NCBI GenBank assembly: GCA_902702965.1
Contig: CACRXP010000032.1
Location: 185,539 to 249,538 of the forward strand
Origin: Spirometra erinaceieuropaei
Lineage: Eukaryota; Platyhelminthes; Cestoda; Diphyllobothriidea; Diphyllobothriidae
Length of the DNA stretch: 64,000 bases
Reading direction: 5' to 3'
Below, in pieces: positions 1 to 64,000 of the stretch. Made by a program: the position numbers and the translations under genes. Each line of letters begins with the position of its first letter. Positions within the stretch are counted from its first letter, which is position 1. The notes under the pieces are model-generated. The model was not told where the DNA came from and ran no database searches. It saw only the letters and a program-made list of their open reading frames with translations.

Positions 1-203
1 TTAAGTAGTCATTTTTTGCAGAGAATAGATCTTGGATGCAGTCGGAAATAAGTTCTTTCGAAAGCCGATACCCTGAGGTAACTGGATCATTATAAAACTA
101 TGCTGCATCATGAGTAGTTCTATGACGATACTTAATTAATCTTTTCTAAACGAGAACGCATTTTGAAATTCCGGTTGACATTTCATGAGTTAGCACATTT
201 GCA
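1..203. repeat. Foldback element subfamily B, right end, cut by window edge
   Basis: The sequence matches the right arm of the complete subfamily B elements at 23429-24415 and 36119-36804: the TTAAGTAGTCATTTTTTGCAG block, then the GGTAACTGGATCATTATA block, then a terminal TTTCATGAGTTAGCACA stretch that corresponds to the TTAGCCCACCTACTG end of other copies. It carries no coding potential. The left part lies outside the window, so only the right arm can be described. Confidence 0.75.
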
Positions 204-730
204 GTTCGTCAATGGAATCATGAGGGCCAATACCATGAAACTTCCCCTGACACACTGACCTGTTAACCTGACTTGACATCTCCGTATAGCCACGACACTC
301 TGACGAGCCTGAACGTGAAGCTCACGTGTTTGGTCATTGATCCTGAAGAAGAACGCTCTAGCCATTGAGCAGACAGGAATATTGCTGTTGCGTTGTCGTT
401 TACAGCTTGGATTTCGAAGTGGAGCATGTTGCTGAATGGCGGTTTACTGCATGACTAAGAAAACATCAGTTTATTAGAAAACAGGTTACTGTCGGATCAC
501 CGGGATTCTCATCACAATTCAGCCGTGGATTCCGACGATGTCAACCATGTGACCTACAGCGGGGTGGGCACAGGGACGATGACTTGGCTGATAATGATAA
601 CAGACTTGCCCCGCATCTATCGCACCCTCTCTTTCCATCTGGACAGAGTCAATAGAAGCGAAGAGACGAGTCTTAGGAAACAGTCTTGAAGAAGGAGGCA
701 CGATTGTTGGGACAAGGGCTTTATGGGCCT

Positions 731-770
731 GACGTTTCGAATTCCTGCTCGAACCCATCGTCAAAGATAG
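731..770 (-). ncRNA. Hammerhead-like ribozyme motif, decayed
   Basis: Read on the minus strand it shows UUGACGA, a stem-loop GGGUUC-GAGCAG-GAAUUC, then GAAACGUC. The first core base (C3) is changed to U, so activity is unlikely. It is the left partner of an inverted pair. Confidence 0.5.
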
Positions 771-784
771 AAGCCGATGATGAT

Positions 785-826
785 GCTCTGATGATGGGTT
801 CGGGTAGCAACACGAAACGTCAGACT
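785..826 (+). ncRNA. Hammerhead-like ribozyme motif
   Basis: CUGAUGA is at 788-794, GAAA at 814-817, and the putative cleavage base C at 821. Stem II (GGGUU...AACAC) has one mismatch. A single U separates the CUGAUGA box from stem II, as in every related copy in the window. It is the right partner of the inverted pair. Confidence 0.55.
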
Positions 827-974
827 AATAAAGCCCTTGTCCCAGCGATCGTGTTTCATTCTTCAAGAGTCAAGAAGACCAGAGGTGGAATCAGGTGCAG
901 ATGTCTAACGTGGTGTAGGCCGGCACCTAGGGGCACTCCAGAAGTCGGCAAGATCAAATTTCGTAGCTGTACTT

Positions 975-1045
975 GTCAGGAGGTTAGTGGTTGGGGTTAG
1001 GGGTTAAGGCAAGTGTTAGGGGTTTGTGGCTAGGGGTTAGGAAGG
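975..1045. repeat. Degenerate telomere-like TTAGGG tract
   Basis: Several GGGGTTAGGGGTTA-type units occur within about 70 bases, interrupted by variants such as GTGTTAGGGG. Flatworm telomeres are known to use TTAGGG. The tract is too imperfect to be a functional telomere. Similar tracts on the opposite strand are seen near 26965-27000 and 55190-55250. Confidence 0.6.
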
Positions 1046-2130
1046 GTCCCGTCTAATGCAGGTACGACTGCGAAATAAGATGCGACCCAGAAGTCTTATG
1101 CTGACTAATTTACGAAGTTTGTTCTCGAGCACGACAGGTAATGATACCTGGTCATAGAATCCGAAGTCGCTTACCAATCAGGGTCCTTTCCAAGTCCGAT
1201 TAGGATGTTCTTTGAGTAACGAGTACTTTTAGACGGCAGATAGCCAAAAAGTCTGATTTTTGAAGTCAAATAGCCCTGAGTGTCGGGCTTGCCGTAATTA
1301 TTCATCAGAGGTTCCGCAATACGAGTTCTTGCCGTCATTGAAATATATGTCTGTTTTCCGCGAAGTTCCCCATGTATGACTTCCAGTTAGGTGCGAACGA
1401 TCGGGACAAGGAAGAGGGACCTACCGACAAACCGGTTCATGGCCAGATTGCATATAATGAAAATGGCTATGTGTCCTATCTGCCCTACTGCTAGAGTAAA
1501 CTTGCGTTTGTTTAATGGCAACCTGTTTAGCCGAATGGGTTTCCGTTGAGTCGCAGGGGGCTTTCCAAAGTTCATCTCCAGTCATGCGCTTATGCGGCCC
1601 CTCCGCAAAACCTCGATCTCAGATGAAAACACCCGACTGGTTGGTATAGCCGGGGCTGCGCGTGACTGCACTTTAGGCGATTGCGTCCCGAAGTCATGTG
1701 TCCTGAATCGCAACTTGCATGGACTTCAGTAGTCAAATCACGCTATAATCACACAACCCGTCCTCCTTAGGCTTTGGTCTAGAAGGTACCGTAAAACAGG
1801 CTTGATATCTGCCGTCTGTCATAACACAGATTGAAACGCAAACAGGGCGCAGCCCGGAGGGTTAAAATTGGAATCCGACCTGTTTCATCGCCCTGAGGAA
1901 CAGGCTGCATTTGAGCGCACGAAACCTAGTTCCGCTGAAAGTGAATGTGGGAAAGTATGTCGGCTCAGTCGCATCTTCAGTAGAGGCTTTACAACGAACT
2001 TTGCTGCAGCTGCGCCGGTCCAAAAGGAACTCAATCTGGCTCACTGCACGCGTTTGTGGAGCTGCGCAGAGTCCAAGGAAACCTATAGCTACAGCCTTTT
2101 ATGCACGCGTTGGCGTGTTTTAGACGTAGA
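1046..2130. other. Non-coding stretch, nothing recognised
   Basis: Open frames here are at most about 100 codons, start at random positions and show no family motif. I see no exon-like splice context, no tRNA and no obvious repeat partner elsewhere in the window. Confidence 0.5.
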
Positions 2131-2436
2131 CCTTAAAGCCATGCCAAACACTGCACGGCCGGCAGGCAGAGGTTGATACTGGAGAGCTCCTCCTAAAAGC
2201 ACATCATATGCCTCCTTAGAATAAATCTGCGTGTTTTGCATCTAAAAGCGAGCAGGCGATGTCCATGAGGCAGCTTAGATGGAAAAGGAGATGTGGTTAC
2301 TGTGGCCTGACGTTTTGGATTACCACTTGAAGCCATCATCAGAGACAGTCGCAGATAATGGTAGTAGAAGCAAAGATACTGCAGTGTTCGTGGTACGTAG
2401 CTGCCGTGGGATCACATGCGCACAATAATTAACACA
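2130..2436 (-). repeat. Solo PLE terminal repeat (pLTR)
   Basis: This shares an ordered series of blocks with 3575-3900 and 4515-4860: a C(T)GGAGAGCTC..CCT block, AAAAGCACATCA..TATGCCTCCTTAGAATAA, a ..GAAGCGAACAGGCG-like block, then the hammerhead-like motif and a stretch reading GACTGCAGT. At the other two places it flanks PLE coding remnants; here no PLE coding sequence is attached, so it looks like a solo terminal repeat. Confidence 0.6.
2305..2347 (-). ncRNA. Hammerhead-like motif in solo pLTR, G12 lost
   Basis: On the minus strand CUGAUGA is intact, but the usual GAAACGUC reads AAAACGUC. The conserved G of the GAAA box is therefore changed and self-cleavage is not expected. Confidence 0.5.
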
Positions 2437-3249
2437 CTCCGTAAAAAAACAACTTCTTAAGTCGCATGCATTTTTTTCATCGACTCTCGAGGCCCCTAAA
2501 GATTTGATTTTATTTTATAGAAAACATGCAAAAAAATATTTATTCTTTTGCTAACTCAATAGAAAATTACGTCTTATTTCAATTTTACACTTGGGGGAGG
2601 GGTATAATTCGATTTTGGAAAACATTTATAATTACTGACTAATTTTACACCAGGCCTGCCGTTACACTTGCATTCAGGGTTTTTAAACCACAAGCCGTTT
2701 ATTTTTCGCGTACAGAAAACCATAGCATTCCCTGTGGTATTAAGTGGACACTATATGGGATCATAAAACGAGGCATGGATTTGAGTCAAATTGTTAACTT
2801 AACAGGCCACATTAGTAAATGCAGATACATGACGTTTTATAAAGGGCCGTTTCACGGTTGTAACAAATCTGACAATGAAAAACTTTTTGGGACCGAATTA
2901 TATCCCTCCTTCAGATGTAAATTTGAAAGAAGACGTAATATTCTACTAAACGAGCAAAAGAATGAATATTTTTATTCATGTATTCTATGAAATATAATTG
3001 AATCTTTAAGGGCATCGAAAACCAATGGGAAAAATTGCATGCTTCTTAAGTGGTCATTTTTTACAAAATATGGCTTTTGAATGCAGTCGAAAAGAAGTTT
3101 TTTCAAAAGCTGGCGTCCTAAGGTAACTCAATTATTATAGAATTATGCTGCGCAATGATTGGTTTTACAACCCTACTTAATTAATCGTTTGAAAACGGAA
3201 ACGCATTTCAGAATTTCAGTTGACATTTCATGATTTAGCCCACCTACTG
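2436..3249. repeat. Foldback element subfamily B, left end truncated
   Basis: It begins inside the left arm (the CTTAAGT..GCATGCATTT block) and runs to a complete right terminus ending CACCTACTG before TA. The centre and right arm match 23429-24415. The subfamily has no transposase. The ORF of about 70 codons in its centre lies across the non-coding element. Confidence 0.75.
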
Positions 3250-3299
3250 TAAAATGTGAAGAAAACGCGGTTCTCTACAAAACGGGTAAGATAATGCCT

Positions 3300-3577
3300 A
3301 TTTTGGCGTGTTTTCTACCAAATATATTTGAATTTATAAAACCATCAAAAATCAATGCAGAAAATGCATGCTACTTAAGTAGTAATTCATTTCCTAGTGC
3401 GTCTTTTGTAGTAGGTGGAATAGGGTGGAATTCAAAAGCTGACATCTTGGCAAGTACAAAATATCATGGGAGTATTCGGTGCCAAAATTAATATTAAACG
3501 CTACCTAAGTAATCCTTCCTGCTTGAAGGCGCATTTTAGAATTTAGGCAAACATTTCATGAGAGCGATCACTCACTG
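3300..3577. repeat. Foldback element subfamily A, partial right arm
   Basis: It contains ATATATTTGAATTTATAAAACCATC-like sequence, the GCATGCTACTTAAGTAGT block and a terminal CATTTCATGAGAGCGATCACTCACTG. All are diagnostic of the right arm of the ~1 kb subfamily A elements (for example 31659-32642). The rest of the element is missing. Confidence 0.6.
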
Positions 3578-3900
3578 AAGGCCTTAACGCCACACCAACC
3601 ACTGCACCCAATCCCATCATCGGCCTGTAGGAAGATCATGATGAGGTAGGGGGCAGCAATGTTGACACCGGAAAGCTCGTCCTATGAAGCACATCAGCGT
3701 ATGTCTCGTTAGAATAAATCTGCGACTCTTGAATTTGAGAAGTGAACCGGCGAGGGCCATGAAGCAGTTCAGGTGAGCAAGGAGGTGGGGCCTGACGTTT
3801 CGGATTTCCGTTGGAACCCATCATCAGAGACAGTCGCAGATGCAAGTAGTGGAGGCAAAAAGACTGCAGTACGTAGCTGCCGTGGGACCACGTGAGCACT
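3575..3900 (-). repeat. PLE pLTR at the 3' end of the 3.9-4.5 kb PLE fragment
   Basis: Homologous to 4515-4860 and 2130-2436. With 4515-4860 it brackets a PLE endonuclease remnant, giving the tandem order PLE - pLTR - PLE - pLTR on the minus strand. Tandem copies sharing pseudo-LTRs are a known habit of Penelope-like elements. Confidence 0.65.
3790..3831 (-). ncRNA. Hammerhead-like ribozyme motif
   Basis: Minus strand: CUGAUGA, U, stem II GGGUUCC-AACG-GAAAUCC (one internal mismatch), GAAACGUC. The core boxes are intact. The loop differs from the GAGCAG loop of the other PLE subfamily, so this is a second lineage of the same motif. Confidence 0.6.
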
Positions 3901-4515
3901 AGAATTAACGCTTACCGCGGTCACCGCTTGGAGTCGTAAATGACGCAATTTAAATATCCCTGTTAATGTAATGAAGACTCGGCAATTTGGTCCGCAGTCA
4001 CTGGGATAGTTGCTCGCCCCCGCCCATCCCACGGGACTGATTCGTCTGCGCAGGGAATGCCTCAGCATCATATACGTTAACGGGAGGCCATTGCGGTTGC
4101 TGGTAGATTGTAGGCCTGTAAAACCTTGATTCGAGTAGCTCGCGGCTCACGCGACAGTCTCTTGAAACTCAAAAATATAACCACCTGAGAGCCAGCGTCC
4201 ATCCTCGTCACTGATTTTGCGTGTTCGATTATTCGCGTCCAGAGTAATCACCCATTTTCTTCCACGTAGTTGCTCTGTCCGCATCTGTACCAGATCCGGT
4301 AAATGACCCCAGACGTTTCTTGCCGTGGCAGTGGGTCTCTCGACCTCAACACCTGGCGCCTGATGGTTGCCGCCGATATGTGCGCAACCCCAAATCCAAG
4401 CGGAGTGAGAAGACGACTGAAGGCTTCCAAGGCGTCCCTCACACACGGGTGGGCTCGCCACAGTTTGGGTCCGGTTGGGTTTGGTGGCGTACTTAGGATG
4501 AAGACATTCACGTCA
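3900..4515 (-). mobile_element. PLE fragment, connector and GIY-YIG endonuclease remnant
   Basis: Minus-strand frames at 4511-4248 and 4461-4147 give PLE connector peptides (LLTPLGFGVAH, RDPLPRQETSGVIYRI) followed by YRCGQSNYVEENG, the start of the GIY-YIG endonuclease domain. Frames are broken. This is the 5'-truncated second copy in the tandem array, downstream of the larger PLE that ends at 4860. Confidence 0.75.
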
Positions 4516-4860
4516 CGTCAACCGCTGCAGCCAATCCCATCATCGGCTGTCAGGCAGGGTAGGACAGTCGGCTGATGAATGAGATAGAGGGGAGCGAGGC
4601 TGACGCCGGAGAATTGATCCTAAAAGCACACCAGCCTATGCCTCATTAGAATAATCCCGAGGCACTTGCATCTAGAAGCGAACAGGCGAGTTTCAGGGAG
4701 CGGTTCAGAAGACGAAGATGCGATCACTGGAACAAGAATTTTGTTGGTCTGGCGTTTCGGACTCCCGTTGGAACCCCTCATCAGGAATAGTCGCAGATAA
4801 AGGTAGTGGAGGCACAAAGACTGCAGTATTTATAGTAGGTAACTCCCGTGGGGCTACGTG
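4515..4860 (-). repeat. PLE pLTR between two tandem PLE copies
   Basis: It lies between the 3' end of the large PLE (4860-6924) and the 5' side of the 3.9-4.5 kb fragment, and is homologous to 3575-3900 over its length. It carries a hammerhead-like motif at 4747-4790. Confidence 0.65.
4747..4790 (-). ncRNA. Hammerhead-like motif with altered cleavage triplet
   Basis: Minus strand: CUGAUGA, G, a 7 bp stem II (GGGUUCC-AACG-GGAGUCC), GAAA, then CGCC instead of CGUC. Loss of the U before the cleavage position breaks the usual A15.1-U16.1 pair, so this copy is probably inactive. Confidence 0.55.
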
Positions 4861-5559
4861 CGTACTTCGTGATTACCTCTGGGGGTCGTAATTAAGGAGA
4901 TGATGGCACGTCCAACTGCGCCCGACCCGTTAATGGCTGCGATTTTGTCATCCGTGTTGGATGCTAGTGTGACGATTGCTCGGTAAATTGACTCACTGTC
5001 AATGGGACCGTTGCTCGCCGGCGCCCTCCTCATGCGACTGATTCCTCTGCGAAGGGAAAGTCTCGGCACCGAATATGGTAACGGGGGGTCGGTGCACTTG
5101 TTGATAGATTGTGGGCCTGAGAAACATGATTTGAGCAGCTCGTGACTCATTCGGTTGTAGCGTCTTGGAAGGATATCGGCCTCCAGAAACTGAAGAATAT
5201 GTCCGGGTTCCGCAGAATGAGTTGCTACCTAAGAGCTGGTGTTTTTCCTCCTCACCGTTGTTGCGTGCTTGAACATTTGTGTCCGGAGTAATCTCCCAGT
5301 TTCTCCGACGTAGTTGCTCTGTCCTCAACGACTCCAGACTTCTGTTGCTGTTGAAGCAGATCTTTCGGCCTCATGAGTTGGCGCCTGATGGTTGCTTCCA
5401 GCCTGTGTGCAACCCCAACTCCCAGTGAAGTGGGAAGGTACTGGCGGTTTTTGAGACGTTCTTCACGTACGTAATGATCCGCCAAAATTTAGGGCCGGCT
5501 GGATTTGGTTTCTGGTGTCGTTTTCATATGCACTGGTCGACAAAGTTGCGTGGGTATCC

Positions 5560-6700
5560 ATTGCAGCCCAGTTTCCGTCGAAGGCATTGTAATTCAACAA
5601 CATTATCCTCCGTTTCATTGCACCGCGTCTTAACGCGCCAGTATAGCGCCCTTAAGCAACTGCGTTTGTAACCGATCGTTTGGTTACTATTGAAGTTCAG
5701 AACTTGCGTCTTATTTGTTCTTTTGCTGAACAGATTGGTTCTTTGGCCACCACAAACGGCAGCAAACGAGGACTCCAAAAAGGCCAGTCAGTTGTTTCCT
5801 TCCTCTTCAATCGTAAACGTAATGTCCGGAAAAAACTTGTTGAAACGCTCTTCGAACGTCAACACCTCATCCCGTTCGATGATGACGAAGGTATCATCCG
5901 CATACCAAGCCCAGAATTTCGGTCTGTGGTGTCGGAAAGCCAGCGACTCCAACTGCTATAGGACCGCCTCGACTATGAGTCCTGAAATCGGCGAACACGT
6001 TGGCGTGCTCTTCACCCGCTCACAGATTGCTTCGTCAAACGTTAAGTTAGTCTTCAGACAGAACTTAAAGAGCTGGATGATTTGGGTGTGTATGAGTCGA
6101 TTCTCCCTTGCATCATAGTTGATTCTTAGGAGGTGTTCGATGATCTCCATTGCCAGGTCCTGCGGGATAGAAATAAAAAGGGACTTGACATCAAAGGATA
6201 CCATGACGTCACTCGGCAGGAGACCTATCCCTTTAGGTTCCCCCAAGAATTGTGTTGACGAGCTGACTGTGGTGTTTGAACCGGAGGTAAGAAACTTGAG
6301 ACGTCGAAGCAGTCACTTTGCCAGTATTTAGGTTGGTGGGCATTTTAGCGATACGGTTGGCTGGAGAGGAATGCCCTCATCGTACACGTCTGGGAGACCG
6401 TAGAATCGATCCAGGGCCGTTTATTGCACTCTCATCACGCTTTAATCGATCGGTGCTATTGCACTTGAGCCTTTATAGTCAACAGTGTTGCGCCGATCTT
6501 GCGTGTCAGCGTTTTTACGGGGTTGGATTCGCATGAAAATCAGGACTAACGAAACTCCAACAAGCTTTTGGTTTTCTAAATGTAGTCTGCGTTGTCCAAT
6601 ACGACCGTGGAACGCCCCTTGTCCGCGGGCACAATAACGAGATCGTTGCCATCCTTGAGTTCCTTAAGTGCGTCACCTTCGACCTTGGGAAACACGTTGC
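5560..6700 (-). pseudogene. PLE reverse transcriptase remnant
   Basis: The longest intact piece (6246-5956) contains VSFDVKSLFISIPQDLAMEI, the RT motif with the first catalytic Asp, and ends at the SPISGLI motif. The WYADDTFVI motif with the two remaining catalytic aspartates follows after a frameshift. PLE RTs copy element RNA at the target, using a nicked DNA end as primer. Here the frame breaks preclude a working protein. Plus-strand ORFs in the interval are antisense to it. Confidence 0.8.
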
Positions 6701-6905
6701 GCGGCCTAGGAACTATGGGAGGGGTGATGCTGTATGCCGAATAAGGTTCTTCGTTTTGCCTAACGTTTCCGTCTGGTTAAGAATTGACTCTACCGCTACC
6801 ATCATGTTGGCAGGTTTGGCACTAGCTGTGTCAAATGAACTTGCTCGTCTTAACATCTGTTCCTCCACTAGCTCCTTTGACGACAAGCTGTGTACCCGTT
6901 TATCG

Positions 6906-6924
6906 GTCTTGGATGTCGTTGGAG
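6906..6924. repeat. Left 19 bp target-site duplication
   Basis: GTCTTGGATGTCGTTGGAG here is repeated exactly at 7818-7836. The two copies flank a plus-strand PLE, and minus-strand PLE sequence resumes on the far side. This makes it a direct target-site duplication. Confidence 0.85.
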
Positions 6925-7125
6925 ACAAAGGGACGAAAGGCCTAACCACACAGAAACCAATTTTTGGCAAGCACTTCCGTATGTCAAGAATGTTTTGGAA
7001 GCTGTCGACTGCCTTCATGCACCACTTGGAGCTGAAGTTGCACAAAGACCGGAAACAACCATAAAGCATCAGATAATGAAACCGAAAGGCCCGCTGTCAC
7101 GGCTAGAAACGTCTGGAAACGGATC

Positions 7126-7422
7126 TTGTGCATTTGCGGACAAAGCAACTACGTCAGAGAAACCGGCAGACAACTCCAAACGCGAATGGCCGAGCACACT
7201 GCAGCGGTGCGGAGAAATGAAGCCAGCTCTCAGGTTGCGGCTCATTCGACGGGTTTCGGGCACACATTCAAATTTGACGAGGCCGAACTTCTCGCAAGAG
7301 GTGACAAGCGCGTGAGCCGGGAGCTGCTTGAGTCATGGTTTACTGGCCCCAGTCCATTTACAAGTGCAATGATATTCCCTTCTATTCCCGGCGGTGAGAC
7401 TTCTCCTATGCGGAGTAATTAG
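7126..7422 (+). pseudogene. PLE GIY-YIG endonuclease domain remnant
   Basis: The frame reads CICGQSNYVRETGRQLQTRM (tyrosine of the YIG-like NYV), followed by the conserved AEHTAAVRR, GHTFKFDEAE and ELLESWFTGP blocks. GIY-YIG nicks target DNA for PLE insertion. The upstream GIY-like segment reads KRILCI, so the first motif is damaged. Confidence 0.75.
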
Positions 7423-7700
7423 CCACGCTGGGGACGCACAGGTGAACACTATTCCCAACACCAGGATCGGTGCGTCAGATGGTTGAGCCATCATAACACA
7501 AAAATCCAACGCACGTGATGAAATTGCAACAATTAACGACACAAATGTCGGCCATCAAGCGGTTATCACATCACGTGCAACGATCCCTGGTGAAGGCGGG
7601 GGGGGGGGGAGCCGTGAATATTCATCGGTATGCGGTAGCATGCCGACTTCATCCTATAAATACTGCAGCGCCTTGTGCATGAACAACCCGTGTCTGGTTT

Positions 7701-7744
7701 TGTCTCTGATGATGGGTTCGAGCAGGAATCCGAAACGTCAGGCT
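7701..7744 (+). ncRNA. Hammerhead-like ribozyme motif, intact core
   Basis: CUGAUGA at 7706-7712, one U, stem II GGGUUC-GAGCAG-GAAUCC (6 bp including one G-U), then GAAACGUC. Stem I is supported by GUCU before the core pairing with AGGC after the cleavage site. Helix III would be the self-complementary ACGU, as in minimal hammerheads described in Penelope-like elements that are thought to act as dimers. The extra U between the core and stem II is a deviation from the standard consensus. Confidence 0.7.
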
Positions 7745-7817
7745 AATAAAGCTCTTCTTCACGACTGCTTCCTGGGACTCGCCTCTTCGCTTCTATTGGC
7801 TATGCAGCCGTCTGGCC

Positions 7818-7836
7818 GTCTTGGATGTCGTTGGAG
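7818..7836. repeat. Right 19 bp target-site duplication
   Basis: Exact copy of 6906-6924; see that entry. The sequence after it resumes the interrupted minus-strand PLE. Confidence 0.85.
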
Positions 7837-8050
7837 CTTAGTAAGTTTATTTTCTAGGGCAGCTTCGCGTATCGCTCTCTGTTTGTGGGTCCGTTCGGCC
7901 GCCCTCTGCTGACGTAGCTTTGTACCGTCCTCGTTCAGGTGAGAATCAGAAACATTCGGACACTAAACTTCTTGATCGTATCGCTTTCTTCTTCTGCTCT
8001 TGCATCGTTCACGGCCTGCTACGAGTCGCAGCAGGCGGCATTAGTCGATT
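7837..8050 (-). mobile_element. 5' part of the interrupted minus-strand PLE
   Basis: Minus-strand translation gives NVSDSHLNEDGTKLRQQRAA, continuing with AIREAALENKLTKLQRHPRR. This is an amphipathic, charged N-terminal stretch that leads directly into the PLE sequence at 6924 once the insertion and one duplication copy are removed. The exact 5' boundary is uncertain. Confidence 0.65.
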
Positions 8051-8327
8051 TTAATAAGAGTACTTTGTAATGAATTGAGAATTGGCAGTCAGGCTGCAGT
8101 GACCCCTTATTTACGGCATCCGCACTCATGTTAGATCAGAGACACCGCTGCAATAGGCATGTCGCGTGTAACACGCATTGATGAACTGTTTGACTCTGGC
8201 AGCGACTGAACCATCTAAACGTGGGTGGCCCCTGTGATCCGCCCAGTCCGGGGGGTTCTTGGGGTTCATCGGTGCCGGAGACGGTCGGAGTGCTGGTATA
8301 ACAGGACAGGCGGGTTCCGGATAGTAG

Positions 8328-8474
8328 TTCAGAAGACGAAAATGCGACCACTGTGACAAGAAATTTATTGGCCTGAAATTTCGAATTCTCCGTCGAATCC
8401 GCCAGAGAGTGAGAATCCGAAACGTCAGACCAATAAATTTCGTGTTCCAGTGATGGCATCTTCGTCAACTTGAC
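8328..8474. mobile_element. Two PLE 3' ends joined head to head, decayed
   Basis: The left arm contains AAATTTATTGGCCTGAAATTTCG and its inverted partner on the right reads CGAAACGTCAGACCAATAAATTT. Arms of about 70 bases are reverse complements with scattered changes. The CUGAUGA boxes are lost on both sides, so no functional ribozyme is expected. A 173-codon minus-strand ORF crosses it and is not a gene. Confidence 0.65.
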
Positions 8475-9590
8475 GCTCGTAGTGCCGTAACACGGCAGCA
8501 TCGCACTGTAAAGCTTCGATAGCCAGCGCGAAATCTCAATTGGCCGCCGCTCATTTACATATATTGAAGCATACCATGACTGCACGTACGCACAGGCTAA
8601 CCCGGTCGCCCTCCCAACTCCCGCGGTGCCGTGCTCATTTTCGAAAGTTTCGGTCAAGGTATTAAGCTGGGCACCAAACCAAAGATGAGTTAAGGGATTA
8701 TGGGTAAATCAGCGCACTACTTCCGAGTAGACCGCACCTATACGCGCATTTGTGTTCCAAATAAAAAAAATTTAATGCGTCACATTCTACCGGCTCCCCT
8801 TTGCGAAAAACTGAGGACGTCGACGACACTGCCGAACTCATAGGAGGTGAGAAGGTACTAGGTGCAAAAATCGCATTCTTGCCGCCTGTTCGTCGGTGTC
8901 AGTTCTTTTAACAAGCAGGCTATAAGATAATCAATGACGCTTACTGCCCCGACGACGGTCTGATAGACAGCTTAACAGAACTGCGTGCATGCGTGTGTGT
9001 TTTCGTGAAAAACACACTCGACAACCGCCAGCTGCGCCACACCATCACACCCTCCCTCCCTCCCTCACCACCACCACACCGCACACCAACACTCACCCAT
9101 CACAAGCACCCAACTGCCACCTCACACGCAAATGAGAGGTGTGCATCTCGACTCGGCCTCAGTGCGGCTTCTGCTGCACGAGTAACTTGAGTCTGAGACT
9201 GTCCCGACGCGTCAAACGTCGTGGATAGGTAGGCTGCTGATTGACGCCCCCCTCGGTCCACGCAGTCCGTCTCGTTGTGTGCGTTGTGTGGAGTGGTGGA
9301 CTGGTGGGCTTGGAGACGGGCTGAAACAGCACCTTCCACGACCATCTCACGAAAATGAGAAATCCACCGTTCGACCCCCATTGAGCGAAGTCCTGGTGTA
9401 TGTGTGTCTGGGGGAGAGGGGGGGGCGGCTTGTACACGCGGTGTACGCAGACATGGTCAGTCGACCATGCCATCCACCGCTTCCATTCCCCACTCCAGTC
9501 TGCTGACCGGCTCGGACAGAGGCTGAGGTGTGGGAATGGGAAGGGAGAGTAAGGTCGACGTCTCAGCGCATTTTCCTCACTATAAACAAT
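8475..9590. other. Non-coding, low-complexity pyrimidine-rich segment
   Basis: A C/A-rich run with CCCTCCCTCCCTCACCACCACC-type sequence lies near 9045-9090, and short G-runs near 9415. I see no protein motif, no splice-site-supported exon and no named repeat. Confidence 0.5.
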
Positions 9591-10100
9591 CTGACGCGCT
9601 TGAATCTTTCACTGTGCGCTAAAAGCCGTGGCTTGGAAGGTTGCCAACTGACGGGGTACCTTGGACCTCCTCCTTCACGGGAGGCGGTCTGAGAGTCAGG
9701 CTGCAATGGCTCCTTTTTAATGTGGCCTTTATGGCATTCCCACCACAGTGTGGGATCCGAGCCAGGCGTCGGCGGCACGCCTAGGTGCGGCTTCGGTCGT
9801 GCCAGCCTCAAACTCTCTGTTATGTTGGTGAAAATCCTGGTTTTTTGTTGTGTGGACCAGGGGGTGTGGAGTGGAGCGCCAAGGTGAGGATCCGTCCAAG
9901 CCATCCACCTGCGGCATCCCTCGTCTCCGGTCTTCTTGACTCTGTCTTGACACCGGGCCCAGGCGAGGGAGGAGGAGAGAGTGTAGGCAGATGCTACGCA
10001 AGTCTACTGGCACTATAAACCCCTGCGTAAGTCACCGTCCCTGCTCCCACAATGCAGTCTGTGGGGCATACGATGGACATCGACGAAATCGAAGGTCGAA
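9590..10100 (-). repeat. Interspersed repeat D, copy 1
   Basis: On the minus strand it carries blocks shared with 12560-12960: GCGCAAGTCT..ACCGCACTC, GACAGAGTCAAGAAGACC, then GAGACG..ATGCC(G)CAGGTGGATGGC, then CATAAAGGC..CATTAA(A/G)AAGGA(G/A)CCATTGCAG. It is non-coding with no recognised transposase or RT. It appears to be a dispersed repeat family of about 400-500 bp. Confidence 0.55.
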
Positions 10101-10103
10101 CTG

Positions 10104-10127
10104 ATGTGTGTTTGTGTGTGTGTGTGT
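10104..10127. repeat. TG microsatellite
   Basis: A run of TG dinucleotides, slightly interrupted at the left by TTTG. Confidence 0.9.
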
Positions 10128-10149
10128 TCACACTTAAGTGCATTCCCTG

Positions 10150-10600
10150 GTCAAATGGTCTGGAAGCGCGTTCTATACCAGAATCAGCAAACCATGGCCC
10201 TCGCAGCCTAGTATTCGCTGGCAGTTCCCTGACACCTAGTTTCCTGCTGGTAGACGCGCTTGCCCCCTCACTGAGTACACCGGTGTTGGGCCTGGCTGCC
10301 CAGGCAGCATCCTCGTCCTTCTGATCCCTGTTGGGTTGCTGTTGTTGACCAACTGTATGTTGTAGACGTCGGCGTGTGGGGGCACGCCTGGGCGCGTGTC
10401 CGGCCGTGTGAGTCACCTGCGCGCACCCTCGCCTTCGGTCTGTTTGAGTACGTTTTGACATGGGGTCCAGGTGGGAGAGAGGAGAACGAGAGAGCGCAGT
10501 AGGTACTGCGCAAGTCTACCATCTCTATAAACTAATTCGCGCGCAAGTCTCCTTTCCTGCCCTCACTCCGCTCTGAAGCACACGGTGGGCGCCGTCGGCC
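10150..10600. repeat. Repeat shared with 22020-22510
   Basis: It aligns in the same orientation with 22020-22510: the TCTGGAAGC..GT(G)CTAT blocks, the GTTCCCTGACA..CTAGTTTCCTG block, the GATGCGCTTGC-like block and the purine-rich GTGGGAG..GGAGAACGAGAG end. It is non-coding. The function of this dispersed repeat is unknown. Confidence 0.6.
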
Positions 10601-10616
10601 GCGAGGATCAAACTCT

Positions 10617-10643
10617 CGTGCGTGTGTGTGTGTGTGTGTGTGA
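10617..10643. repeat. TG microsatellite
   Basis: CGTGCG followed by an uninterrupted TG run. Confidence 0.9.
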
Positions 10644-11265
10644 ATCATGCGAAATTTCGACCTTGTAAGCGATGTAGTCCGATGCGCGTTCCCCTGAAAG
10701 GACGCGGAATCGATGGGATGCGCGTGAATTAATTTACAGTGAAGCAGGCTTGAGCGCATCTACCGCACTCTTATTGCCCTCCCCCACCCTCCTCTTAGGA
10801 CAAGACGACAAAAGGCAAGCGCGGAAGCAGGTCAGTTAGAGGCTCACGGCCTGCCTACGCTTGCTGAACGCGATCCGGTCATAGCAACGCGCTTCAGGGT
10901 GTAAAAAGGAGATCTCAAATCTCACATGAGGGAGAATTCCACATGGGCTACATTGCGAAGAAGGTATTTCAGACCCTTGAATATGCTCACCTTGAAGCAC
11001 AGGGAATCCTGCAAATTGAGACTCCCCTACCCGCGACTGTGATAGATGCCAGTGAATCAAATTTACTGTGATGTGAATGGCGCTGATGTACGGAGGGCAT
11101 GAATTCGCCTCCACTCTCGGCCACACTCTCTCATCGCCCTCCCGTGCGTAAGGTGCGTGTTGGAGCCTATCAAACATCTGGCTACTCCCAAAACTAAACC
11201 GTCCGTCTGCGAGTGTCACATCGCACCGGATTGTCGCGTTTTATACCCGCGTGCACAAGAACATG
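10644..11265. other. Non-coding, nothing recognised
   Basis: A 127-codon minus-strand frame (11219-10836) has no recognisable domain and no partner in the window. No repeat family is assigned. Confidence 0.45.
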
Positions 11266-12210
11266 CAGTGAGTGACCGATCTCATGATTTGTTGGCTGAA
11301 ATTCCGAAATATGTTTTCGACTAGGAAGTTTTACTTAGGTGAAGTCGAGGCATTCATTTTCATGGGACATTGTCCTAATATATTTAAAACTCGACAGAAT
11401 GTAAGCTTTTGAATGTTTTACATTTTAATCTTCTGCAGCAACCGTCCTCGGTAAAAATGACTACTTAATTGGCTTTTATTTTTACACTTATTTTCGGTGG
11501 TATTTAAAATAGTTTAATAGAGAATTACCTCGTCTTTATATTTTATACTCGAAAGAGGAGTATAGTTAGGTTTGTAAAAGTTCCCTAATTCATGAATAAT
11601 TTGGAGTCTGATCAGCCGTTGCATTAGCGCTTAGTGATTTCAGTCTACAAGGTGCATGCGTTCCCCGTTAATAAAATCCCATATTCTTATATGCCTTTAA
11701 AAAGATATCATATAGGATCTATTAAATTTTGCAATTAATGCGCAGTATGTTGTACATTTCATGAGGAGCAGTGGTAAACAGACAGGTACGATGCTGTATG
11801 AATGGGCATTGCACCGTCTTGAAAAATATCATTATTATAAACTCTTTCAAAACCTAATTATACCCCTTCTTAAAGCATAAAATATAAAGAAGATGTGATT
11901 CTCTATCAAATGACTAAAAGAAGGCATATTTTTCTTCGTAGTTTCTATAACATGTATTTGAATTTGCAAGACCATCGAAAATCGATGTGAAACATGCATG
12001 CAACTTAAGTAGTCGTTTCTTACCGAATAAGGTTTCCGCGGGAGATTTAAAAGCACTGCATTCAAAAGCTGACGTCCGACCCAATCCGAAACCTTATAGA
12101 ATCTAGCTGTAAGGGAACCAGTTTTGCGAAATCGCTTAAGTAGTCCTTCCTAATCAACAAACGCATATCAGAATCTAGGCTGACATTTAATGAGATCGGT
12201 CACTCACACT
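11266..12210. repeat. Foldback element subfamily A, full length
   Basis: It starts CAGTGAGTGACCGATCTCATG and ends TGAGATCGGTCACTCACAC, a terminal inverted pair. Long arms with AGTATAATTAGG.. on the left and CCTAATTATACCCC.. on the right enclose an unpaired centre. It has no transposase coding sequence. Confidence 0.8.
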
Positions 12211-12559
12211 ATTTCTTTTTTAGCGGAATTTGCATATTCTGACATGCTATTTCTTGCCCTCCATCTCAGCTACAGCCAAGAAGATCGTCCGTTTTTTGAT
12301 CAGTTAATATACTCTGAGAGCACAACTGAATAATACGGTCTAAGTTCAGAGGATGCATGATATTTGAGTGCACCTTGGCAGAAGGCAACCAATATCAGGT
12401 TCTACGTCCTTTTGAATCCAAATACCGCTAGGTAGCAACAAACGTGAAATTTGTACCAGAGGTAACGATGGCTGGTTGGCGGAGTATTTGCTCTTTATAG
12501 CAACCTGAAGGCTCGGGCGCTGGAGTGACAGTGCTTGGCCCACATACCAGATGTTCGAC

Positions 12560-12960
12560 GGCCGTTGCCGACTATGTCTACCGTGTGCTCCGCATCAAGT
12601 TGAGAGCAGGGACGGCGACTCGCGCGTAATTTAGTTTATAGTGAGTAGTAGACTTGCGCAGAATCTACCGCACTCTATCCCCCCGCCTGGACAGAGTCAA
12701 GAAGACCAGAGACGGGAGACGGCGCAGATGGATGGCACGGTCGAGCCCGAACCTTGGCGTTTTACTCCAAACCCTCTTTTCCACACAGCAAATGACAAGG
12801 TTTTTGACCAACAATAAAATGCGGCTGGCACGACCGGAGTCTCACCTCGGATTGCCGCCATCGTCCGGCTGGGGTCTCACACAGTGCGAGTGCCATAAAG
12901 GCTGCATTAAGAAGGAACCATTGCAGTCTGACTCCCGCACCTCCAGCCGAGCACTACATA
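12560..12960 (+). repeat. Interspersed repeat D, copy 2
   Basis: The counterpart of 9590-10100 in the opposite orientation (see that entry for the shared blocks). The 127-codon ORF within it is a chance frame in repeat sequence. Confidence 0.55.
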
Positions 12961-13149
12961 CATATGTACAGCACTGGGCCGACTGCGCGATGCAAGTTAT
13001 CCCGTCAGTTGGCAAACATCCAAGCCACGGCATTTAGCGCACCGTGATGGCTTAAAGTACGCCAGAGTGTTCCTAGTGAGAAAATGCGCTGAGTCCTCAA
13101 ACTCGCGTCACCCAGAAGCCTTAAAAACCACGGTGATGGACGCACCGTG

Positions 13150-13760
13150 GTGGTTTCAACTCGGATCACTCAAGCAGCAGAGGAGCCGCGGGGATCCAGA
13201 ATCGAGACGCGCAGTTCCCACTTGCGTTGGATGCCCAGTTGGCCCATGTGGTGGGCGAATGTGCGGGTGCAGTGAAGGCAGTTGAAGCGGATACGTCTGG
13301 TGTATGTTAGTGCTCCAGGCACTGGTTCGCCAGTCTCTGTGCGATGGATTCGCAAATGACCGGCCAGGCCGATGCGCGAGGTGAATGCACGCGGACAGAG
13401 TGGACAGGTAAAGTCGACGGTGTCGGCGTCGGTTTCGGAAATGGTGGAGCTATTGGTGGTGGAAGCGCTGAACCATGTGGTGTGGGTTTAGCTAGGCATG
13501 GTGGATATGTAGGAAGTAATTATGTGTGTCGAGGCTGCGGTCAATTCTGCTCTCGTAGATACGCATGTGACCGAATAGACCAGTGCGGTGAGTGAATGTG
13601 CGAGGGCAATGTGGACTGTGAAGACACATGCGGCGAGTGTAGGATCGTGCTTCAGACACGGGTTCGCCAGTCTCCGAGCGATGGATTCGCAAGTGACCGA
13701 CAAGGCTGATGTGTGGGGTAATGGAGCGTTTTCAATGAGGAAAGGTGTGGATCAAGTCCA
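13150..13760 (-). pseudogene. LINE C-terminal C2H2-like fingers, two repeat units
   Basis: Two similar segments, near 13355-13200 and 13692-13492, encode MRIHR(T/S)ETGEPV, TYTRRIRFNCLHCTRTFAHH and SPHCPRTFTHRTGLFGHMRI. The CxxC..H..H spacing of the C2H2 fingers used by this LINE family for nucleic-acid binding is partly preserved. One cysteine is changed to Ser in the 13.6 kb unit, and the second His pair is lost in the 13.2 kb unit. Confidence 0.7.
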
Positions 13761-14702
13761 TATTGCTTGTTTTTACGGTGGGTGTTTGGTGTTTGTTGTT
13801 TTGTCAGGATCGTGTGAGCAGGAACCGCCGTAGCGGAGGAGGAGGAGGGGGAGGATGGCAGTGAAGGTTCTGGAGTGCGATAAGCGTTAGCTTTCGTCGT
13901 GGAGGCTGACTTGGACGAGGAGAACGCAGCTGTTGTGGCCCGGACGCTGCTGTTGATACGACGATATCCCTCAAGGCCGATCGGTGCCCGAAACGCCCAA
14001 ACGCAGCGTGAGCAGGTAAGAATCGACTGAGCGTTGACGTTGCGAGGTAGGCGCATCCGTGATTTGCGAGCTTCGCGTTCGGCTATGGCGGTAGTGATGT
14101 AGTTGGTTTTGTATATAGCTGTGCTCGCTTCACTGTCCTCTTCCATGTCGGTTGCTCTAAAACGAGGTCTTCCCAGTTGGCGGGGTCGATCTGCAGGAAC
14201 TTCATGGAAGTGTTCAGAGTGTCCTTGTAGCGACAGGCTTGACCTCCTTGTCGGCCGGAACGCGTGGCGATATCTCCGTAGAAGAGTCGTTTGGGTAGTT
14301 GCTCATCATCCATCCACACGAAGTGGTCATTCTAGCGCAGTTTCAACTGTTTCAGCATGGCGTAGATGCTGAGGATCCAAGTCCACTCCAGTTTATCTGT
14401 GCCCGCGATCCGGTCCTGTCATCTCAGCTTCATTGCCCGTCCAAGACAATTGAGGTGGAAATGATTGAGTCTCCGCGACTGCTTCTTGTATATCGTCCAG
14501 GTCTTTGCCCCATACAGCTGCGTCGGTAGAATGACCGCTTTGTACATCTGCCGTTGGTGGTGAGGTGGAGACCGTGGTGATTCCAGACTGTGCCTTGAAG
14601 ACGGCCGAAGGTTCTGCTGGCTTTGGAGATCCAGCGGACCACCTAATCGTCGATTTTGGTGGTGCGGGAAAGGGTGCTGTAGGTAAAGTTTTTTTACCAC
14701 TT

Positions 14703-15012
14703 GCAGTTGGGCGTCGTTCACGTTGATTTGCAGTGCGACGTGAGCAGCGTCGGGTGGCGGTTGATGCACAACCACCGTATTCTCCGTGTTGATGACCAGA
14801 CCGAAGTTTTCGAAGGCGGCCTCGAAGAGATCCATGCTCCTTTTCTTGTCCCTTTCCGAGGTGTCGTTGAGGACGCAATCGTCGCGAAGACAAGTTCATG
14901 GGCAGTCGTATGCAACTGAAAGTGCATCCGCCGGTGGTTGAGGAGTTGGCCGTCCGTCATGTAGGCGATGCGGATCCCGGGACGTTCGTCACGATATATG
15001 TCCAACAGCATG
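14703..15012 (-). repeat. Tandem duplicate unit 1 inside LINE RT
   Basis: This 310 bp unit aligns with 15013-15325. Both encode YRDERPGI.IAY.T.G.LLN.RRMHF, then the FADDC region, then MDLF..A.ENF.LVIN..(K/N)TVV.HQPPP. In this unit the ADD motif is destroyed. Confidence 0.8.
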
Positions 15013-15325
15013 GCAGTTGGGTTACGTTCACACTGATCTGCGGCGCTTTGGGGGAAAAGGCTGTGTTGGGTGGCGGTTGATGCATGACCACCGTCTTCTG
15101 CGTGTTGATGACCAGGTCGAAGTTCTCGCAGGCGGTGGAGAAGAGGTCCATGCTTCTTTGCATGTCCTCTTCCGAGGTGGTTTTGAGGACGCAGTCGTCG
15201 GCTAAGAGGAGTCCGTGAACGATGGTTGTGAATACGCGCGTTTGGAAGTGCATCCGTCGTTGATTCAGGAGGTGACCGTTCGTCCTGTAGGCGATGTGAA
15301 TCCCGGGGCGTTCATCACGGTAGGC
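15013..15325 (-). repeat. Tandem duplicate unit 2 inside LINE RT
   Basis: The partner of 14703-15012, here with the LADDC motif kept. The two copies differ at many positions, so the duplication is old or arose by recombination between diverged copies. Confidence 0.8.
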
Positions 15326-16479
15326 GTCCATCAGCTTGGCAGAGAACATAAGAATGAGGAGGGTGGGAGCGAGGGCGCAGCCCCGTTTCACTTTGTCGGT
15401 CACTGCGAACGCCTCTGAGATAGATATATTGTCCTTGACGCGCGGCCATCATGCAATCGTGGAACTGGCGTGTCTTTTGAGTGAATCGTTCGGGACAGCC
15501 AAATTTCTGCATGATTTTCCACAGTCCGCCAGGAGTCACCGTTTCAAAGGTTTTCGTCAGATCCAAAATTCTTCCCAGATATGTTGAGCAAGGAAATGCC
15601 TCGGTTGCTGTCCTAGAGTTGGCGATTGTCCTTCCGCTTATATAGATGTAAGACTTTGGCGTCCTTGAAATCCTGCGGCACTTCTCCTTCACACCACATC
15701 TCCTTGAAAAACGCCGTCAGATGATCCATGAGTTGGGGGCCACCGTGCTTACGGACCACCGTCGGGATCGCATCCGATCAGCGCGCTTTCCCGTTGGGGA
15801 GCTGCTGCACGGCCCTGATGGTTTCGCGGAGAGCTGACCGGAGATCGAAGTCGACGTTGGTCTCCACTCGCGGCAGACGGGCCATAGAAACGTCGTAGGT
15901 GGTAGAGGGGCAGTTGAGGACGGGTCTGCAGTGCTTGACCCATCGCGGAAGAATTTGTATCCATCGTTGAGTAGGGTAATGCCGTCGGCACTGAGGAGAG
16001 GAGCATTTGCTTTGGCTGTGGGACCGTAGACAGCTTTGATCGCGAAGAAGAAATCCTTCCATTCGTCGCGATCCGCGTAGTGTTGGATATCCTCGGCCAT
16101 GCGAGTTGTCCAAGCGTGCTGAATCTCCCGCAGCCACTGTCGCACAAGTCGGTGGCTACGGCAGTAGGCTGCTTTGTTGTCATCGGTGGGGCGGCCGACG
16201 AAGGCTTTGTGCAGGCGGTTATTCTTGTCGAGCAGGTTGCTAATGGTGACGTCGTTGTCATTGTGCCTGTCCTGATGTCGGCGTCGTGCGTGACCGAGAA
16301 CAGCCGGGGCCGTCGAATGGGCTGTGTCCCGCAGTTTACACCACTGCGGTTATATCAAGAGCGGCGGCAGCGGCGACTGGAATGTTGGCTAGCCGTTGAG
16401 CCAATTTATCGCTAAAATGGAGATGTTGAGCAGACAAAGACAGTAAAACAATATTCAGCTTACCTAGGGGTCGCTTATC

Positions 16480-17277
16480 TTTGGCGTCTCCTATGGGGCC
16501 GTAGGCGAATCCGCAACTGCGAAATGACGAGACGATGATCGGCCCACCCGTGGGAACACGGGATCGCCTTTGTCACCAGCACGTTCCGCTGGTCTCGCTT
16601 CCGCACGAGGACAGAGTCCAACAGGTGCCACCGTCGAGACCGAGGCTGGATTCATGTGACCTTTTCTCGCATCGGGAGGTGAAAGCAGGTGTTCTTCAGG
16701 ATGAGCCGGTGTTCTGCGCAGGTTAGTAGGAGGAGCAGTCTATTGCCATTGGTACCGTCGAGACCATGGGGACCCAGCACACCTCTCCAGGCAGCATGGT
16801 CTGTGCCGACGATGGCTTTGAAGTCGTCAAGTACAATCAACTTATACTCCTTCGACACAGGCGCCAGGAAAGCGTGCAGGTCCTCGTAGAATTTGTTCCT
16901 GGCCTCGTCGGGCCGGTCATCGGGGGCGGGTGCGAAGACACTGGCGATTGTGGCGAAGTTGCCTCCCTGGGAAGGCAGACGGAGGCTCATCCGGCAGACA
17001 GGGCCGTCGTCCCACGATGTCATTCCGGATGGCAAAGGCGATGTGTGCATCCTGTCACTCTACCCAAGGGGCGACCGTTCCAGAAGAGGGTACAGCCGAC
17101 ACCCACCTCCTCCAGTTGGCCTTGTTCGGAGAACCGGGTGTCACTGAGTGCAGCGATGTCCACCTTGTAGCGCGCCACTTCCCGAGCCACTAGCGCCGTC
17201 CTCCGTTTCGGTTCGTTGCTCCTTAGATTGTCTAAAAGGAAGCGAACATTTCGGGCTGCCAGAGTTAGCGGATTCAC
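16480..17277 (-). pseudogene. LINE APE-type endonuclease remnant
   Basis: The first frame reads LAARNVRFLLDNLRSN and YKVDIAALSDTRFSEQGQLE, which holds the T/D..ETRF-like glutamate region (here DTRF, so the catalytic Glu position is Asp). After a frameshift come [20 protein letters not shown] (consensus GDFN) and [12 protein letters not shown]. The element normally uses this domain to nick target DNA. Frame breaks and GDFN to DDFK show it is dead. Confidence 0.8.
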
Positions 17278-17300
17278 CCTACCAGTCTGGCGAGTGGGAA

Positions 17301-18256
17301 GGCGGAAAGGAGAAGAGGGAAGAGAGAGTGCGTTGTTTCTGTTTGATTGTTTTTTATCATGTGTTTTGTGTCTCAGGCCACGGTCAGCCTGCGGACGGCG
17401 TGTTTCCCCAGCATTTGTCTAAAGCAATTTTTCTAGCGCCTTCTTCTTCGCGGGAGTGAGCAGTGCTCTCACTGAATAGGGCTGCACAGTCGTCCCAGAC
17501 GGCCGCCTAACTCCATTATGGGCCTACGGCTTTTGTTTAATGGGAAAACGACTTGATTTAGTCTGAGAATGCCTACGACATCGTCGTAGGGCTAGGGGGA
17601 GGTTAGACAGACGGGCTGCAGAGCTTTCCTGTCCTTCTCTATGTGAACTGGTTACTGAAATAAATAAGCGGTAAACAGGCATATTCAAGGGAAGGGCAGT
17701 TGGAGTACAGCATATGCAAAAAGAAATATGCAGCCGAAAGGCAGACAAGCAAGAACAAGCAGAAGCAAAGGCAGACAGAGGAAATTCACCGGAACGACAT
17801 TTAGCTCACAACAAGGACGACCACAAAAAATGGAGAGAATCACACAAACCATAATGAACAAAGTAAAGACGGCAGAGCAACGTCCGCTTACCTGAAGGTT
17901 CATTTACCTTGTGGTCTCGTACCAGGCGGAGCCTCGTCTCGTCTGGTGATCCATACGGCCAGTGAAGCCGAGATCAGCGTGTGCGGGGATGCACGCACAG
18001 ATACCCTCACCTAGTTTAGCCCGCCGATCGAGGCGGTTACTGGGGTGTGGCCGCTGAGCAGAGCCCAGCTTCGGGTAGTCACAGGTGAGAGCTGGGTGCC
18101 GGCAAATGTACTTTAGGCGTAGTCTACACCTGCAAGCAAGTGGACGACCTACAACGACCGCCACGTGGACCCACAGCCGGGCAGCCCTTCATCCCGCCCC
18201 ACATACCACGTCTGCCTTGACGATCAGTCCGAGTGCATGCGAGTGTAGGTAGGGCG
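17301..18256. other. Non-coding flank of LINE, nothing further recognised
   Basis: Possibly includes the LINE 5' untranslated region just beyond 17300. No other motif is seen. Confidence 0.4.
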
Positions 18257-18280
18257 CGAGAGAGAGAGAGAGAGAGAGAA
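18257..18280. repeat. GA microsatellite
   Basis: Uninterrupted AG repeat of about 24 bases. Confidence 0.9.
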
Positions 18281-18438
18281 GAATCGATGTCAGCCACGGT
18301 GAGCTTCGCCAGTTTCTCGGCCACAAGGACAGTGTCTCGACAGTGGAAGAAAACCAACGTCTGAAGCCAAGGCACTTTACTTAGTAAGGATCTAGCATTA
18401 ACAACGAAAAGATTCATAGGGGGGAGGCGCGAACGCAC
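18270..18438 (-). pseudogene. Possible CR1-like LINE endonuclease N-terminus fragment
   Basis: The minus-strand frame reads NLFVVNARSLLSKVPWLQTL, then DTVLVAEKLAK. This resembles the NARSL.NK...L......DI..ETWL start of CR1-type endonucleases. The fragment stops at the GA microsatellite. The match is short, so it is tentative. Confidence 0.4.
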
Positions 18439-20103
18439 TGGACTCTACCTTTGATCCAGACAGCCGTTTATATTCGCTTGGAGTTACTAGTGGGGTGCCA
18501 GTATTGCCTGCGGTCTGTTGTTATGTTGGGCTTCCACGAACGGCTGCAGTAGCATTCTCCCCGGAACAATTCAACCTGTAAGACAATGCGGGCGCGGTTA
18601 TAATTAGTTCAATAACATAGAAAGGATTACAAATGAATGTAAACTTGCAAAACTTTAGACATTTTAATTTCTCCTGCTTGGATCAAGAGATAAAAGATAT
18701 GTCCATTCAGCAGGACTCTCTTGTTCTGTCTTTTATCGACAGGGTGAGGTCATTTCCCTGTGAGTAAAAATTAGGCCCACCCCCATTATGGGACCATTAC
18801 GAACAAACGAGCATAGTAGTTATTATGCGTGAACTGAATACAGAAATAACATCTCCCAGAAAATGACTGGAAGAAAACAGATCAGAACAGTAAATATGGC
18901 TCTTCGGTAAGGGGGAATATGGCCTGAACTTTATCGGTTTCTTGATTGCACAACTCACTGCTCACAAAGGCGGTGGATACATGCAATAACAATGTCACAG
19001 GTACTTCTTGGATCTTTATTTGGAGTTTATCTGAAACCTCACTAGAAAGTGCACTGATATCGCTAATAGCAGTGTATTTTTAAGTGAACGAAGTGTCCAA
19101 GTACTCAGTAATAACAAGTCAGTTTTTGGACTTTGCTGGAGTGTTACATCTAGAACCCTTGAAATAACATGGCCGATGGCCTCCGTAATTTCTGTTCCAT
19201 TTTCGGCCCGTAGAGCTTTAGGAGAAGGTAAACGTTGTAGTCCGTGCGCCGTTTTTCCCTTCTTTTTGGCATGCAAATGCTCTAATGCGAATCCGCGTTT
19301 ATAAACCACTTCTCAAAAATGCTATTCGATACGGTTTGGAAGGGTAAGAAGAGAGTGCACAACGCTTATATAAAGCCTTGGACATTACTACGCAGACTCA
19401 CGAAAGAGCATTCGAAGAATTCACTCGAATTTGCAATCGGTACTTATTTCACCTCAATGAGCTTCTGATGTGCAGGATTTCAAATGTTGTCAGGGGGTTT
19501 TTGGAGATTACCTGCACGTGAGGATTTCAAGCTCGTTAGGGTTGATTTTTATTGCTTTAGAGAAGACCACAGCTGTGACCACAGGACAGAGAACTGACGA
19601 ACCTGACAGAAGAAAACTTATATAACAAGTGACGGAAGCCCAGCGCATTTCACCTAGTATCAAATCCCACCACGGATTAGCGTTAATATGGTCAAAAAGG
19701 TGAATTCAACTACGGTCTTGACAAAAACCGGGAGTGCATGAGTATAGCAGGTCATTTCATGATAATATACACATCATCTGCGTCGGTGTGGGGGCATGGA
19801 ATGAGTCGAACTCATGTAAGCCTTTATGACGGCCAGAGATACTGCGTTAGGTCAGCGCCAAGATGGTTCGAGTCTGTCCTCATTGCCCGTGCATACTTTA
19901 GCAATGCGATCCTCCTTTCCCCTATCTCTGCTCCTACGAATAAAGCAGATTTACTTAATCCGTAAAAATTGGGGTCGTACAAGCTCCTTAGTAGCCTTCG
20001 AATCAAGACTGCAAATATTTCGCCCAGCTCGTCACGTCTGTGTTCCTGCTTGCTTTTCTGCAAAGATCTGCAAAAATTGGGCCCAAAATCTAAGTAAAAA
20101 CAG
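18439..20103. other. Non-coding, nothing recognised
   Basis: Scattered ORFs below 100 codons without motifs. No terminal repeats or tRNA-like boxes noticed. Confidence 0.5.
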
Positions 20104-21100
20104 CAGTGCGTGACCTATCTCAAAGAAATGTTGGCTGAAATTCTGAAATGCGTTTTCGATTAGGAAGGATTACTTGGTCGCGGTTGTGATACTGATTATT
20201 TTAAGGCATACTCTTATAACATTTTAGACTTGGCAGGATTTCGGCTTTAAAATGCACTTCTTTTCAATCTTCTGTAGAAAGCGTACTCGGTAAAAAAATG
20301 ACTACTTAAGTAGCATGTATTTTTCCCATTTATTTTCGATGGTCTTGGAAATTCAAATATATTTTACAGAAACCACAAAAAAAAGTGTGCTTTCTTTTCG
20401 TCAATTAAAAGAGAATCACGTCTTCTTTATATTTTATACTTAAAGAAGGAGTATAATTAGGTTTTAAAAAAGTTTCTAATTATGAGGCTTTTTAAGACCA
20501 CGAAATGTCAATTCACATAGCATCGTACCTGGCCGTTTGCCACTGCTCCTCATGAAATGTGCAACATGGTCCGTGTCCATTGCAAAATTTTATGGACCTT
20601 GTATGATATCTCTTTAATGACATGGAAAAATATGGGATTTCCTTTGTACGGAACGCATGCCCCTTGTAGAGTTTAATCATTAAGCGCTAATGCAAAGAAT
20701 GATCAGGCTCCAAATTGTTCGGCAATTAGAAAACTTTTTAAAACCTAATTATACTCCTTCCTTAAGTATAAAATAAAAAGAAGACGTGATTCTCTATCGA
20801 TTGACTGAAAGAAAGCCTATTTTTGCTTGTGGTTCCTATAAAATATATTTGAATTTCCAAGACCATCGAAAATCAATGGGGAAAATGCATGCTACATAAG
20901 CAGTCATTTTTTTACCGAGCACACTTTCTACAGGAGATTAAAAAGAACTCCATTTAAAAGCCGACCTCCTGCCGAGTCCAAAATGTTATAAGAATATGCC
21001 TCAAGATAATCAATATCACCACCGCGACCAGGTAATCCTTCCCAATCGAAAACGCATTTCAGAATGTCAGCCAACATGTCATGAGATAGGTCACGCACTG
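20104..21100. repeat. Foldback element subfamily A, full length
   Basis: Starts CAGTGCGTGACCTATCTCA and ends TGAGATAGGTCACGCACTG, followed by TA. The left arm (to about 20485) and right arm (from about 20735) are reverse complements over roughly 380 bases. The unpaired centre of about 230-250 bases is also conserved among copies. No ORF of the element looks like a transposase, so it is non-autonomous. Confidence 0.85.
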
Positions 21101-22019
21101 TATAATTTGAACCGCCCTTCCTATGTAGCTCAGTTGTCACGACAGTGAGGCTGGAGTAAGCAGTCATTCCTGCTCAAACTCGCTTGGTCTCTGCTGACAC
21201 TGTGGCACGACTTACGACACGCCACCCGCCTCACACGAGGCATGCGCGGCAGATGACTCAGCTGACAGAGGTCAGTCGATAACCGTGGTTTTCTCTTTCA
21301 CAGCTGACACCTCAGGCAGCTGCTGGTGAACGGAACGATTCGCTGCAGCTGAGGAGTACGCGATCACTGCCAGTGAACTCCCCCAATCGGTCACACACAC
21401 ACGAAAATGGAAGAATTGCCGACACGTTGAGGACACTAATGGCATCCACCTACGGCGCATGCACAGGTAAGATAGCGCATTTTGACCGTTGTGACAGAAG
21501 GAAAAAAAGGTGACTTCTAGTGTCCGGCTACCTTGGGACACACAGACACACATTTCGTGGAAGTTCCATAGAGACTAGTTGCCGTTAGAACTAGCTGGAG
21601 TGTTCATCGATTATGACTAATCTAGTAGCTCTCTCTCAAGCATTTCGATCAGGCTGAAGACCTGTTACATTCAAGATGCCCAGACTTTACGTAAATACTT
21701 AACGTGCGGTCCTTGATATTTTGAAATAACGTTGGAGAAATGATATAATTCGAGACCACTCAAGAAACTTTTCATTGGTTTACTCGATGAAATTAAGATT
21801 CAAGCTGCCTTTTGGGAGTGGAAAGTTTTATTATGATCTTAATTTAAAATGGAGCTCCTTTTGAATTCCTGCTTGTGGTTGTAGAACACAACTCTATGAT
21901 TAGATGCTTCGATTATTGTCAGTCTATGAAGATAACTACTGATTAGCAAACGAAGAAGTTCTTAATTCTTTCTGCTTATATTACTGGTAACATACAACTG
22001 CTATGAGGGTTCAATAGGT
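21101..22019. other. Non-coding, nothing recognised
   Basis: No protein motif, repeat partner or RNA gene seen. Confidence 0.45.
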
Positions 22020-22510
22020 TAGAAGGTCTGGAAGCATGTGCTATGTCAGTATCAGTAAATCATGGTCCCCGCAGCCTGAAATGCGCTGGCAATTCCCTGA
22101 CAACTAGTTTCCTGTCGATAGATGCGCTTGCGTTCCCACTGGGTATACAGGTGGTGGGCATGGCTGGCCAGTCATCATCGTCCTTCAGACCCCCGTTGGG
22201 GGGTTTCTGTTTTTGTTGTTGTTTCTTCTGTTATTGTTCAAAACCTGGTCATGTTCTGTGTGCACCAAGGGAGTGTAGAGTGGAACGCCAAGGTGAGGGC
22301 TCGACCGTGCCATCCATCTGCGACCCCCGCCACCGGTTTTCTTGACTCCGTCTTGACACCGGGTGCAGGTGGGAGGAGGAAGAGGGAGTGCGGTGGATGC
22401 TGTGCAAGTCTATTATCACTTTAATCTAATTCACGTAAAACCCCGTCTCTTCTCCGCCTTGCTGTGGAGCACACTCTTGACATCGTCGGCAACGGCGGTC
22501 AAACTATTAT
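22020..22510. repeat. Repeat shared with 10150-10600
   Basis: Direct-orientation homologue of 10150-10600, including GTTCCCTGACAACTAGTTTCC, the GGCCAGTCATCATCGTCCTTC block, and an end containing GTGGAGCACAC..GACATCGTCGGCAACGG. That end block recurs in repeat D sequences. It is non-coding. Confidence 0.6.
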
Positions 22511-23029
22511 GGGGGTTTTAGATTGAGCCCAATGCGAAATGGGACGAACACGCTCCGTAACTCGGTCGGAGAACTCACCCTTATGTACGATAGCGTAACT
22601 TTCCGACAATACAACGGACCCATAGTTCAGTAGTGGAGCATTGAGCTTAACTCTCAGTGACCAAAGAGTCTTTCCTAGAATCTCAAACCATACAGGCCTG
22701 TGGTTGGATACGGCGAATGCCAGCAGCTAATGCACCAGAAGTCACCAACCCAGTCTCTCTTGTCTTTGCCAGTATTTCTTTATGTTCTTACTGATTTTAA
22801 GCCGGTTTATTCTGGTATACAATGCGATCGTCTTGTAGAGGTAAAGCTGAAGTGGCGCGTTCTTAGGGGTATGCCGCCGACATCCATTATGACCATATCT
22901 GGCGTCCCTGTTCAAGGTCTCACTGCGTCTAGGTCATTTACCCTCGCAACGAGTGGTTCCAGATGCCCTGATCTGCGACCACTCTACTGACTTAAACTCG
23001 GACTCACGTCGCCACTGCCCATGCAACTG

Positions 23030-23290
23030 AATATAACACAATCTCTTTGAACACCACCCCTCGGCAGATCCAGCGTGCACCGATTGGACACCACTTGAGC
23101 TTGTCCCAAAAAAGCAGCTGCCACCACTGTCTCAAACCGATTCTCAGGCTTGACTGGATGCAGTCAACATCAGTCCTGGCTTCGCCGCCTGACCACTGCC
23201 GCCTGAGAGGACAACTCAGGGTTCCGTTTACAACAAAATCCCTCATTCGATTGATTTGTGTCTTTGCATACAACAGGGGATTTCGCCAGA
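23030..23290 (-). repeat. Repeat E, copy 1
   Basis: On the minus strand it matches 59080-59310: AATGAGGGATTTTGTTGT, GTTGTCCTCTCAGGCGGCAG, GAGACAGTGGTGGCAGC, CAAGCTCAAGTGGTG and TGCCGAGGGGTGGTGT follow in the same order. Non-coding dispersed repeat of unknown type. Confidence 0.7.
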
Positions 23291-23428
23291 AGATTGCAGC
23301 TCTCTGAGAAATGCTAGAGGTTTTCTGCAGACAATGCAGCTTCTTGAGGGACGCTTGCAACCAGATCTGTCTACACCGGTAAAATCACGTTTGTAACCGG
23401 TGATCGTCCTTGACGTAGACGCAAACTA

Positions 23429-24415
23429 CAGTAGGTGGGCTAACTCACGAAATGTCAACCGAAATTCCGAAATGCGTTTTCGTTTCAGAAAGACTAATTA
23501 AGTAGGGTTATAAGACTAGTCAGCCTGCAACATACTTCTATGCTATTTTAGTTACCTCAGGATGCCGGCTTTTGAGTGAACTTCCCTCCGGCTGCATGCA
23601 GATACTACAATCTTTAAAAAATGACTGCTTAAGTAGCAAGCATTTTTCTCATTGTTTTCGATGTCCCTAAATGTCCAATTATATTCCATGGAAAACATGC
23701 AAAAAATATTCATTCTTTTGTTCAATCGGTAGATAACTACGTCTTATAATTTTATACTCGAAGAAGGAATATAATTCGGCCTTAAAAAGGTCTCTGATTG
23801 TGGGACATTTAAACACCGTGAAATGGCCGTTCATAAATCGTCATGTCTGTGCATTTACTAATGTAACTTGTAAAGTTAACAATATGGATTAAATCCACTG
23901 CTGCATTTTATGAACCCTATATGGTCCCCGTTTATTACCGTAGAGAAATGTGTGGTTTTTCGTACGCGGAAAATATAGTGTTTGTAGTTTGAAAACCCTG
24001 ACTGCAAGTGTAACGGCAGGTCGGGTTAAAAATTATTCGGGAATTGTATAAGTTTTTAAAAACCGAATTATACTCTTCCTTCGAGTATAAGATTAGGAGA
24101 TGTAATTTTTTACGTGAAGTGCAAAAGATTGAATATTTGTATGCATATCTTCTATGAAATATAATTGAACATTTAGGAGCATCGGAAATCAATAAGAAAA
24201 ATTCATGCAACTTAAGTTGTCATTTTTTACAGAGTGCAGTTTTTGCCTGCAGCCGGAGGGAAGTTAAATCAAAAGACGGCATTCCGAGGTAACTGAAATA
24301 GCACAGAAGTATGTTGCAGGCTGACTAGTTTTACAGCCCTAATTAATTAATCTTTTTGAAATGAAAACGCATTTCGGAATTTCGATTGACATTTCACAAG
24401 TTATCCCACCTACTG
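23429..24415. repeat. Foldback element subfamily B, full length with TA flanks
   Basis: Flanked by TA on both sides. Left terminus CAGTAGGTGGGCTAACTCAC; right terminus ends TTATCCCACCTACTG. Arms of about 380 bases are inverted copies with a central segment of about 230 bases. TA duplication and CAGT termini suggest mobilisation by a Tc1/mariner-type transposase encoded elsewhere (inference). Confidence 0.85.
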
Positions 24416-25529
24416 TAAAGGTTGTCTATTTCATCGCGTCTCTTTCGCTTGAAATTGGGTTATCTGATTACTTACGTCCGTCCGACGAAACAGCTCTATT
24501 TTACTGGTACCTTTTGCCTTTTCGTATTAGGACCTGCGAGGTTTGAACCTAACCTAAAGCGTTTATTCCGCGAGATTAATTAAGTCTTTTGGTGCCTCAC
24601 ACACACACAAATGACAAATGATCAACTACTGGGTTGGATAATTATCAACAAATAAGGTTATAATCGTCTGGTGAAGGAAGATCTTTGCAACAAGCAGGCC
24701 TGAAGCGCATTGTAAACGTGAGGATTCGAACGACAACCGCTTCCTCCAAGTCGCGAGATGAATCGTAACACGGTGTGACCAGCTTACCTGATTAGAGCTC
24801 AATATGCAACCTCCAGTGCCAAACTAATTCATTCATTCGAACAGAAAGTACGACTAGCCACAACACATGCATAATACAGCTGATGTTTTTAGATAGCTTT
24901 CTCAACTTATCATTTTGAAAAGCTTCAAAAATGGTCAGTGATGGCTGCCAGTATGATAAATCTGCTCCAGTAAACCGTTTACCCTTTCGAATTACCATCT
25001 TTGTCAGCGCAAGCTTCCCTCTCAGAAATCGGCAGATGCGTTTTGCACGCGGATCTACTCACGTTCTATTCGGTGAAGACCGCTTCCATGTGGTTTGCAT
25101 AACACAAACGACAACTGACTAAAACGCTTGCCATGGAATCGATTGATTAGCAGGAAGACAAACAAGGGTACGAAAGTGCCGAAAGGACCTGCACGCAGAC
25201 TTTAACAATTTCTGAACGGCTCCACCATCGAACAGAGGCTTTTTCATTTATAATAAATGGCAAAGGAGCGTTTAAACCAAGTGAGCGGCTAAATGACGCC
25301 TCGGCTTACCGTGTTCTGCGTGCGCCCGGGTCTTTTAGGCACCCCGCAGTCTCAATGAGGACGATACGGTCTAGAAGGCTCGCATCTTTTTGCCGACAGG
25401 GCGAATTTTTGCCACAAGTAGGGACTACAATTTGGTAATAGATACAACAGACATTCAGGGAAGAATGTATTTGCTAAACATCAGGCTTCCTCCGGAGATA
25501 TTAAATTGATTTGGCATGATTCATTATCC
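24416..25529. other. Non-coding, nothing recognised
   Basis: AT-rich unique-looking sequence with no motif-bearing frame. Confidence 0.45.
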
Positions 25530-25670
25530 TTTTCTGACTCTGTCGCTAATGAGAGATTCGAGTGAGAGTACAAAATTTCAGGCTGATAAAGCTTTGTTCC
25601 AGCGATTGTGTCTCCTTCCTCGCAGCTACTCCCGAAACTCGCCTTTTTGCTTTTATAGTCACCCGAACTT
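25530..25670 (+). repeat. Decayed PLE 3' tail
   Basis: GACTCTGTCGCTAATGAGAG, GATTCGAGTGAGAGTAC and TTTCAGGCTGATAAAGC align with the hammerhead-like tail of the PLE at 7701-7760, followed by CAGCGATTGTGTCTCCTTC as in other tails. The core boxes are mutated (CUAAUGA, and AAAAUUUC for GAAACGUC). Confidence 0.6.
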
Positions 25671-26949
25671 TCTCAGTGTACCGAATATACGCGGCCAGTG
25701 GCTCTTCTCGGTAAGGCCGACCACAGGAAAAGGTAGATTACCATGCGATCAGTAGACTCTCGATTGAACGGTGAAAGAGAATCATCCTTTCGAAGTCAGG
25801 GCGGATGTCTGTCTGGGATGAGCGTATTTCAGGAAACATTGTACCCGAATTTTTTATGTTGCCGTGAAGCACAGTACTCAGGGCAGGGTAATTAAGTTCC
25901 ACTTGTGGATTTCGAGCGAAAATTGCAGAACTTATGAACATTGGCCTCGGTCTAGGAACGTATCTCGTTGATCATCGGCAGCTAGGCCACTGCGAGTTCG
26001 ATCCCTCACAGCTTCCAAAGTACGTCACGTTGTCCTGGCGGAGTAGGCACAGCACCGGCCAAGTGCGCATGGAGTAGTTTGCAGGGAGGCGGAGTTACGC
26101 ACCACCCACCTTCCACGGATGGCTAGACAGTTCCAAGACGACTGAAGGTGCCATGGGCGCATTGACGCCCTGTCTACGCGTGCCACACGCGTTCTGGCCC
26201 CCCTACGCGTACCAGGTTTCCGAGAAGGACAAAATTACTCCATCAGTCGACGGGCCTCCAATTCAAAACTTTCTGTGCGCTGTTATAAATTCCAGCCTAT
26301 CAGGATTATTATTACTGAGGACTGCTCTGGTGTGCCGCGAGGACAGTTTCCCCAGTGTGGGTAACGAGCTCCTCCCCCTTCCCCTTCAAATGTTTGAGCT
26401 GGGCAGTGCAGTCCCTGACGTGGCCTGAAGGTCTACGTCTGGACAGTTCGACCGTCGTTGCGGACGATGTACACAGCTAGCTGAGAGCAGGCACGGTGAC
26501 TTGCGCGAAAACTGTGAAAAACTGGAAACGGTGCAGTGAATGACTCCACTTAACTGTGGATCGTGTCATACGGAGTTTCATCCTGGCATGCATTTTCAGG
26601 CTGTTGCAGAAATCCCACAGCCGACAACGATTACTTCCCACGACCTCACACTATAACTCAAAATCCGTTATTTTGTGAAATGTACTTCTGTTTATTGTTT
26701 AGTTACTACAATCATTTCCGTTATCGTACAATGGCATATGATAAGTCTTTCGGCATAAATCCAGGCAATTTCTGTGTTTTCTTTCATTTTGTCAGCTTAC
26801 TGTCTAGCTTGCTGCCCCACCTTTAAAATTCCCTCTACCATAAAACGCGTATGGCACTGTCCACAGTCTACTGACAGTTAAGTGGGGTCCTACTCTATAC
26901 CGTTGCCGAAAGGCTTTTGAGAATGAGATGTTGTGCTTTGAGTGGTTGA
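25671..26949. other. Non-coding, nothing firmly recognised
   Basis: Around 26440-26520 there are short blocks similar to repeat D (CGTTGCGGACGATGTAC, GAGAGCAGGCACGGTGACTTGCGCG). No gene evidence. Confidence 0.4.
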
Positions 26950-27060
26950 GAAATACTCGACCTAAACACCCTAACTCTAACCCCTAGCTCCAACCCCAAC
27001 AATATTGTGTACGTCAGTTGAGGCTACATAACCACATCTTATCGAGGAAATTACCAACTG
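26950..27060. repeat. Repeat with telomere-like CCCTAA tract
   Basis: AGTGGTTGAGAAATA is followed by CACCCTAACTCTAACCCCTAG and then CATAACCACATC. The same three blocks flank a CCCTAA-rich tract at 55150-55290, so the tract belongs to a repeat rather than being a lone interstitial telomere. Confidence 0.55.
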
Positions 27061-28900
27061 ATCCGATTGCACCCTCCAGAACATCCGGAAACCACTGTTG
27101 GTTTATCATTACGCGGTCTGAGGGTCTACTGTCATTTGTTTTCCAGTCCTCGGATTCGTTCAGGCAAGATGCTTTTTTTAAAAAACCTTTTATTACTTTG
27201 CCGGTTTCCTTGGTGAAAAGTGTTTTATGCCCTGCTGTGTGGAACTGCAACAATAAACACATAAATTCTGCATTGTTCGTTGTGGATCATTCAGTCCAAG
27301 CTGAAATAAGTCATAGTTCCTCGGAGAACTACGAACACGACTGCTTTAAACCTAACTACACTCTCATTGGAGTTTCAACTTCAATCTCCAAAGATGCAAC
27401 CCCTAAAGGCGTTTCGAAGGCGCGTTTGTTGACTGCCGGAAAATCGATATCCACGCGTAATAGCAGGCTGCCAAAAACCCGCGCTGAAGATTTTCGTTCA
27501 GTTTGACAAGCGTGCGATCGGAGTATCAAAGTGCCTTTCGAGGTGATGAACATTCACCCAAATGTGCATGTTTGAAGGCTGTTGCGACAGTTGGTAGACT
27601 CTTTGTACTAAATTTAATTCGGAATTCCTTGAGAAAAAGGCATCGAGACAGAGCAGACGAATATTGGCATTGAATAAACAGAAATTTATCCAGAAGTAAC
27701 GATGGGGCTAGAAAGACTAAATTGGTGTCCTGACTGACGTTGGCATGATCTGGCAATCATTACATGACTTTGATGTAATGGAGATAGAAGTATGCTGTAA
27801 CTAAAATCAGTAAGAGTGGGTGCACGCCAATTTTTTGCTGGATGACTATTAAAGACAGGCAGCGTCGTACCGGAACCATCAGATCGTGTGCTAAGTTTCG
27901 GTCAACAGTTCCACTTTACACCACAATACCATCGAAGCAACTTTCGATTTTATGAAGTATTTTTTATTTTTAATAGCCGTTCTTCCAGAAAGTCGGCTCT
28001 GACCACATCTTAAGGTGGAAGCAGTCCAAAAAGACTGCTTGCCGTATTTAACAAACTGTTATGGCATAGGGCTGTGGGAATTTCAACGTTTCCGAAATTC
28101 CCGTGAATACTACTCACTCCAGAAGTACTTGTTTAGAATAATTTGCGATTTCATGGCAGAAATAGGGGAAATATTTGAAGCAAATTTATTTTTGAAAAAC
28201 ATATTTTTAAGAGCCTGCAGTATTCTGATCCTCGAATTTTCCGCACAAAGTGACTTGACAAACACGCGTTTAGATGTACTCTCAAAATTCAAAACCGTAT
28301 CTTGATCTCTCAAATACTAACGCGGACGTAACCTACAAAGGTTTATTAAAGGCATTAACAGGTGCTTTGCATTCTTCGTAATCAAATCCGGGCACACAAA
28401 AGCTGATTTGGAACAATGCACAGGATCTGACAATTTCGATTTTATTCCGTCTTTTTAAGCAACTTTTAAAAGTAAATTGTGGTCTGGGAGTTTCTACGTT
28501 ATCCTGCCTCTTTATATTGTGTCTCGAGGTAGCTGGTTCTCCTAAACTATGATTTCGGTATTTTAAATTTTGTTTTTTCTGAATAAACTGATCCTGCTTT
28601 ACATTTTTTATCCCATTATTTTTGCCATCAGGTGACTGGATAAAACCTGCGGCTTATTTCTGCTTCAGCCTCATTATCTGCAATCACATCACATTCAAAT
28701 ATTCCGGTGTGTTTTTGTTATTTTCGGAGAATTATGAAATGGAAAATCCAATGTCTCCAATCACGGTTGTAAGCAATACTTGATGGTTGACTGACCCTCA
28801 GCACTTCACAGTCAGTATGGTCTCTAAACCCGGATCACCATGGTAACAACGGGATGCGTATTTCCACCCTACTTTTGGCACAGAACAATAAAGGACACAT
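27061..28900. other. No gene recognised
   Basis: Contains a 162-codon plus-strand frame (27018-27506) with no motif, no supporting splice sites and no repeat partner. I treat it as probable chance. The rest is AT-rich non-coding sequence. Confidence 0.4.
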
Positions 28901-29214
28901 TCATAGAATTTCATGCATGCACGTGCGTTACAGTTCGACCGACGATGTCCACCGTGTAACCCACAGCAAGAACGACGACTTGCGCTGGAATTACCTTTTT
29001 TAGTCGGCACTATTCTAGGACAACATTTCAGTACGGTCAGGCAATTTGCTGGTCGGATCATAGATGACATTGTCCACCCCTGGCATTCTAATCTTATTTC
29101 TGCTTAGTCTTTCCGCCAGATGCACAGCAGCTTCCGACTTATGTCCTGTCGCACATCGGCACTTCGAGCTTCTGTGCTGACATTCATGGTGCGCTATCTT
29201 ACTTGCGAAGAGAT

Positions 29215-30190
29215 AGAAATACAGAAGCCAAGACTTGAACTGTCCTCATGATAATCGTTCTTTTTGCTGAAGAAGGAGACACGATCGCCGGGACAAGAGC
29301 TTTGTTAGCCTGACGTTTCGGATTCCTACTCGAATCCATCATCAGAGACAAAAAAGCAGAAACGGATGGTTGTTGCACAAGGGGCTGCGTATTTAAGGAT
29401 GCAGTAGCCATGCTACCGCATACCTATGAACATTCGCGACTCGCCGCTTTATCCGGGATCATTGCTTGATGGCCGACATTCGCGTCGATTATTGCTGCAA
29501 TTTCATCACGTGCGTTGGATGTTGGTGTGATGATTGCTCGACCATCTGACGCGCCGACCCCGTTGTTGGGAAAAGTCTTCACCTCTGCGCTCTCCGCATG
29601 GCTTGTTACTCCGCCTAGGCGAAGTTTTATCACGGAGTATGGAGTGGGAAGATCGTTGCACTTGTTGATGGACTGGGGGGCCAGTAAACCATGATTCCAG
29701 TAGCTCTCGGCCCACGCGGTTGTCACCTCTTGCGATAATTTCAGTCTCATCTAATTTGAATGTGTGGCCGGATCTCGTCGAAGGAGCAGCAACTTTAGAT
29801 CTGGAGTCATATCCGCGCACCGCTGCCGCGTGTTCGGCCATTCTAGTTCGGAGCTGACTTCCGGTTTTTCCGACGTAGTTGCTTTGTCCGCAACTGCACC
29901 ACATCCGATAAACGACTCCATACGTTTTTAGCCGTGACAGTGGGTCTTTCGGATTCATGTCCAGACGCTTGATGGTTGCCTCCGGTCTGTGTGCCACTCC
30001 AACCCCAAAGGTGCGAGAAGGCGACCGACAGCTTCCGAAACGTTCTTGACATACGGAAGTGCTCGCCAAGATTTGGTGTCCGTGCATTTAGGTCTTTCGT
30101 CCCTTTTGCGTATGCACCGGTCGACGAAGTTGCGCGGGTAGCCATTGGCTTTGAAGACCCATCGGAGTTATTGTAGTTCGCTGCACTTAG
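29215..30190 (-). mobile_element. 5'-truncated PLE with well-preserved GIY-YIG
   Basis: The longest frame (30087-29506, 193 codons) reads through the PLE connector (FGVGVAHRPEATIKR, RLKTYGVVYRMWCSCGQSNY) into an endonuclease with VVYR and NYVGKTG, then AEHAAAVRG, GHTFKLDETE and ELLESWFTGP. The GIY-YIG signature (VVY..NYVGKT) is the best kept in the window. Upstream, YPRNFVD..IRKRDERP is in another frame. The 3' tail with the hammerhead-like motif follows at 29349-29308. There is no RT, so it is not autonomous. Confidence 0.85.
29308..29349 (-). ncRNA. Hammerhead-like ribozyme motif, intact core
   Basis: Minus strand: CUGAUGA, U, perfect 6 bp stem II GGAUUC-GAGUAG-GAAUCC, then GAAACGUC. GUCU before the core can pair with AGGC after the cleavage site. 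This is one of the cleanest copies. Confidence 0.7.
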
Positions 30191-30199
30191 CGCCTTCTT

Positions 30200-30440
30200 T
30201 TCTCGTCACTCACCTGAAACCGCTGCCAAGAAGACCAGAGACGGGAAAGGACACAGGTGGTTGACACGACGAAAATGCGCACCTAGACGTGTCAACACGC
30301 GCTTGATTTGCACTCTAAGGACCAGGATTTCACACAGCTGGCAAAGGGATATAGCGGCTCGGATCCTGACTGAGTGGGAGTGCCATTGAGGCCACATGTA
30401 GAGAAGGGGCCATTGCAGCCTGGCTTTTTGTTCTGAAAGG
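30200..30440. repeat. Repeat D-related fragment
   Basis: Contains CCAAGAAGACCAGAGACGGGA and CATGTAGAGAAGGGGCCATTG blocks in the order seen in 12560-12960, but strongly diverged. Confidence 0.45.
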
Positions 30441-30829
30441 AGGACCGATTAATCCTACCAATTGGTAGCCTTCCAAGCCACAGCTCTTAGCCCCCTAAGC
30501 GAGAAATATGCTCTGAGAGGGTCGATCTCGCTCTTCTTTCACCTCCAAATCGGTCAGATATCAGTATCAGCGTATTTCAGGGAAAGTAGGTGTATACCTT
30601 TGAAATCCCTATTGGTTACATGCAGAGGAAGTATATGGAGCATATGGAAAGGAAGTAAATTGAAAGAAATAAAGGGAGAATAACAAAAACTGCACAGATG
30701 AACACATAATTTCATGCGTTAACGGCATTTGAAGGCATATGAACTCGGTTTGTTGATTAAATGCAGCAGACAGTTGAAGCACACTTGAATATTGGTAGTA
30801 GCATCGTCATAACGCTGAACTGCCTACGT

Positions 30830-31640
30830 TGGCTATCAAGGTGGCTGTAGTCCGACCTTATTGTGGTGAGCCCTCCAATGTTGATCTGGCCTCTGTTTAA
30901 AAGTGTCTACGGATGCCGACATAACAACATCCTCAGGCAAAGCATGTCAAGCTGCAACCACTTTGTTGGAGAAGAAGAACTTTCGTGTGTCTAGCCGGGC
31001 ACCAGTCACTCGAGTTTGAGAGGATGGCCTCTCAGGGTAGTCGTAGTCGCCAAGTCGTAAACGTCTGCAAATGCGAGGCAACAGCTCTGATTGCGAACGA
31101 TGCGGAAAGCTTGTATCAGGTCCCCACATAACTGTCTGTAACTTAAAGGAAAGAGGTCAAGGTTAGTTAATCGTGCTTCGCAGGGTAGTGAGCACTGCCC
31201 AGATACAAGTTTCGTTGTTCGTCGTTGGACCTTTTCGAGTATGCCGAGGTTTTTAGCGGTCCAGAGTCTCCAGGCTTGGATAGCAAATTCCAGATGCGGT
31301 CGCACAACAGTTCCAAAGATCTCGGCGAAGCAGTCTCCGTTAAAGGAAGAGAACGACCGTTTGACGAGGTGTGGAATGGACATCGATTACTTGACTGCCT
31401 TTGAGCATTACGACGAAATCTTAAGTGTGGTTGTGGTCCAAACACCCAAGTACTTCTGGGCGTCGACTTCTTACAGTGGTTTGTCAGTCAGACGGTAGAC
31501 CGTGCTGTTAGCAGAGCTTTCTCCACCGACGAGTAGGAAGTTACAGTTGTATACGTTGAAAGGTAGAAGCCAGTCTTTTGAGCATTGCTCGAGGTAGTTT
31601 AGATTTGTCTGTAGCCACGTGGCTGACAAAGCTATACCTC
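30830..31640 (-). mobile_element. CR1-like LINE 3' fragment (RT C-terminus)
   Basis: The minus-strand frame 31383-31006 reads VRPHLEFAIQAWRLWTAKNL, GILEKVQRRTTKLV and LTNLDLFPLSYRQLCGDLIQ, and a second frame gives VTGARLDTRKFFFSNKVVAA. These are hallmarks of the C-terminal part of CR1/jockey-type RT ORFs. The catalytic RT core and endonuclease are absent. It abuts the foldback element that starts at 31659. Confidence 0.8.
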
Positions 31641-31658
31641 GTCTGCGCGTACTGTGTA

Positions 31659-32642
31659 CAGTGCGTGACCTATCTCATGAAATGTTGGCTGAAATTCTGA
31701 AATGCGGTTTCGATTAGGAAGGATTACTTGGTCGCGATTGTGATACTGATTATCTTAAGGCATAGTCTTATAACATTTTGGACTCGGCAGGATGTCGGCT
31801 TTTAAATGCACTTCTTTTCAATCTCCAGTAGAAAGCATGCTCGGTAAAAAAATGACTACTTAAATAGCATGCATTTTTCCCATTGATTTTCGATGGTCTT
31901 GGAAACTCAACTATATTTTATAGAAACCACAAGCAAAAATATGCTTTCTTTTAGTCAATCGATAGAGAATCACGTCTTTTTTATATTTTATACCCAAGGA
32001 AGGAGTATAATTAGGTTTTAAAAAAGTTTCCAATTATGAGACTTTTTAAGACCGCGATATGTCCATTCACAAAGCATCGTACCTGGCCGTTTACCACTGC
32101 TCCTCATGAAATGTACAACATGGTCCACATTCATTGCAAAATTCTATGGACCCTGTATGATATCTCTTTAATGACATGTAAAAATATGGAATTTTCCTTA
32201 CGCGGAACGCTTGCACCTTGTAGAGTGTAATCACTAAGCGCTAATACAGGCTCCAAATTATTCGACAATTAGAAAACTTTTTTAAACCTAATTATACTCC
32301 TTTCTTTAGTACAAGATATAAAGAAGACGTGATTCTCTACTGATTGACTAAAAGAAAGCATATTTTTGCTTGTGGTTTCTATAAAATATATTTGAATTTC
32401 CAAGAGCATCTAAAATCAATGGTAAAAATGCATGTTACTTAAGTAGTCATTTTTTACCGAGGACGCTTTCTACAGGAGATTGAAAAGAAGTGCATTTAAA
32501 AGCTGACATCCTGCCGAGTCCGAAATGTTATAAGAGTATGACGCAAGCAAATCCGTATTACAACTGCGACCAAGTAATCCTTCCTAATCGAAACCGCATT
32601 TCAGAATTTCAGCCAACATTTAATGAGATAGGTCACGCACTG
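31659..32642. repeat. Foldback element subfamily A, full length with TA flanks
   Basis: TA precedes CAGTGCGTGACCTATCTCATG, and the right end GGTCACGCACTG is followed by TA. Arms of about 380 bases (31659-32040 and 32270-32642) are reverse complements. The centre of about 230 bases matches that of 20104-21100. This is the best reference copy in the window. Confidence 0.88.
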
Positions 32643-33590
32643 TACACGGCCTGCCTCCCCCCGCACAACGAACCAGGATTTCACCCATAGGAGTGGGCAG
32701 TTTGTGGGATGGACGGTCATTTCGTCTATTTAAGGTATTACGTTTAATAGTGCTACTAATGCAACTAAAGTAGGGTGTTAACACGGAAATTATATGCCAG
32801 GCTGCGGGTTACTGCAGAGAGAGGGGGGCAGTGCCAACACACCGCTACAAGGGTGACACAGACGCTAGCTTTTCAAGGGAAATATAGGAGCACAAGGTTT
32901 TCATTGGGCTGCCTAGCCGTCAAAAACTGTCTGTCTTTCGACGGACGCCCATCAGGGCACTGGTTTTTCGAACAAGCGTATCTACCAGGGAATGCTGAAA
33001 AACAGGCTGGAATATGGACGACTCTTCGAGTTCAGATGATAATTCAACCGGTCGCCCGCCAGTTCACATTCCGCCTGCAGTGATCGCTTCGAGAACACGT
33101 TTGAAAATGGCGGAATCGGATGTGATTATAAATCACCAATTTTCCTCTTGTTAAGGTCTTCCGCGCCCCTAAAATTTCTGTCTTAAAATATAAAAGAGCC
33201 TTAGTGAAAAATATTTAGAAATACAGATTTTACTAGAATGTTAGCCGTTCAAAAGGTAACTAAGCTTTTTAATCACTCCCTTCTCATCCTTAATATGATA
33301 AAAGAAAGTAGATTGTACCATGGAAAAGAAGGTGAATTCACCAAAACAAGTGGAATGTTCCATAAGTTTGATACAAATAAAAGGAAAGTTATTTCGGCAA
33401 ACATGTGTTTTCGGTAATGCTTTATCAGGCCAAAGCAATTACATGGAAGTTGAAAATATGCGAAGTTCACAGGGTTTATAAGTGACTCGGCGGTACTAAT
33501 ACTCATCGTTCCTACGCCGCCCGCGTGGTGAGATCTGCGTGTTCTGATCATTGGGTTAAGGGGGCAAGGGGAAGTGGTGACATAGGCTGT
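32643..33590. other. Non-coding, nothing recognised
   Basis: ORFs up to 102 codons without motifs. No repeat partner identified. Confidence 0.45.
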
Positions 33591-33596
33591 GAGTGT

Positions 33597-34070
33597 TTAA
33601 GTGGGGTACGTTAAGCACACATCACTGCCATCAGGAGGTTGGGGCGACGTGCAGTCATCATCTGGGGTCGGCGTTGACCACGAAAGACATAGCGCCTGTC
33701 TCAACGTCTTCTGACAACATAGCACTGGATTGACTAGTTGCAAAGTCACTACCTCAGCTGTGGCTAGCACCCGTTGACGTAGGCCTCCGGAGAAGCTTGC
33801 TGGTGCACGAAAGATAACAAGAAAGGATTCTTTGGCATGGACTCCGTGATTTGTATCGAAAAGATGTGCGAGAGAAGAACTCGAAATCGACTCTTTTTCA
33901 CCTCTTCTTAGCCAGGGCGGTGTGTGTTTATGTACTCTCTTTTCCAAGTGTCTCGTTGCACGGACAATGTATTCCGCTCCACAGGAGCAAGTGGATGAGT
34001 AAATACACATTGAAGTGGGTTGCAAAGTGAGTCGGTCTTTACTTCCCAAACGCAGAAGGGGCGAGTTCAT
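33597..34070 (-). mobile_element. PLE GIY-YIG endonuclease fragment, second PLE lineage
   Basis: A 157-codon open frame reads MCIYSSTCSCGAEYIVRATR, then HLEKRVHKHTPPWLRRGEKE, SSLAHLFDTNHGVH and VLCCQKTLRQALCLSW. The Y.S.C.CG..YI.RT..HL..RV.EH.P.WL pattern is the GIY-YIG domain of a PLE lineage different from that at 29.5 kb and like those at 58.1 and 61.1 kb. The frame is intact but has no RT attached. Confidence 0.75.
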
Positions 34071-34728
34071 GAAACATATGCGTAAGTTCGCCGCAGGGAA
34101 AGCGCTTATGACCGCTGTCTTCTAATGTCTTTCAAGGTCACTTGCTGCGTCCCCTTGAAAAGATAATCTTATAAATAAGTCGCTCTATTCTGCAGTTACT
34201 ATACTGGGCCTTGCATTGCGCTCCCGTATAATTCGGGGAATAAATCTTCCTGGGTATCCGTTTTCATGGAGTATATCCCGCAGCGTCTGGTTTTCAGCAT
34301 TAACAGTTTCAGCAGAGCAGATATGTCGCACTCTAGCTGCCAATCCCTGTACCAAATAACGTTAAATATTCAGGGGAACAAAGCTGTGAACATTACTGTA
34401 TTGTCCCGTCCAGGTTTTTTTTTCGGAATACCATACGCTGGATAGATCTATTCTCTTGTCTGTGCAGAGAACACTGAGGAACGCGATTTCGCTGTCTGTC
34501 CCAAACTCTGTAGACAGCATTAGCGAGGGGTGCGCACATGATAATGAACATTACAGTCCCACGTAAATGCTATTTCGAACTGGAAACTCGTTTGAGAATT
34601 TTGGCAACTATTTTATGAGGCATTTACACATTAGTCATGCTTACGGAAAATAATCCATTGTAAGGCTACAGTGTAAAGATTAATCATCGCCGATACAAGC
34701 GAAGATGCAAGTTCAAGGAACTAGTTGA
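34071..34728. other. Non-coding, nothing recognised
   Basis: May include further decayed PLE sequence upstream of the endonuclease fragment, but no motif is readable. Confidence 0.4.
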
Positions 34729-34767
34729 TCAGAAGAAGAAGCGATCGCTGGAACAATGGCTTTATTC

Positions 34768-34809
34768 GCCTGACGTTTCGGATTCTCTCTTGAATCCATC
34801 ATCAGAGAC
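34768..34809 (-). ncRNA. Hammerhead-like ribozyme motif, intact core (left partner)
   Basis: Minus strand: CUGAUGA, U, perfect stem II GGAUUC-AAGAGA-GAAUCC, GAAACGUC, flanked by GUCU and AGGC for stem I. Confidence 0.7.
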
Positions 34810-34818
34810 AGTTGCAGA

Positions 34819-34864
34819 ACTGTCTTTGATGATAGATTCAAGATAGAATGCGAAACGTCAGGCG
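34819..34864 (+). ncRNA. Hammerhead-like motif, C3 mutated (right partner)
   Basis: Plus strand: UUGAUGA (C3 to U), U, stem-loop AGAUUC-AAGAUA-GAAUGC, then GAAACGUC. Probably inactive. Confidence 0.55.
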
Positions 34865-34908
34865 AATAAAACCATTGTTACAGCGATCGCTTGTTCTTCT
34901 GATCAGAT

Positions 34909-36118
34909 TAATCATCACTTTACATAAAAATAAACTAAACATAACAACCGTCTCCAACAGCCTGTCCTCATTGCGCATGTTTCCTTGATTAACTAAGTTA
35001 AATATAGGCGTAAGAAAAGAATACACCCACATCAGTGCACTATCTTCAGAAACGTGATTTCTAACAGGTGAGGTGTTGGAGGGTCTGCTGAATTTGCGCG
35101 GGACTACCAGTCATAAGTCTATCCATGTCTTTACTTCTAAATTTAGACTACAGCAGACGACCTTAATTCATGTTTTTTGTAGGCCTGATAATTACTGACT
35201 AAATGTAGTCTTGAGAAGAGTAGTCGGAAAAATCTACTTTAAGCATTTTTGATCCATTTGATTAGATTGTCATTAGGCAAAAATTTCAAAGTCTGAAAGT
35301 CTATATATACGGGCTTTGTCTTAACTAACAAACTGACTATCGAAATGTGATCCCGACCGCAAAGTGTTACCTAGGGGAAGTTATAATACCCAATCCCTCA
35401 AAGAATTGTTTTAAGGTATTGCAACCACCCTAGAATTCTCAAAACCCCCTACAATTACATTTATACTTTATGAAAAACACAAGTAAATATTCTTTATTAT
35501 TTTCACTTGATAGCCAATTTTGTCTTTTTTAAAAAAGGGGATGGAATTTGGCTTTAAAATGTTTGTAGTTTTTGAACTTGAGAAAACCGTGATATCGTTG
35601 TTTTCGTGTATCCGTTTTTGTGGAGCGTATGCTGTAGATACTGGTGTTCTGCCTTGGCAGTCTCAGGAGAGCAGAACAAGGGAGTGTAGCCGAAGGGGGG
35701 ACTTCTCATAAATCTGAAAACAATTAAGTTTGAATGAGGACAATAAAAGAAGCTAAGCACTGCAAAATATAGACTCAAAAGCAGACAATAATAGAATACA
35801 CCCAAGATTCAAATAACGTCATAGACAAATTAAAAGGAGTAACAATTACAACCGACAGGATAACGGTTTCAGCCCATGTGATCCCGCTCTTCACTTCGGT
35901 TCCGTAAGATTTAGAGAGCAGCTACACCGAAGAACTCCTAAAGGCCAACGTTTTGTTCCAGTTAGAAGTCAACGTCTTCATTGTCAACCGATGATGTCGG
36001 CAACAGGGAGGCATTTTATAGTTTCGCCAGCATCTGGCTTCCTGTGAGAAACCATAACCCAAAAAGATGGCAGTGTCCTTAAGATGACACATGTGTAATT
36101 GGCAAGAAAAATCAGCTA
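34909..36118. other. Non-coding, nothing recognised
   Basis: AT-rich sequence without motif-bearing frames. Confidence 0.45.
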
Positions 36119-36804
36119 CAGTAGGTGGGCTAACTCACGAAATGGCAAGCGAAATTTCGAAATGCGTTCTCGTTTCGAAAAGATTAATTAAGTAGGGCTG
36201 TAAAAATAATCCTCCTTCAGCATAACTATATGATAATCCAGTTACCTCAGGGTGTAGACTTTCAAAAGAACTTCTTCTCTACTGCATGCAAGAACTATAC
36301 TCTGTAAAAAATGACTACTTAAGTAGCATTTTTTCATTGATTTTCGATGCCCTTAAAAACGCAGTTTTATTTCATGAAAAACATGCATAGAAATACTCAC
36401 ACTTTTGCTCATTCCGTAGAAAATAGCGTCTTCTTCCAATTTTATCCTCAAAGGAACTCAACACTTTCTTAAAGCATAAAAATGGAAGATGTAATTTTCT
36501 ACCTAAAGAGTGAAAGGCTGAATACTTTTATGCATGTTTTGCATGCAGTATAATAAAATTTTTAAGGGCTTCAAAAATCATTGAAAAAATTGTATGTTAA
36601 TTAAGTAGTCATTTTTTGCGAGATATAATTCTTGCATGCAGTCGGAGAGAAGTTCGTTCGAAACCAGGCACCGTGAGGTAACTGGATTATTACAGAATTA
36701 TGCTGCAGGATAATTCATTTTTCAAGTCTACTTAATTAATATTTTCGAAAGGAAAACAAATTTCGAAATTTCGGCTGACACTTCATGAATTAGCCCACCT
36801 ACCG
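36119..36804. repeat. Foldback element subfamily B, internally deleted, TA flanks
   Basis: CTA precedes CAGTAGGTGGGCTAACTCACG; the right end CCCACCTACCG is followed by TA. At 686 bp it lacks about 300 bp, mainly the centre, relative to 23429-24415. Confidence 0.8.
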
Positions 36805-37550
36805 TAAATGCGTTCCACACGAATCTTGATTCTAAATTTCCCGAATCACATTTGCATTCTAAACGGTGACTGATGAAAAACTCCCTTTTCTGGATATTCT
36901 TGTACGTCAAAAAACTGATTGATCATTTCACATACATTGTGAGAGTAACTAGCCCGTTGCTCACAAAAGGCGTTTTGTCTACAGTCTATTAAGTCCGAAG
37001 AAAACACAGCTCTGATGAGGCGGGTTATCAAACAGAAATGATATATCCCTTCATGTTATTTTCCATAATTGATATATGCGTAACTTTATTGCTGAATGAG
37101 CTCAAGCGGAAAGGAATTTCAAATGCTGCGGCCACCCAAGCACCAAAAACAGTTCGCTCAACAAAGGTACGGGGAGTTTTGGGATGGGGGGAAGGGAGAT
37201 CTGTTACGGTTCTGTGTCCTGGAGGGGAAAGGGTATACTGAATCACTAGGAATGCGAATGGTTGGTTGTTGATATGACACAGGCCAGATGTCAGTGGGCC
37301 AGCGTTGACGCTATTAACACTTTCGGTTGCAGTTCATCGTGTCGGAGGTAGAAGCTGGCGAGGGAGTGAAATTCTGCACGGCTGAGTAGGAATTAACAGT
37401 TGTTGGGGAATGGACACAAGTTTGAGAGCGTTCAAGTAAACCTTATTGGTGGGCATCTAGATCAACGTGGCGGTTGATGCTGATCGTGTCGGTATGTCAA
37501 ACCTTGAGAAATTCCCTCGTCGATTTGATGTTAAACATCGCGATTTTTTA
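36805..37550. other. Non-coding, nothing recognised
   Basis: No motif-bearing ORF. Unique-looking sequence between two foldback elements. Confidence 0.4.
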
Positions 37551-38543
37551 CAGCTAGTGACTGATCTCATAAAATGTTGGCCGAGATTCCGAAATGCGTT
37601 TTCGATTAGGAAGAATTACTAAGGCACGGTTGTTATACGGATTATCTTGCAGCATAATCCGATAATATTTCGGACTCGGCAGGATGCCAGCTTTTGGATA
37701 CATCTTTTCTATCTCCTGTAAAAACCGTCCTCGGTAAAAAAACGGCTACTTGAATAGCATGCATTTTTCCATTAATTTTCGATGATTTTACTAATTCAAA
37801 TATATTTTTATAGAAAACGTGAACATAAATATGCTCTCTTTCAGTTGTTTGATGGAGACTTACGTCATCTTTATACTTTATACTCGAAGTAGGAAGATAA
37901 TCAGGCTTTATGAAAGTTTCTACTTATGAGATTTTTAAGACCGCGCAATGTCCGTTCATTTAGAATCCTACCTATCCGTTTACCACTGCTGCTCAATAAA
38001 TGCCCGACATAGTTTACATCCATTGCGATATTTTCTGGACTCTATACGGTATCTTTTTAAACTAATAGAAAAATACGTGATTTTCTTTACGCGGAGCGCA
38101 TGAACCTTGTAGACTGAAATCACTAAGCGCTTATGCAACAACCTATCAGGCTTCAAATTATTCGGCAATTAGAATACTTCTTTAAAACCTAATTATCCTC
38201 CTACTTCGAGTATAAAATGTGCAGATGATGTAAGTCTCTATCAAACAAATGAAAGAAGGCATAGTTCTGTTCACGCTTTCTATAAAAATATATTTGAAGT
38301 AGCAAGACCATCGAAAATCAATGAGAAAAATGCATGCTATTTAAGTAGCCGTTTTTTACTGAGTATAGTTTCTGCAGTAGATTGAAAAGCAATGTACCCA
38401 AAAGCTGACATCCTGCCGAGTCCGAAATGTTATAGAATTATGCTGCAAGATAATTCTTATTCCAATCGCGCCTAAGTAATCCTTTCTAATCGAAAACGCA
38501 TTTCAGAATTTCAGCCAACATTTCATGAGATCGTTCACAGCCG
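37551..38543. repeat. Foldback element subfamily A, full length
   Basis: Preceded by TTTTTTA and starting CAGCTAGTGACTGATCTCAT; the right terminus reads TTTCATGAGATCGTTCACAGC. Inverted arms and centre as in 31659-32642, with more divergence at both tips. Confidence 0.8.
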
Positions 38544-38559
38544 TAAGTTTCCTCCTAAC

Positions 38560-38735
38560 TAATGTGGTAGTCACAATCAAGAGCAAGCGCAAATACGCGG
38601 GTCAAGGGGTCATGTCGGCATAGAGCTAAATTATGCACGTAGACGTGAGTCCTTAGAAGTCGGCCTGTATGACCCATACAAACAAAAGAACAGTTGGCGC
38701 ATGGAATGCAATAAATCACATTAATTAGGTCCTTT
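38560..38735 (-). mobile_element. PLE GIY-YIG fragment
   Basis: Minus-strand translation gives VIYCIPCANCSFVCMGHTGR followed by LLRTHVYVHNLALCRHDPLT. This matches VIY.IPC..C...Y.G.TGR.L.TR..EH..A..R.D of the PLE endonuclease, with several substitutions. Short and decayed. Confidence 0.65.
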
Positions 38736-38833
38736 TTGGGTATGGGGCCTTTTACTCGGCATAATGCTGCGCGTAGGAGAGATGTGAGGTTGTGATGGAT
38801 GGAGATGCCAAAGCGCTTTTATTGCCTGCCTTT

Positions 38834-38834
<1 letters not shown>

Positions 38835-38873
<39 letters not shown>
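38835..38873. repeat. AT microsatellite
   Basis: An uninterrupted run of TA dinucleotides. It translates as YIYIYI on both strands, which explains the short ORFs here. A shorter TA run lies near 39885-39899. Confidence 0.95.
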
Positions 38874-38876
<3 letters not shown>

Positions 38877-38949
38877 TGCGCGCAAATGTATATATATCCT
38901 GTTTATCAACTTCCGAGGAAGACGAAGAAGAGAAGGCGATTTCATGGAC

Positions 38950-39700
38950 AGGATTCCATTCAAGCTGACGTTTTGGAAGCATACTCGTCTCCATCATCAG
39001 AGTCGGTCGCTGGCGTTTCCTGCTGGCCTTGATTTGTTCAGCCTTGCCGCCTGCCTCGTATTATAACCGTGCCCAGCGCACGCACGTTGGTTAGCCTGTT
39101 TCTGTTGGCTGATTGTGGGCTCTCTGGTCGCAGCCATTGGCGGACTGGCGTACCTTGTGTCTCTCTCACGTCTGACATGGTTGCTGCCGCGTCGGCGTGC
39201 TCGTTGGCCTCCGCCTCGTCAGACGGCGGGCTCGTCGATCGTCGTTCCTCAGGCGTGGTCTTTCTGGCCTCGCAAGTACGTCCGTGAGATAGCGGGCCAC
39301 GCCGGTCACCTGACATTCGGTGAGCGCCTTCCCTCTCCACCAGCGCCGGTAGTCGATCCCGTGTGGCTCTTTTCATCCGTGCCGTTGGTACAGCCTAGAC
39401 TGACTCGAGCCTCGCGCGAAGCGCCTGGTAGGCGGGATGTAGGTCTATGGCCCGGTTGCGGTTGCCAGTCAAGGACCAACTTTCCAGCATCAGTCATTTT
39501 GTCATTGGCTCGACCGGCCACCCGCGTTTTCTCGAAAGCGAAATTGTGGTCCCGTTCTAATCTGTGGCCATACACCAACGAAAGCTTATCCTTGCGGTTA
39601 ATTGCAAGCTGATGCTTATGCAATCTTGTGCCTAGGCGTTCAACCGTTTCACCAACATACCTTGCTGTAGAGCAACGCTGATTGTTCTGTCACTGGCATA
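38950..39700 (-). mobile_element. PLE 3' part, GIY-YIG remnant and ribozyme tail
   Basis: Minus strand: RYVGETVERLGTRLHKHQLA, INRKDKLSLVYGHRLERDHN and FAFEKTRVAGRANDKM match the GIY-YIG domain (YVGET is the YIG part) of yet another PLE lineage. A G/C-rich region and then the hammerhead-like motif at 39004-38965 follow. It is not autonomous. Confidence 0.75.
38965..39004 (-). ncRNA. Hammerhead-like motif, G12 changed
   Basis: Minus strand: CUGAUGA, U, a weaker stem GGAG...CUUCC, then AAAACGUC instead of GAAACGUC. Probably inactive. It lies at the 3' end of the PLE remnant, as expected. Confidence 0.5.
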
Positions 39701-40164
39701 CAGAATACCATGCCCGAAACAGTGCTGTATCAATCTAGCCCAGACTCTGTCCTCTACCCTCTGCTATCCTAGCTTGGCCGACTTCGGCCTGGTAGGTGGT
39801 TGCCTGTTCGTGACCCTATCGCCTATACGAAGCTTGTTTGCTTCGGAAAGCCAACGGATCGGTGTGCGCCCATTCCTGAGTGAATATATATATATATATT
39901 AGTTTTGTACATATAATATTGTCGTCTTCTACAACTGGAACTTCCACTGGTCCCTGATTTTATTTGAACAGATAGCGTCACTTGACCATTTTCAATGAGG
40001 AGCTTAGGATCAAAACATTCATTTTCGTTCCAAAACCTGCGTCAACAAAATACGTTTTAGGTCCTGTTCCGCTCAACTAAGCTGCATTCTGAACGACCTC
40101 CGAGCACCGTATCAGGCTTTAAAGGCCTGAATAATATTAAGCCGAATACGTCAAAGTATTTTGG
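39701..40164. other. Non-coding, nothing further recognised
   Basis: Probably includes the upstream part of the 39 kb PLE and a short TA run near 39890. No readable motif. Confidence 0.4.
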
Positions 40165-40250
40165 CAGAAACGGACGCCATGGCTGTAATAATAGTTTTGT
40201 TTGCCTGAGGTTTCGTACTCTGCCTCAAACCCATCATCAGGAAGAGTAAC
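40165..40250 (-). repeat. Decayed PLE 3' tail with hammerhead-like motif
   Basis: Minus strand (40243-40203): CUGAUGA, U, GGGUUUGAGGCAGAGUAC, then GAAACCUC. CUGAUGA and GAAA are kept, but CGUC is CCUC and stem II is weak. The outward tail reads AACAAAACTATTATT rather than AATAAAGC. Confidence 0.5.
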
Positions 40251-41302
40251 AGGTAAGCGTCCACCACGCAGTCACTATGTGTAATATTGGCAGAATGCTG
40301 TTGCCAACAATCTGATCCCCTGTTTTTACATTAACATTAGCTGTAGCTGTTTCTAAGGACGGATTCGTGTGAGAATCTTTAAAGTCAGGTGAATGAAATT
40401 CTTGTCTCAACGACCATGTCCCTTCATTTTTAACTGTTCCCTGCAAAGCATTGACTTTCATTGTCCTTCAAAAGTCTGAGCAATCCTATCTTTAAAGCAA
40501 TGATTTGCAGGTCGTATTTATCTAAAAGCCAGTGTATAAAAAGAATGTTAATTGTCACTTTTACGCCTGTTTTGGATCGAATCTAAATATTTAAAACAAA
40601 TTTGATACGCAAGTAACATCAAATGCTGTTTTTTGATGGGTAATTACCCCCCTCCTGCAACCAACATCATTGACGCCTATGAAATATACTCTGTTCCATC
40701 GTAAAATATTTTAAATTAACTGCAGACCAAAGGTTTCCTGATTATGTGATTTCGGAAATCTGTAAAAGAATTCAACGCATAGATTCCTCTGTTTGCCGAA
40801 ATACTGGTGATTTCCGAACTCAGCGCGTAAAAGTTCGTTCACACCGATGGCTGCCAGTTATCATAGGCCAATTCAAGTAAAATGCAGCTGCTTTGCTATA
40901 ATGACAGCCTGCGCGGAGTACGGCATTCTAATCGGTTGGCGGTGCTTTTAAACCATCCTGCCCTTCTCAAAGGCACCTGCACTTAAACGAACGTGGCGTT
41001 ACTATCAGGGGACTGATTAAAATGCACCTAGCCAACGCAGGACTCGGCGTAGGTCATTCAGGCAAATCATTTGCGAGAGTCAGTCGACTGCATGAATTGG
41101 CACGTCCAATCAGAGAACGACTTCGAATCAGAAGCTACGCTTTCACTTCTTCTTAGTGCATGCGACTTGACAGAAGGAACAGTAGTTCCAATGCGCCCAA
41201 AATTCTCCCTGACACAGTCCTCCTAATTTATCTTGCGTCTATTTCCTTCTGACTTAGATCTAGGCGAGACTTTCGCACCGTAAACACTCTCGCCCAGTTG
41301 AC
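40251..41302. other. Upstream region of the flippase gene
   Basis: No coding motif. A stop codon (TAG at 41261) lies in frame upstream of the chosen ATG. Promoter elements cannot be assigned by eye. A pyrimidine-rich stretch near 41150-41250 may belong to the 5' untranslated region (inference). Confidence 0.4.
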
Positions 41303-42979
41303 ATGGGTGGCCTGAGGTATTTTAAATGGCAATTCTGGCGGAAAAAGTCCTCAGAAGAACATCGAGTGACACTTAATCACTCGAAAAGCAACAGTCGGTC
41401 TGCAGAGAGTGCAAACCGTCGATTTCCCAGGAATGAGGCCGTCTCTTCACACTACACATGGTGGAACTTCCTTGTGTTGAATCTATTTGAACAGATGCAC
41501 AGTGTGGCCAACTTCTTCTTCACAATGATCTCAATCATCTTCTTTTTCAGTGAAACACCCATCTCTCCGGCTACAGTTGTGGCGCCTCTCATTGTAGTGA
41601 TGAGCGTGCAAATAATCAAGGACGCCGTCGACGACATTGGACGACATCGAAACGATAACAAAATCAACGACACTCTCTTTCCCGTCTGGGTACACAAGAC
41701 ACAGGGATATGAAACCGAATCTTCTTGGGTCAACGTAAAAGCTCGGAATATTCGATGTGGTGACCTTGTCCTCTGCAGGGAGGGTGAGTCATTCCCCTGT
41801 GATACTCTCCTTCTTGCTTCCAGTAATCTGGATGGCAAAGTAGCAATAACGACTGGCAATCTGGACGGGGAGTCCTCTGTTAAGACCCGCTTCGCGCTGC
41901 CAGCCACACAAAAACCCTTTGAAGTGCTTTTGAAGGAATTCAGCAGTCCTGGAACTCTTGGGAGCGTTTTCGGGAATATTAACTTCCCGCCGGTTGCTCA
42001 TGTTGTATGTCAGGAGCCTACAGATGACTTCGGAACATTTGAGGGAAGACTGGAATACGCCAACCGCAATGTCACAGACGGCCTGCTGTCGATTCCTCTG
42101 ACAATCGAAAATATCGGCCTCCGAGGTGCAACCCTGCGAAGCAGCAGCGTCGTCTGTGTCGCTATATACACCGGCAAGGATACAAAGCTCTCCCTGAATG
42201 CTAAAAGTGGCCACCTGAAAACCAGTTCAACAAAGCATCGATTCAATTCCATTCTCCTCATCTTTATACTAGCAATGCTCATCTTCACAGTTGTTTTTGT
42301 CGGCGTTGAGTACGCCTGGCAAAATACAGTTTCAGGTTCCGGCTGGTATCTCGTCCACGGTCAGGTAACGGCCTGGAAAGTAACCCAGGGGGCCTTTGAC
42401 GTGGCCATTCTCATGAATTACCTGATCCCCATATCAATGATAGTCATCATGGAGATTGTGCAGTTATTTCTGGCCCTTTATGCGGCCAATGATATCGCAT
42501 TTCACGATAAGGAGTCAGGTGAACGCTGTCAGGTGAACGCCACCAATATCGCCGAAGAGTTGGGCCAGGTGGAATTCCTTTTTAGCGACAAGACTGGCAC
42601 TCTGACGCAGAACAAAATGGAATTTCGGTGTTTTGCGTTGGCTGGCGGAGAAAGCATATACAGCCTTGAACAAAATGGTCTTCATCAAATGCCTGTTGGA
42701 TCGGAGCAATATTCTGATGCAGAAGCCTCGAAAGAGGAGGAGCAATTCATGGATGTTGGCTATGAGTCCTCAGAGGACGACGAATCAGATGCCTACCTGG
42801 GAGATTCTGATAGCAAGACGAAGCATAAATCTGGACATTGGAGTACCGGTGGGGAGCTAGTGGAGGCATATTCAGAGGAGATGGAACTCTTTTGGAGAGT
42901 AGCCACTCTTTGCCATTCCGTGGAAGTGAAGACCTCAAGGGGAACTGAAGAACAAAAGTATGAGGACATGTGTTACAGT
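41303..42979 (+). CDS. P4-ATPase (phospholipid flippase, ATP11-like), exon 1
   Basis: Encodes residues 1-559. P4-ATPases move phospholipids from the outer to the inner leaflet using ATP. RNEAVSSHYTWWNFLVLNLF and the following NLFEQMHSVANFFF are the N-terminal hallmark, then TM1-TM2 (about 70-110). The actuator motif is DGES (188-191, usual DGET), TM4 carries PISM (376-379, usual PISL), and the phosphorylation site is SDKTGTLTQNKMEF with Asp429. LRGATL..S..V..VAIYTGKDTKLSLN resembles ATP11/class VI. An acidic insert (about 470-515, EEEQF..YESSEDDESD) follows. The ATG has an in-frame stop upstream at 41261. The donor GTAAGT follows codon 559; the ORF read-through to 43081 is intron. Confidence 0.93.
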
Positions 42980-43064
42980 GTAAGTGTCGGTGTCAAGGTC
43001 GGCATGCTCATGACTATCCTACCAGACCGTACTTCTTCTCACTCGCTTGGTTTGTCTCTTCTAG

Positions 43065-43361
43065 GCCGCATCTCCCGATGAACTGGCTCTGGTACAAGCA
43101 GCCGCCAAATGCGGCTTTATTTACATGGGAAAGGAGTGTGCTGGGGATGAGTGGGTCGACCTCGGACGTGAGACAGTCCACGCCCTAAGACTGACAGGGA
43201 TCGCGGAGAGACCTGAACACAAGCTATTGCGGTTCTACCTTGGCGGCACGTTGGAATTCGATGCAACCCGGAGGCGGATGTCTGTCTTGGTACAGTCAGT
43301 CAATGATAGCCGCTGTTTTATCCTCAGCAAGGGGGCCGAGACTGCGATGCTGAAGCAGCAC
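43065..43361 (+). CDS. P4-ATPase exon 2 (nucleotide-binding domain)
   Basis: Residues 560-658, phase 0 at both ends. It begins AASPDELALVQAAAKCGF, the conserved SPDE.ALV.AA...G motif, then LEFDATRRRMSVLV and CFILSKGAETAML with the ATP-binding KGA (residues 648-650). It follows an 85 bp intron (GTAAGT...CTAG) and is followed by donor GTAAGC. Its Met codons lie inside the exon, so ORF callers miss the true start. Confidence 0.93.
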
Positions 43362-43614
43362 GTAAGCCGTGAGCCATTGATTGCAATCTCCTTTACCGTA
43401 TTTTACTGTGTTCAGGTGACTTTCTGTCATTCCTAATCTGTGCGGACCAGGCAAATAAAGTCTAGTTTTCGCAATTTAAAGTCTACCGAGTCACCTCTAG
43501 CTAAGTAACCCCATCGAAAATTCGTCAAATGGTCTTTCCACTCATGCCCAAGAAACAACCGATAATCTGTACATCTAATCAATCGTGATATTGGATAATC
43601 GTCTACTCTTGAAG

Positions 43615-44410
43615 AAGGAGACACGATCGCGGAGACAAGAACTTACTTCGCCTGACGTTTCGAATTCCTGCTCGAACCCATCATCAGAGACAGCAGCAGA
43701 TACAGATGGTTCATGCGCAAGGGGCTGCAGTATCTATAGGATGCAGTCGCCATGCTACCGCATGCCTATGAACATTCACGACTCCCCCTTCATCCGGGAT
43801 CGTCGCACTTGGTGTGCTAATTGCTTGATGGCCGACATGTGCGTCGTTAATTGCTGCAATTCCATTACATGTGCTGGATGTTGGTGTGATGATTGCTCGA
43901 CCATCTGGCTCAGCAACCCTGGTGTTGGGAAAAGTGTTCACCTGTGCTCTCCCCGCGTGGCTTATTCTTCCGCCTAGGCGAAGTCTCAGGACTGAGTATG
44001 GAAGGGGAAAGTCATTGCACTTGTTAATGGACTGCGGACCAGTAAACCATGACTCAAGCAGTTCCCGGCTCACTCGGTTGTCACCTCTTGCGAGAATTTC
44101 GGCCTCTTCGAATTTAAATGTGTGGCCGGATGTCGTCGAATGAGCCGCAACTTGAGAGCTGGCGTCATTTCTGCGCACGGCTGCAGCGTGCTCGGCCATT
44201 CGCGTTCGGAGCTATCTTCCGGTTTCTCCGACTAAGGTACTTTGTCCGCAACTGCATCAGATCCGATAAGCGACTTCCGACGTTTCTTGCCGTGACAGCG
44301 GGTCTTTTGGTCTCATTACCTGACGCTAATGGTTACCTCCGGTCTGTGTGCAACTCCAATCCCAAGTGATGCGAGAAGGCGGCCGACAGCTTCCGAAACG
44401 TTCGTCAAGG
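43615..44410 (-). mobile_element. 5'-truncated PLE in intron 2 of the flippase gene
   Basis: The frame at 44199-43711 reads AEHAAAVRRNDASSQVAAHS, GHTFKFEEAEILARGDNRVS and ELLESWFTGP, the end of a GIY-YIG domain. Upstream, SCTQTGGNHQ and connector peptides are in other frames to about 44410. The hammerhead-like tail lies at 43691-43650. It is antisense to the host gene and has no RT. Confidence 0.82.
43650..43691 (-). ncRNA. Hammerhead-like ribozyme motif, intact core
   Basis: Minus strand: CUGAUGA, U, stem II GGGUUC-GAGCAG-GAAUUC (with G-U pairs), GAAACGUC, flanked by GUCU and AGGC. It lies antisense in the flippase intron, so it would act only in PLE or antisense transcripts. Confidence 0.65.
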
Positions 44411-45403
44411 GCGACTGACCTAGCAGCTCGACCGTCACATGTAACGATGCCAACCACACTCTCCAGGGGGTGGACGTATCGCCGGTGACTTGAATGTGGA
44501 TGAGGTTTTAGTGGGACGGACTTTTGTCCCATCCACCGCAGACTCTCTCTCGGTCTTCCCCCGCCCACCCTGCTCCAGTAGCCAGACAATTTTGAGATTA
44601 CCAAATATTCCCAGTCATGGTTCTCACCTCAACTATCCCAAGGTGCCAAAAAGGCACCTCGGATCTTGTATCAGTTAGAATGCTTAAAAGGATGCATTGA
44701 GGTCAAATCCACAGTCCTCGTCGCGAAGACTGAGTTATCTCGTCAAATGACAATCTTGAAAGTCACGCCTCTTAGCCTGCCGAGATATAATCAAGCGTAT
44801 GTGGTTTATTTTGACGAGGAGGACGAGGACTAAGTATGGAAGCGGAATCGTCTAAGTAGGCCTTACTTTCTCTTCCTCTCATGTGCCAGTCGAATGCCCG
44901 AGTCCGTCAGTCAGGATTGACGCAGTGGCTGGCACAAGCCGTCTACACGTGCCACACACGAGCTGGGTCTCGCAGTGTGCATATGTACACTTTAGGACAA
45001 CATACACGAGTGAGAGCAAGTGGTGGGTAGCCTTCCATGCTCACTGGTGCAAGGGCCAACAATGCACGCATTAGTGATCTGTACGTTTATTTGTTTACAG
45101 TGCGGGCGACTTTCACAGCACCTCTTTAGCTCCATGTTCTTCTCTCATCAGTATCGGTATGCCACGATGAACATGAGCACCAAAAGCGGGCGTTATGGTC
45201 TGCCTTCTTTACTTAAAATCCCTTTCACTGCGCGTAAACGCTGATTGGTTCAGCATGACGCTGTCTGCCTGCGGAGAATCTGATAAGGACACCAATCAGA
45301 ATTCTCATTGGGAACACCCTTACACCGAAAGTGCTTCCATTCAGTATAACGTCCTTTCGGAGGTTGGTTTGATAAACTAGGTGGAGACTTTTGTTGTTTT
45401 TAG
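44411..45403. other. Remainder of flippase intron 2, nothing recognised
   Basis: No motif beyond the PLE. Sequence near 44925-44965 has CCGTCTACACGTGCCACACACG, a block with weak counterparts at 26165-26190 and 53500-53515. Confidence 0.4.
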
Positions 45404-45709
45404 ATGTGCTCCGGGTCTCCGCCCGAAATTCGCGAAGATGTTACCCGCCGAGTCAATGAATTTGCCTCGAGAGGTCTTCGAACTCTGGTCTTTGCTGCCA
45501 GAGAGGTTTCCCCGAGTGTCTACCGGACCATGATCGGCGAGTTGAAACGCGCTCAGGGGCTCACAGGTCAAGAGAGAGCACAGGCTCTGGAGAAGGTGAG
45601 CGCAAACATTGAGTCGCGTCTGCAGTTGGTGGGAGTCAGTGGAGTGGAGGACAAACTTCAGCCTGGCGTCAAGCAATGTCTCCGGAGCCTTATTGCTGCT
45701 GGAATTCAG
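45404..45709 (+). CDS. P4-ATPase exon 3 (N to P domain)
   Basis: Residues 659-760, phase 0. Includes VNEFASRGLRTLVFAAREVS (usual FA..GLRTL..A.R.(V/L)S) and VEDKLQPGVKQCLRSLIAAG (usual ED.LQ.GV...I..L..AGI). A pyrimidine-rich TTTTGTTGTTTTTAG acceptor precedes it and GTAAGA follows. The preceding 2.0 kb intron holds a PLE. Confidence 0.92.
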
Positions 45710-45719
45710 GTAAGAATGA

Positions 45720-46045
45720 ATGTATGCGGATAGGCAGAATGATATAACCGACAAAGACAAGGGAGACTGGAATGGCCATTTCTGGCTTATTAGCCATCGT
45801 CAGCCAGCCATACCCAAGCCCGAAGTGTGGAACACCCGAGCCTCGAACTTGCGACCTGTTGGTTTAGAAGTCAACGCCTCTACTCACCGGGCCACGAGCC
45901 CGTTGCCTTGTCGGTTTTTGATCAGGAATATACAGTGTGAGGGGGCGCTCACCGATCGTTCATACGGAACTCACTCGTTCCGTTGTGCCTTAAGGACTCT
46001 CTCTCGAGCCCAACCAGCAGCCGCACAGCGGCGCATGACATATAG
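45720..46045 (-). repeat. tRNA-derived SINE in intron 3
   Basis: On the minus strand, GGGCTCGTGGCCCGGTGAGT, GAGGCGTTGACTTCTAAACC and GGTCGCAAGTTCGAGGCTCG follow each other. They fit a pol III A box, an anticodon arm with TCT in the loop (tRNA-Arg-like), and a B box (GGTCGCAAGTTCGA). A non-tRNA body and a tail ending GTCGGTTATATCATTCTGCC follow. The acceptor stem is imperfect, so I call it a SINE rather than a tRNA gene. Confidence 0.65.
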
Positions 46046-46226
46046 GCAGAATGATATGATATGAAATGGCCATTCCAGTCTCCCTTGTCTTTGTCGGTAA
46101 TATCATTCTGCCTATATATCATGCGCCGCTGTGCGGCTGCTGGTTGGGCTCGAGAGAGAGCCCTTAAGGCACAACGGAACGAGTGAGTTCCGTATGAACG
46201 ATCGGTGAGCGCCCCCTAACACTGTA
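45931..46226. repeat. Near-perfect 127 bp inverted repeat made of SINE ends
   Basis: Left arm 45931-46057 and right arm 46100-46226 are reverse complements with about three differences, separated by 42 bases. The left arm is the head of the minus-strand SINE. On the plus strand the spacer and inner right arm read as SINE tail (CCAGTCTCCCTTGTCTTTGTC..) running directly into SINE head (GCGCCGCTGTGCGGCTGC). Confidence 0.85.
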
Positions 46227-46364
46227 TGCGGACAATTGCATAACGGGGTTAGTATTGGCATTTAAGGCAATTTTTGAGCAAGAGGAGACGAATGTCATCT
46301 GACGGTCTGGACCCCATGTCCGGGTGTCCAACCAGACTCTTTGTGCCGTTGGGAATTCAACATA

Positions 46365-47321
46365 CAGTGCGTGACCGATCTCATGAAATGTTGGAATGCG
46401 TTTCCTACTAGGAAGGATTACTTAAGTAGGGTAATTATACTGATTATCATACTGCATAACCCTGTAAAATTTTGGAGTTGCCAGGATGTCGGCTTCTGAA
46501 TGCACTTCCTTTTGACCTCCTGCAGAGAGCACACTCGGCAAAAATGACTACTTATGTAGCATTCATTTTTCATATTCACTTTTTATAGTCTTGCGAAGTC
46601 AAATATATTTTACAGAACACATGCACGAAATATACTTTCTTTCTCCCGTTTGGTAGGAAATCACATTATCTTCATATTTTTTGTTCGAAGAAAGTGTGTA
46701 GTGAGGTTTGAAAAATGTTTTTTACTATGAGATTTTTAAGACCGTGCGATGTACGAGCATGCAAGACAGCACATGACCCTTTACTAATGCTCCTTATGAA
46801 ATGTACAACACAGTCCCGATCCATTGCAAAATTTCATGAACTCTATATGGTATCTTCCAAAAAGCATAGGGGAATATATGATTTTCCTTAGGCGGAAAGC
46901 ATGAGACTTGTAGAATGAAACTGCCTAACGCTGATCCAATGGCAGATCAAGCTAAAAATTATTCAGGAAATGTGAAACTTTTTCAAAACTTAAATATAAC
47001 CTCTTTCCGGACATAATATATGAAGATAATGTGATTTCCCACCAAATGTGCATGTTGTCTATAAAATATATTTGAATATATAAGACTGTCTAAAATCAAT
47101 AGGAAAAATAAATGCTAATTAAGTAGTCATTTTTGCCGAGTGTTGTTTCTGCAGAAGGTCAAAAAGAAGTGCATTCAAAAGCCGGCAACCTGGCGAGTCC
47201 GAAGTGTTATAGGGTTATGCTGTATGATGATAAGTATAACAGGCTCACTAAAATAATCCTTCCTAATAGGAAACACATTCTGGAATTTTGGCCAACATTT
47301 CATGAGATCGATCACGCACTG
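46365..47321. repeat. Foldback element subfamily A with TA flanks
   Basis: TA precedes CAGTGCGTGACCGATCTCATG, and GATCACGCACTG is followed by TA. Inverted arms and centre as in other subfamily A copies, more diverged. Located in flippase intron 3. Confidence 0.82.
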
Positions 47322-47365
47322 TATCATTGGAGGCAACTAACAATCGTCTGTCACTGCGCTCGTCC

Positions 47366-48137
47366 ACATCGATTTTCGATGGTCTTGTAAATTCAAGTAT
47401 ATTTTTACGAAGCATTCACAAAAATATTCTTCCTTTTACTCGTTTGATATAAAATCACATTGTTTTCATATTTGATGTCCGAAGATAGTGAACATTTAGG
47501 TTTTTAAAAAGTTTCCCACTTCCCGCATAATTTTGAGCTTGATCTGTCGCTGCATTAGCGCTTAGCGATTGCAGACTAAAACGTGCGTGTTTTCGCGCAA
47601 AGAAGATCATATATTCCTCAATTTCTATAAGAAGATACCCCATAGAATTAATAAAAGTTTGCAGTGGATGCGGACTATGTTGTCCATTTCCTGAGGGGCA
47701 TTCGTACACGGACATGTACGATGTTGTATGTATGGACATCGCATTGTCTTAAAAATCGCATTATTATAATTTTTTTAAAACCAAAAGATAATCTTCCTTA
47801 GAATACAAAATATGAAGACAATGTGTTTCTATACCAAACGAGTAGAAGAAAGAATGTTTTTTGTGTATGCTTCGTATAGAATATATTTGAATTTTTAAGA
47901 CTATCGAAGATCGATGGATAAAATGCATGCTACTTAAGAAGTCAATTTTTACAGATTGCGGTTTCTGCATGAAGCCAAAATAAAGTGCATTTAAAAGCCG
48001 ATATCCCGTCATGTCCGAAATACTCTAGGGTAATATCACGCAATAATCACTATTACAAACCCATCTAAGTAATCCTTCCTAATTGAAAAGGCATTTTACA
48101 ATTTCGGCCAACATTTCATGAGATCGGTCACGCGCTG
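47366..48137. repeat. Foldback element subfamily A, left-truncated
   Basis: Starts mid left arm at CGATTTTCGATGGTCTTG and continues through the centre to the right terminus GAGATCGGTCACGCGCTG. Adjacent to the preceding copy in intron 3. Confidence 0.75.
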
Positions 48138-48246
48138 TGTCTTCTCTATTGAACCATCTATTAAAACTCTTCACACAAACGCAGTTCACATGTTACGCCA
48201 TGAGAACTGGACTTATTTATTCGGGAACACATTGGTCTTTAAATTC

Positions 48247-48623
48247 CACAGTAAAAAACTTTTTTAAACCGAATTATACTCCTTTTTTGAGTATGAACTT
48301 GAAAGATAACGAGATTCTTTACCGAATAAGTGAAAGAATGAATATTTTTATGCATGTTTTCCATGAAATATAATTAAATTTTAAAGGGCATCGAAAATCA
48401 ATGAGAAATTTGCATACTAATTAAGTAGTCATTTTCTGCAGAGTAAAGATCTTGCCTGCAGCTGAAAACAAGTTCTTTCGAAAGCCGACACCCTGAGGTA
48501 AGTGGGTCATTATAGATTTATGCAGCAGTATGATTAGTTCTACAACACTACTTAATTTATCTTTTCGAAACGAGATCGCATTTCGAAATTTGGTCGACAT
48601 TTCATGAGTTAGCACATTTACTG
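48247..48623. repeat. Foldback element subfamily B, right arm only
   Basis: Begins AACTTTTTTAAACCGAATTATACTCC and ends TTTCATGAGTTAGCACATTT, the subfamily B right arm. It lies about 120 bases before exon 4. Confidence 0.75.
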
Positions 48624-48747
48624 CAGGTGCCCATGCAACGGTAGATTATCGGCGAAAAGTGTGAATGGGCATTAAGCCAATGACTGTGCCGTCAATGTGG
48701 TATCCTTTTATCCAAATTTGCTCGATATTATCCCTCATAATCACCAG

Positions 48748-49167
48748 GTGTGGGTACTGACGGGTGACAAGGAAGAGACAGCCATCAAGATCAGCCAGAC
48801 AGCTGGTCATTTTTCGCGCCGCATGAAGCTGCTACGCCTGACCCAACACCAGAGCGTGGATAGTGTGGCGCGGGCCATCTATATGCACTTGAGGCAAATC
48901 CGGGAGACGGAGGCATCCAATGCGAACCCCGGTTCCCGGCGGGAACCCTTTGAGACCTCCAGCACACTGACCTCAGCGCCTTTGGAAGGCCCAGATTCTA
49001 TCAGCTTCACAGCCGCCACTTGCTGCGGTGGTCGCTGGCTGGAAAAGTTGGGACGTTGGTTCAGTCAGGCAAGGATTCTCGGCCACCGTAAAGAAGGTGG
49101 GCGCTGCAACGGGCAGCGATGCCTCGGATTAGTAATTGATGGACAGACGCTGCGCTATGCGACCTCT
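48748..49167 (+). CDS. P4-ATPase exon 4 (P domain with lineage-specific insert)
   Basis: Residues 761-900, phase 0. Starts VWVLTGDKEETAIKISQTAG, the conserved (I/V)WVLTGDK.ETAI motif, and ends LGLVIDGQTLRYATS, matching the conserved L.IDG..L..A. Between them lies a Ser/Pro-, Gly- and Arg-rich segment (about 816-885, with ASNANPGSRREPFETSS and a CCGGRW piece) with no counterpart I recognise. Acceptor CACCAG, donor GTAAGT. It follows a 3.0 kb intron. Confidence 0.92.
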
Positions 49168-49375
49168 GTAAGTATCTTCTGTCGTGAGTTATCTAAACTC
49201 TGATATGCTTGGGGTTTCCCGCGTGGAGGCGATAATTGTGCTGGCTGTTCGGAAACCAGCCAAAAAGTGATTATCTATGAGAAGTGAGTATTCCACTCTG
49301 CGTTTACAAGGCGCTAACTCCTTACATGTTGTTCCTGGAGCCATGGTGTACAGTGGTACCATGCTCTGGCAACCA

Positions 49376-50000
49376 CAGTCAGTGAGTGATTTCATGAAAT
49401 GCTGACTGAAATTCCAAAATTTGGTTTTGACTGGAGAAGAGGACTTAAGTGCGGTTCTAATACGGCATAGTTACATGATACCACAGGCAGGCTAGGACGT
49501 TGGATTTTCAATGCATTCCTTTTCGGCCGCCTACAGAATCCGCACTCAGTAAAAATGACTACTTATATGCTATGCAACCATTCTACCAATTTTCGAATTC
49601 CTCATAAATCCGCATACATTTTATAGAAAGGATGGATAAAATATTGTTTTTTTGTGTTCAGCTGGTGGCAGATCACGAATTCTTCAAATTTTATACCTGA
49701 AGGAAGGTTATCTTTCGGTTTTAAAAGGCTTGCAACTATGAAATTTTTTAGACTTTGAAATTTTCTTGCACACTGCATTGTACCTGTACGTTAATAGTAG
49801 GTTTTATGACGCATAATGCATATTTCCCAGCCACCTCAAAATATTATGAGCCCTATTTGGTATATTGTTAATGGCAATGAAAAATATATGAGTTTCCCAT
49901 AAGGAAGTATGCTGCTTGTCGACAGAAAACCCATAAAGCAAATAGAACGATGGGCAGACATCAAATTATTTTAAGGATCGAAAGAAATGTTTTTTTAAAT
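49376..50000. repeat. Diverged foldback-like left arm
   Basis: CAGTCAGTGAGTGATTTCATGAAATG, GACTGAAATTCC, ACTGGAGAAGAGGACTTAAG and AAAAATGACTACTTA occur in subfamily A arm order but with much divergence. The PLE pair at 50065 follows. Confidence 0.55.
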
Positions 50001-50064
50001 GTTAATAAATCTGTTTTTCTTAAGAACAATTTGAAGAAGACGCTGTCTTTTGTCAGCTGAATAA

Positions 50065-51060
50065 AAGAAAGAGTCAAAAGAAGAGGGTGCGTTCACCGGG
50101 AGGGGTTTATTGGAGGTTCGACGTTTCGAGTAGTTGGTTCGTCTAGGCATCTTCAAGACCGGAAAGTCCTGCGCACAGCTCCCCTTAAAATGGCGTCCTT
50201 TGTCCAATGCGTGATCCGCCAATGCCGCCTGTGTGGCTGCATCCAACCCCATGTCACCGTTACCCGTCGGGCCGCCCCCGTCGGCCGCAGAGATGACTGA
50301 CGGCCCCGATTGTCCCGCGCCGTGACTGTCCCCCACTAAGAAGGTTCGTAAAACCAGATAGGGGGAAGGCAAATTGATGTGGTGGTTGACAGAGCGGTCG
50401 GTGGACATACAGGCTTCTTGCACTTGCCTTGCTGTGTGATCACCATCCCCGGCCCACAATCTCAACGGCGTCAAAGTTGAAGACGTGTCCCTTTTGGGCG
50501 GCATGGCTTGCTGCCTCCGACTTCGGGTCCAACCTTCGCACGGCCAACTTATGCTCGTGCATTCGCGTTTGCAGCCGTCGGCCAATTTCCCCAACGTGTT
50601 GCACCTTCCGCAGCCGCATTGAAGTCGGTAGACAACGGCCGACATCTCCTGCTTAGGAATCGGATCTTTTGGCAGCATCACTTGCCGGCGGATGGTTGAG
50701 TCAGGCCTGTGGGTAACACCTATTCCGAGTGGCGCGAGTGATCGAGCCACGGCTTCTCAGACCCCTTTAATGTACGGAATGCTCCGCCACGAGTTTGACT
50801 GACTATGCTTTTCGTTCCGTTTTTTTTGGCTGCCTCCGGTGACAGGGCGGTCGACGGGAGCGATTCAGGTCACGGTGACATGCGGGTTGGATGCAGCCAC
50901 ACAGGCAGCATTGGCCGGTCACGCATTGAGCAAAGGACACCATTATTAGGGGAGCTGTGCACTGGACTTCCCAGTCTCTAAAGATCGGTAAACGAATAAA
51001 CTTATCGAAACGTCGGATCTCAAATAAACCCCTCCCGGTGAACACCCCCTCTTCTTTTGA
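50065..51060. mobile_element. PLE pair, inverted 3' ends, GIY-YIG remnant
   Basis: The minus-strand copy (50812-50065) encodes the connector LAPLGIGVTHRPDSTIRR, then SAVVYRLQCGCGRCNTLGKL of a GIY-YIG domain, then a C-terminal stretch LDAATQAALADHALDKGRHF and a 3' tail. A plus-strand copy of the last part (about 50840-51060: LDAATQAALAGHALSKGHHY and the tail) lies inverted beside it. Outer ends AAAAGAAGAGGGTGCGTTCACC and GGTGAACACCCCCTCTTCTTTT mirror each other. The tail has GAAACGTC but no clean CUGAUGA box. Confidence 0.82.
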
Positions 51061-51129
51061 TATGCCACCTGGGAATCGCATTTTCACTATTATTGAAAAG
51101 AAAGAGTATTTTCTTGCATGTTTTCTTTG

Positions 51130-51450
51130 AACATCAAATTTTGACTGAAATTTTGAAATTTGCTTCCGACTTGGAAAGACTGGTTGAGTGGGACTGTGAG
51201 TCTGACTGCTTGCTATGCATTCCAGAAATATTTCATCCAAGCCAAGATGATGGCTTTCGAGTTCAATTCTTTTGAGTCACCTGCAAATCACGCAGTCAGT
51301 ACAAATTGACTGCCTAAGTTATATTTGGTTTCTCATACAATTTCCTATGCCCTTATAGATTCAAATATATTTTATACGAACTCTCCATAAAGATCTCATA
51401 TTTATACTCATCTGATAAAAAATAATGTCTGTCCTAAATGCCATGCTGAC
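51130..51450. repeat. Foldback-like left arm fragment
   Basis: GACTGAAATTTTGAAATTTGC, GACTTGGAAAGACTGGTTGAG, GATGATGGCTTTCGAGTTC and CAAATATATTTTATACGAA follow subfamily A left-arm order. Possibly a second piece of the element at 49376, or an independent copy. Confidence 0.45.
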
Positions 51451-54400
51451 TTGTAAAACCTCCTAAAAAGGAAATGAGTACAGGGACCGCCTGAAATCGT
51501 GGCGGCTTTTAGCAATTTCTAGTGGAAATAGGGTACAACGGGATGAATGAGTTTTGCAGCATAATCAGTGAGTTCCCCCAATTATTATTAAGCGATGATA
51601 TAGGTCCGACGCGAAAAAAGTGCCCTTCCCCCGGACATTTCATGCACATAATAATTTCTGAAATTAACTGCTCAAAATTGAAATACGCATACTTTTTTTA
51701 CCATGAGATACATACCTGTTTTTCCTAACCAGAATGGCTGTTCTAGGGCGATTTTGAGTGAGGACCGGAGAGTTTTGCATACAGCCCGGATAAGGGGCAA
51801 GAACAAACAACATAATCATCATCATCATCATTAGGCATAATTGGCGAAACCTGTGCTTTCATGCCAGACAAAACCCCTTACCTTTTTAGGGTTCTACGCG
51901 CTGCAAACCGACTAAACGCGCGAACCGACTCTAAACAATGTGGCTATCAGCCAAACGACTTGTGTTTCATGTATTTTTGGTTACACACACACACACACGA
52001 CATGTTATCAGCGTCTGTTAAAATGTGAGTGGGAATTTCCAGCTGCTTCCACGCCCTAAAGGTGGTAGCCAGTTGAGTGTGTGTGTGTGTGTTTGGATGG
52101 CAGTTGCCGCACAAAAAATAAGCACACATAGAAGTTTGGGCGTGGTACGCTGATGCTGCCTATCTTACAGCTTCTGCGCCCCGTCATCATCGTAATTTGA
52201 CGAGAGTTAAGTCGTCGGATAGAACTTTTATATGGTTATACATGTCGCGAGAGAAATGGCGACTTTGAGTCAGCATGGTGGTGGCGGCACAGGCCGATTC
52301 GACCCGAAGGATCAAAAGCGGGTTCATGTTTCATCTAGGAACTCCTGTTACAGTCTTCACACGCGGTCATATGACTGCTAGTAATCAATACTCCAGAGGT
52401 ATTGTTATCGGTAAAACGTCAAAGCAAATAGCCATCTGTAGCCTGAATGCCGTCGTCGGGGAAAAAACATGTTAACCGAAGACAGTACGAGGCTGAGATT
52501 TAGGCGCATATTCGGTCGAAAATTTGGTCGAATGCCCTGCTGGTTGATTTGCGGACCGAAAATTCGTTGGCTGTGAACAGGTGTTATGACCCGGAGAATG
52601 AATTAGACAGCATGGTGGCAAGTTCAAGGAACAAGGTCTTTATTGTGTGAACCTATGTAACACAAGGTTGAACGCGCTGAATATTACCTCACTACCCTCC
52701 TAAGGGTTCTAGAACACTGTGTACTTTGGCTTGACGGTCGCGGATTGAATGATTCTTGCTCGAGAATAACTACAACCTGGCCCTATCTGAGACACTAAGC
52801 TCAGGTCATCGCAGTAGATCAAAAGCACGTAAAATTTACTGTGATTACGACGATACATGCAGAGGACTTTGTCCTGCTCTCTCTCCTCTCTCTCTCATCA
52901 AGAGCCAATGGCAAATCCGCGTCCAGCTGAAGGTGTTACATTTGCTACACACACTTCAGCTCCCACCGTTTTGGGCCCGACACACCCACATGGCCTGTTT
53001 TGAAAGTCTACCTTTTTTCCCGCATTGGGATAGATGACGAGGAGGTTAAAACATATTTTATATTGACGGAAGTCCGTACGTATTACTAAGCAGTGCAATA
53101 AGCTGCTCAACTGAAATTGCAGGGATAATTAGCATTGCCAGCCAGTCCAGATTTACGTTGCAAGGGATAAAATGTCGGCACTTGGCTTAGCCTACTTGCA
53201 TCCGAATGCATTGGGGGAGAGTAATGCTTGTAGAACAGCATGAAGTGCTGATAAACAGAACAAAAAATTGAGTGAAGTTGCATCATATTAATTCACTGGG
53301 AAAGGTTGTCTATTGGCGGCCTGACTCAGACCTTGCGGCCAATGCGACGTGTCCTTGGGTGGAGTAGCCGATTGGTGGAACGCGAGGAAGGCTCCATAGG
53401 GCGTCCTTTATGTAGTCTACGTGGCACTCCCACCCACATAGCATTGGAATCGCTGCCTTGCCTTCGCCAAAACCCGGTACGTCGCGTGCTGCCAAGTTGC
53501 GTTTGGCACGCGTAGACGGACCGCTTGACATTGTCGGTTCAAGTCCGCCTCCATCGCCGTTAACAATGGCCGAAATGAAGAATGACATCTCCAAGCTTAC
53601 TGGTTGACAGTATTCTATTAGGCTTATTTGCGGATTTTTGCGTTTCGGCGGCCACTCTTGACACAGTGTTGAGTCAAACCACCAATCGTCGGGTGAACTC
53701 ATTTTTTCCATTCACTGCCGTTTCTTTTATAAACACCCGGCCGTAAATTGCACTGAGGACGCAATCTCAAAAATCAGCCGCTAAACTGCGGCTCAATGCT
53801 AAAGTGGACAACCACAGTTATCGCCGCCTATTATAAAGGTATTCGTAAAATAATAATTCTGGAAGATAGGGTTGTCTGAAAGGTGTTCCACACCGCGGGG
53901 CTGGGTATGACTTTCAATCATACCTCATTTTAGCGGTGAACAGAGGTATTATCCTGTAACGTTACGGTGTCTATCCGAGGTCAGTGAATGTTGTTGTAAC
54001 CGAAGGCATCCTATACGATGTCGATGAACACCTTGACGTTTATCACCCCTGCTGTTGAACGCGAGACCAGTCGCTCTCCGAAGTTGATGGCCATCCGAAC
54101 CATCAGGCGTTGACAATTCTTGACAGTTTGTGTCGACAGAGTGTGTTCTCGTGGGACGTTCTTCCGATATATGACTACCTAGGCGGACGCCGGAGGCTTG
54201 CTAAGAAATAAGACCTCGTCACAAGAGTAAATGCTTTTCCAAAACCAAAGTCTGTGATCACTATATTTTAAAGCAAATAAAAACTTCTCTTATAAGTTTT
54301 CTACATAAGAATGGCTTTGTCATAGCGTCTTGCTGATGGAGGCCGAATTCTTTCATTCTTTTCTTATTATGCGCAAAGAAACATTGACGAGTGTTCCTTG

Positions 54401-55149
54401 AAAATAGCCCTATGGGGCTTATAATGATAATTTTTCAGTGTCCGACTAATGAAATCGTAATCTTGCTTGCGTGCGATAGGTCTGGTCCACCTTGCGTGGC
54501 TCTAGGCACCGTTTTATTATTAATGACTTTCCAGAGAGTAACGTGGTTAATATCGAAAATACTAGCCAACGATTCGACTGGCAGCCCTTCGGCTGGCAGT
54601 TTTCTATTCATTCAAAGTCAATTACCGATGGAAACTGTTTCGACATTTTAGTTGCACGGCGTGGCACAGAAAAGTGGCAGTATGTAGCGCGCAATCTATG
54701 TTTACGCGTTTGCGCCTATTAGTTCCCGGTGTAGTGAAACAAATGCAGTCGAACAAGCTTATTACTGCGTTTAACGACATTAAACGTTGCAATTTTGCTA
54801 AGCAGAATTTGTAAAGAACAAATTATCTTTTGTTTTATGAACAGAATGCGTGCTTACATATTTGTCTTGACCTGATTTACATGTACTTCAAATCACACTT
54901 TTCATTTCCAGGGCGGATTTCCTTGATACTTTTCTTCACTATATAAGTTTCCCTTTATCGCAACGCAAATAAAAAAGAGATAAGAGATTTTAGTCAGATA
55001 TGGTTTTGTAGCCTCAACTGCATTAAACCACCCGAGGTCACCTGTAATACAGGACAGATGGTAATAGGGGGTTTTTACAGGTAGTGCCGGTGAACACACA
55101 GGCGACGAGGCCAAGTAATTGTATGCAAAATAAAATCCATTTAGAATGC
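51451..55149. other. Bulk of flippase intron 4, few recognisable features
   Basis: Contains an AC run near 51984-51997, a TG run near 52077-52092 and ATC triplets near 51815-51832. A region at about 53300-53720 has short blocks reminiscent of repeat D (CTACGTGGCACTCCCACCC). No exon-like ORF with family motifs is seen. Confidence 0.4.
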
Positions 55150-55290
55150 GCGGTTATAGTTTAAGTGGTTGAGAAATAGTTGCTCTAGTCCCTAACAATA
55201 ACCCTAGCCTCTAATTCCGACCCCTTACTTTAACTCCTATCCCTAACAGTTATGTGTTCATCAGGTGGGACCGCATAACCACATCACCGG
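55150..55290. repeat. Repeat with telomere-like CCCTAA tract
   Basis: AAGTGGTTGAGAAATAGTTG, then CCCTAACAATAACCCTAGCC, CCCCTTACTTTAACTCC and CCTATCCCTAACAG, then CATAACCACATCACC. It shares flanking blocks with 26950-27060. Confidence 0.6.
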
Positions 55291-56550
55291 GATTGAAATA
55301 GGTGGTACCTGCTTGAAAAGGAAAGTACTTGGATATCTGGAAACTTCGAAATATGCCTAATCTTGGCCTGTTTCCTTTTGATGAGACAAACCTAACATAA
55401 ACTCTTCTTTAGAAAAGGACTTTTGGGGAGTTTTGCCACGACGTTAAACACTTCGTTGAGTCTCATCAGCGGTCAGCTGACTGCCTCGGACAGGAGAGGG
55501 AGGAGAGAGAGTGAATGCGGTACAGAGAAGGAATTCGTCTTCTAGGTATAGCAATTTATCTATCACTATAGTCAATATGAAGCGTTATCTGCCGGACAGG
55601 ATGTCAGCTGCCGGGGTTACTCTGTCCTAATAAAAATTGAAGGCCAGGTTGCGAGGGTTCCCTTAAAGTGTTCACCTTGTAGCAGCTCTCGTTAATGTTG
55701 GATCCGTGAACTGTAAGAAGCGTGGTGTACGCTAGGTTGTGTGTTAAGCAGTGTGCGGAACTCGCAGAGGATCTTGTAGCTCCGTCAACTGCTGCACCAG
55801 AATTCTGGCCTGGACTAAGTCTCACGAGAGACGGGATGAGGAAGCGAGGTTCAGGCTGCAGATGTCTGATCTGCTATAATCTGCTGATGGTTTCACCGCA
55901 CAGAGCAGTAGTAAATCTAGTAGTAGGTGACTTTCCAACTACCGTAAGGACGTATATGCTTCTTGATGGAGACGACATCGAGGTCCGTACTATTTTGAAG
56001 CGAAGTTGAATAAACCAAAACAACACTGTTCTAATCAGTCCGTGTATCTGTTACTGCCCCATGATAGACTTTATGCTTCATATTTAAAGAACCGTTTTCT
56101 CAAATGCATTAATTATCATGGCTTTACTACAGTAGCTTTGGAATAATGATACTGTTTTTGAGGAGCGTTGACTACAGTCAATTCTTGCCACGGAATTCGT
56201 CGGGTTTATCGCAACTGGGTCTCATAAACCTCAACCTCTGCTTAAAGGAAATCTCGCGAGTAAGAAGTGCCCGAATTTCAGCGAGGGGTTATTTCACAAT
56301 TATTTATATAAAATAGGTCGGTATAAATTCACTTCATCATCGGTTGCGTAGAGTGTGTTGCCTTCTGCTTTCATCAGTCGGAGGAGCCCACAGACGATCT
56401 TCCTCACGCGTTCGCACAGCTGATCGGCATGCCCTGGTATTTCACGTAATGGTGTGCCAGATAAAAAGGCTGGAGGCAGTCAGCGATCCGTTTTCCCCCG
56501 AAGCATGGCTTTTGGCTGCTGTATGACTTTCCTTCTTACGTGGACTTTCG
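55291..56550. other. Intron sequence, nothing recognised
   Basis: ORFs up to 95 codons without motifs. No splice-supported exon fits between exons 4 and 5, whose protein sequences are contiguous relative to the family. Confidence 0.45.
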
Positions 56551-56665
56551 TAATAAAGCGCTTAAGCCTTCCTCTTACTGCGTGGGTTCGAATTCCGCCG
56601 AGGCGCCGACTTTTTCACAGATGGGTCAATAGGCATTATTAAAAATCTGCCGAAATATCAATGAA
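56551..56665 (+). repeat. tRNA-related SINE, 5'-truncated copy
   Basis: GCGCTTAAGCCTTCCTCTTACTGCGTGGGTTCGAATTCCGCCGAGGCGCC is the 3' half of a tRNA-like unit with the B box GGGTTCGAATTCC, followed by the tail ACTTTTTCACAGATGGGTCAATA and ATTATTAAAAATCTGCC. It matches the longer copy at 56826-56970. Confidence 0.65.
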
Positions 56666-56825
56666 TTACGCGAGCCTGGTAGTCATCTGGTGGATTTTAG
56701 GCGAATTACTTAGGAAATCCTGCTTGGGCAGTCAACTTACTGTATCAGATTTGGTAGATTCCAGATGTTGCAGTAGGTTGGACGGGTAACTTGACCCAAA
56801 TGTGATAAAACTCGCGTCGTCCGGC

Positions 56826-56970
56826 GGGGCCTCGTAGCTCAGATGGTTTGAGCGTTGGCTGCGCTAAAGCCTTCCCCTTACTGCGTGGGTTCGAATCTCA
56901 CCGAGGCGCCGAGTTTTTCACAGTTGGGTCAATATGAATTATTGAAAATCTGCCAAAATATCAATGAAAA
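56826..56970 (+). repeat. tRNA-related SINE, longer copy
   Basis: GCCTCGTAGCTCAGATGGTTTGAGCG gives the 5' acceptor strand, A box and D arm. GGGTTCGAATCTC is the B box and CGAGGC closes a 6 bp acceptor stem with GCCTCG. The anticodon region (GGCTGCGCTAAAGCC) lacks U33. A tail shared with 56620-56665 follows, so this is a SINE-like repeat rather than a working tRNA gene. Confidence 0.65.
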
Positions 56971-57284
56971 CCGTTCTTAGTCAGTAAATGTGGAGCTGAT
57001 TCATTTGGGACTCAGTTGAAAGCCTTCATACTGATTATGTGAAACGACACCATCTCATGAGCTGACAAAGGCTGTTTCAAAACATCAAGCCTGTATTGAT
57101 CATCCATGGTATAATCAGCAAGTCTTCCCACAAGTGGGACTTGTTTCTCGGCATCACCCGCCCTACTTTAAAGAGATTCAGTAGGCATAATTTTGGCAAA
57201 AACCGCACAGCACAGTTCATCAACCAGCGTCTAAGAAGGACAAAATTTCGTCCTGTAATTTAACAATCTGCTCTTTGAACTAAG

Positions 57285-57556
57285 GATGTACTGCGCCGAG
57301 ATTTCCTGCGACTCTGTCTGGAAACGTCGACCGTTCTCTGTTGTCGCCTAACGCCCTACCAGAAGGCAGCTGTAGTCAAACTGGTCGCCGAAGGCATGAA
57401 GGACGTGACTGGACAAAAGGCCCCTGTCACAGCTGCCGTCGGCGATGGAGGCAATGATGTTGCCATGCTATTGCAGGCCAATGTTGGGATCGGCATTTTT
57501 GGTAATGAGGGCAGACAGGCTGTTCGTGCCGCAGACTACGCTGTTCCACTGTTCAA
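57285..57556 (+). CDS. P4-ATPase exon 5 (hinge region), gene continues past window
   Basis: Residues 901-990 plus two bases. DVLRRDFLRLCLETSTVLCC, RLTPYQKAAVVKLVAEGMKD and AAVGDGGNDVAMLLQANVG contain the CCR.(T/S)P.QKA motif and the GDG.ND hinge that binds magnesium. IGIFGNEGRQAVRAADYAVP then gives EGRQA.R..DY.VP.F, an ATP11-like signature. The acceptor is CTAAG and the donor GTGAGT splits the next codon (phase 2). The intron before it is 8.1 kb. No ATG-initiated frame covers it. TM5-TM10 were not found up to 64000. Confidence 0.92.
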
Positions 57557-57629
57557 GTGAGTTTGAAGTAGTATAGGTGTAGTTCATTTTTCGTCAAAAT
57601 AAAATTTCTACTGATATTTTCTGAAGTTC

Positions 57630-58390
57630 CACAGTGTATGGATGTTGAAATTGGAGGTGTTTTCAACAAGGATACAAGGAAAGGCCAATACCTGCACTTA
57701 TTAAGATCTGTGCCGATACATCGAAGGCGAACCTTGGTTTACACTCTATTCCAACGGGCAAGTAACATTTGCTCTATTGAAAGGCTAGACGATGAAATTT
57801 CTTGCCTCAAAACAGCTCTGCTTAAATAGGGATACCCAACACGGTTGATCGACAGTATAGCAACACTTCACGGCCAAAATTGACCGAGCAATCAGTTCCG
57901 TAAAAGCCCGTTGTAATGCCCTTACTCTCCAAGGGCGACAACATCCCAAAAACCATCAAGCGGTGATTAAGATGAGCCATTGAAAGAATATACAACGCAG
58001 CTGAGCTCATATTCTACAGCTCTAATAAGGTTATTCGAGTTCTACGGGCGAAGGATGCCTTGCACGCCACGTCAAATTGTGTTTACGAATTTACATGCAC
58101 TTGTGGATGTAAGTACACTGAGCGAACGCAAAGACAATTAGCAGCCAGGTCAGTTGATCACCTGCCTAAATGGCTTCTTAAACAGGAGACTAAGATTTCA
58201 TAGTCTTATATTACAAAACACCTCCTTGATAGCGGTTATTCAGTTGACCTCAAAACATATTTTCGAGTATTATTTCGAGCACGAACAACTCGGTTACTGC
58301 GCCATTTGGAGGCAGCCTACATAAGGCGGGAGAAACCTGACCTATGTAAACAGTTAGAGCACGTGGCCAACCTCAGTTTGCCCTGGTAGA
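57630..58390 (+). mobile_element. PLE fragment after exon 5, RT end and GIY-YIG
   Basis: SVPIHRRRTLVYTLFQRASN and the following ICS are the C-terminal RT region. GYPTRLID is the connector. NCVYEFTCTCGCKYTERTQR, QLAARSVDHLPKWLLKQETK and ITKHLLDSGYSVD are the GIY-YIG domain (VYEFTC..CGCKYTERT). It is on the same strand as the host gene, in the intron after exon 5, with frameshifts and a stop. Same lineage as 33597-34070. Confidence 0.82.
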
Positions 58391-59079
58391 TCTGAGCTCT
58401 TTGATTTACGAAATCCCCCGGCGTGCTAACTTTCCCATTTTCTTTCCTATGTTGCGTTTTCAACTTACTCTTTAATTGATTAGTCTACGTGCAGTATACG
58501 ATGAGCATGCTCTTTTACCTTGATTTTCTCTGTGGAGGTTTAAACCTCTGTATCTTTCTCACTTGTTATCTGTGTTATGCAATGACAGGCTGTAGTTGAT
58601 AAGCCGTCGCGAAATTTATTGGTTCTAATAAATTCTGCTGTCTATGCCTGTTTTAAAGTAGTAATTCACTTTTCGACAACATAGCATTTCTACTGATATT
58701 TTCTGAGGTTCCACGGTGTATGTATGTTGACATATGACACTGCGACTTACGACTCCGGCCATATCCACCGTGGTGTGCCCCTTAACAGGTTGGGAACAGG
58801 GACGGTGACTTGCGTGTTGATTAGTAGTTAAAGACTTGCGCAGCATCTGCTGAACTCCCCTCGCTCTCTCCCTCCCCAACCTGGAAGTCATAGGCACAAC
58901 GTGGACCCGCACCTAGGTGTGCCTCCACACCCTCTGGTGCACGCATAACGGACCGGGACTTCACACAATCTGAAAATGGCGGAAGGGCTACTCGGATCCC
59001 AAGTGAGTGTGTGAGAATGCGTGCCGTCCGTCCGATACTATCGTCGAGTCAAACCCCATGTTGGAAGGAGAGGACAGAC
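58391..59079. other. Intron sequence with a repeat D-like patch
   Basis: Near 58730-58960: CTGCGACTTACGACTCCGGC, CATATCCACCGTGGTGTGCC, GGGACGGTGACTTGCG and GACTTGCGCAGCATCTGC resemble repeat D. Nothing else recognised. Confidence 0.45.
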
Positions 59080-59310
59080 GGCACCCGAATGAGGGTTTTA
59101 TTGTGCACAGAGCCCACAGTTGTCCTCTCAGGCGGCAGTGGCCGCTGGCGAAGTGTCGACTGCGTCCAAGCATACCTGAGCGTCCTTGAGACAGTGGTGG
59201 CAGCCGCTTTGGTAGGCTTGTGGGCCAAGCTCAAGTGGTGGCCAGTCAGTGTGTGTTGCATTTGCCGAGGGGTGGTGTCCCAGTGGCTTGGGTTGTGGTT
59301 GCAGGGGAGT
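59080..59310 (+). repeat. Repeat E, copy 2
   Basis: Plus-strand counterpart of 23030-23290 with the same block order (GTTGTCCTCTCAGGCGGCAG, GAGACAGTGGTGGCAGC, TGCCGAGGGGTGGTGT). Confidence 0.7.
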
Positions 59311-59529
59311 GGGGTGCGTTCAAGTGACCTCATGGGCAGATGCGGCTGTGCGGACGCAGGTATGCCCGAGCTGTCGGTTGTTTGACTCTATAGGTCAGCG
59401 CGTCTGGAACGGCTCACTGCAAAGGCTTGAATGACCTTGAGACAGCGAGTTCTTGAAAAATGACGCCAGACCCACTACAAGCGTGAGGGCTGTTAAGCTC
59501 ACATTAAGAAGAGGCCACATCAGCCAAAA

Positions 59530-60710
59530 TCTAGCAGCCTGCACACCACGACTGGGGAATAAAATTAAGCTTGCGCCCCTTGACTTTGAAACTTCCTTAC
59601 ACATTGGTAAAGAAGACGGTGGAATTTCCTGTGGGTTTGTGCGTGAATCTACCGACGAGCAAAATTTTAAAGTTCAACTTAAACGACTTCGTCTACGTAA
59701 CGGCGCCAAAACACTGGTTCGCAGACGACACGTTCGTTATCGTAAAGAAGGACATGCTGCAACATTTCCACAGCCTGTTCAACGCAGTCTTACCTGATAT
59801 AAAATTCACGAGGGAAGAAGAACAGGAACAGCAGTTGCCCTTCCTGGATGTACTCGAAACCTTAACGGTGAACTTGAAACGACTGTTTATAGGAAGGATA
59901 CGAACACCACACAGCTTCTCAGTTTTCACAGCAACCATCCGGTGGCTCACAAACGAAGGTGTGGGAAGACGCTCTTCAAACGGATCCAAAGTCATTGCAG
60001 CAAACCGGAGGACAGAGCACGTGAGGCCCGTTATATCCGTGACCAGTTTGTGCAAAATGGCTATCCGAGGGCATTCATAAGTCGCTGTCTACGCGGTCGC
60101 CACCAGAGAACTCGAACATCAACGCCACCGACGATATGGCATTCTCTGCCATAAATCAAGGGTGTTTCAGAAGCTACCGAGAGCATTGCTGCGGAGCTAG
60201 GTGTTGGAATTGCACACCGCCCCAAAGCCACCATGCGCAGCAGAGTCACGAAAATCAAAGACCGGCTAAAACCTGAAGAGCAATCTGGAGTAGTGCATCG
60301 CACTCCGAGTTAAAATTGTCCTTGTAACTACACAGGACAGACTGGACGCATGCTTGGATCGCGCATACACGAACATAGGCTGGCTGTGCGGCGAGGCGAC
60401 ACATTATCACAAGTGGCCGCCCACACCTACGAAATGGGTCACGAGTTTGACTTCGCAGCCACCAACATAGTCGCCCACGCCGGAAACAAGACAGGCCGAG
60501 AATTGATTGAAGCCTGGGCCTCGGATGAAAACTCGGTCAATCAATTTATCGATCTGACGCCAGCGTACAGAGCCCTTCGTAATCACCTCCAGCCGTGCGA
60601 CGTCGGTCGATGATTGGGCCTACGTGCCTTATAACTGTCGCCTATCCTGTTTCTGCTACTACCTCTGACGATGGACTCCTATACGAGTCTGAAGGCTCAG
60701 GATAATAAAC
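59530..60710 (+). mobile_element. PLE with RT active-site and GIY-YIG remnants
   Basis: Frame 59571-60080 reads NDFVYVTAPKHWFADDTFVI with the catalytic ADD (usual YADD), then FNAVLPDIKFTREEEQEQQL and PFLDVLETLT. The connector then appears in other frames (KRIQSHCSKPEDRAREARYI, RDQFVQNGYPRAFISRCLRG). The endonuclease NYTGQTGRMLGSRIHEHRLA and GHEFDFAATNIVAHAGNKTG close it. Frameshifts and a stop (before NCPCNYTGQ) inactivate it. The 3' hammerhead-like tail is at 60663-60704. Confidence 0.85.
60663..60704 (+). ncRNA. Hammerhead-like motif, divergent 3' box
   Basis: CUGACGA, U, a 6 bp stem II GGACUC-CUAUAC-GAGUCU, then GAAGGCUC in place of GAAACGUC. The extra U and the stem length match the other family members, though loop and boxes differ. 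Confidence 0.5.
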
Positions 60711-60779
60711 GAAGTGTTCCGGTGCTCGACTCTTCTTCGTCTTCACTTATGCATACACCTGGAACTCGAAATTTCGCCT

Positions 60780-61875
60780 TCATTTTTAAAGAGAATTTGG
60801 CGAGTATACGCGTGCTTTCGATGAATTCTCATCAGGCCTGAACATTTACATGGGAACGAGATACAGACTGTAACGTGTGTGCGATAAGAACAATCGATCG
60901 AGGTTCGCCTTTTCATGCAAACGGGGTATGTGAACTGAGGCGAGGAAAGAGAGGGGAGAGGAGGCGGTAAGGGACAGTGAGGCTTGGGAAAAGCCGTGTC
61001 ACAGGGGGGGAGAGGGGACGGGGTCGCGAAAACAAGCATGCGGTTAATCGATACTTGCCCACGGCAGACGCAGAGAGTGTAAAAGGTACTTTTGCTTGCA
61101 CAGGACCGCCCCCTGTAGCCTGACGGCAGTCGCTTCTTTCGTTTCTGGTAAACGCTGACCCAGACGCTTGGCATAGTTAGGCGAGACCTTGCAAATCCCA
61201 CAGAAAGCTTCGTTGGGACCCACACGATGTCCAGTATCAACCACGTGTGCGAGGAGGGAGCTGTGTATGCTCCTACCTTCACCTTTCCTCAGCCACGCCG
61301 ACCCGTACGACCAGTGTGGCCCGCTCCACGGGGGCAATTAAAGGAGTAAATGCACATGGGTGTGGTCTGAGCTGGTAGCTCAGCCTTACCTTCCTCTCGT
61401 AATATGGGATTGGTCGAAAACAATACTTGAACTCTTGCTGCCGGGAAGGTTCGGGAAAAGGCTTGGTCAAGGCGCCTTCTCAGGAGTTGGCTTACCGCGT
61501 CTCCTTGAAACGGGGACTTTGGGGAACAGGGTTCTCTTTTCTGCCGACTGCCACAGAGGCCGGTCCTGTGCGCGCAGAAGAACCTCATGCACGCTCCGCG
61601 TCTGCCATAGGCTGAGATCGATTAATTGTAAGCCTGTTTCTGCTCCCCTTCCTCCCTTGTGATACTGCTCTACTTAACCCTCACTGCCACTTACTGCCTC
61701 CCCTCCCCCCTCCCCCCTCTGTTCACATATCCTCTTTTCATGAAAAGATGAACCGTAATCGATTGCTCTTATGACTCACACGTTTCAGTTTGTACCTCGT
61801 TCCCATATAAATGTACAGACCCGTAGAGGATTTATCGAAAGCACGCGTATGCTCGCCAAATGCCCTTCCGAATTG
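60780..61875. mobile_element. PLE pair with long inverted 3' ends
   Basis: The minus-strand copy encodes the start of a GIY-YIG domain (TTPMCIYSFNCPRGAGHTGR near 61360-61300), then SSLLAHVVDTGHRVG and ETKEATAVRLQGAVLCKQKY to about 61050, then a 3' tail to 60780. A plus-strand copy of the C-terminus and tail (about 61530-61875) is its inverse. Matching pairs include CTCGTTCCCAT..AAATGT, ATCGAAAGCACGCGTAT and GTTCACATA..C. Arms span about 345-370 bases with moderate divergence. Confidence 0.82.
60805..60842 (-). ncRNA. Hammerhead-like core in second PLE lineage
   Basis: Minus strand: CCUGAUGAG, AAUUCAU, CGAAAGC. CUGAUGA and GAAA boxes are present with a short stem II (GA/UC). A helix III and cleavage triplet are not evident. 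The inverted partner near 61810-61840 has GUAGAGG in place of CUGAUGAG. Confidence 0.35.
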
Positions 61876-64000
61876 CTTCAAAGGCATTTTCGCAAAAATA
61901 GTAAAGTTTAAGCAATGTAGGTCCCTTCCTCTCGCATGCGAAGGACACAGCCACAGACAAAAAGCATAGGTGATGGAATAACAGGAAAGCTACGGCGCAC
62001 ACTGGAGTGTTGTTGAGCAGTCAAATATCTTGAGGTTACACACCGGAGATATGGAAAATGACCGTAGCATATGTTGGGTATTTGCTGAATACCTCTGCTG
62101 TAATAGGCTGATGCGAGTTTCCGAACTGAGTGTAGTCTTCATATTACTAGAATTAATAATCCGGGTGATTTCGTGAAAGGTTTTTACGAAAAACTATCTT
62201 ACGCCGTTCTTAAACAGCGTCGGCTCTTATAAGTGGGTAAATTTGAACCATCATCGTCATTATAAGGTGTCCTCGCACGACTGAGAAGCGGCCCCCTATC
62301 TCCTCATTTATAAAAAATCTGAAATAGGACCGAATATTCAGTAATTGCAGTTCTACTGGCCGCATTAATTTCCCTATTTTAATTAACCCACTGTAATTAA
62401 AAGATTCTCTATTTATTCGAAAGATTAGCTAACATCCATTTATGAGAGAAATAAAGACAGTCTGGAACTGGCAAAGGAACCAGAATTTGTTGTTTTGATT
62501 GACGATATAGCGTCAAAATAGACGGTCTGCGGGTGAAATTTATTTAAACAGATGTGGGCGTGTGAGAAAATACGACTACAACGTGGGCGGCTTTGTTTTT
62601 CCTTGACGCCATTGCTGATTTATTTGGATTTTGAAAATCCCCAAGAAGCTGTGATGCAGCGTGGTTCAAATAAACACTTTTTTCTACAAATCAGCCGATG
62701 GCACTTTCATTGGATGAAAAGTGCGGTTTCTCCACATCCGTCTTTCCGTACGCATGCACTGCATCAACGAGACGGTTTTCGCTGTTCTTGAGCAAATCCT
62801 ATTAAAAATAGCATCTTCGCATCATAAAGACATCGGGTTTAGGCTTTTCCAATTTTTTTTTCAATGCGCCCCACTAAATCACCCGGGTGTCAAAAATAGC
62901 GGAAGCAGAATACGGCAATCCAATGAGAGACAAACCGGAAATTTGAGGAAGCATATGCTACTTAGTAACTTATAGTAGCTCCTCTACGTTAACTAAATGA
63001 GCGCCGAATAGACTGTTTTACGAGTGTGCAAATTAACAGGGGAAAGATATGTAACAGTGAAAATTAACTGCAGGGCTAGGGCATAGCTGCCTACTAGCAA
63101 CCCATAAGAAATCACCTAGTGAGTTACTTGTATTACATAGTGAAAGTCGTTCTTTATGACCTGCATTAAAAAAGTTTTAGCATGTCTTATTTACCGTGGC
63201 ATTTCACACGTAATTCGACAAGGAAAGAAGCCAAGTAAATTCCGAGCTATCGCTTACTAACAGTCAGAGATCGCGTGGTTAACTGACAAAATCTAGACAT
63301 TTGACACAAATTTGTCCTTCGAAGAAGGCAATCCTGCGTCCGTTTGTCCTGCCCGGCTGACTGTGTTAACATGTAACACTCGTAGAGAACTCGTAGGTTA
63401 CCTGACAACTGCATAGTCGCCTGACTGTATGTAATGCAACCGATCCGAATCCCAGTATAAGGTGACGTATTTTGGCAAATTTGTCACTTTTAGTACTGTC
63501 GGTTTAGGCTGTACGCGTACCTATAAATTCAGTTTCATGACACTGTTCCGAGGTTTCTGAAGAAAGATATGTTTGAACGTAGACGACCTTATAAAGGATT
63601 AACATCCATTGGCAAAATTCCCACTAAAGACTTACTAATAACATAAGGTTCCAGTTATTTGAACCGGTTTAAAATACCCCGCAGTGGAAACGGTAGGCTG
63701 AAGGGCCACAAATAGCTGTTGGTTGACTGTCGGCCGTGGCATAGGGGATTGGTTTTACCGCCTTCCAGGGTCTTCTACCTGCCAGGATTTTTCCACCCTG
63801 TGATTATTTAAGTGAACAAAGCAGTCGCCTTTGGACAGATCCTCCCCGAATCCACAAACTACGAAGTAACCGCCTACCTGCAGAGGTGGCCGCGATGCAC
63901 CCCTTTCAGCATGTGCCAACAGGCCTGTAAGGCACCTGCAGTCGAAGGAGGACTCGTTGACACGTGACTGTTCGACTCCAATAGGGCTCGCACAGGTCTA
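61876..64000. other. Right end of window, no exon or repeat recognised
   Basis: I looked for the expected next flippase exon (the membrane-entering segment after the VP.F motif) and did not find it. Sequence is AT-rich with short ORFs lacking motifs. The rest of the gene should lie to the right. Confidence 0.45.

Follow-up and report, generated by a model that had tools for sequence, protein, structure and literature searches.

Frequent insertion of Penelope-type elements as mirror-image pairs in the Spirometra erinaceieuropaei genome

Both the inverted arrangement and the optional tail of Penelope-like elements (PLEs) are already published. In the available part of PMC3846280, head-to-head PLE arms are reported with self-priming as their proposed cause, which for the Penelope elements of Adineta vaga would take place on an antisense template. 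The available part of PMC11167929 describes an anole PLE protein that cleaves and extends both strands, with two reverse transcription start sites bracketing the tail, and presents the PLE steps after first-strand synthesis as still to be validated. The present analysis adds a near-strict pairing of one long with one short tail and a case against self-priming, part of which may already be in print.

Within the 64,000-nucleotide stretch of DNA that was analysed (the window), four loci, A to D, each consist of two PLE 3' ends placed head-to-head with their tails outward. The 3' end comprises a core, AATAAA and a TTCTTC-rich tail; the core, which terminates in CGAAACGTC or a mutated version of it, was read by eye as a hammerhead, the motif CTGATGA...CGAAACGTC being recognised in this way in the pLTR. 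As Rfam at the gathering threshold returned no hammerhead in the window, the hammerhead label rests on this motif as read by eye. GIY-YIG endonuclease coding occurs in copies with these 3' ends, which also show the target-site duplication and optional tail extension expected of PLEs. The ORF that lies upstream of the tail at 29.27 kb matched PF01541 (GIY-YIG; 6.6e-5), and GIY-YIG-like coding was seen by eye at locus D and in a copy ending near 60.75 kb. Pfam gave no match for the locus D coding, and none for a reverse transcriptase in the stretches tried; the copies are 5'-truncated and degraded.

At locus A (inverted arms 684-766/786-868, 82%; profile-based extent 650-868), the extended-tail arm lies at 650-760 on the minus strand (profile match 8e-33, model positions 2-112 of 115) and the short-tail arm at 791-868 on the plus strand (5e-22, positions 1-78 of 115). 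The 8-bp target-site duplication AGAGTCAA is found at 645-652 on the left and at 866-873 on the right, where it overlaps the tail end. Locus B (inverted arms 8335-8390/8411-8466, 82%; extent 8291-8470) has, by profile, an extended-tail arm at 8291-8402 (minus) and a short-tail arm at 8407-8470 (plus), with a 14-bp duplication containing 2 mismatches at 8280-8293/8472-8485. Locus C (inverted arms 34726-34813/34818-34905, 92%; extent 34687-34905) has, again by profile, its extended-tail arm at 34687-34802 (minus) and its short-tail arm at 34830-34905 (plus), enclosed by the 12-bp duplication AGATTAATCATC at 34677-34688/34905-34916. At locus D (inverted arms 50074-50288/50847-51060, 82%; extent 50074-51096), inverted-arm alignment and profile together place a short-tail arm with a pLTR-like part at 50074-50288 (minus) and an extended-tail arm at 50847-51096 (plus); between them, at 50288-50860 (minus), lies the degraded GIY-YIG-like coding, identified from frame translation and a motif read by eye, and the 12-bp duplication AAAAGAAAGAGT stands at 50063-50074/51096-51107.

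The first-pass annotation had listed five head-to-head PLE loci, and inverted arms are indeed present at all five places, although the coordinates that it gave for A to D missed the longer tail of one arm. The fifth, locus E (60789-61867, unstranded; arms 60789-61129/61541-61867, 75%), is an inverted repeat kept as no more than a candidate PLE: no PLE coding was seen there by eye, and the flanks match over just 6 bp. The tally also overlooked a sixth pair, now degraded and with ambiguous tail types, whose arms lie at 40144-40236(-) and 40358-40446(+) (profile E 1.6e-9 and 4.2e-8). Loci A to D represent four tail families. Some insertions are single rather than paired; in the window, a copy ending near 7800 has a 19-bp duplication and no mate.

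Across the 758.7-Mb genome, head-to-head pairs exceed chance, in agreement with the excess of 3'-outward inverted pairs that had been proposed as a check. Near contact, 255 head-to-head core pairs were found against 9 tail-to-tail pairs and against a single occurrence of a reversed control pattern, and at a spacing of 300-330 bp there were 56 head-to-head, 7 tail-to-tail and 11 tandem pairs. Exact tail matches number 6,949, and among the first 100 of these listed, adjacent tails less than 5 kb apart were head-to-head in 13 cases, tandem in 3 and tail-to-tail in none.

Duplications enclosing whole pairs, mostly of 12-13 bp, were scored in three sets: 50 listed places of the 255 core pairs (set 1), a replication set of one subfamily picked by likeness to locus C, and 20 of the 56 long-gap pairs (a place designated C5 was excluded for overlap with L040). 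They were present in 25/43, 24/35 and 10/20 rows, respectively, compared with 1.4, 1.9 and 0.5% for shuffled flanks, after exclusion of 7/50 rows of set 1 (L029, L030, L031, L060, L061, L067 and L074) and 4/39 of the replication set; L053-L055, retained in this test, are really one locus and, counted once, give 23/41. A single duplication round the whole pair, the other proposed check, came out in favour of the earlier interpretation, at A to D as in the genome rows. The 41 duplications scoring at least 9 show a mild A/T preference at their borders and no clear target motif.

The tails of the two mates follow a rule: one short 3' tail and one about 40 nt longer, clear in 99/106 scored pairs and spanning six tail families. 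No clear long/long pair was met among the 106. Under even odds of long or short per arm, a baseline taken from 14 unpaired tails (7 long and 7 short), the pairing has P 3e-22. Arm ends were set by alignment to short consensus tails derived from these same loci, with the split at position 66, and were checked again in a further scan that sought only the extension. L031, L094 and L097, set by eye in the first scoring, were mixed in the extension-only scan too, and the tails of L030, L061, L130 and L131 were set by eye, against each other. The counts exclude L067 (left arm masked), L054 and L055 (copies of L053), L004 and L006 (copies of L002), and L003 (same place as L002). Three pairs go against the rule, all short/short (L074, L107 and L121); all the same, a 10-bp duplication encloses L074 and an 11-bp one, recognised by eye, encloses L107. 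Another four are unclear: in L059 the longer arm runs just ~20 nt beyond the short point and the extension-only scan missed the longer tail, L115 has a tail end at 61 with a score of 15, L118 lacks the tail in one arm, and L120 ends at 61, possibly as a damaged long tail.

Both arms include the same RNA region, the hammerhead core and the tail, and differ in their 5' break points, frequently at microhomology. Microhomology of at least 3 nt occurs at 13/46 joins (2.8% in simulation) and unmatched filler at 14/46; this test excluded L029, L030, L058 and L061 and retained L053-L055, and a few overlaps are alignment artefacts (20 in L065, for example). The 39-locus comparison also excluded rows with overlap >10. 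The remaining check, whether the arms differ in age, likewise favoured the earlier interpretation: mates belong to one subfamily in 39/39 loci and have rare variants in common in 10/41, with ~2 expected.

We consider it likely that each pair is one integration event, in which a staggered cut supplies two 3' ends and each of them primes reverse transcription. The element protein would cut the two target strands at points about 12 bp from each other, and each exposed 3' end would start a cDNA on element RNA, one at an outer site, to yield the extended tail, and the other ~40 nt further in, to yield the short one. Both cDNAs would then traverse the uncleaved hammerhead region in the 5' direction and halt at different points, after which their 3' ends may anneal via a few complementary bases or join directly, with repair filling the gaps. 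The expected product is a single duplication, mostly of 12-13 bp, that encloses two head-to-head arms whose outward tails are one long and one short. One mechanism with priming from both ends of a break had been suggested by the first-pass annotation and gains support here; such priming also fits the long/short pairing, absent from that annotation. Polarity, the single duplication, the long/short pairing, the unequal break points, the surplus of microhomology at junctions and the common source of the arms can be read from the sequences, while the cutting, the priming at both ends, the sequence of steps and the joining of the two cDNAs are inferred. The anole biochemistry, with both-strand cleavage and extension and two start sites, also speaks for it; the use of each site once per pair is left unexplained, since in the available part of PMC11167929 no strand difference was seen in vitro. 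On the other side stand the 7/106 pairs that are unclear or contrary, the existence of single insertions, and the filler at 14/46 joins.

According to the published proposal of self-priming, in which palindromes occur at inverted junctions (available part of PMC3846280), a cDNA, or an antisense RNA in the Adineta proposal, forms a fold-back near the hammerhead and serves as its own template, which makes arm 2 a copy of arm 1. The rare variants common to both arms would suit this, as would break points that are always at least 4 nt apart, as a hairpin loop needs. None of the 39 loci has break points within 2 nt (13% expected), which is expected from a fold-back loop and contrary to simple independent stopping; the absence could also arise if perfect palindromes were lost afterwards. 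However, copying predicts equal tails rather than long and short ones, and both outer ends adjoin target DNA within one duplication. Moreover, the tail of a copied arm can be no longer than that of its template, but in 22/39 loci it is the shorter-tailed arm that extends further 5' (the longer-tailed arm in 17/39). Fold-back copying of one arm is contradicted for those 22 loci and cannot be the general route, and we regard it as an unlikely account of the pairs.

It is highly improbable that the palindrome itself is mobile, as a foldback or MITE-like DNA transposon copied whole. Short palindromes of one subfamily do recur across the genome, but the 37 distinct break-point pairs among 39 loci speak against a constant palindrome moving as a unit; the arms grade into longer PLE copies, and the constant part is the tail type and not the centre. 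In L1 twin priming, both target 3' ends prime, one duplication results, microhomology is found at the inversion join, and the arms are consecutive parts of a single RNA, the second primer annealing further 5'. The first three features resemble the pairs described here, but in the loci examined each arm is a copy of one shared 3' region, hammerhead and tail, and the two are not consecutive, non-overlapping parts, which makes an L1-type origin very doubtful. Two independent neighbouring insertions of PLE ends are scarcely credible and are rejected as a general account, for although tails are abundant (6,949) and the long-gap pairs L115, L120 and L121 break or blur the tail rule and have no duplication, one duplication surrounds the pair, polarity is fixed, mates are of one subfamily and host DNA is not evident between most arms.

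If priming indeed took place from both target ends, either one RNA copied twice or two RNAs would fit the shared rare variants, as would palindrome gene conversion; since neither arm is consistently ahead (17 versus 22 of 39), there is no support for a single RNA copied by a simple trailing enzyme. PLEs may even have a built-in two-ended, asymmetric mode, in which each of two protomers in a PLE complex would engage one target 3' end together with one of two fixed RNA start sites, so that each site is used once; first strands would then be made from both sides and linked through microhomology, with no conventional second-strand step. We see the case for this as evenly balanced. If true, a single reaction would account for both the inverted pLTR and the optional tail. 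The long/short pairing places a sharp constraint on how PLE integration is completed, links the inverted pLTR with the optional tail, and counters self-priming as a general route. It offers a testable account of a long-noted PLE oddity, open to experiment in the in vitro system already established and to comparison with further genomes rich in PLEs.

Compared with Penelope of Adineta vaga, as described in the available part of PMC3846280, the pairs here are alike in having an inverted pLTR on the 5' side, with head-to-head as the commonest inverted form, an optional tail on one inverted pLTR and, in examples, a duplication (8-10 bp in A. vaga) round the whole insert. They are unlike it in that copies here are mostly very short and numerous, and in that the counted long/short pairing disfavours one-arm copying. 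Poseidon PAc of Anolis carolinensis, studied in vitro (available part of PMC11167929), is alike in that both strands are cut and extended, that two reverse transcription start sites bracket a 30-40-bp tail, and that hammerhead cleavage is unnecessary, just as the arms here traverse an uncut hammerhead region. Head-to-head products are not discussed in that part of the source, and no start-site difference between strands is described there, whereas in the pairs of this genome each site is used once per pair.

Penelope-like element (PLE) 3' ends are numerous in the window and share one order, in which a core CTGATGA...CGAAACGTC, hammerhead-like by eye, is followed by AATAAA and a TTCTTC-rich tail. 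The first-pass annotation had described such ends as joined head-to-head, with tails outward, at five places (loci A to E). Inverted repeats are present at all five, and the PLE assignment stood for A, B, C and D, whereas inspection of the locus E sequence, an inverted repeat with arms 75% identical, revealed no PLE features. Loci A, B and C are, as described, scarcely more than two opposed tails, and locus D, about 1 kb long, includes degraded GIY-YIG-like coding recognised by eye. At loci A to D a single target-site duplication encloses the whole pair, a check that the first-pass annotation had proposed. Its sequence is AGAGTCAA at A (645-652/866-873), AGATTAATCATC at C (34677-34688/34905-34916) and AAAAGAAAGAGT at D (50063-50074/51096-51107), and at B the copies (8280-8293/8472-8485) are 14 bp long with two mismatches. 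The flanks of E match only in CATTTT. A profile census detected a sixth, degraded head-to-head pair at 40144-40446. Distinct from the PLE pairs is a foldback family of about 0.7-1 kb with long inverted arms, several copies being 68-89% alike (20104-21102, 31657-32647, 37549-38546, 46362-48138, 23426-24419 and 36113-36808). The window also carries, at 41264-43081, an open frame containing two phospholipid-flippase domains (PF16209, PF00122) and, elsewhere, a tRNA match with an intron-like insert (56828-56909; Rfam, 33 bits), part of which recurs at 56558-56665 with 90% identity.

The recurrent polarity noted in the window extends to the 758.7-Mb genome that contains it, where 3'-outward pairs are in excess. 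Inward-facing, that is head-to-head, cores separated by 50-80 bp number 255 (reversed control, 1), against nine tail-to-tail cores at 85-115 bp, several of which, judged by eye, have just one true tail; the gap windows are unequal because tails need room. With the gap equal at 300-330 bp, the counts were 56 for head-to-head, 7 for tail-to-tail and 11 for tandem arrangements. For the 100 exact tails that head the listing of 6,949, adjoining tails were head-to-head in 9 cases and tandem in 1 within 1.5 kb; the head-to-head, tandem and tail-to-tail counts were 13, 3 and 0 within 5 kb, 17, 12 and 1 within 15 kb, and 5, 5 and 8 at 15-60 kb, so that the bias weakens with distance. In addition, the census, which took in 264,000 bases (the window plus 20 systematically chosen 10-kb stretches, three of them fully masked and others perhaps partly), detected 30 tails with E no higher than 1e-3, and 16 of these form eight head-to-head pairs; neighbours within 1.5 kb also included four tandem and two tail-to-tail cases. 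One head-to-head pair consists of tail sequences alone, without a core (L026, 1753-1787 minus strand/1791-1847 plus strand). Unpaired insertions also occur. The single, 5'-truncated copy at 6906-7836, ending near 7800, has its own 19-bp duplication (6906/7818) and no mate arm; about 18 nt of unexplained sequence lies past its extended tail.

Three sets of pairs were compared: 50 listed of the 255 near-contact pairs (48 fetched plus loci A and C), a replication set picked for similarity to locus C, and a long-gap set (300-330 bp between cores). Outer-end direct repeats scoring at least 8 were found in 25/43, 24/35 and 10/20 rows, respectively, and in 1.4, 1.9 and 0.5% of controls with flanks swapped between loci. 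In the first two sets pooled, duplication length was 12-13 bp in 29 of 41 cases scoring at least 9, and 12-bp duplications also occur at two pairs of a further family, L061 and L130. Both arms belonged to the same subfamily at all 39 loci, and of 41 variants present in exactly two arms, 10 were common to mates where about 2 would be expected, although gene conversion inside the palindrome could add to this sharing. The palindromes arose separately, since 37 of 39 break-point pairs are distinct. At the joins, overlaps of at least 3 nt (13/46, versus 2.8% simulated) and filler (14/46) were observed. The 5' break points of mates fell within 2 nt of each other in none of 39 pairs, compared with 13% on random pairing of the same points (P 0.004), a deficit that may come from the joining itself, from a fold-back loop or from perfect palindromes having been lost later.

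When each arm's 3' end was aligned, one arm of a pair typically halted at a short point and its mate continued about 40 nt beyond. This long/short arrangement was clear in 45 of 47 independent scorable near-contact pairs (L059 ambiguous, L074 short/short; L030 and L061 scored through comparison with L131 and L130, respectively), in 36 of 37 independent replication pairs (L107 short/short) and in 16 of 20 long-gap pairs (L115, L118 and L120 ambiguous, L121 short/short). L130 and L131, fetched for two more families, follow it by eye. Pooled, 99 of 106 pairs were clear, 4 ambiguous and 3 against, with calls that depend on short consensus sequences and some by-eye decisions, and with sampling by intact cores or likeness, hence of younger pairs. 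The rule spans families A, B, C, D, L061/L130 and L030/L131. Unpaired census tails were 7 extended and 7 short, and therefore free pairing would yield about half mixed; of the eight census pairs, six were mixed, one short/short (L023) and one ambiguous (at 40.1 kb). TTC runs are expanded near the short start point in many arms (L031, L094, L097, L104, L106, L110), perhaps through slippage during initiation or through microsatellite growth at a later stage. The L118 left arm stops exactly at the hammerhead cleavage point (GTCAGG), within a 12-bp duplication, a pattern suggestive of single use of the 3' end of a self-cleaved RNA.

The published explanation (PMC3846280) is fold-back copying, whereby the second arm is a copy of the first; a fold-back loop is among the possible sources of the unequal breaks. 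However, under such copying the longer tail could not lie on the arm that extends less far 5', yet that is where it lies in 22 of 39 pairs. The first-pass proposal, in which reverse transcription would start from both target ends and produce both arms, fits the polarity, the single duplication, the same-source arms and the microhomology joins. Two-ended priming also agrees with the biochemistry of an anole PLE protein, as this cleaves and extends both strands and its two start sites bracket the tail (PMC11167929). Why each start site is used once does not follow from two-ended priming alone, and no strand difference in start site was observed for the anole protein (PMC11167929); we infer that the two halves of a dimeric complex differ in how they hold the RNA. 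The literature search, key older papers being outside its scope, turned up neither the counted long/short pairing nor its use as an argument against self-priming, whereas head-to-head pLTRs, a tail on one pLTR and a duplication enclosing the whole are already known.
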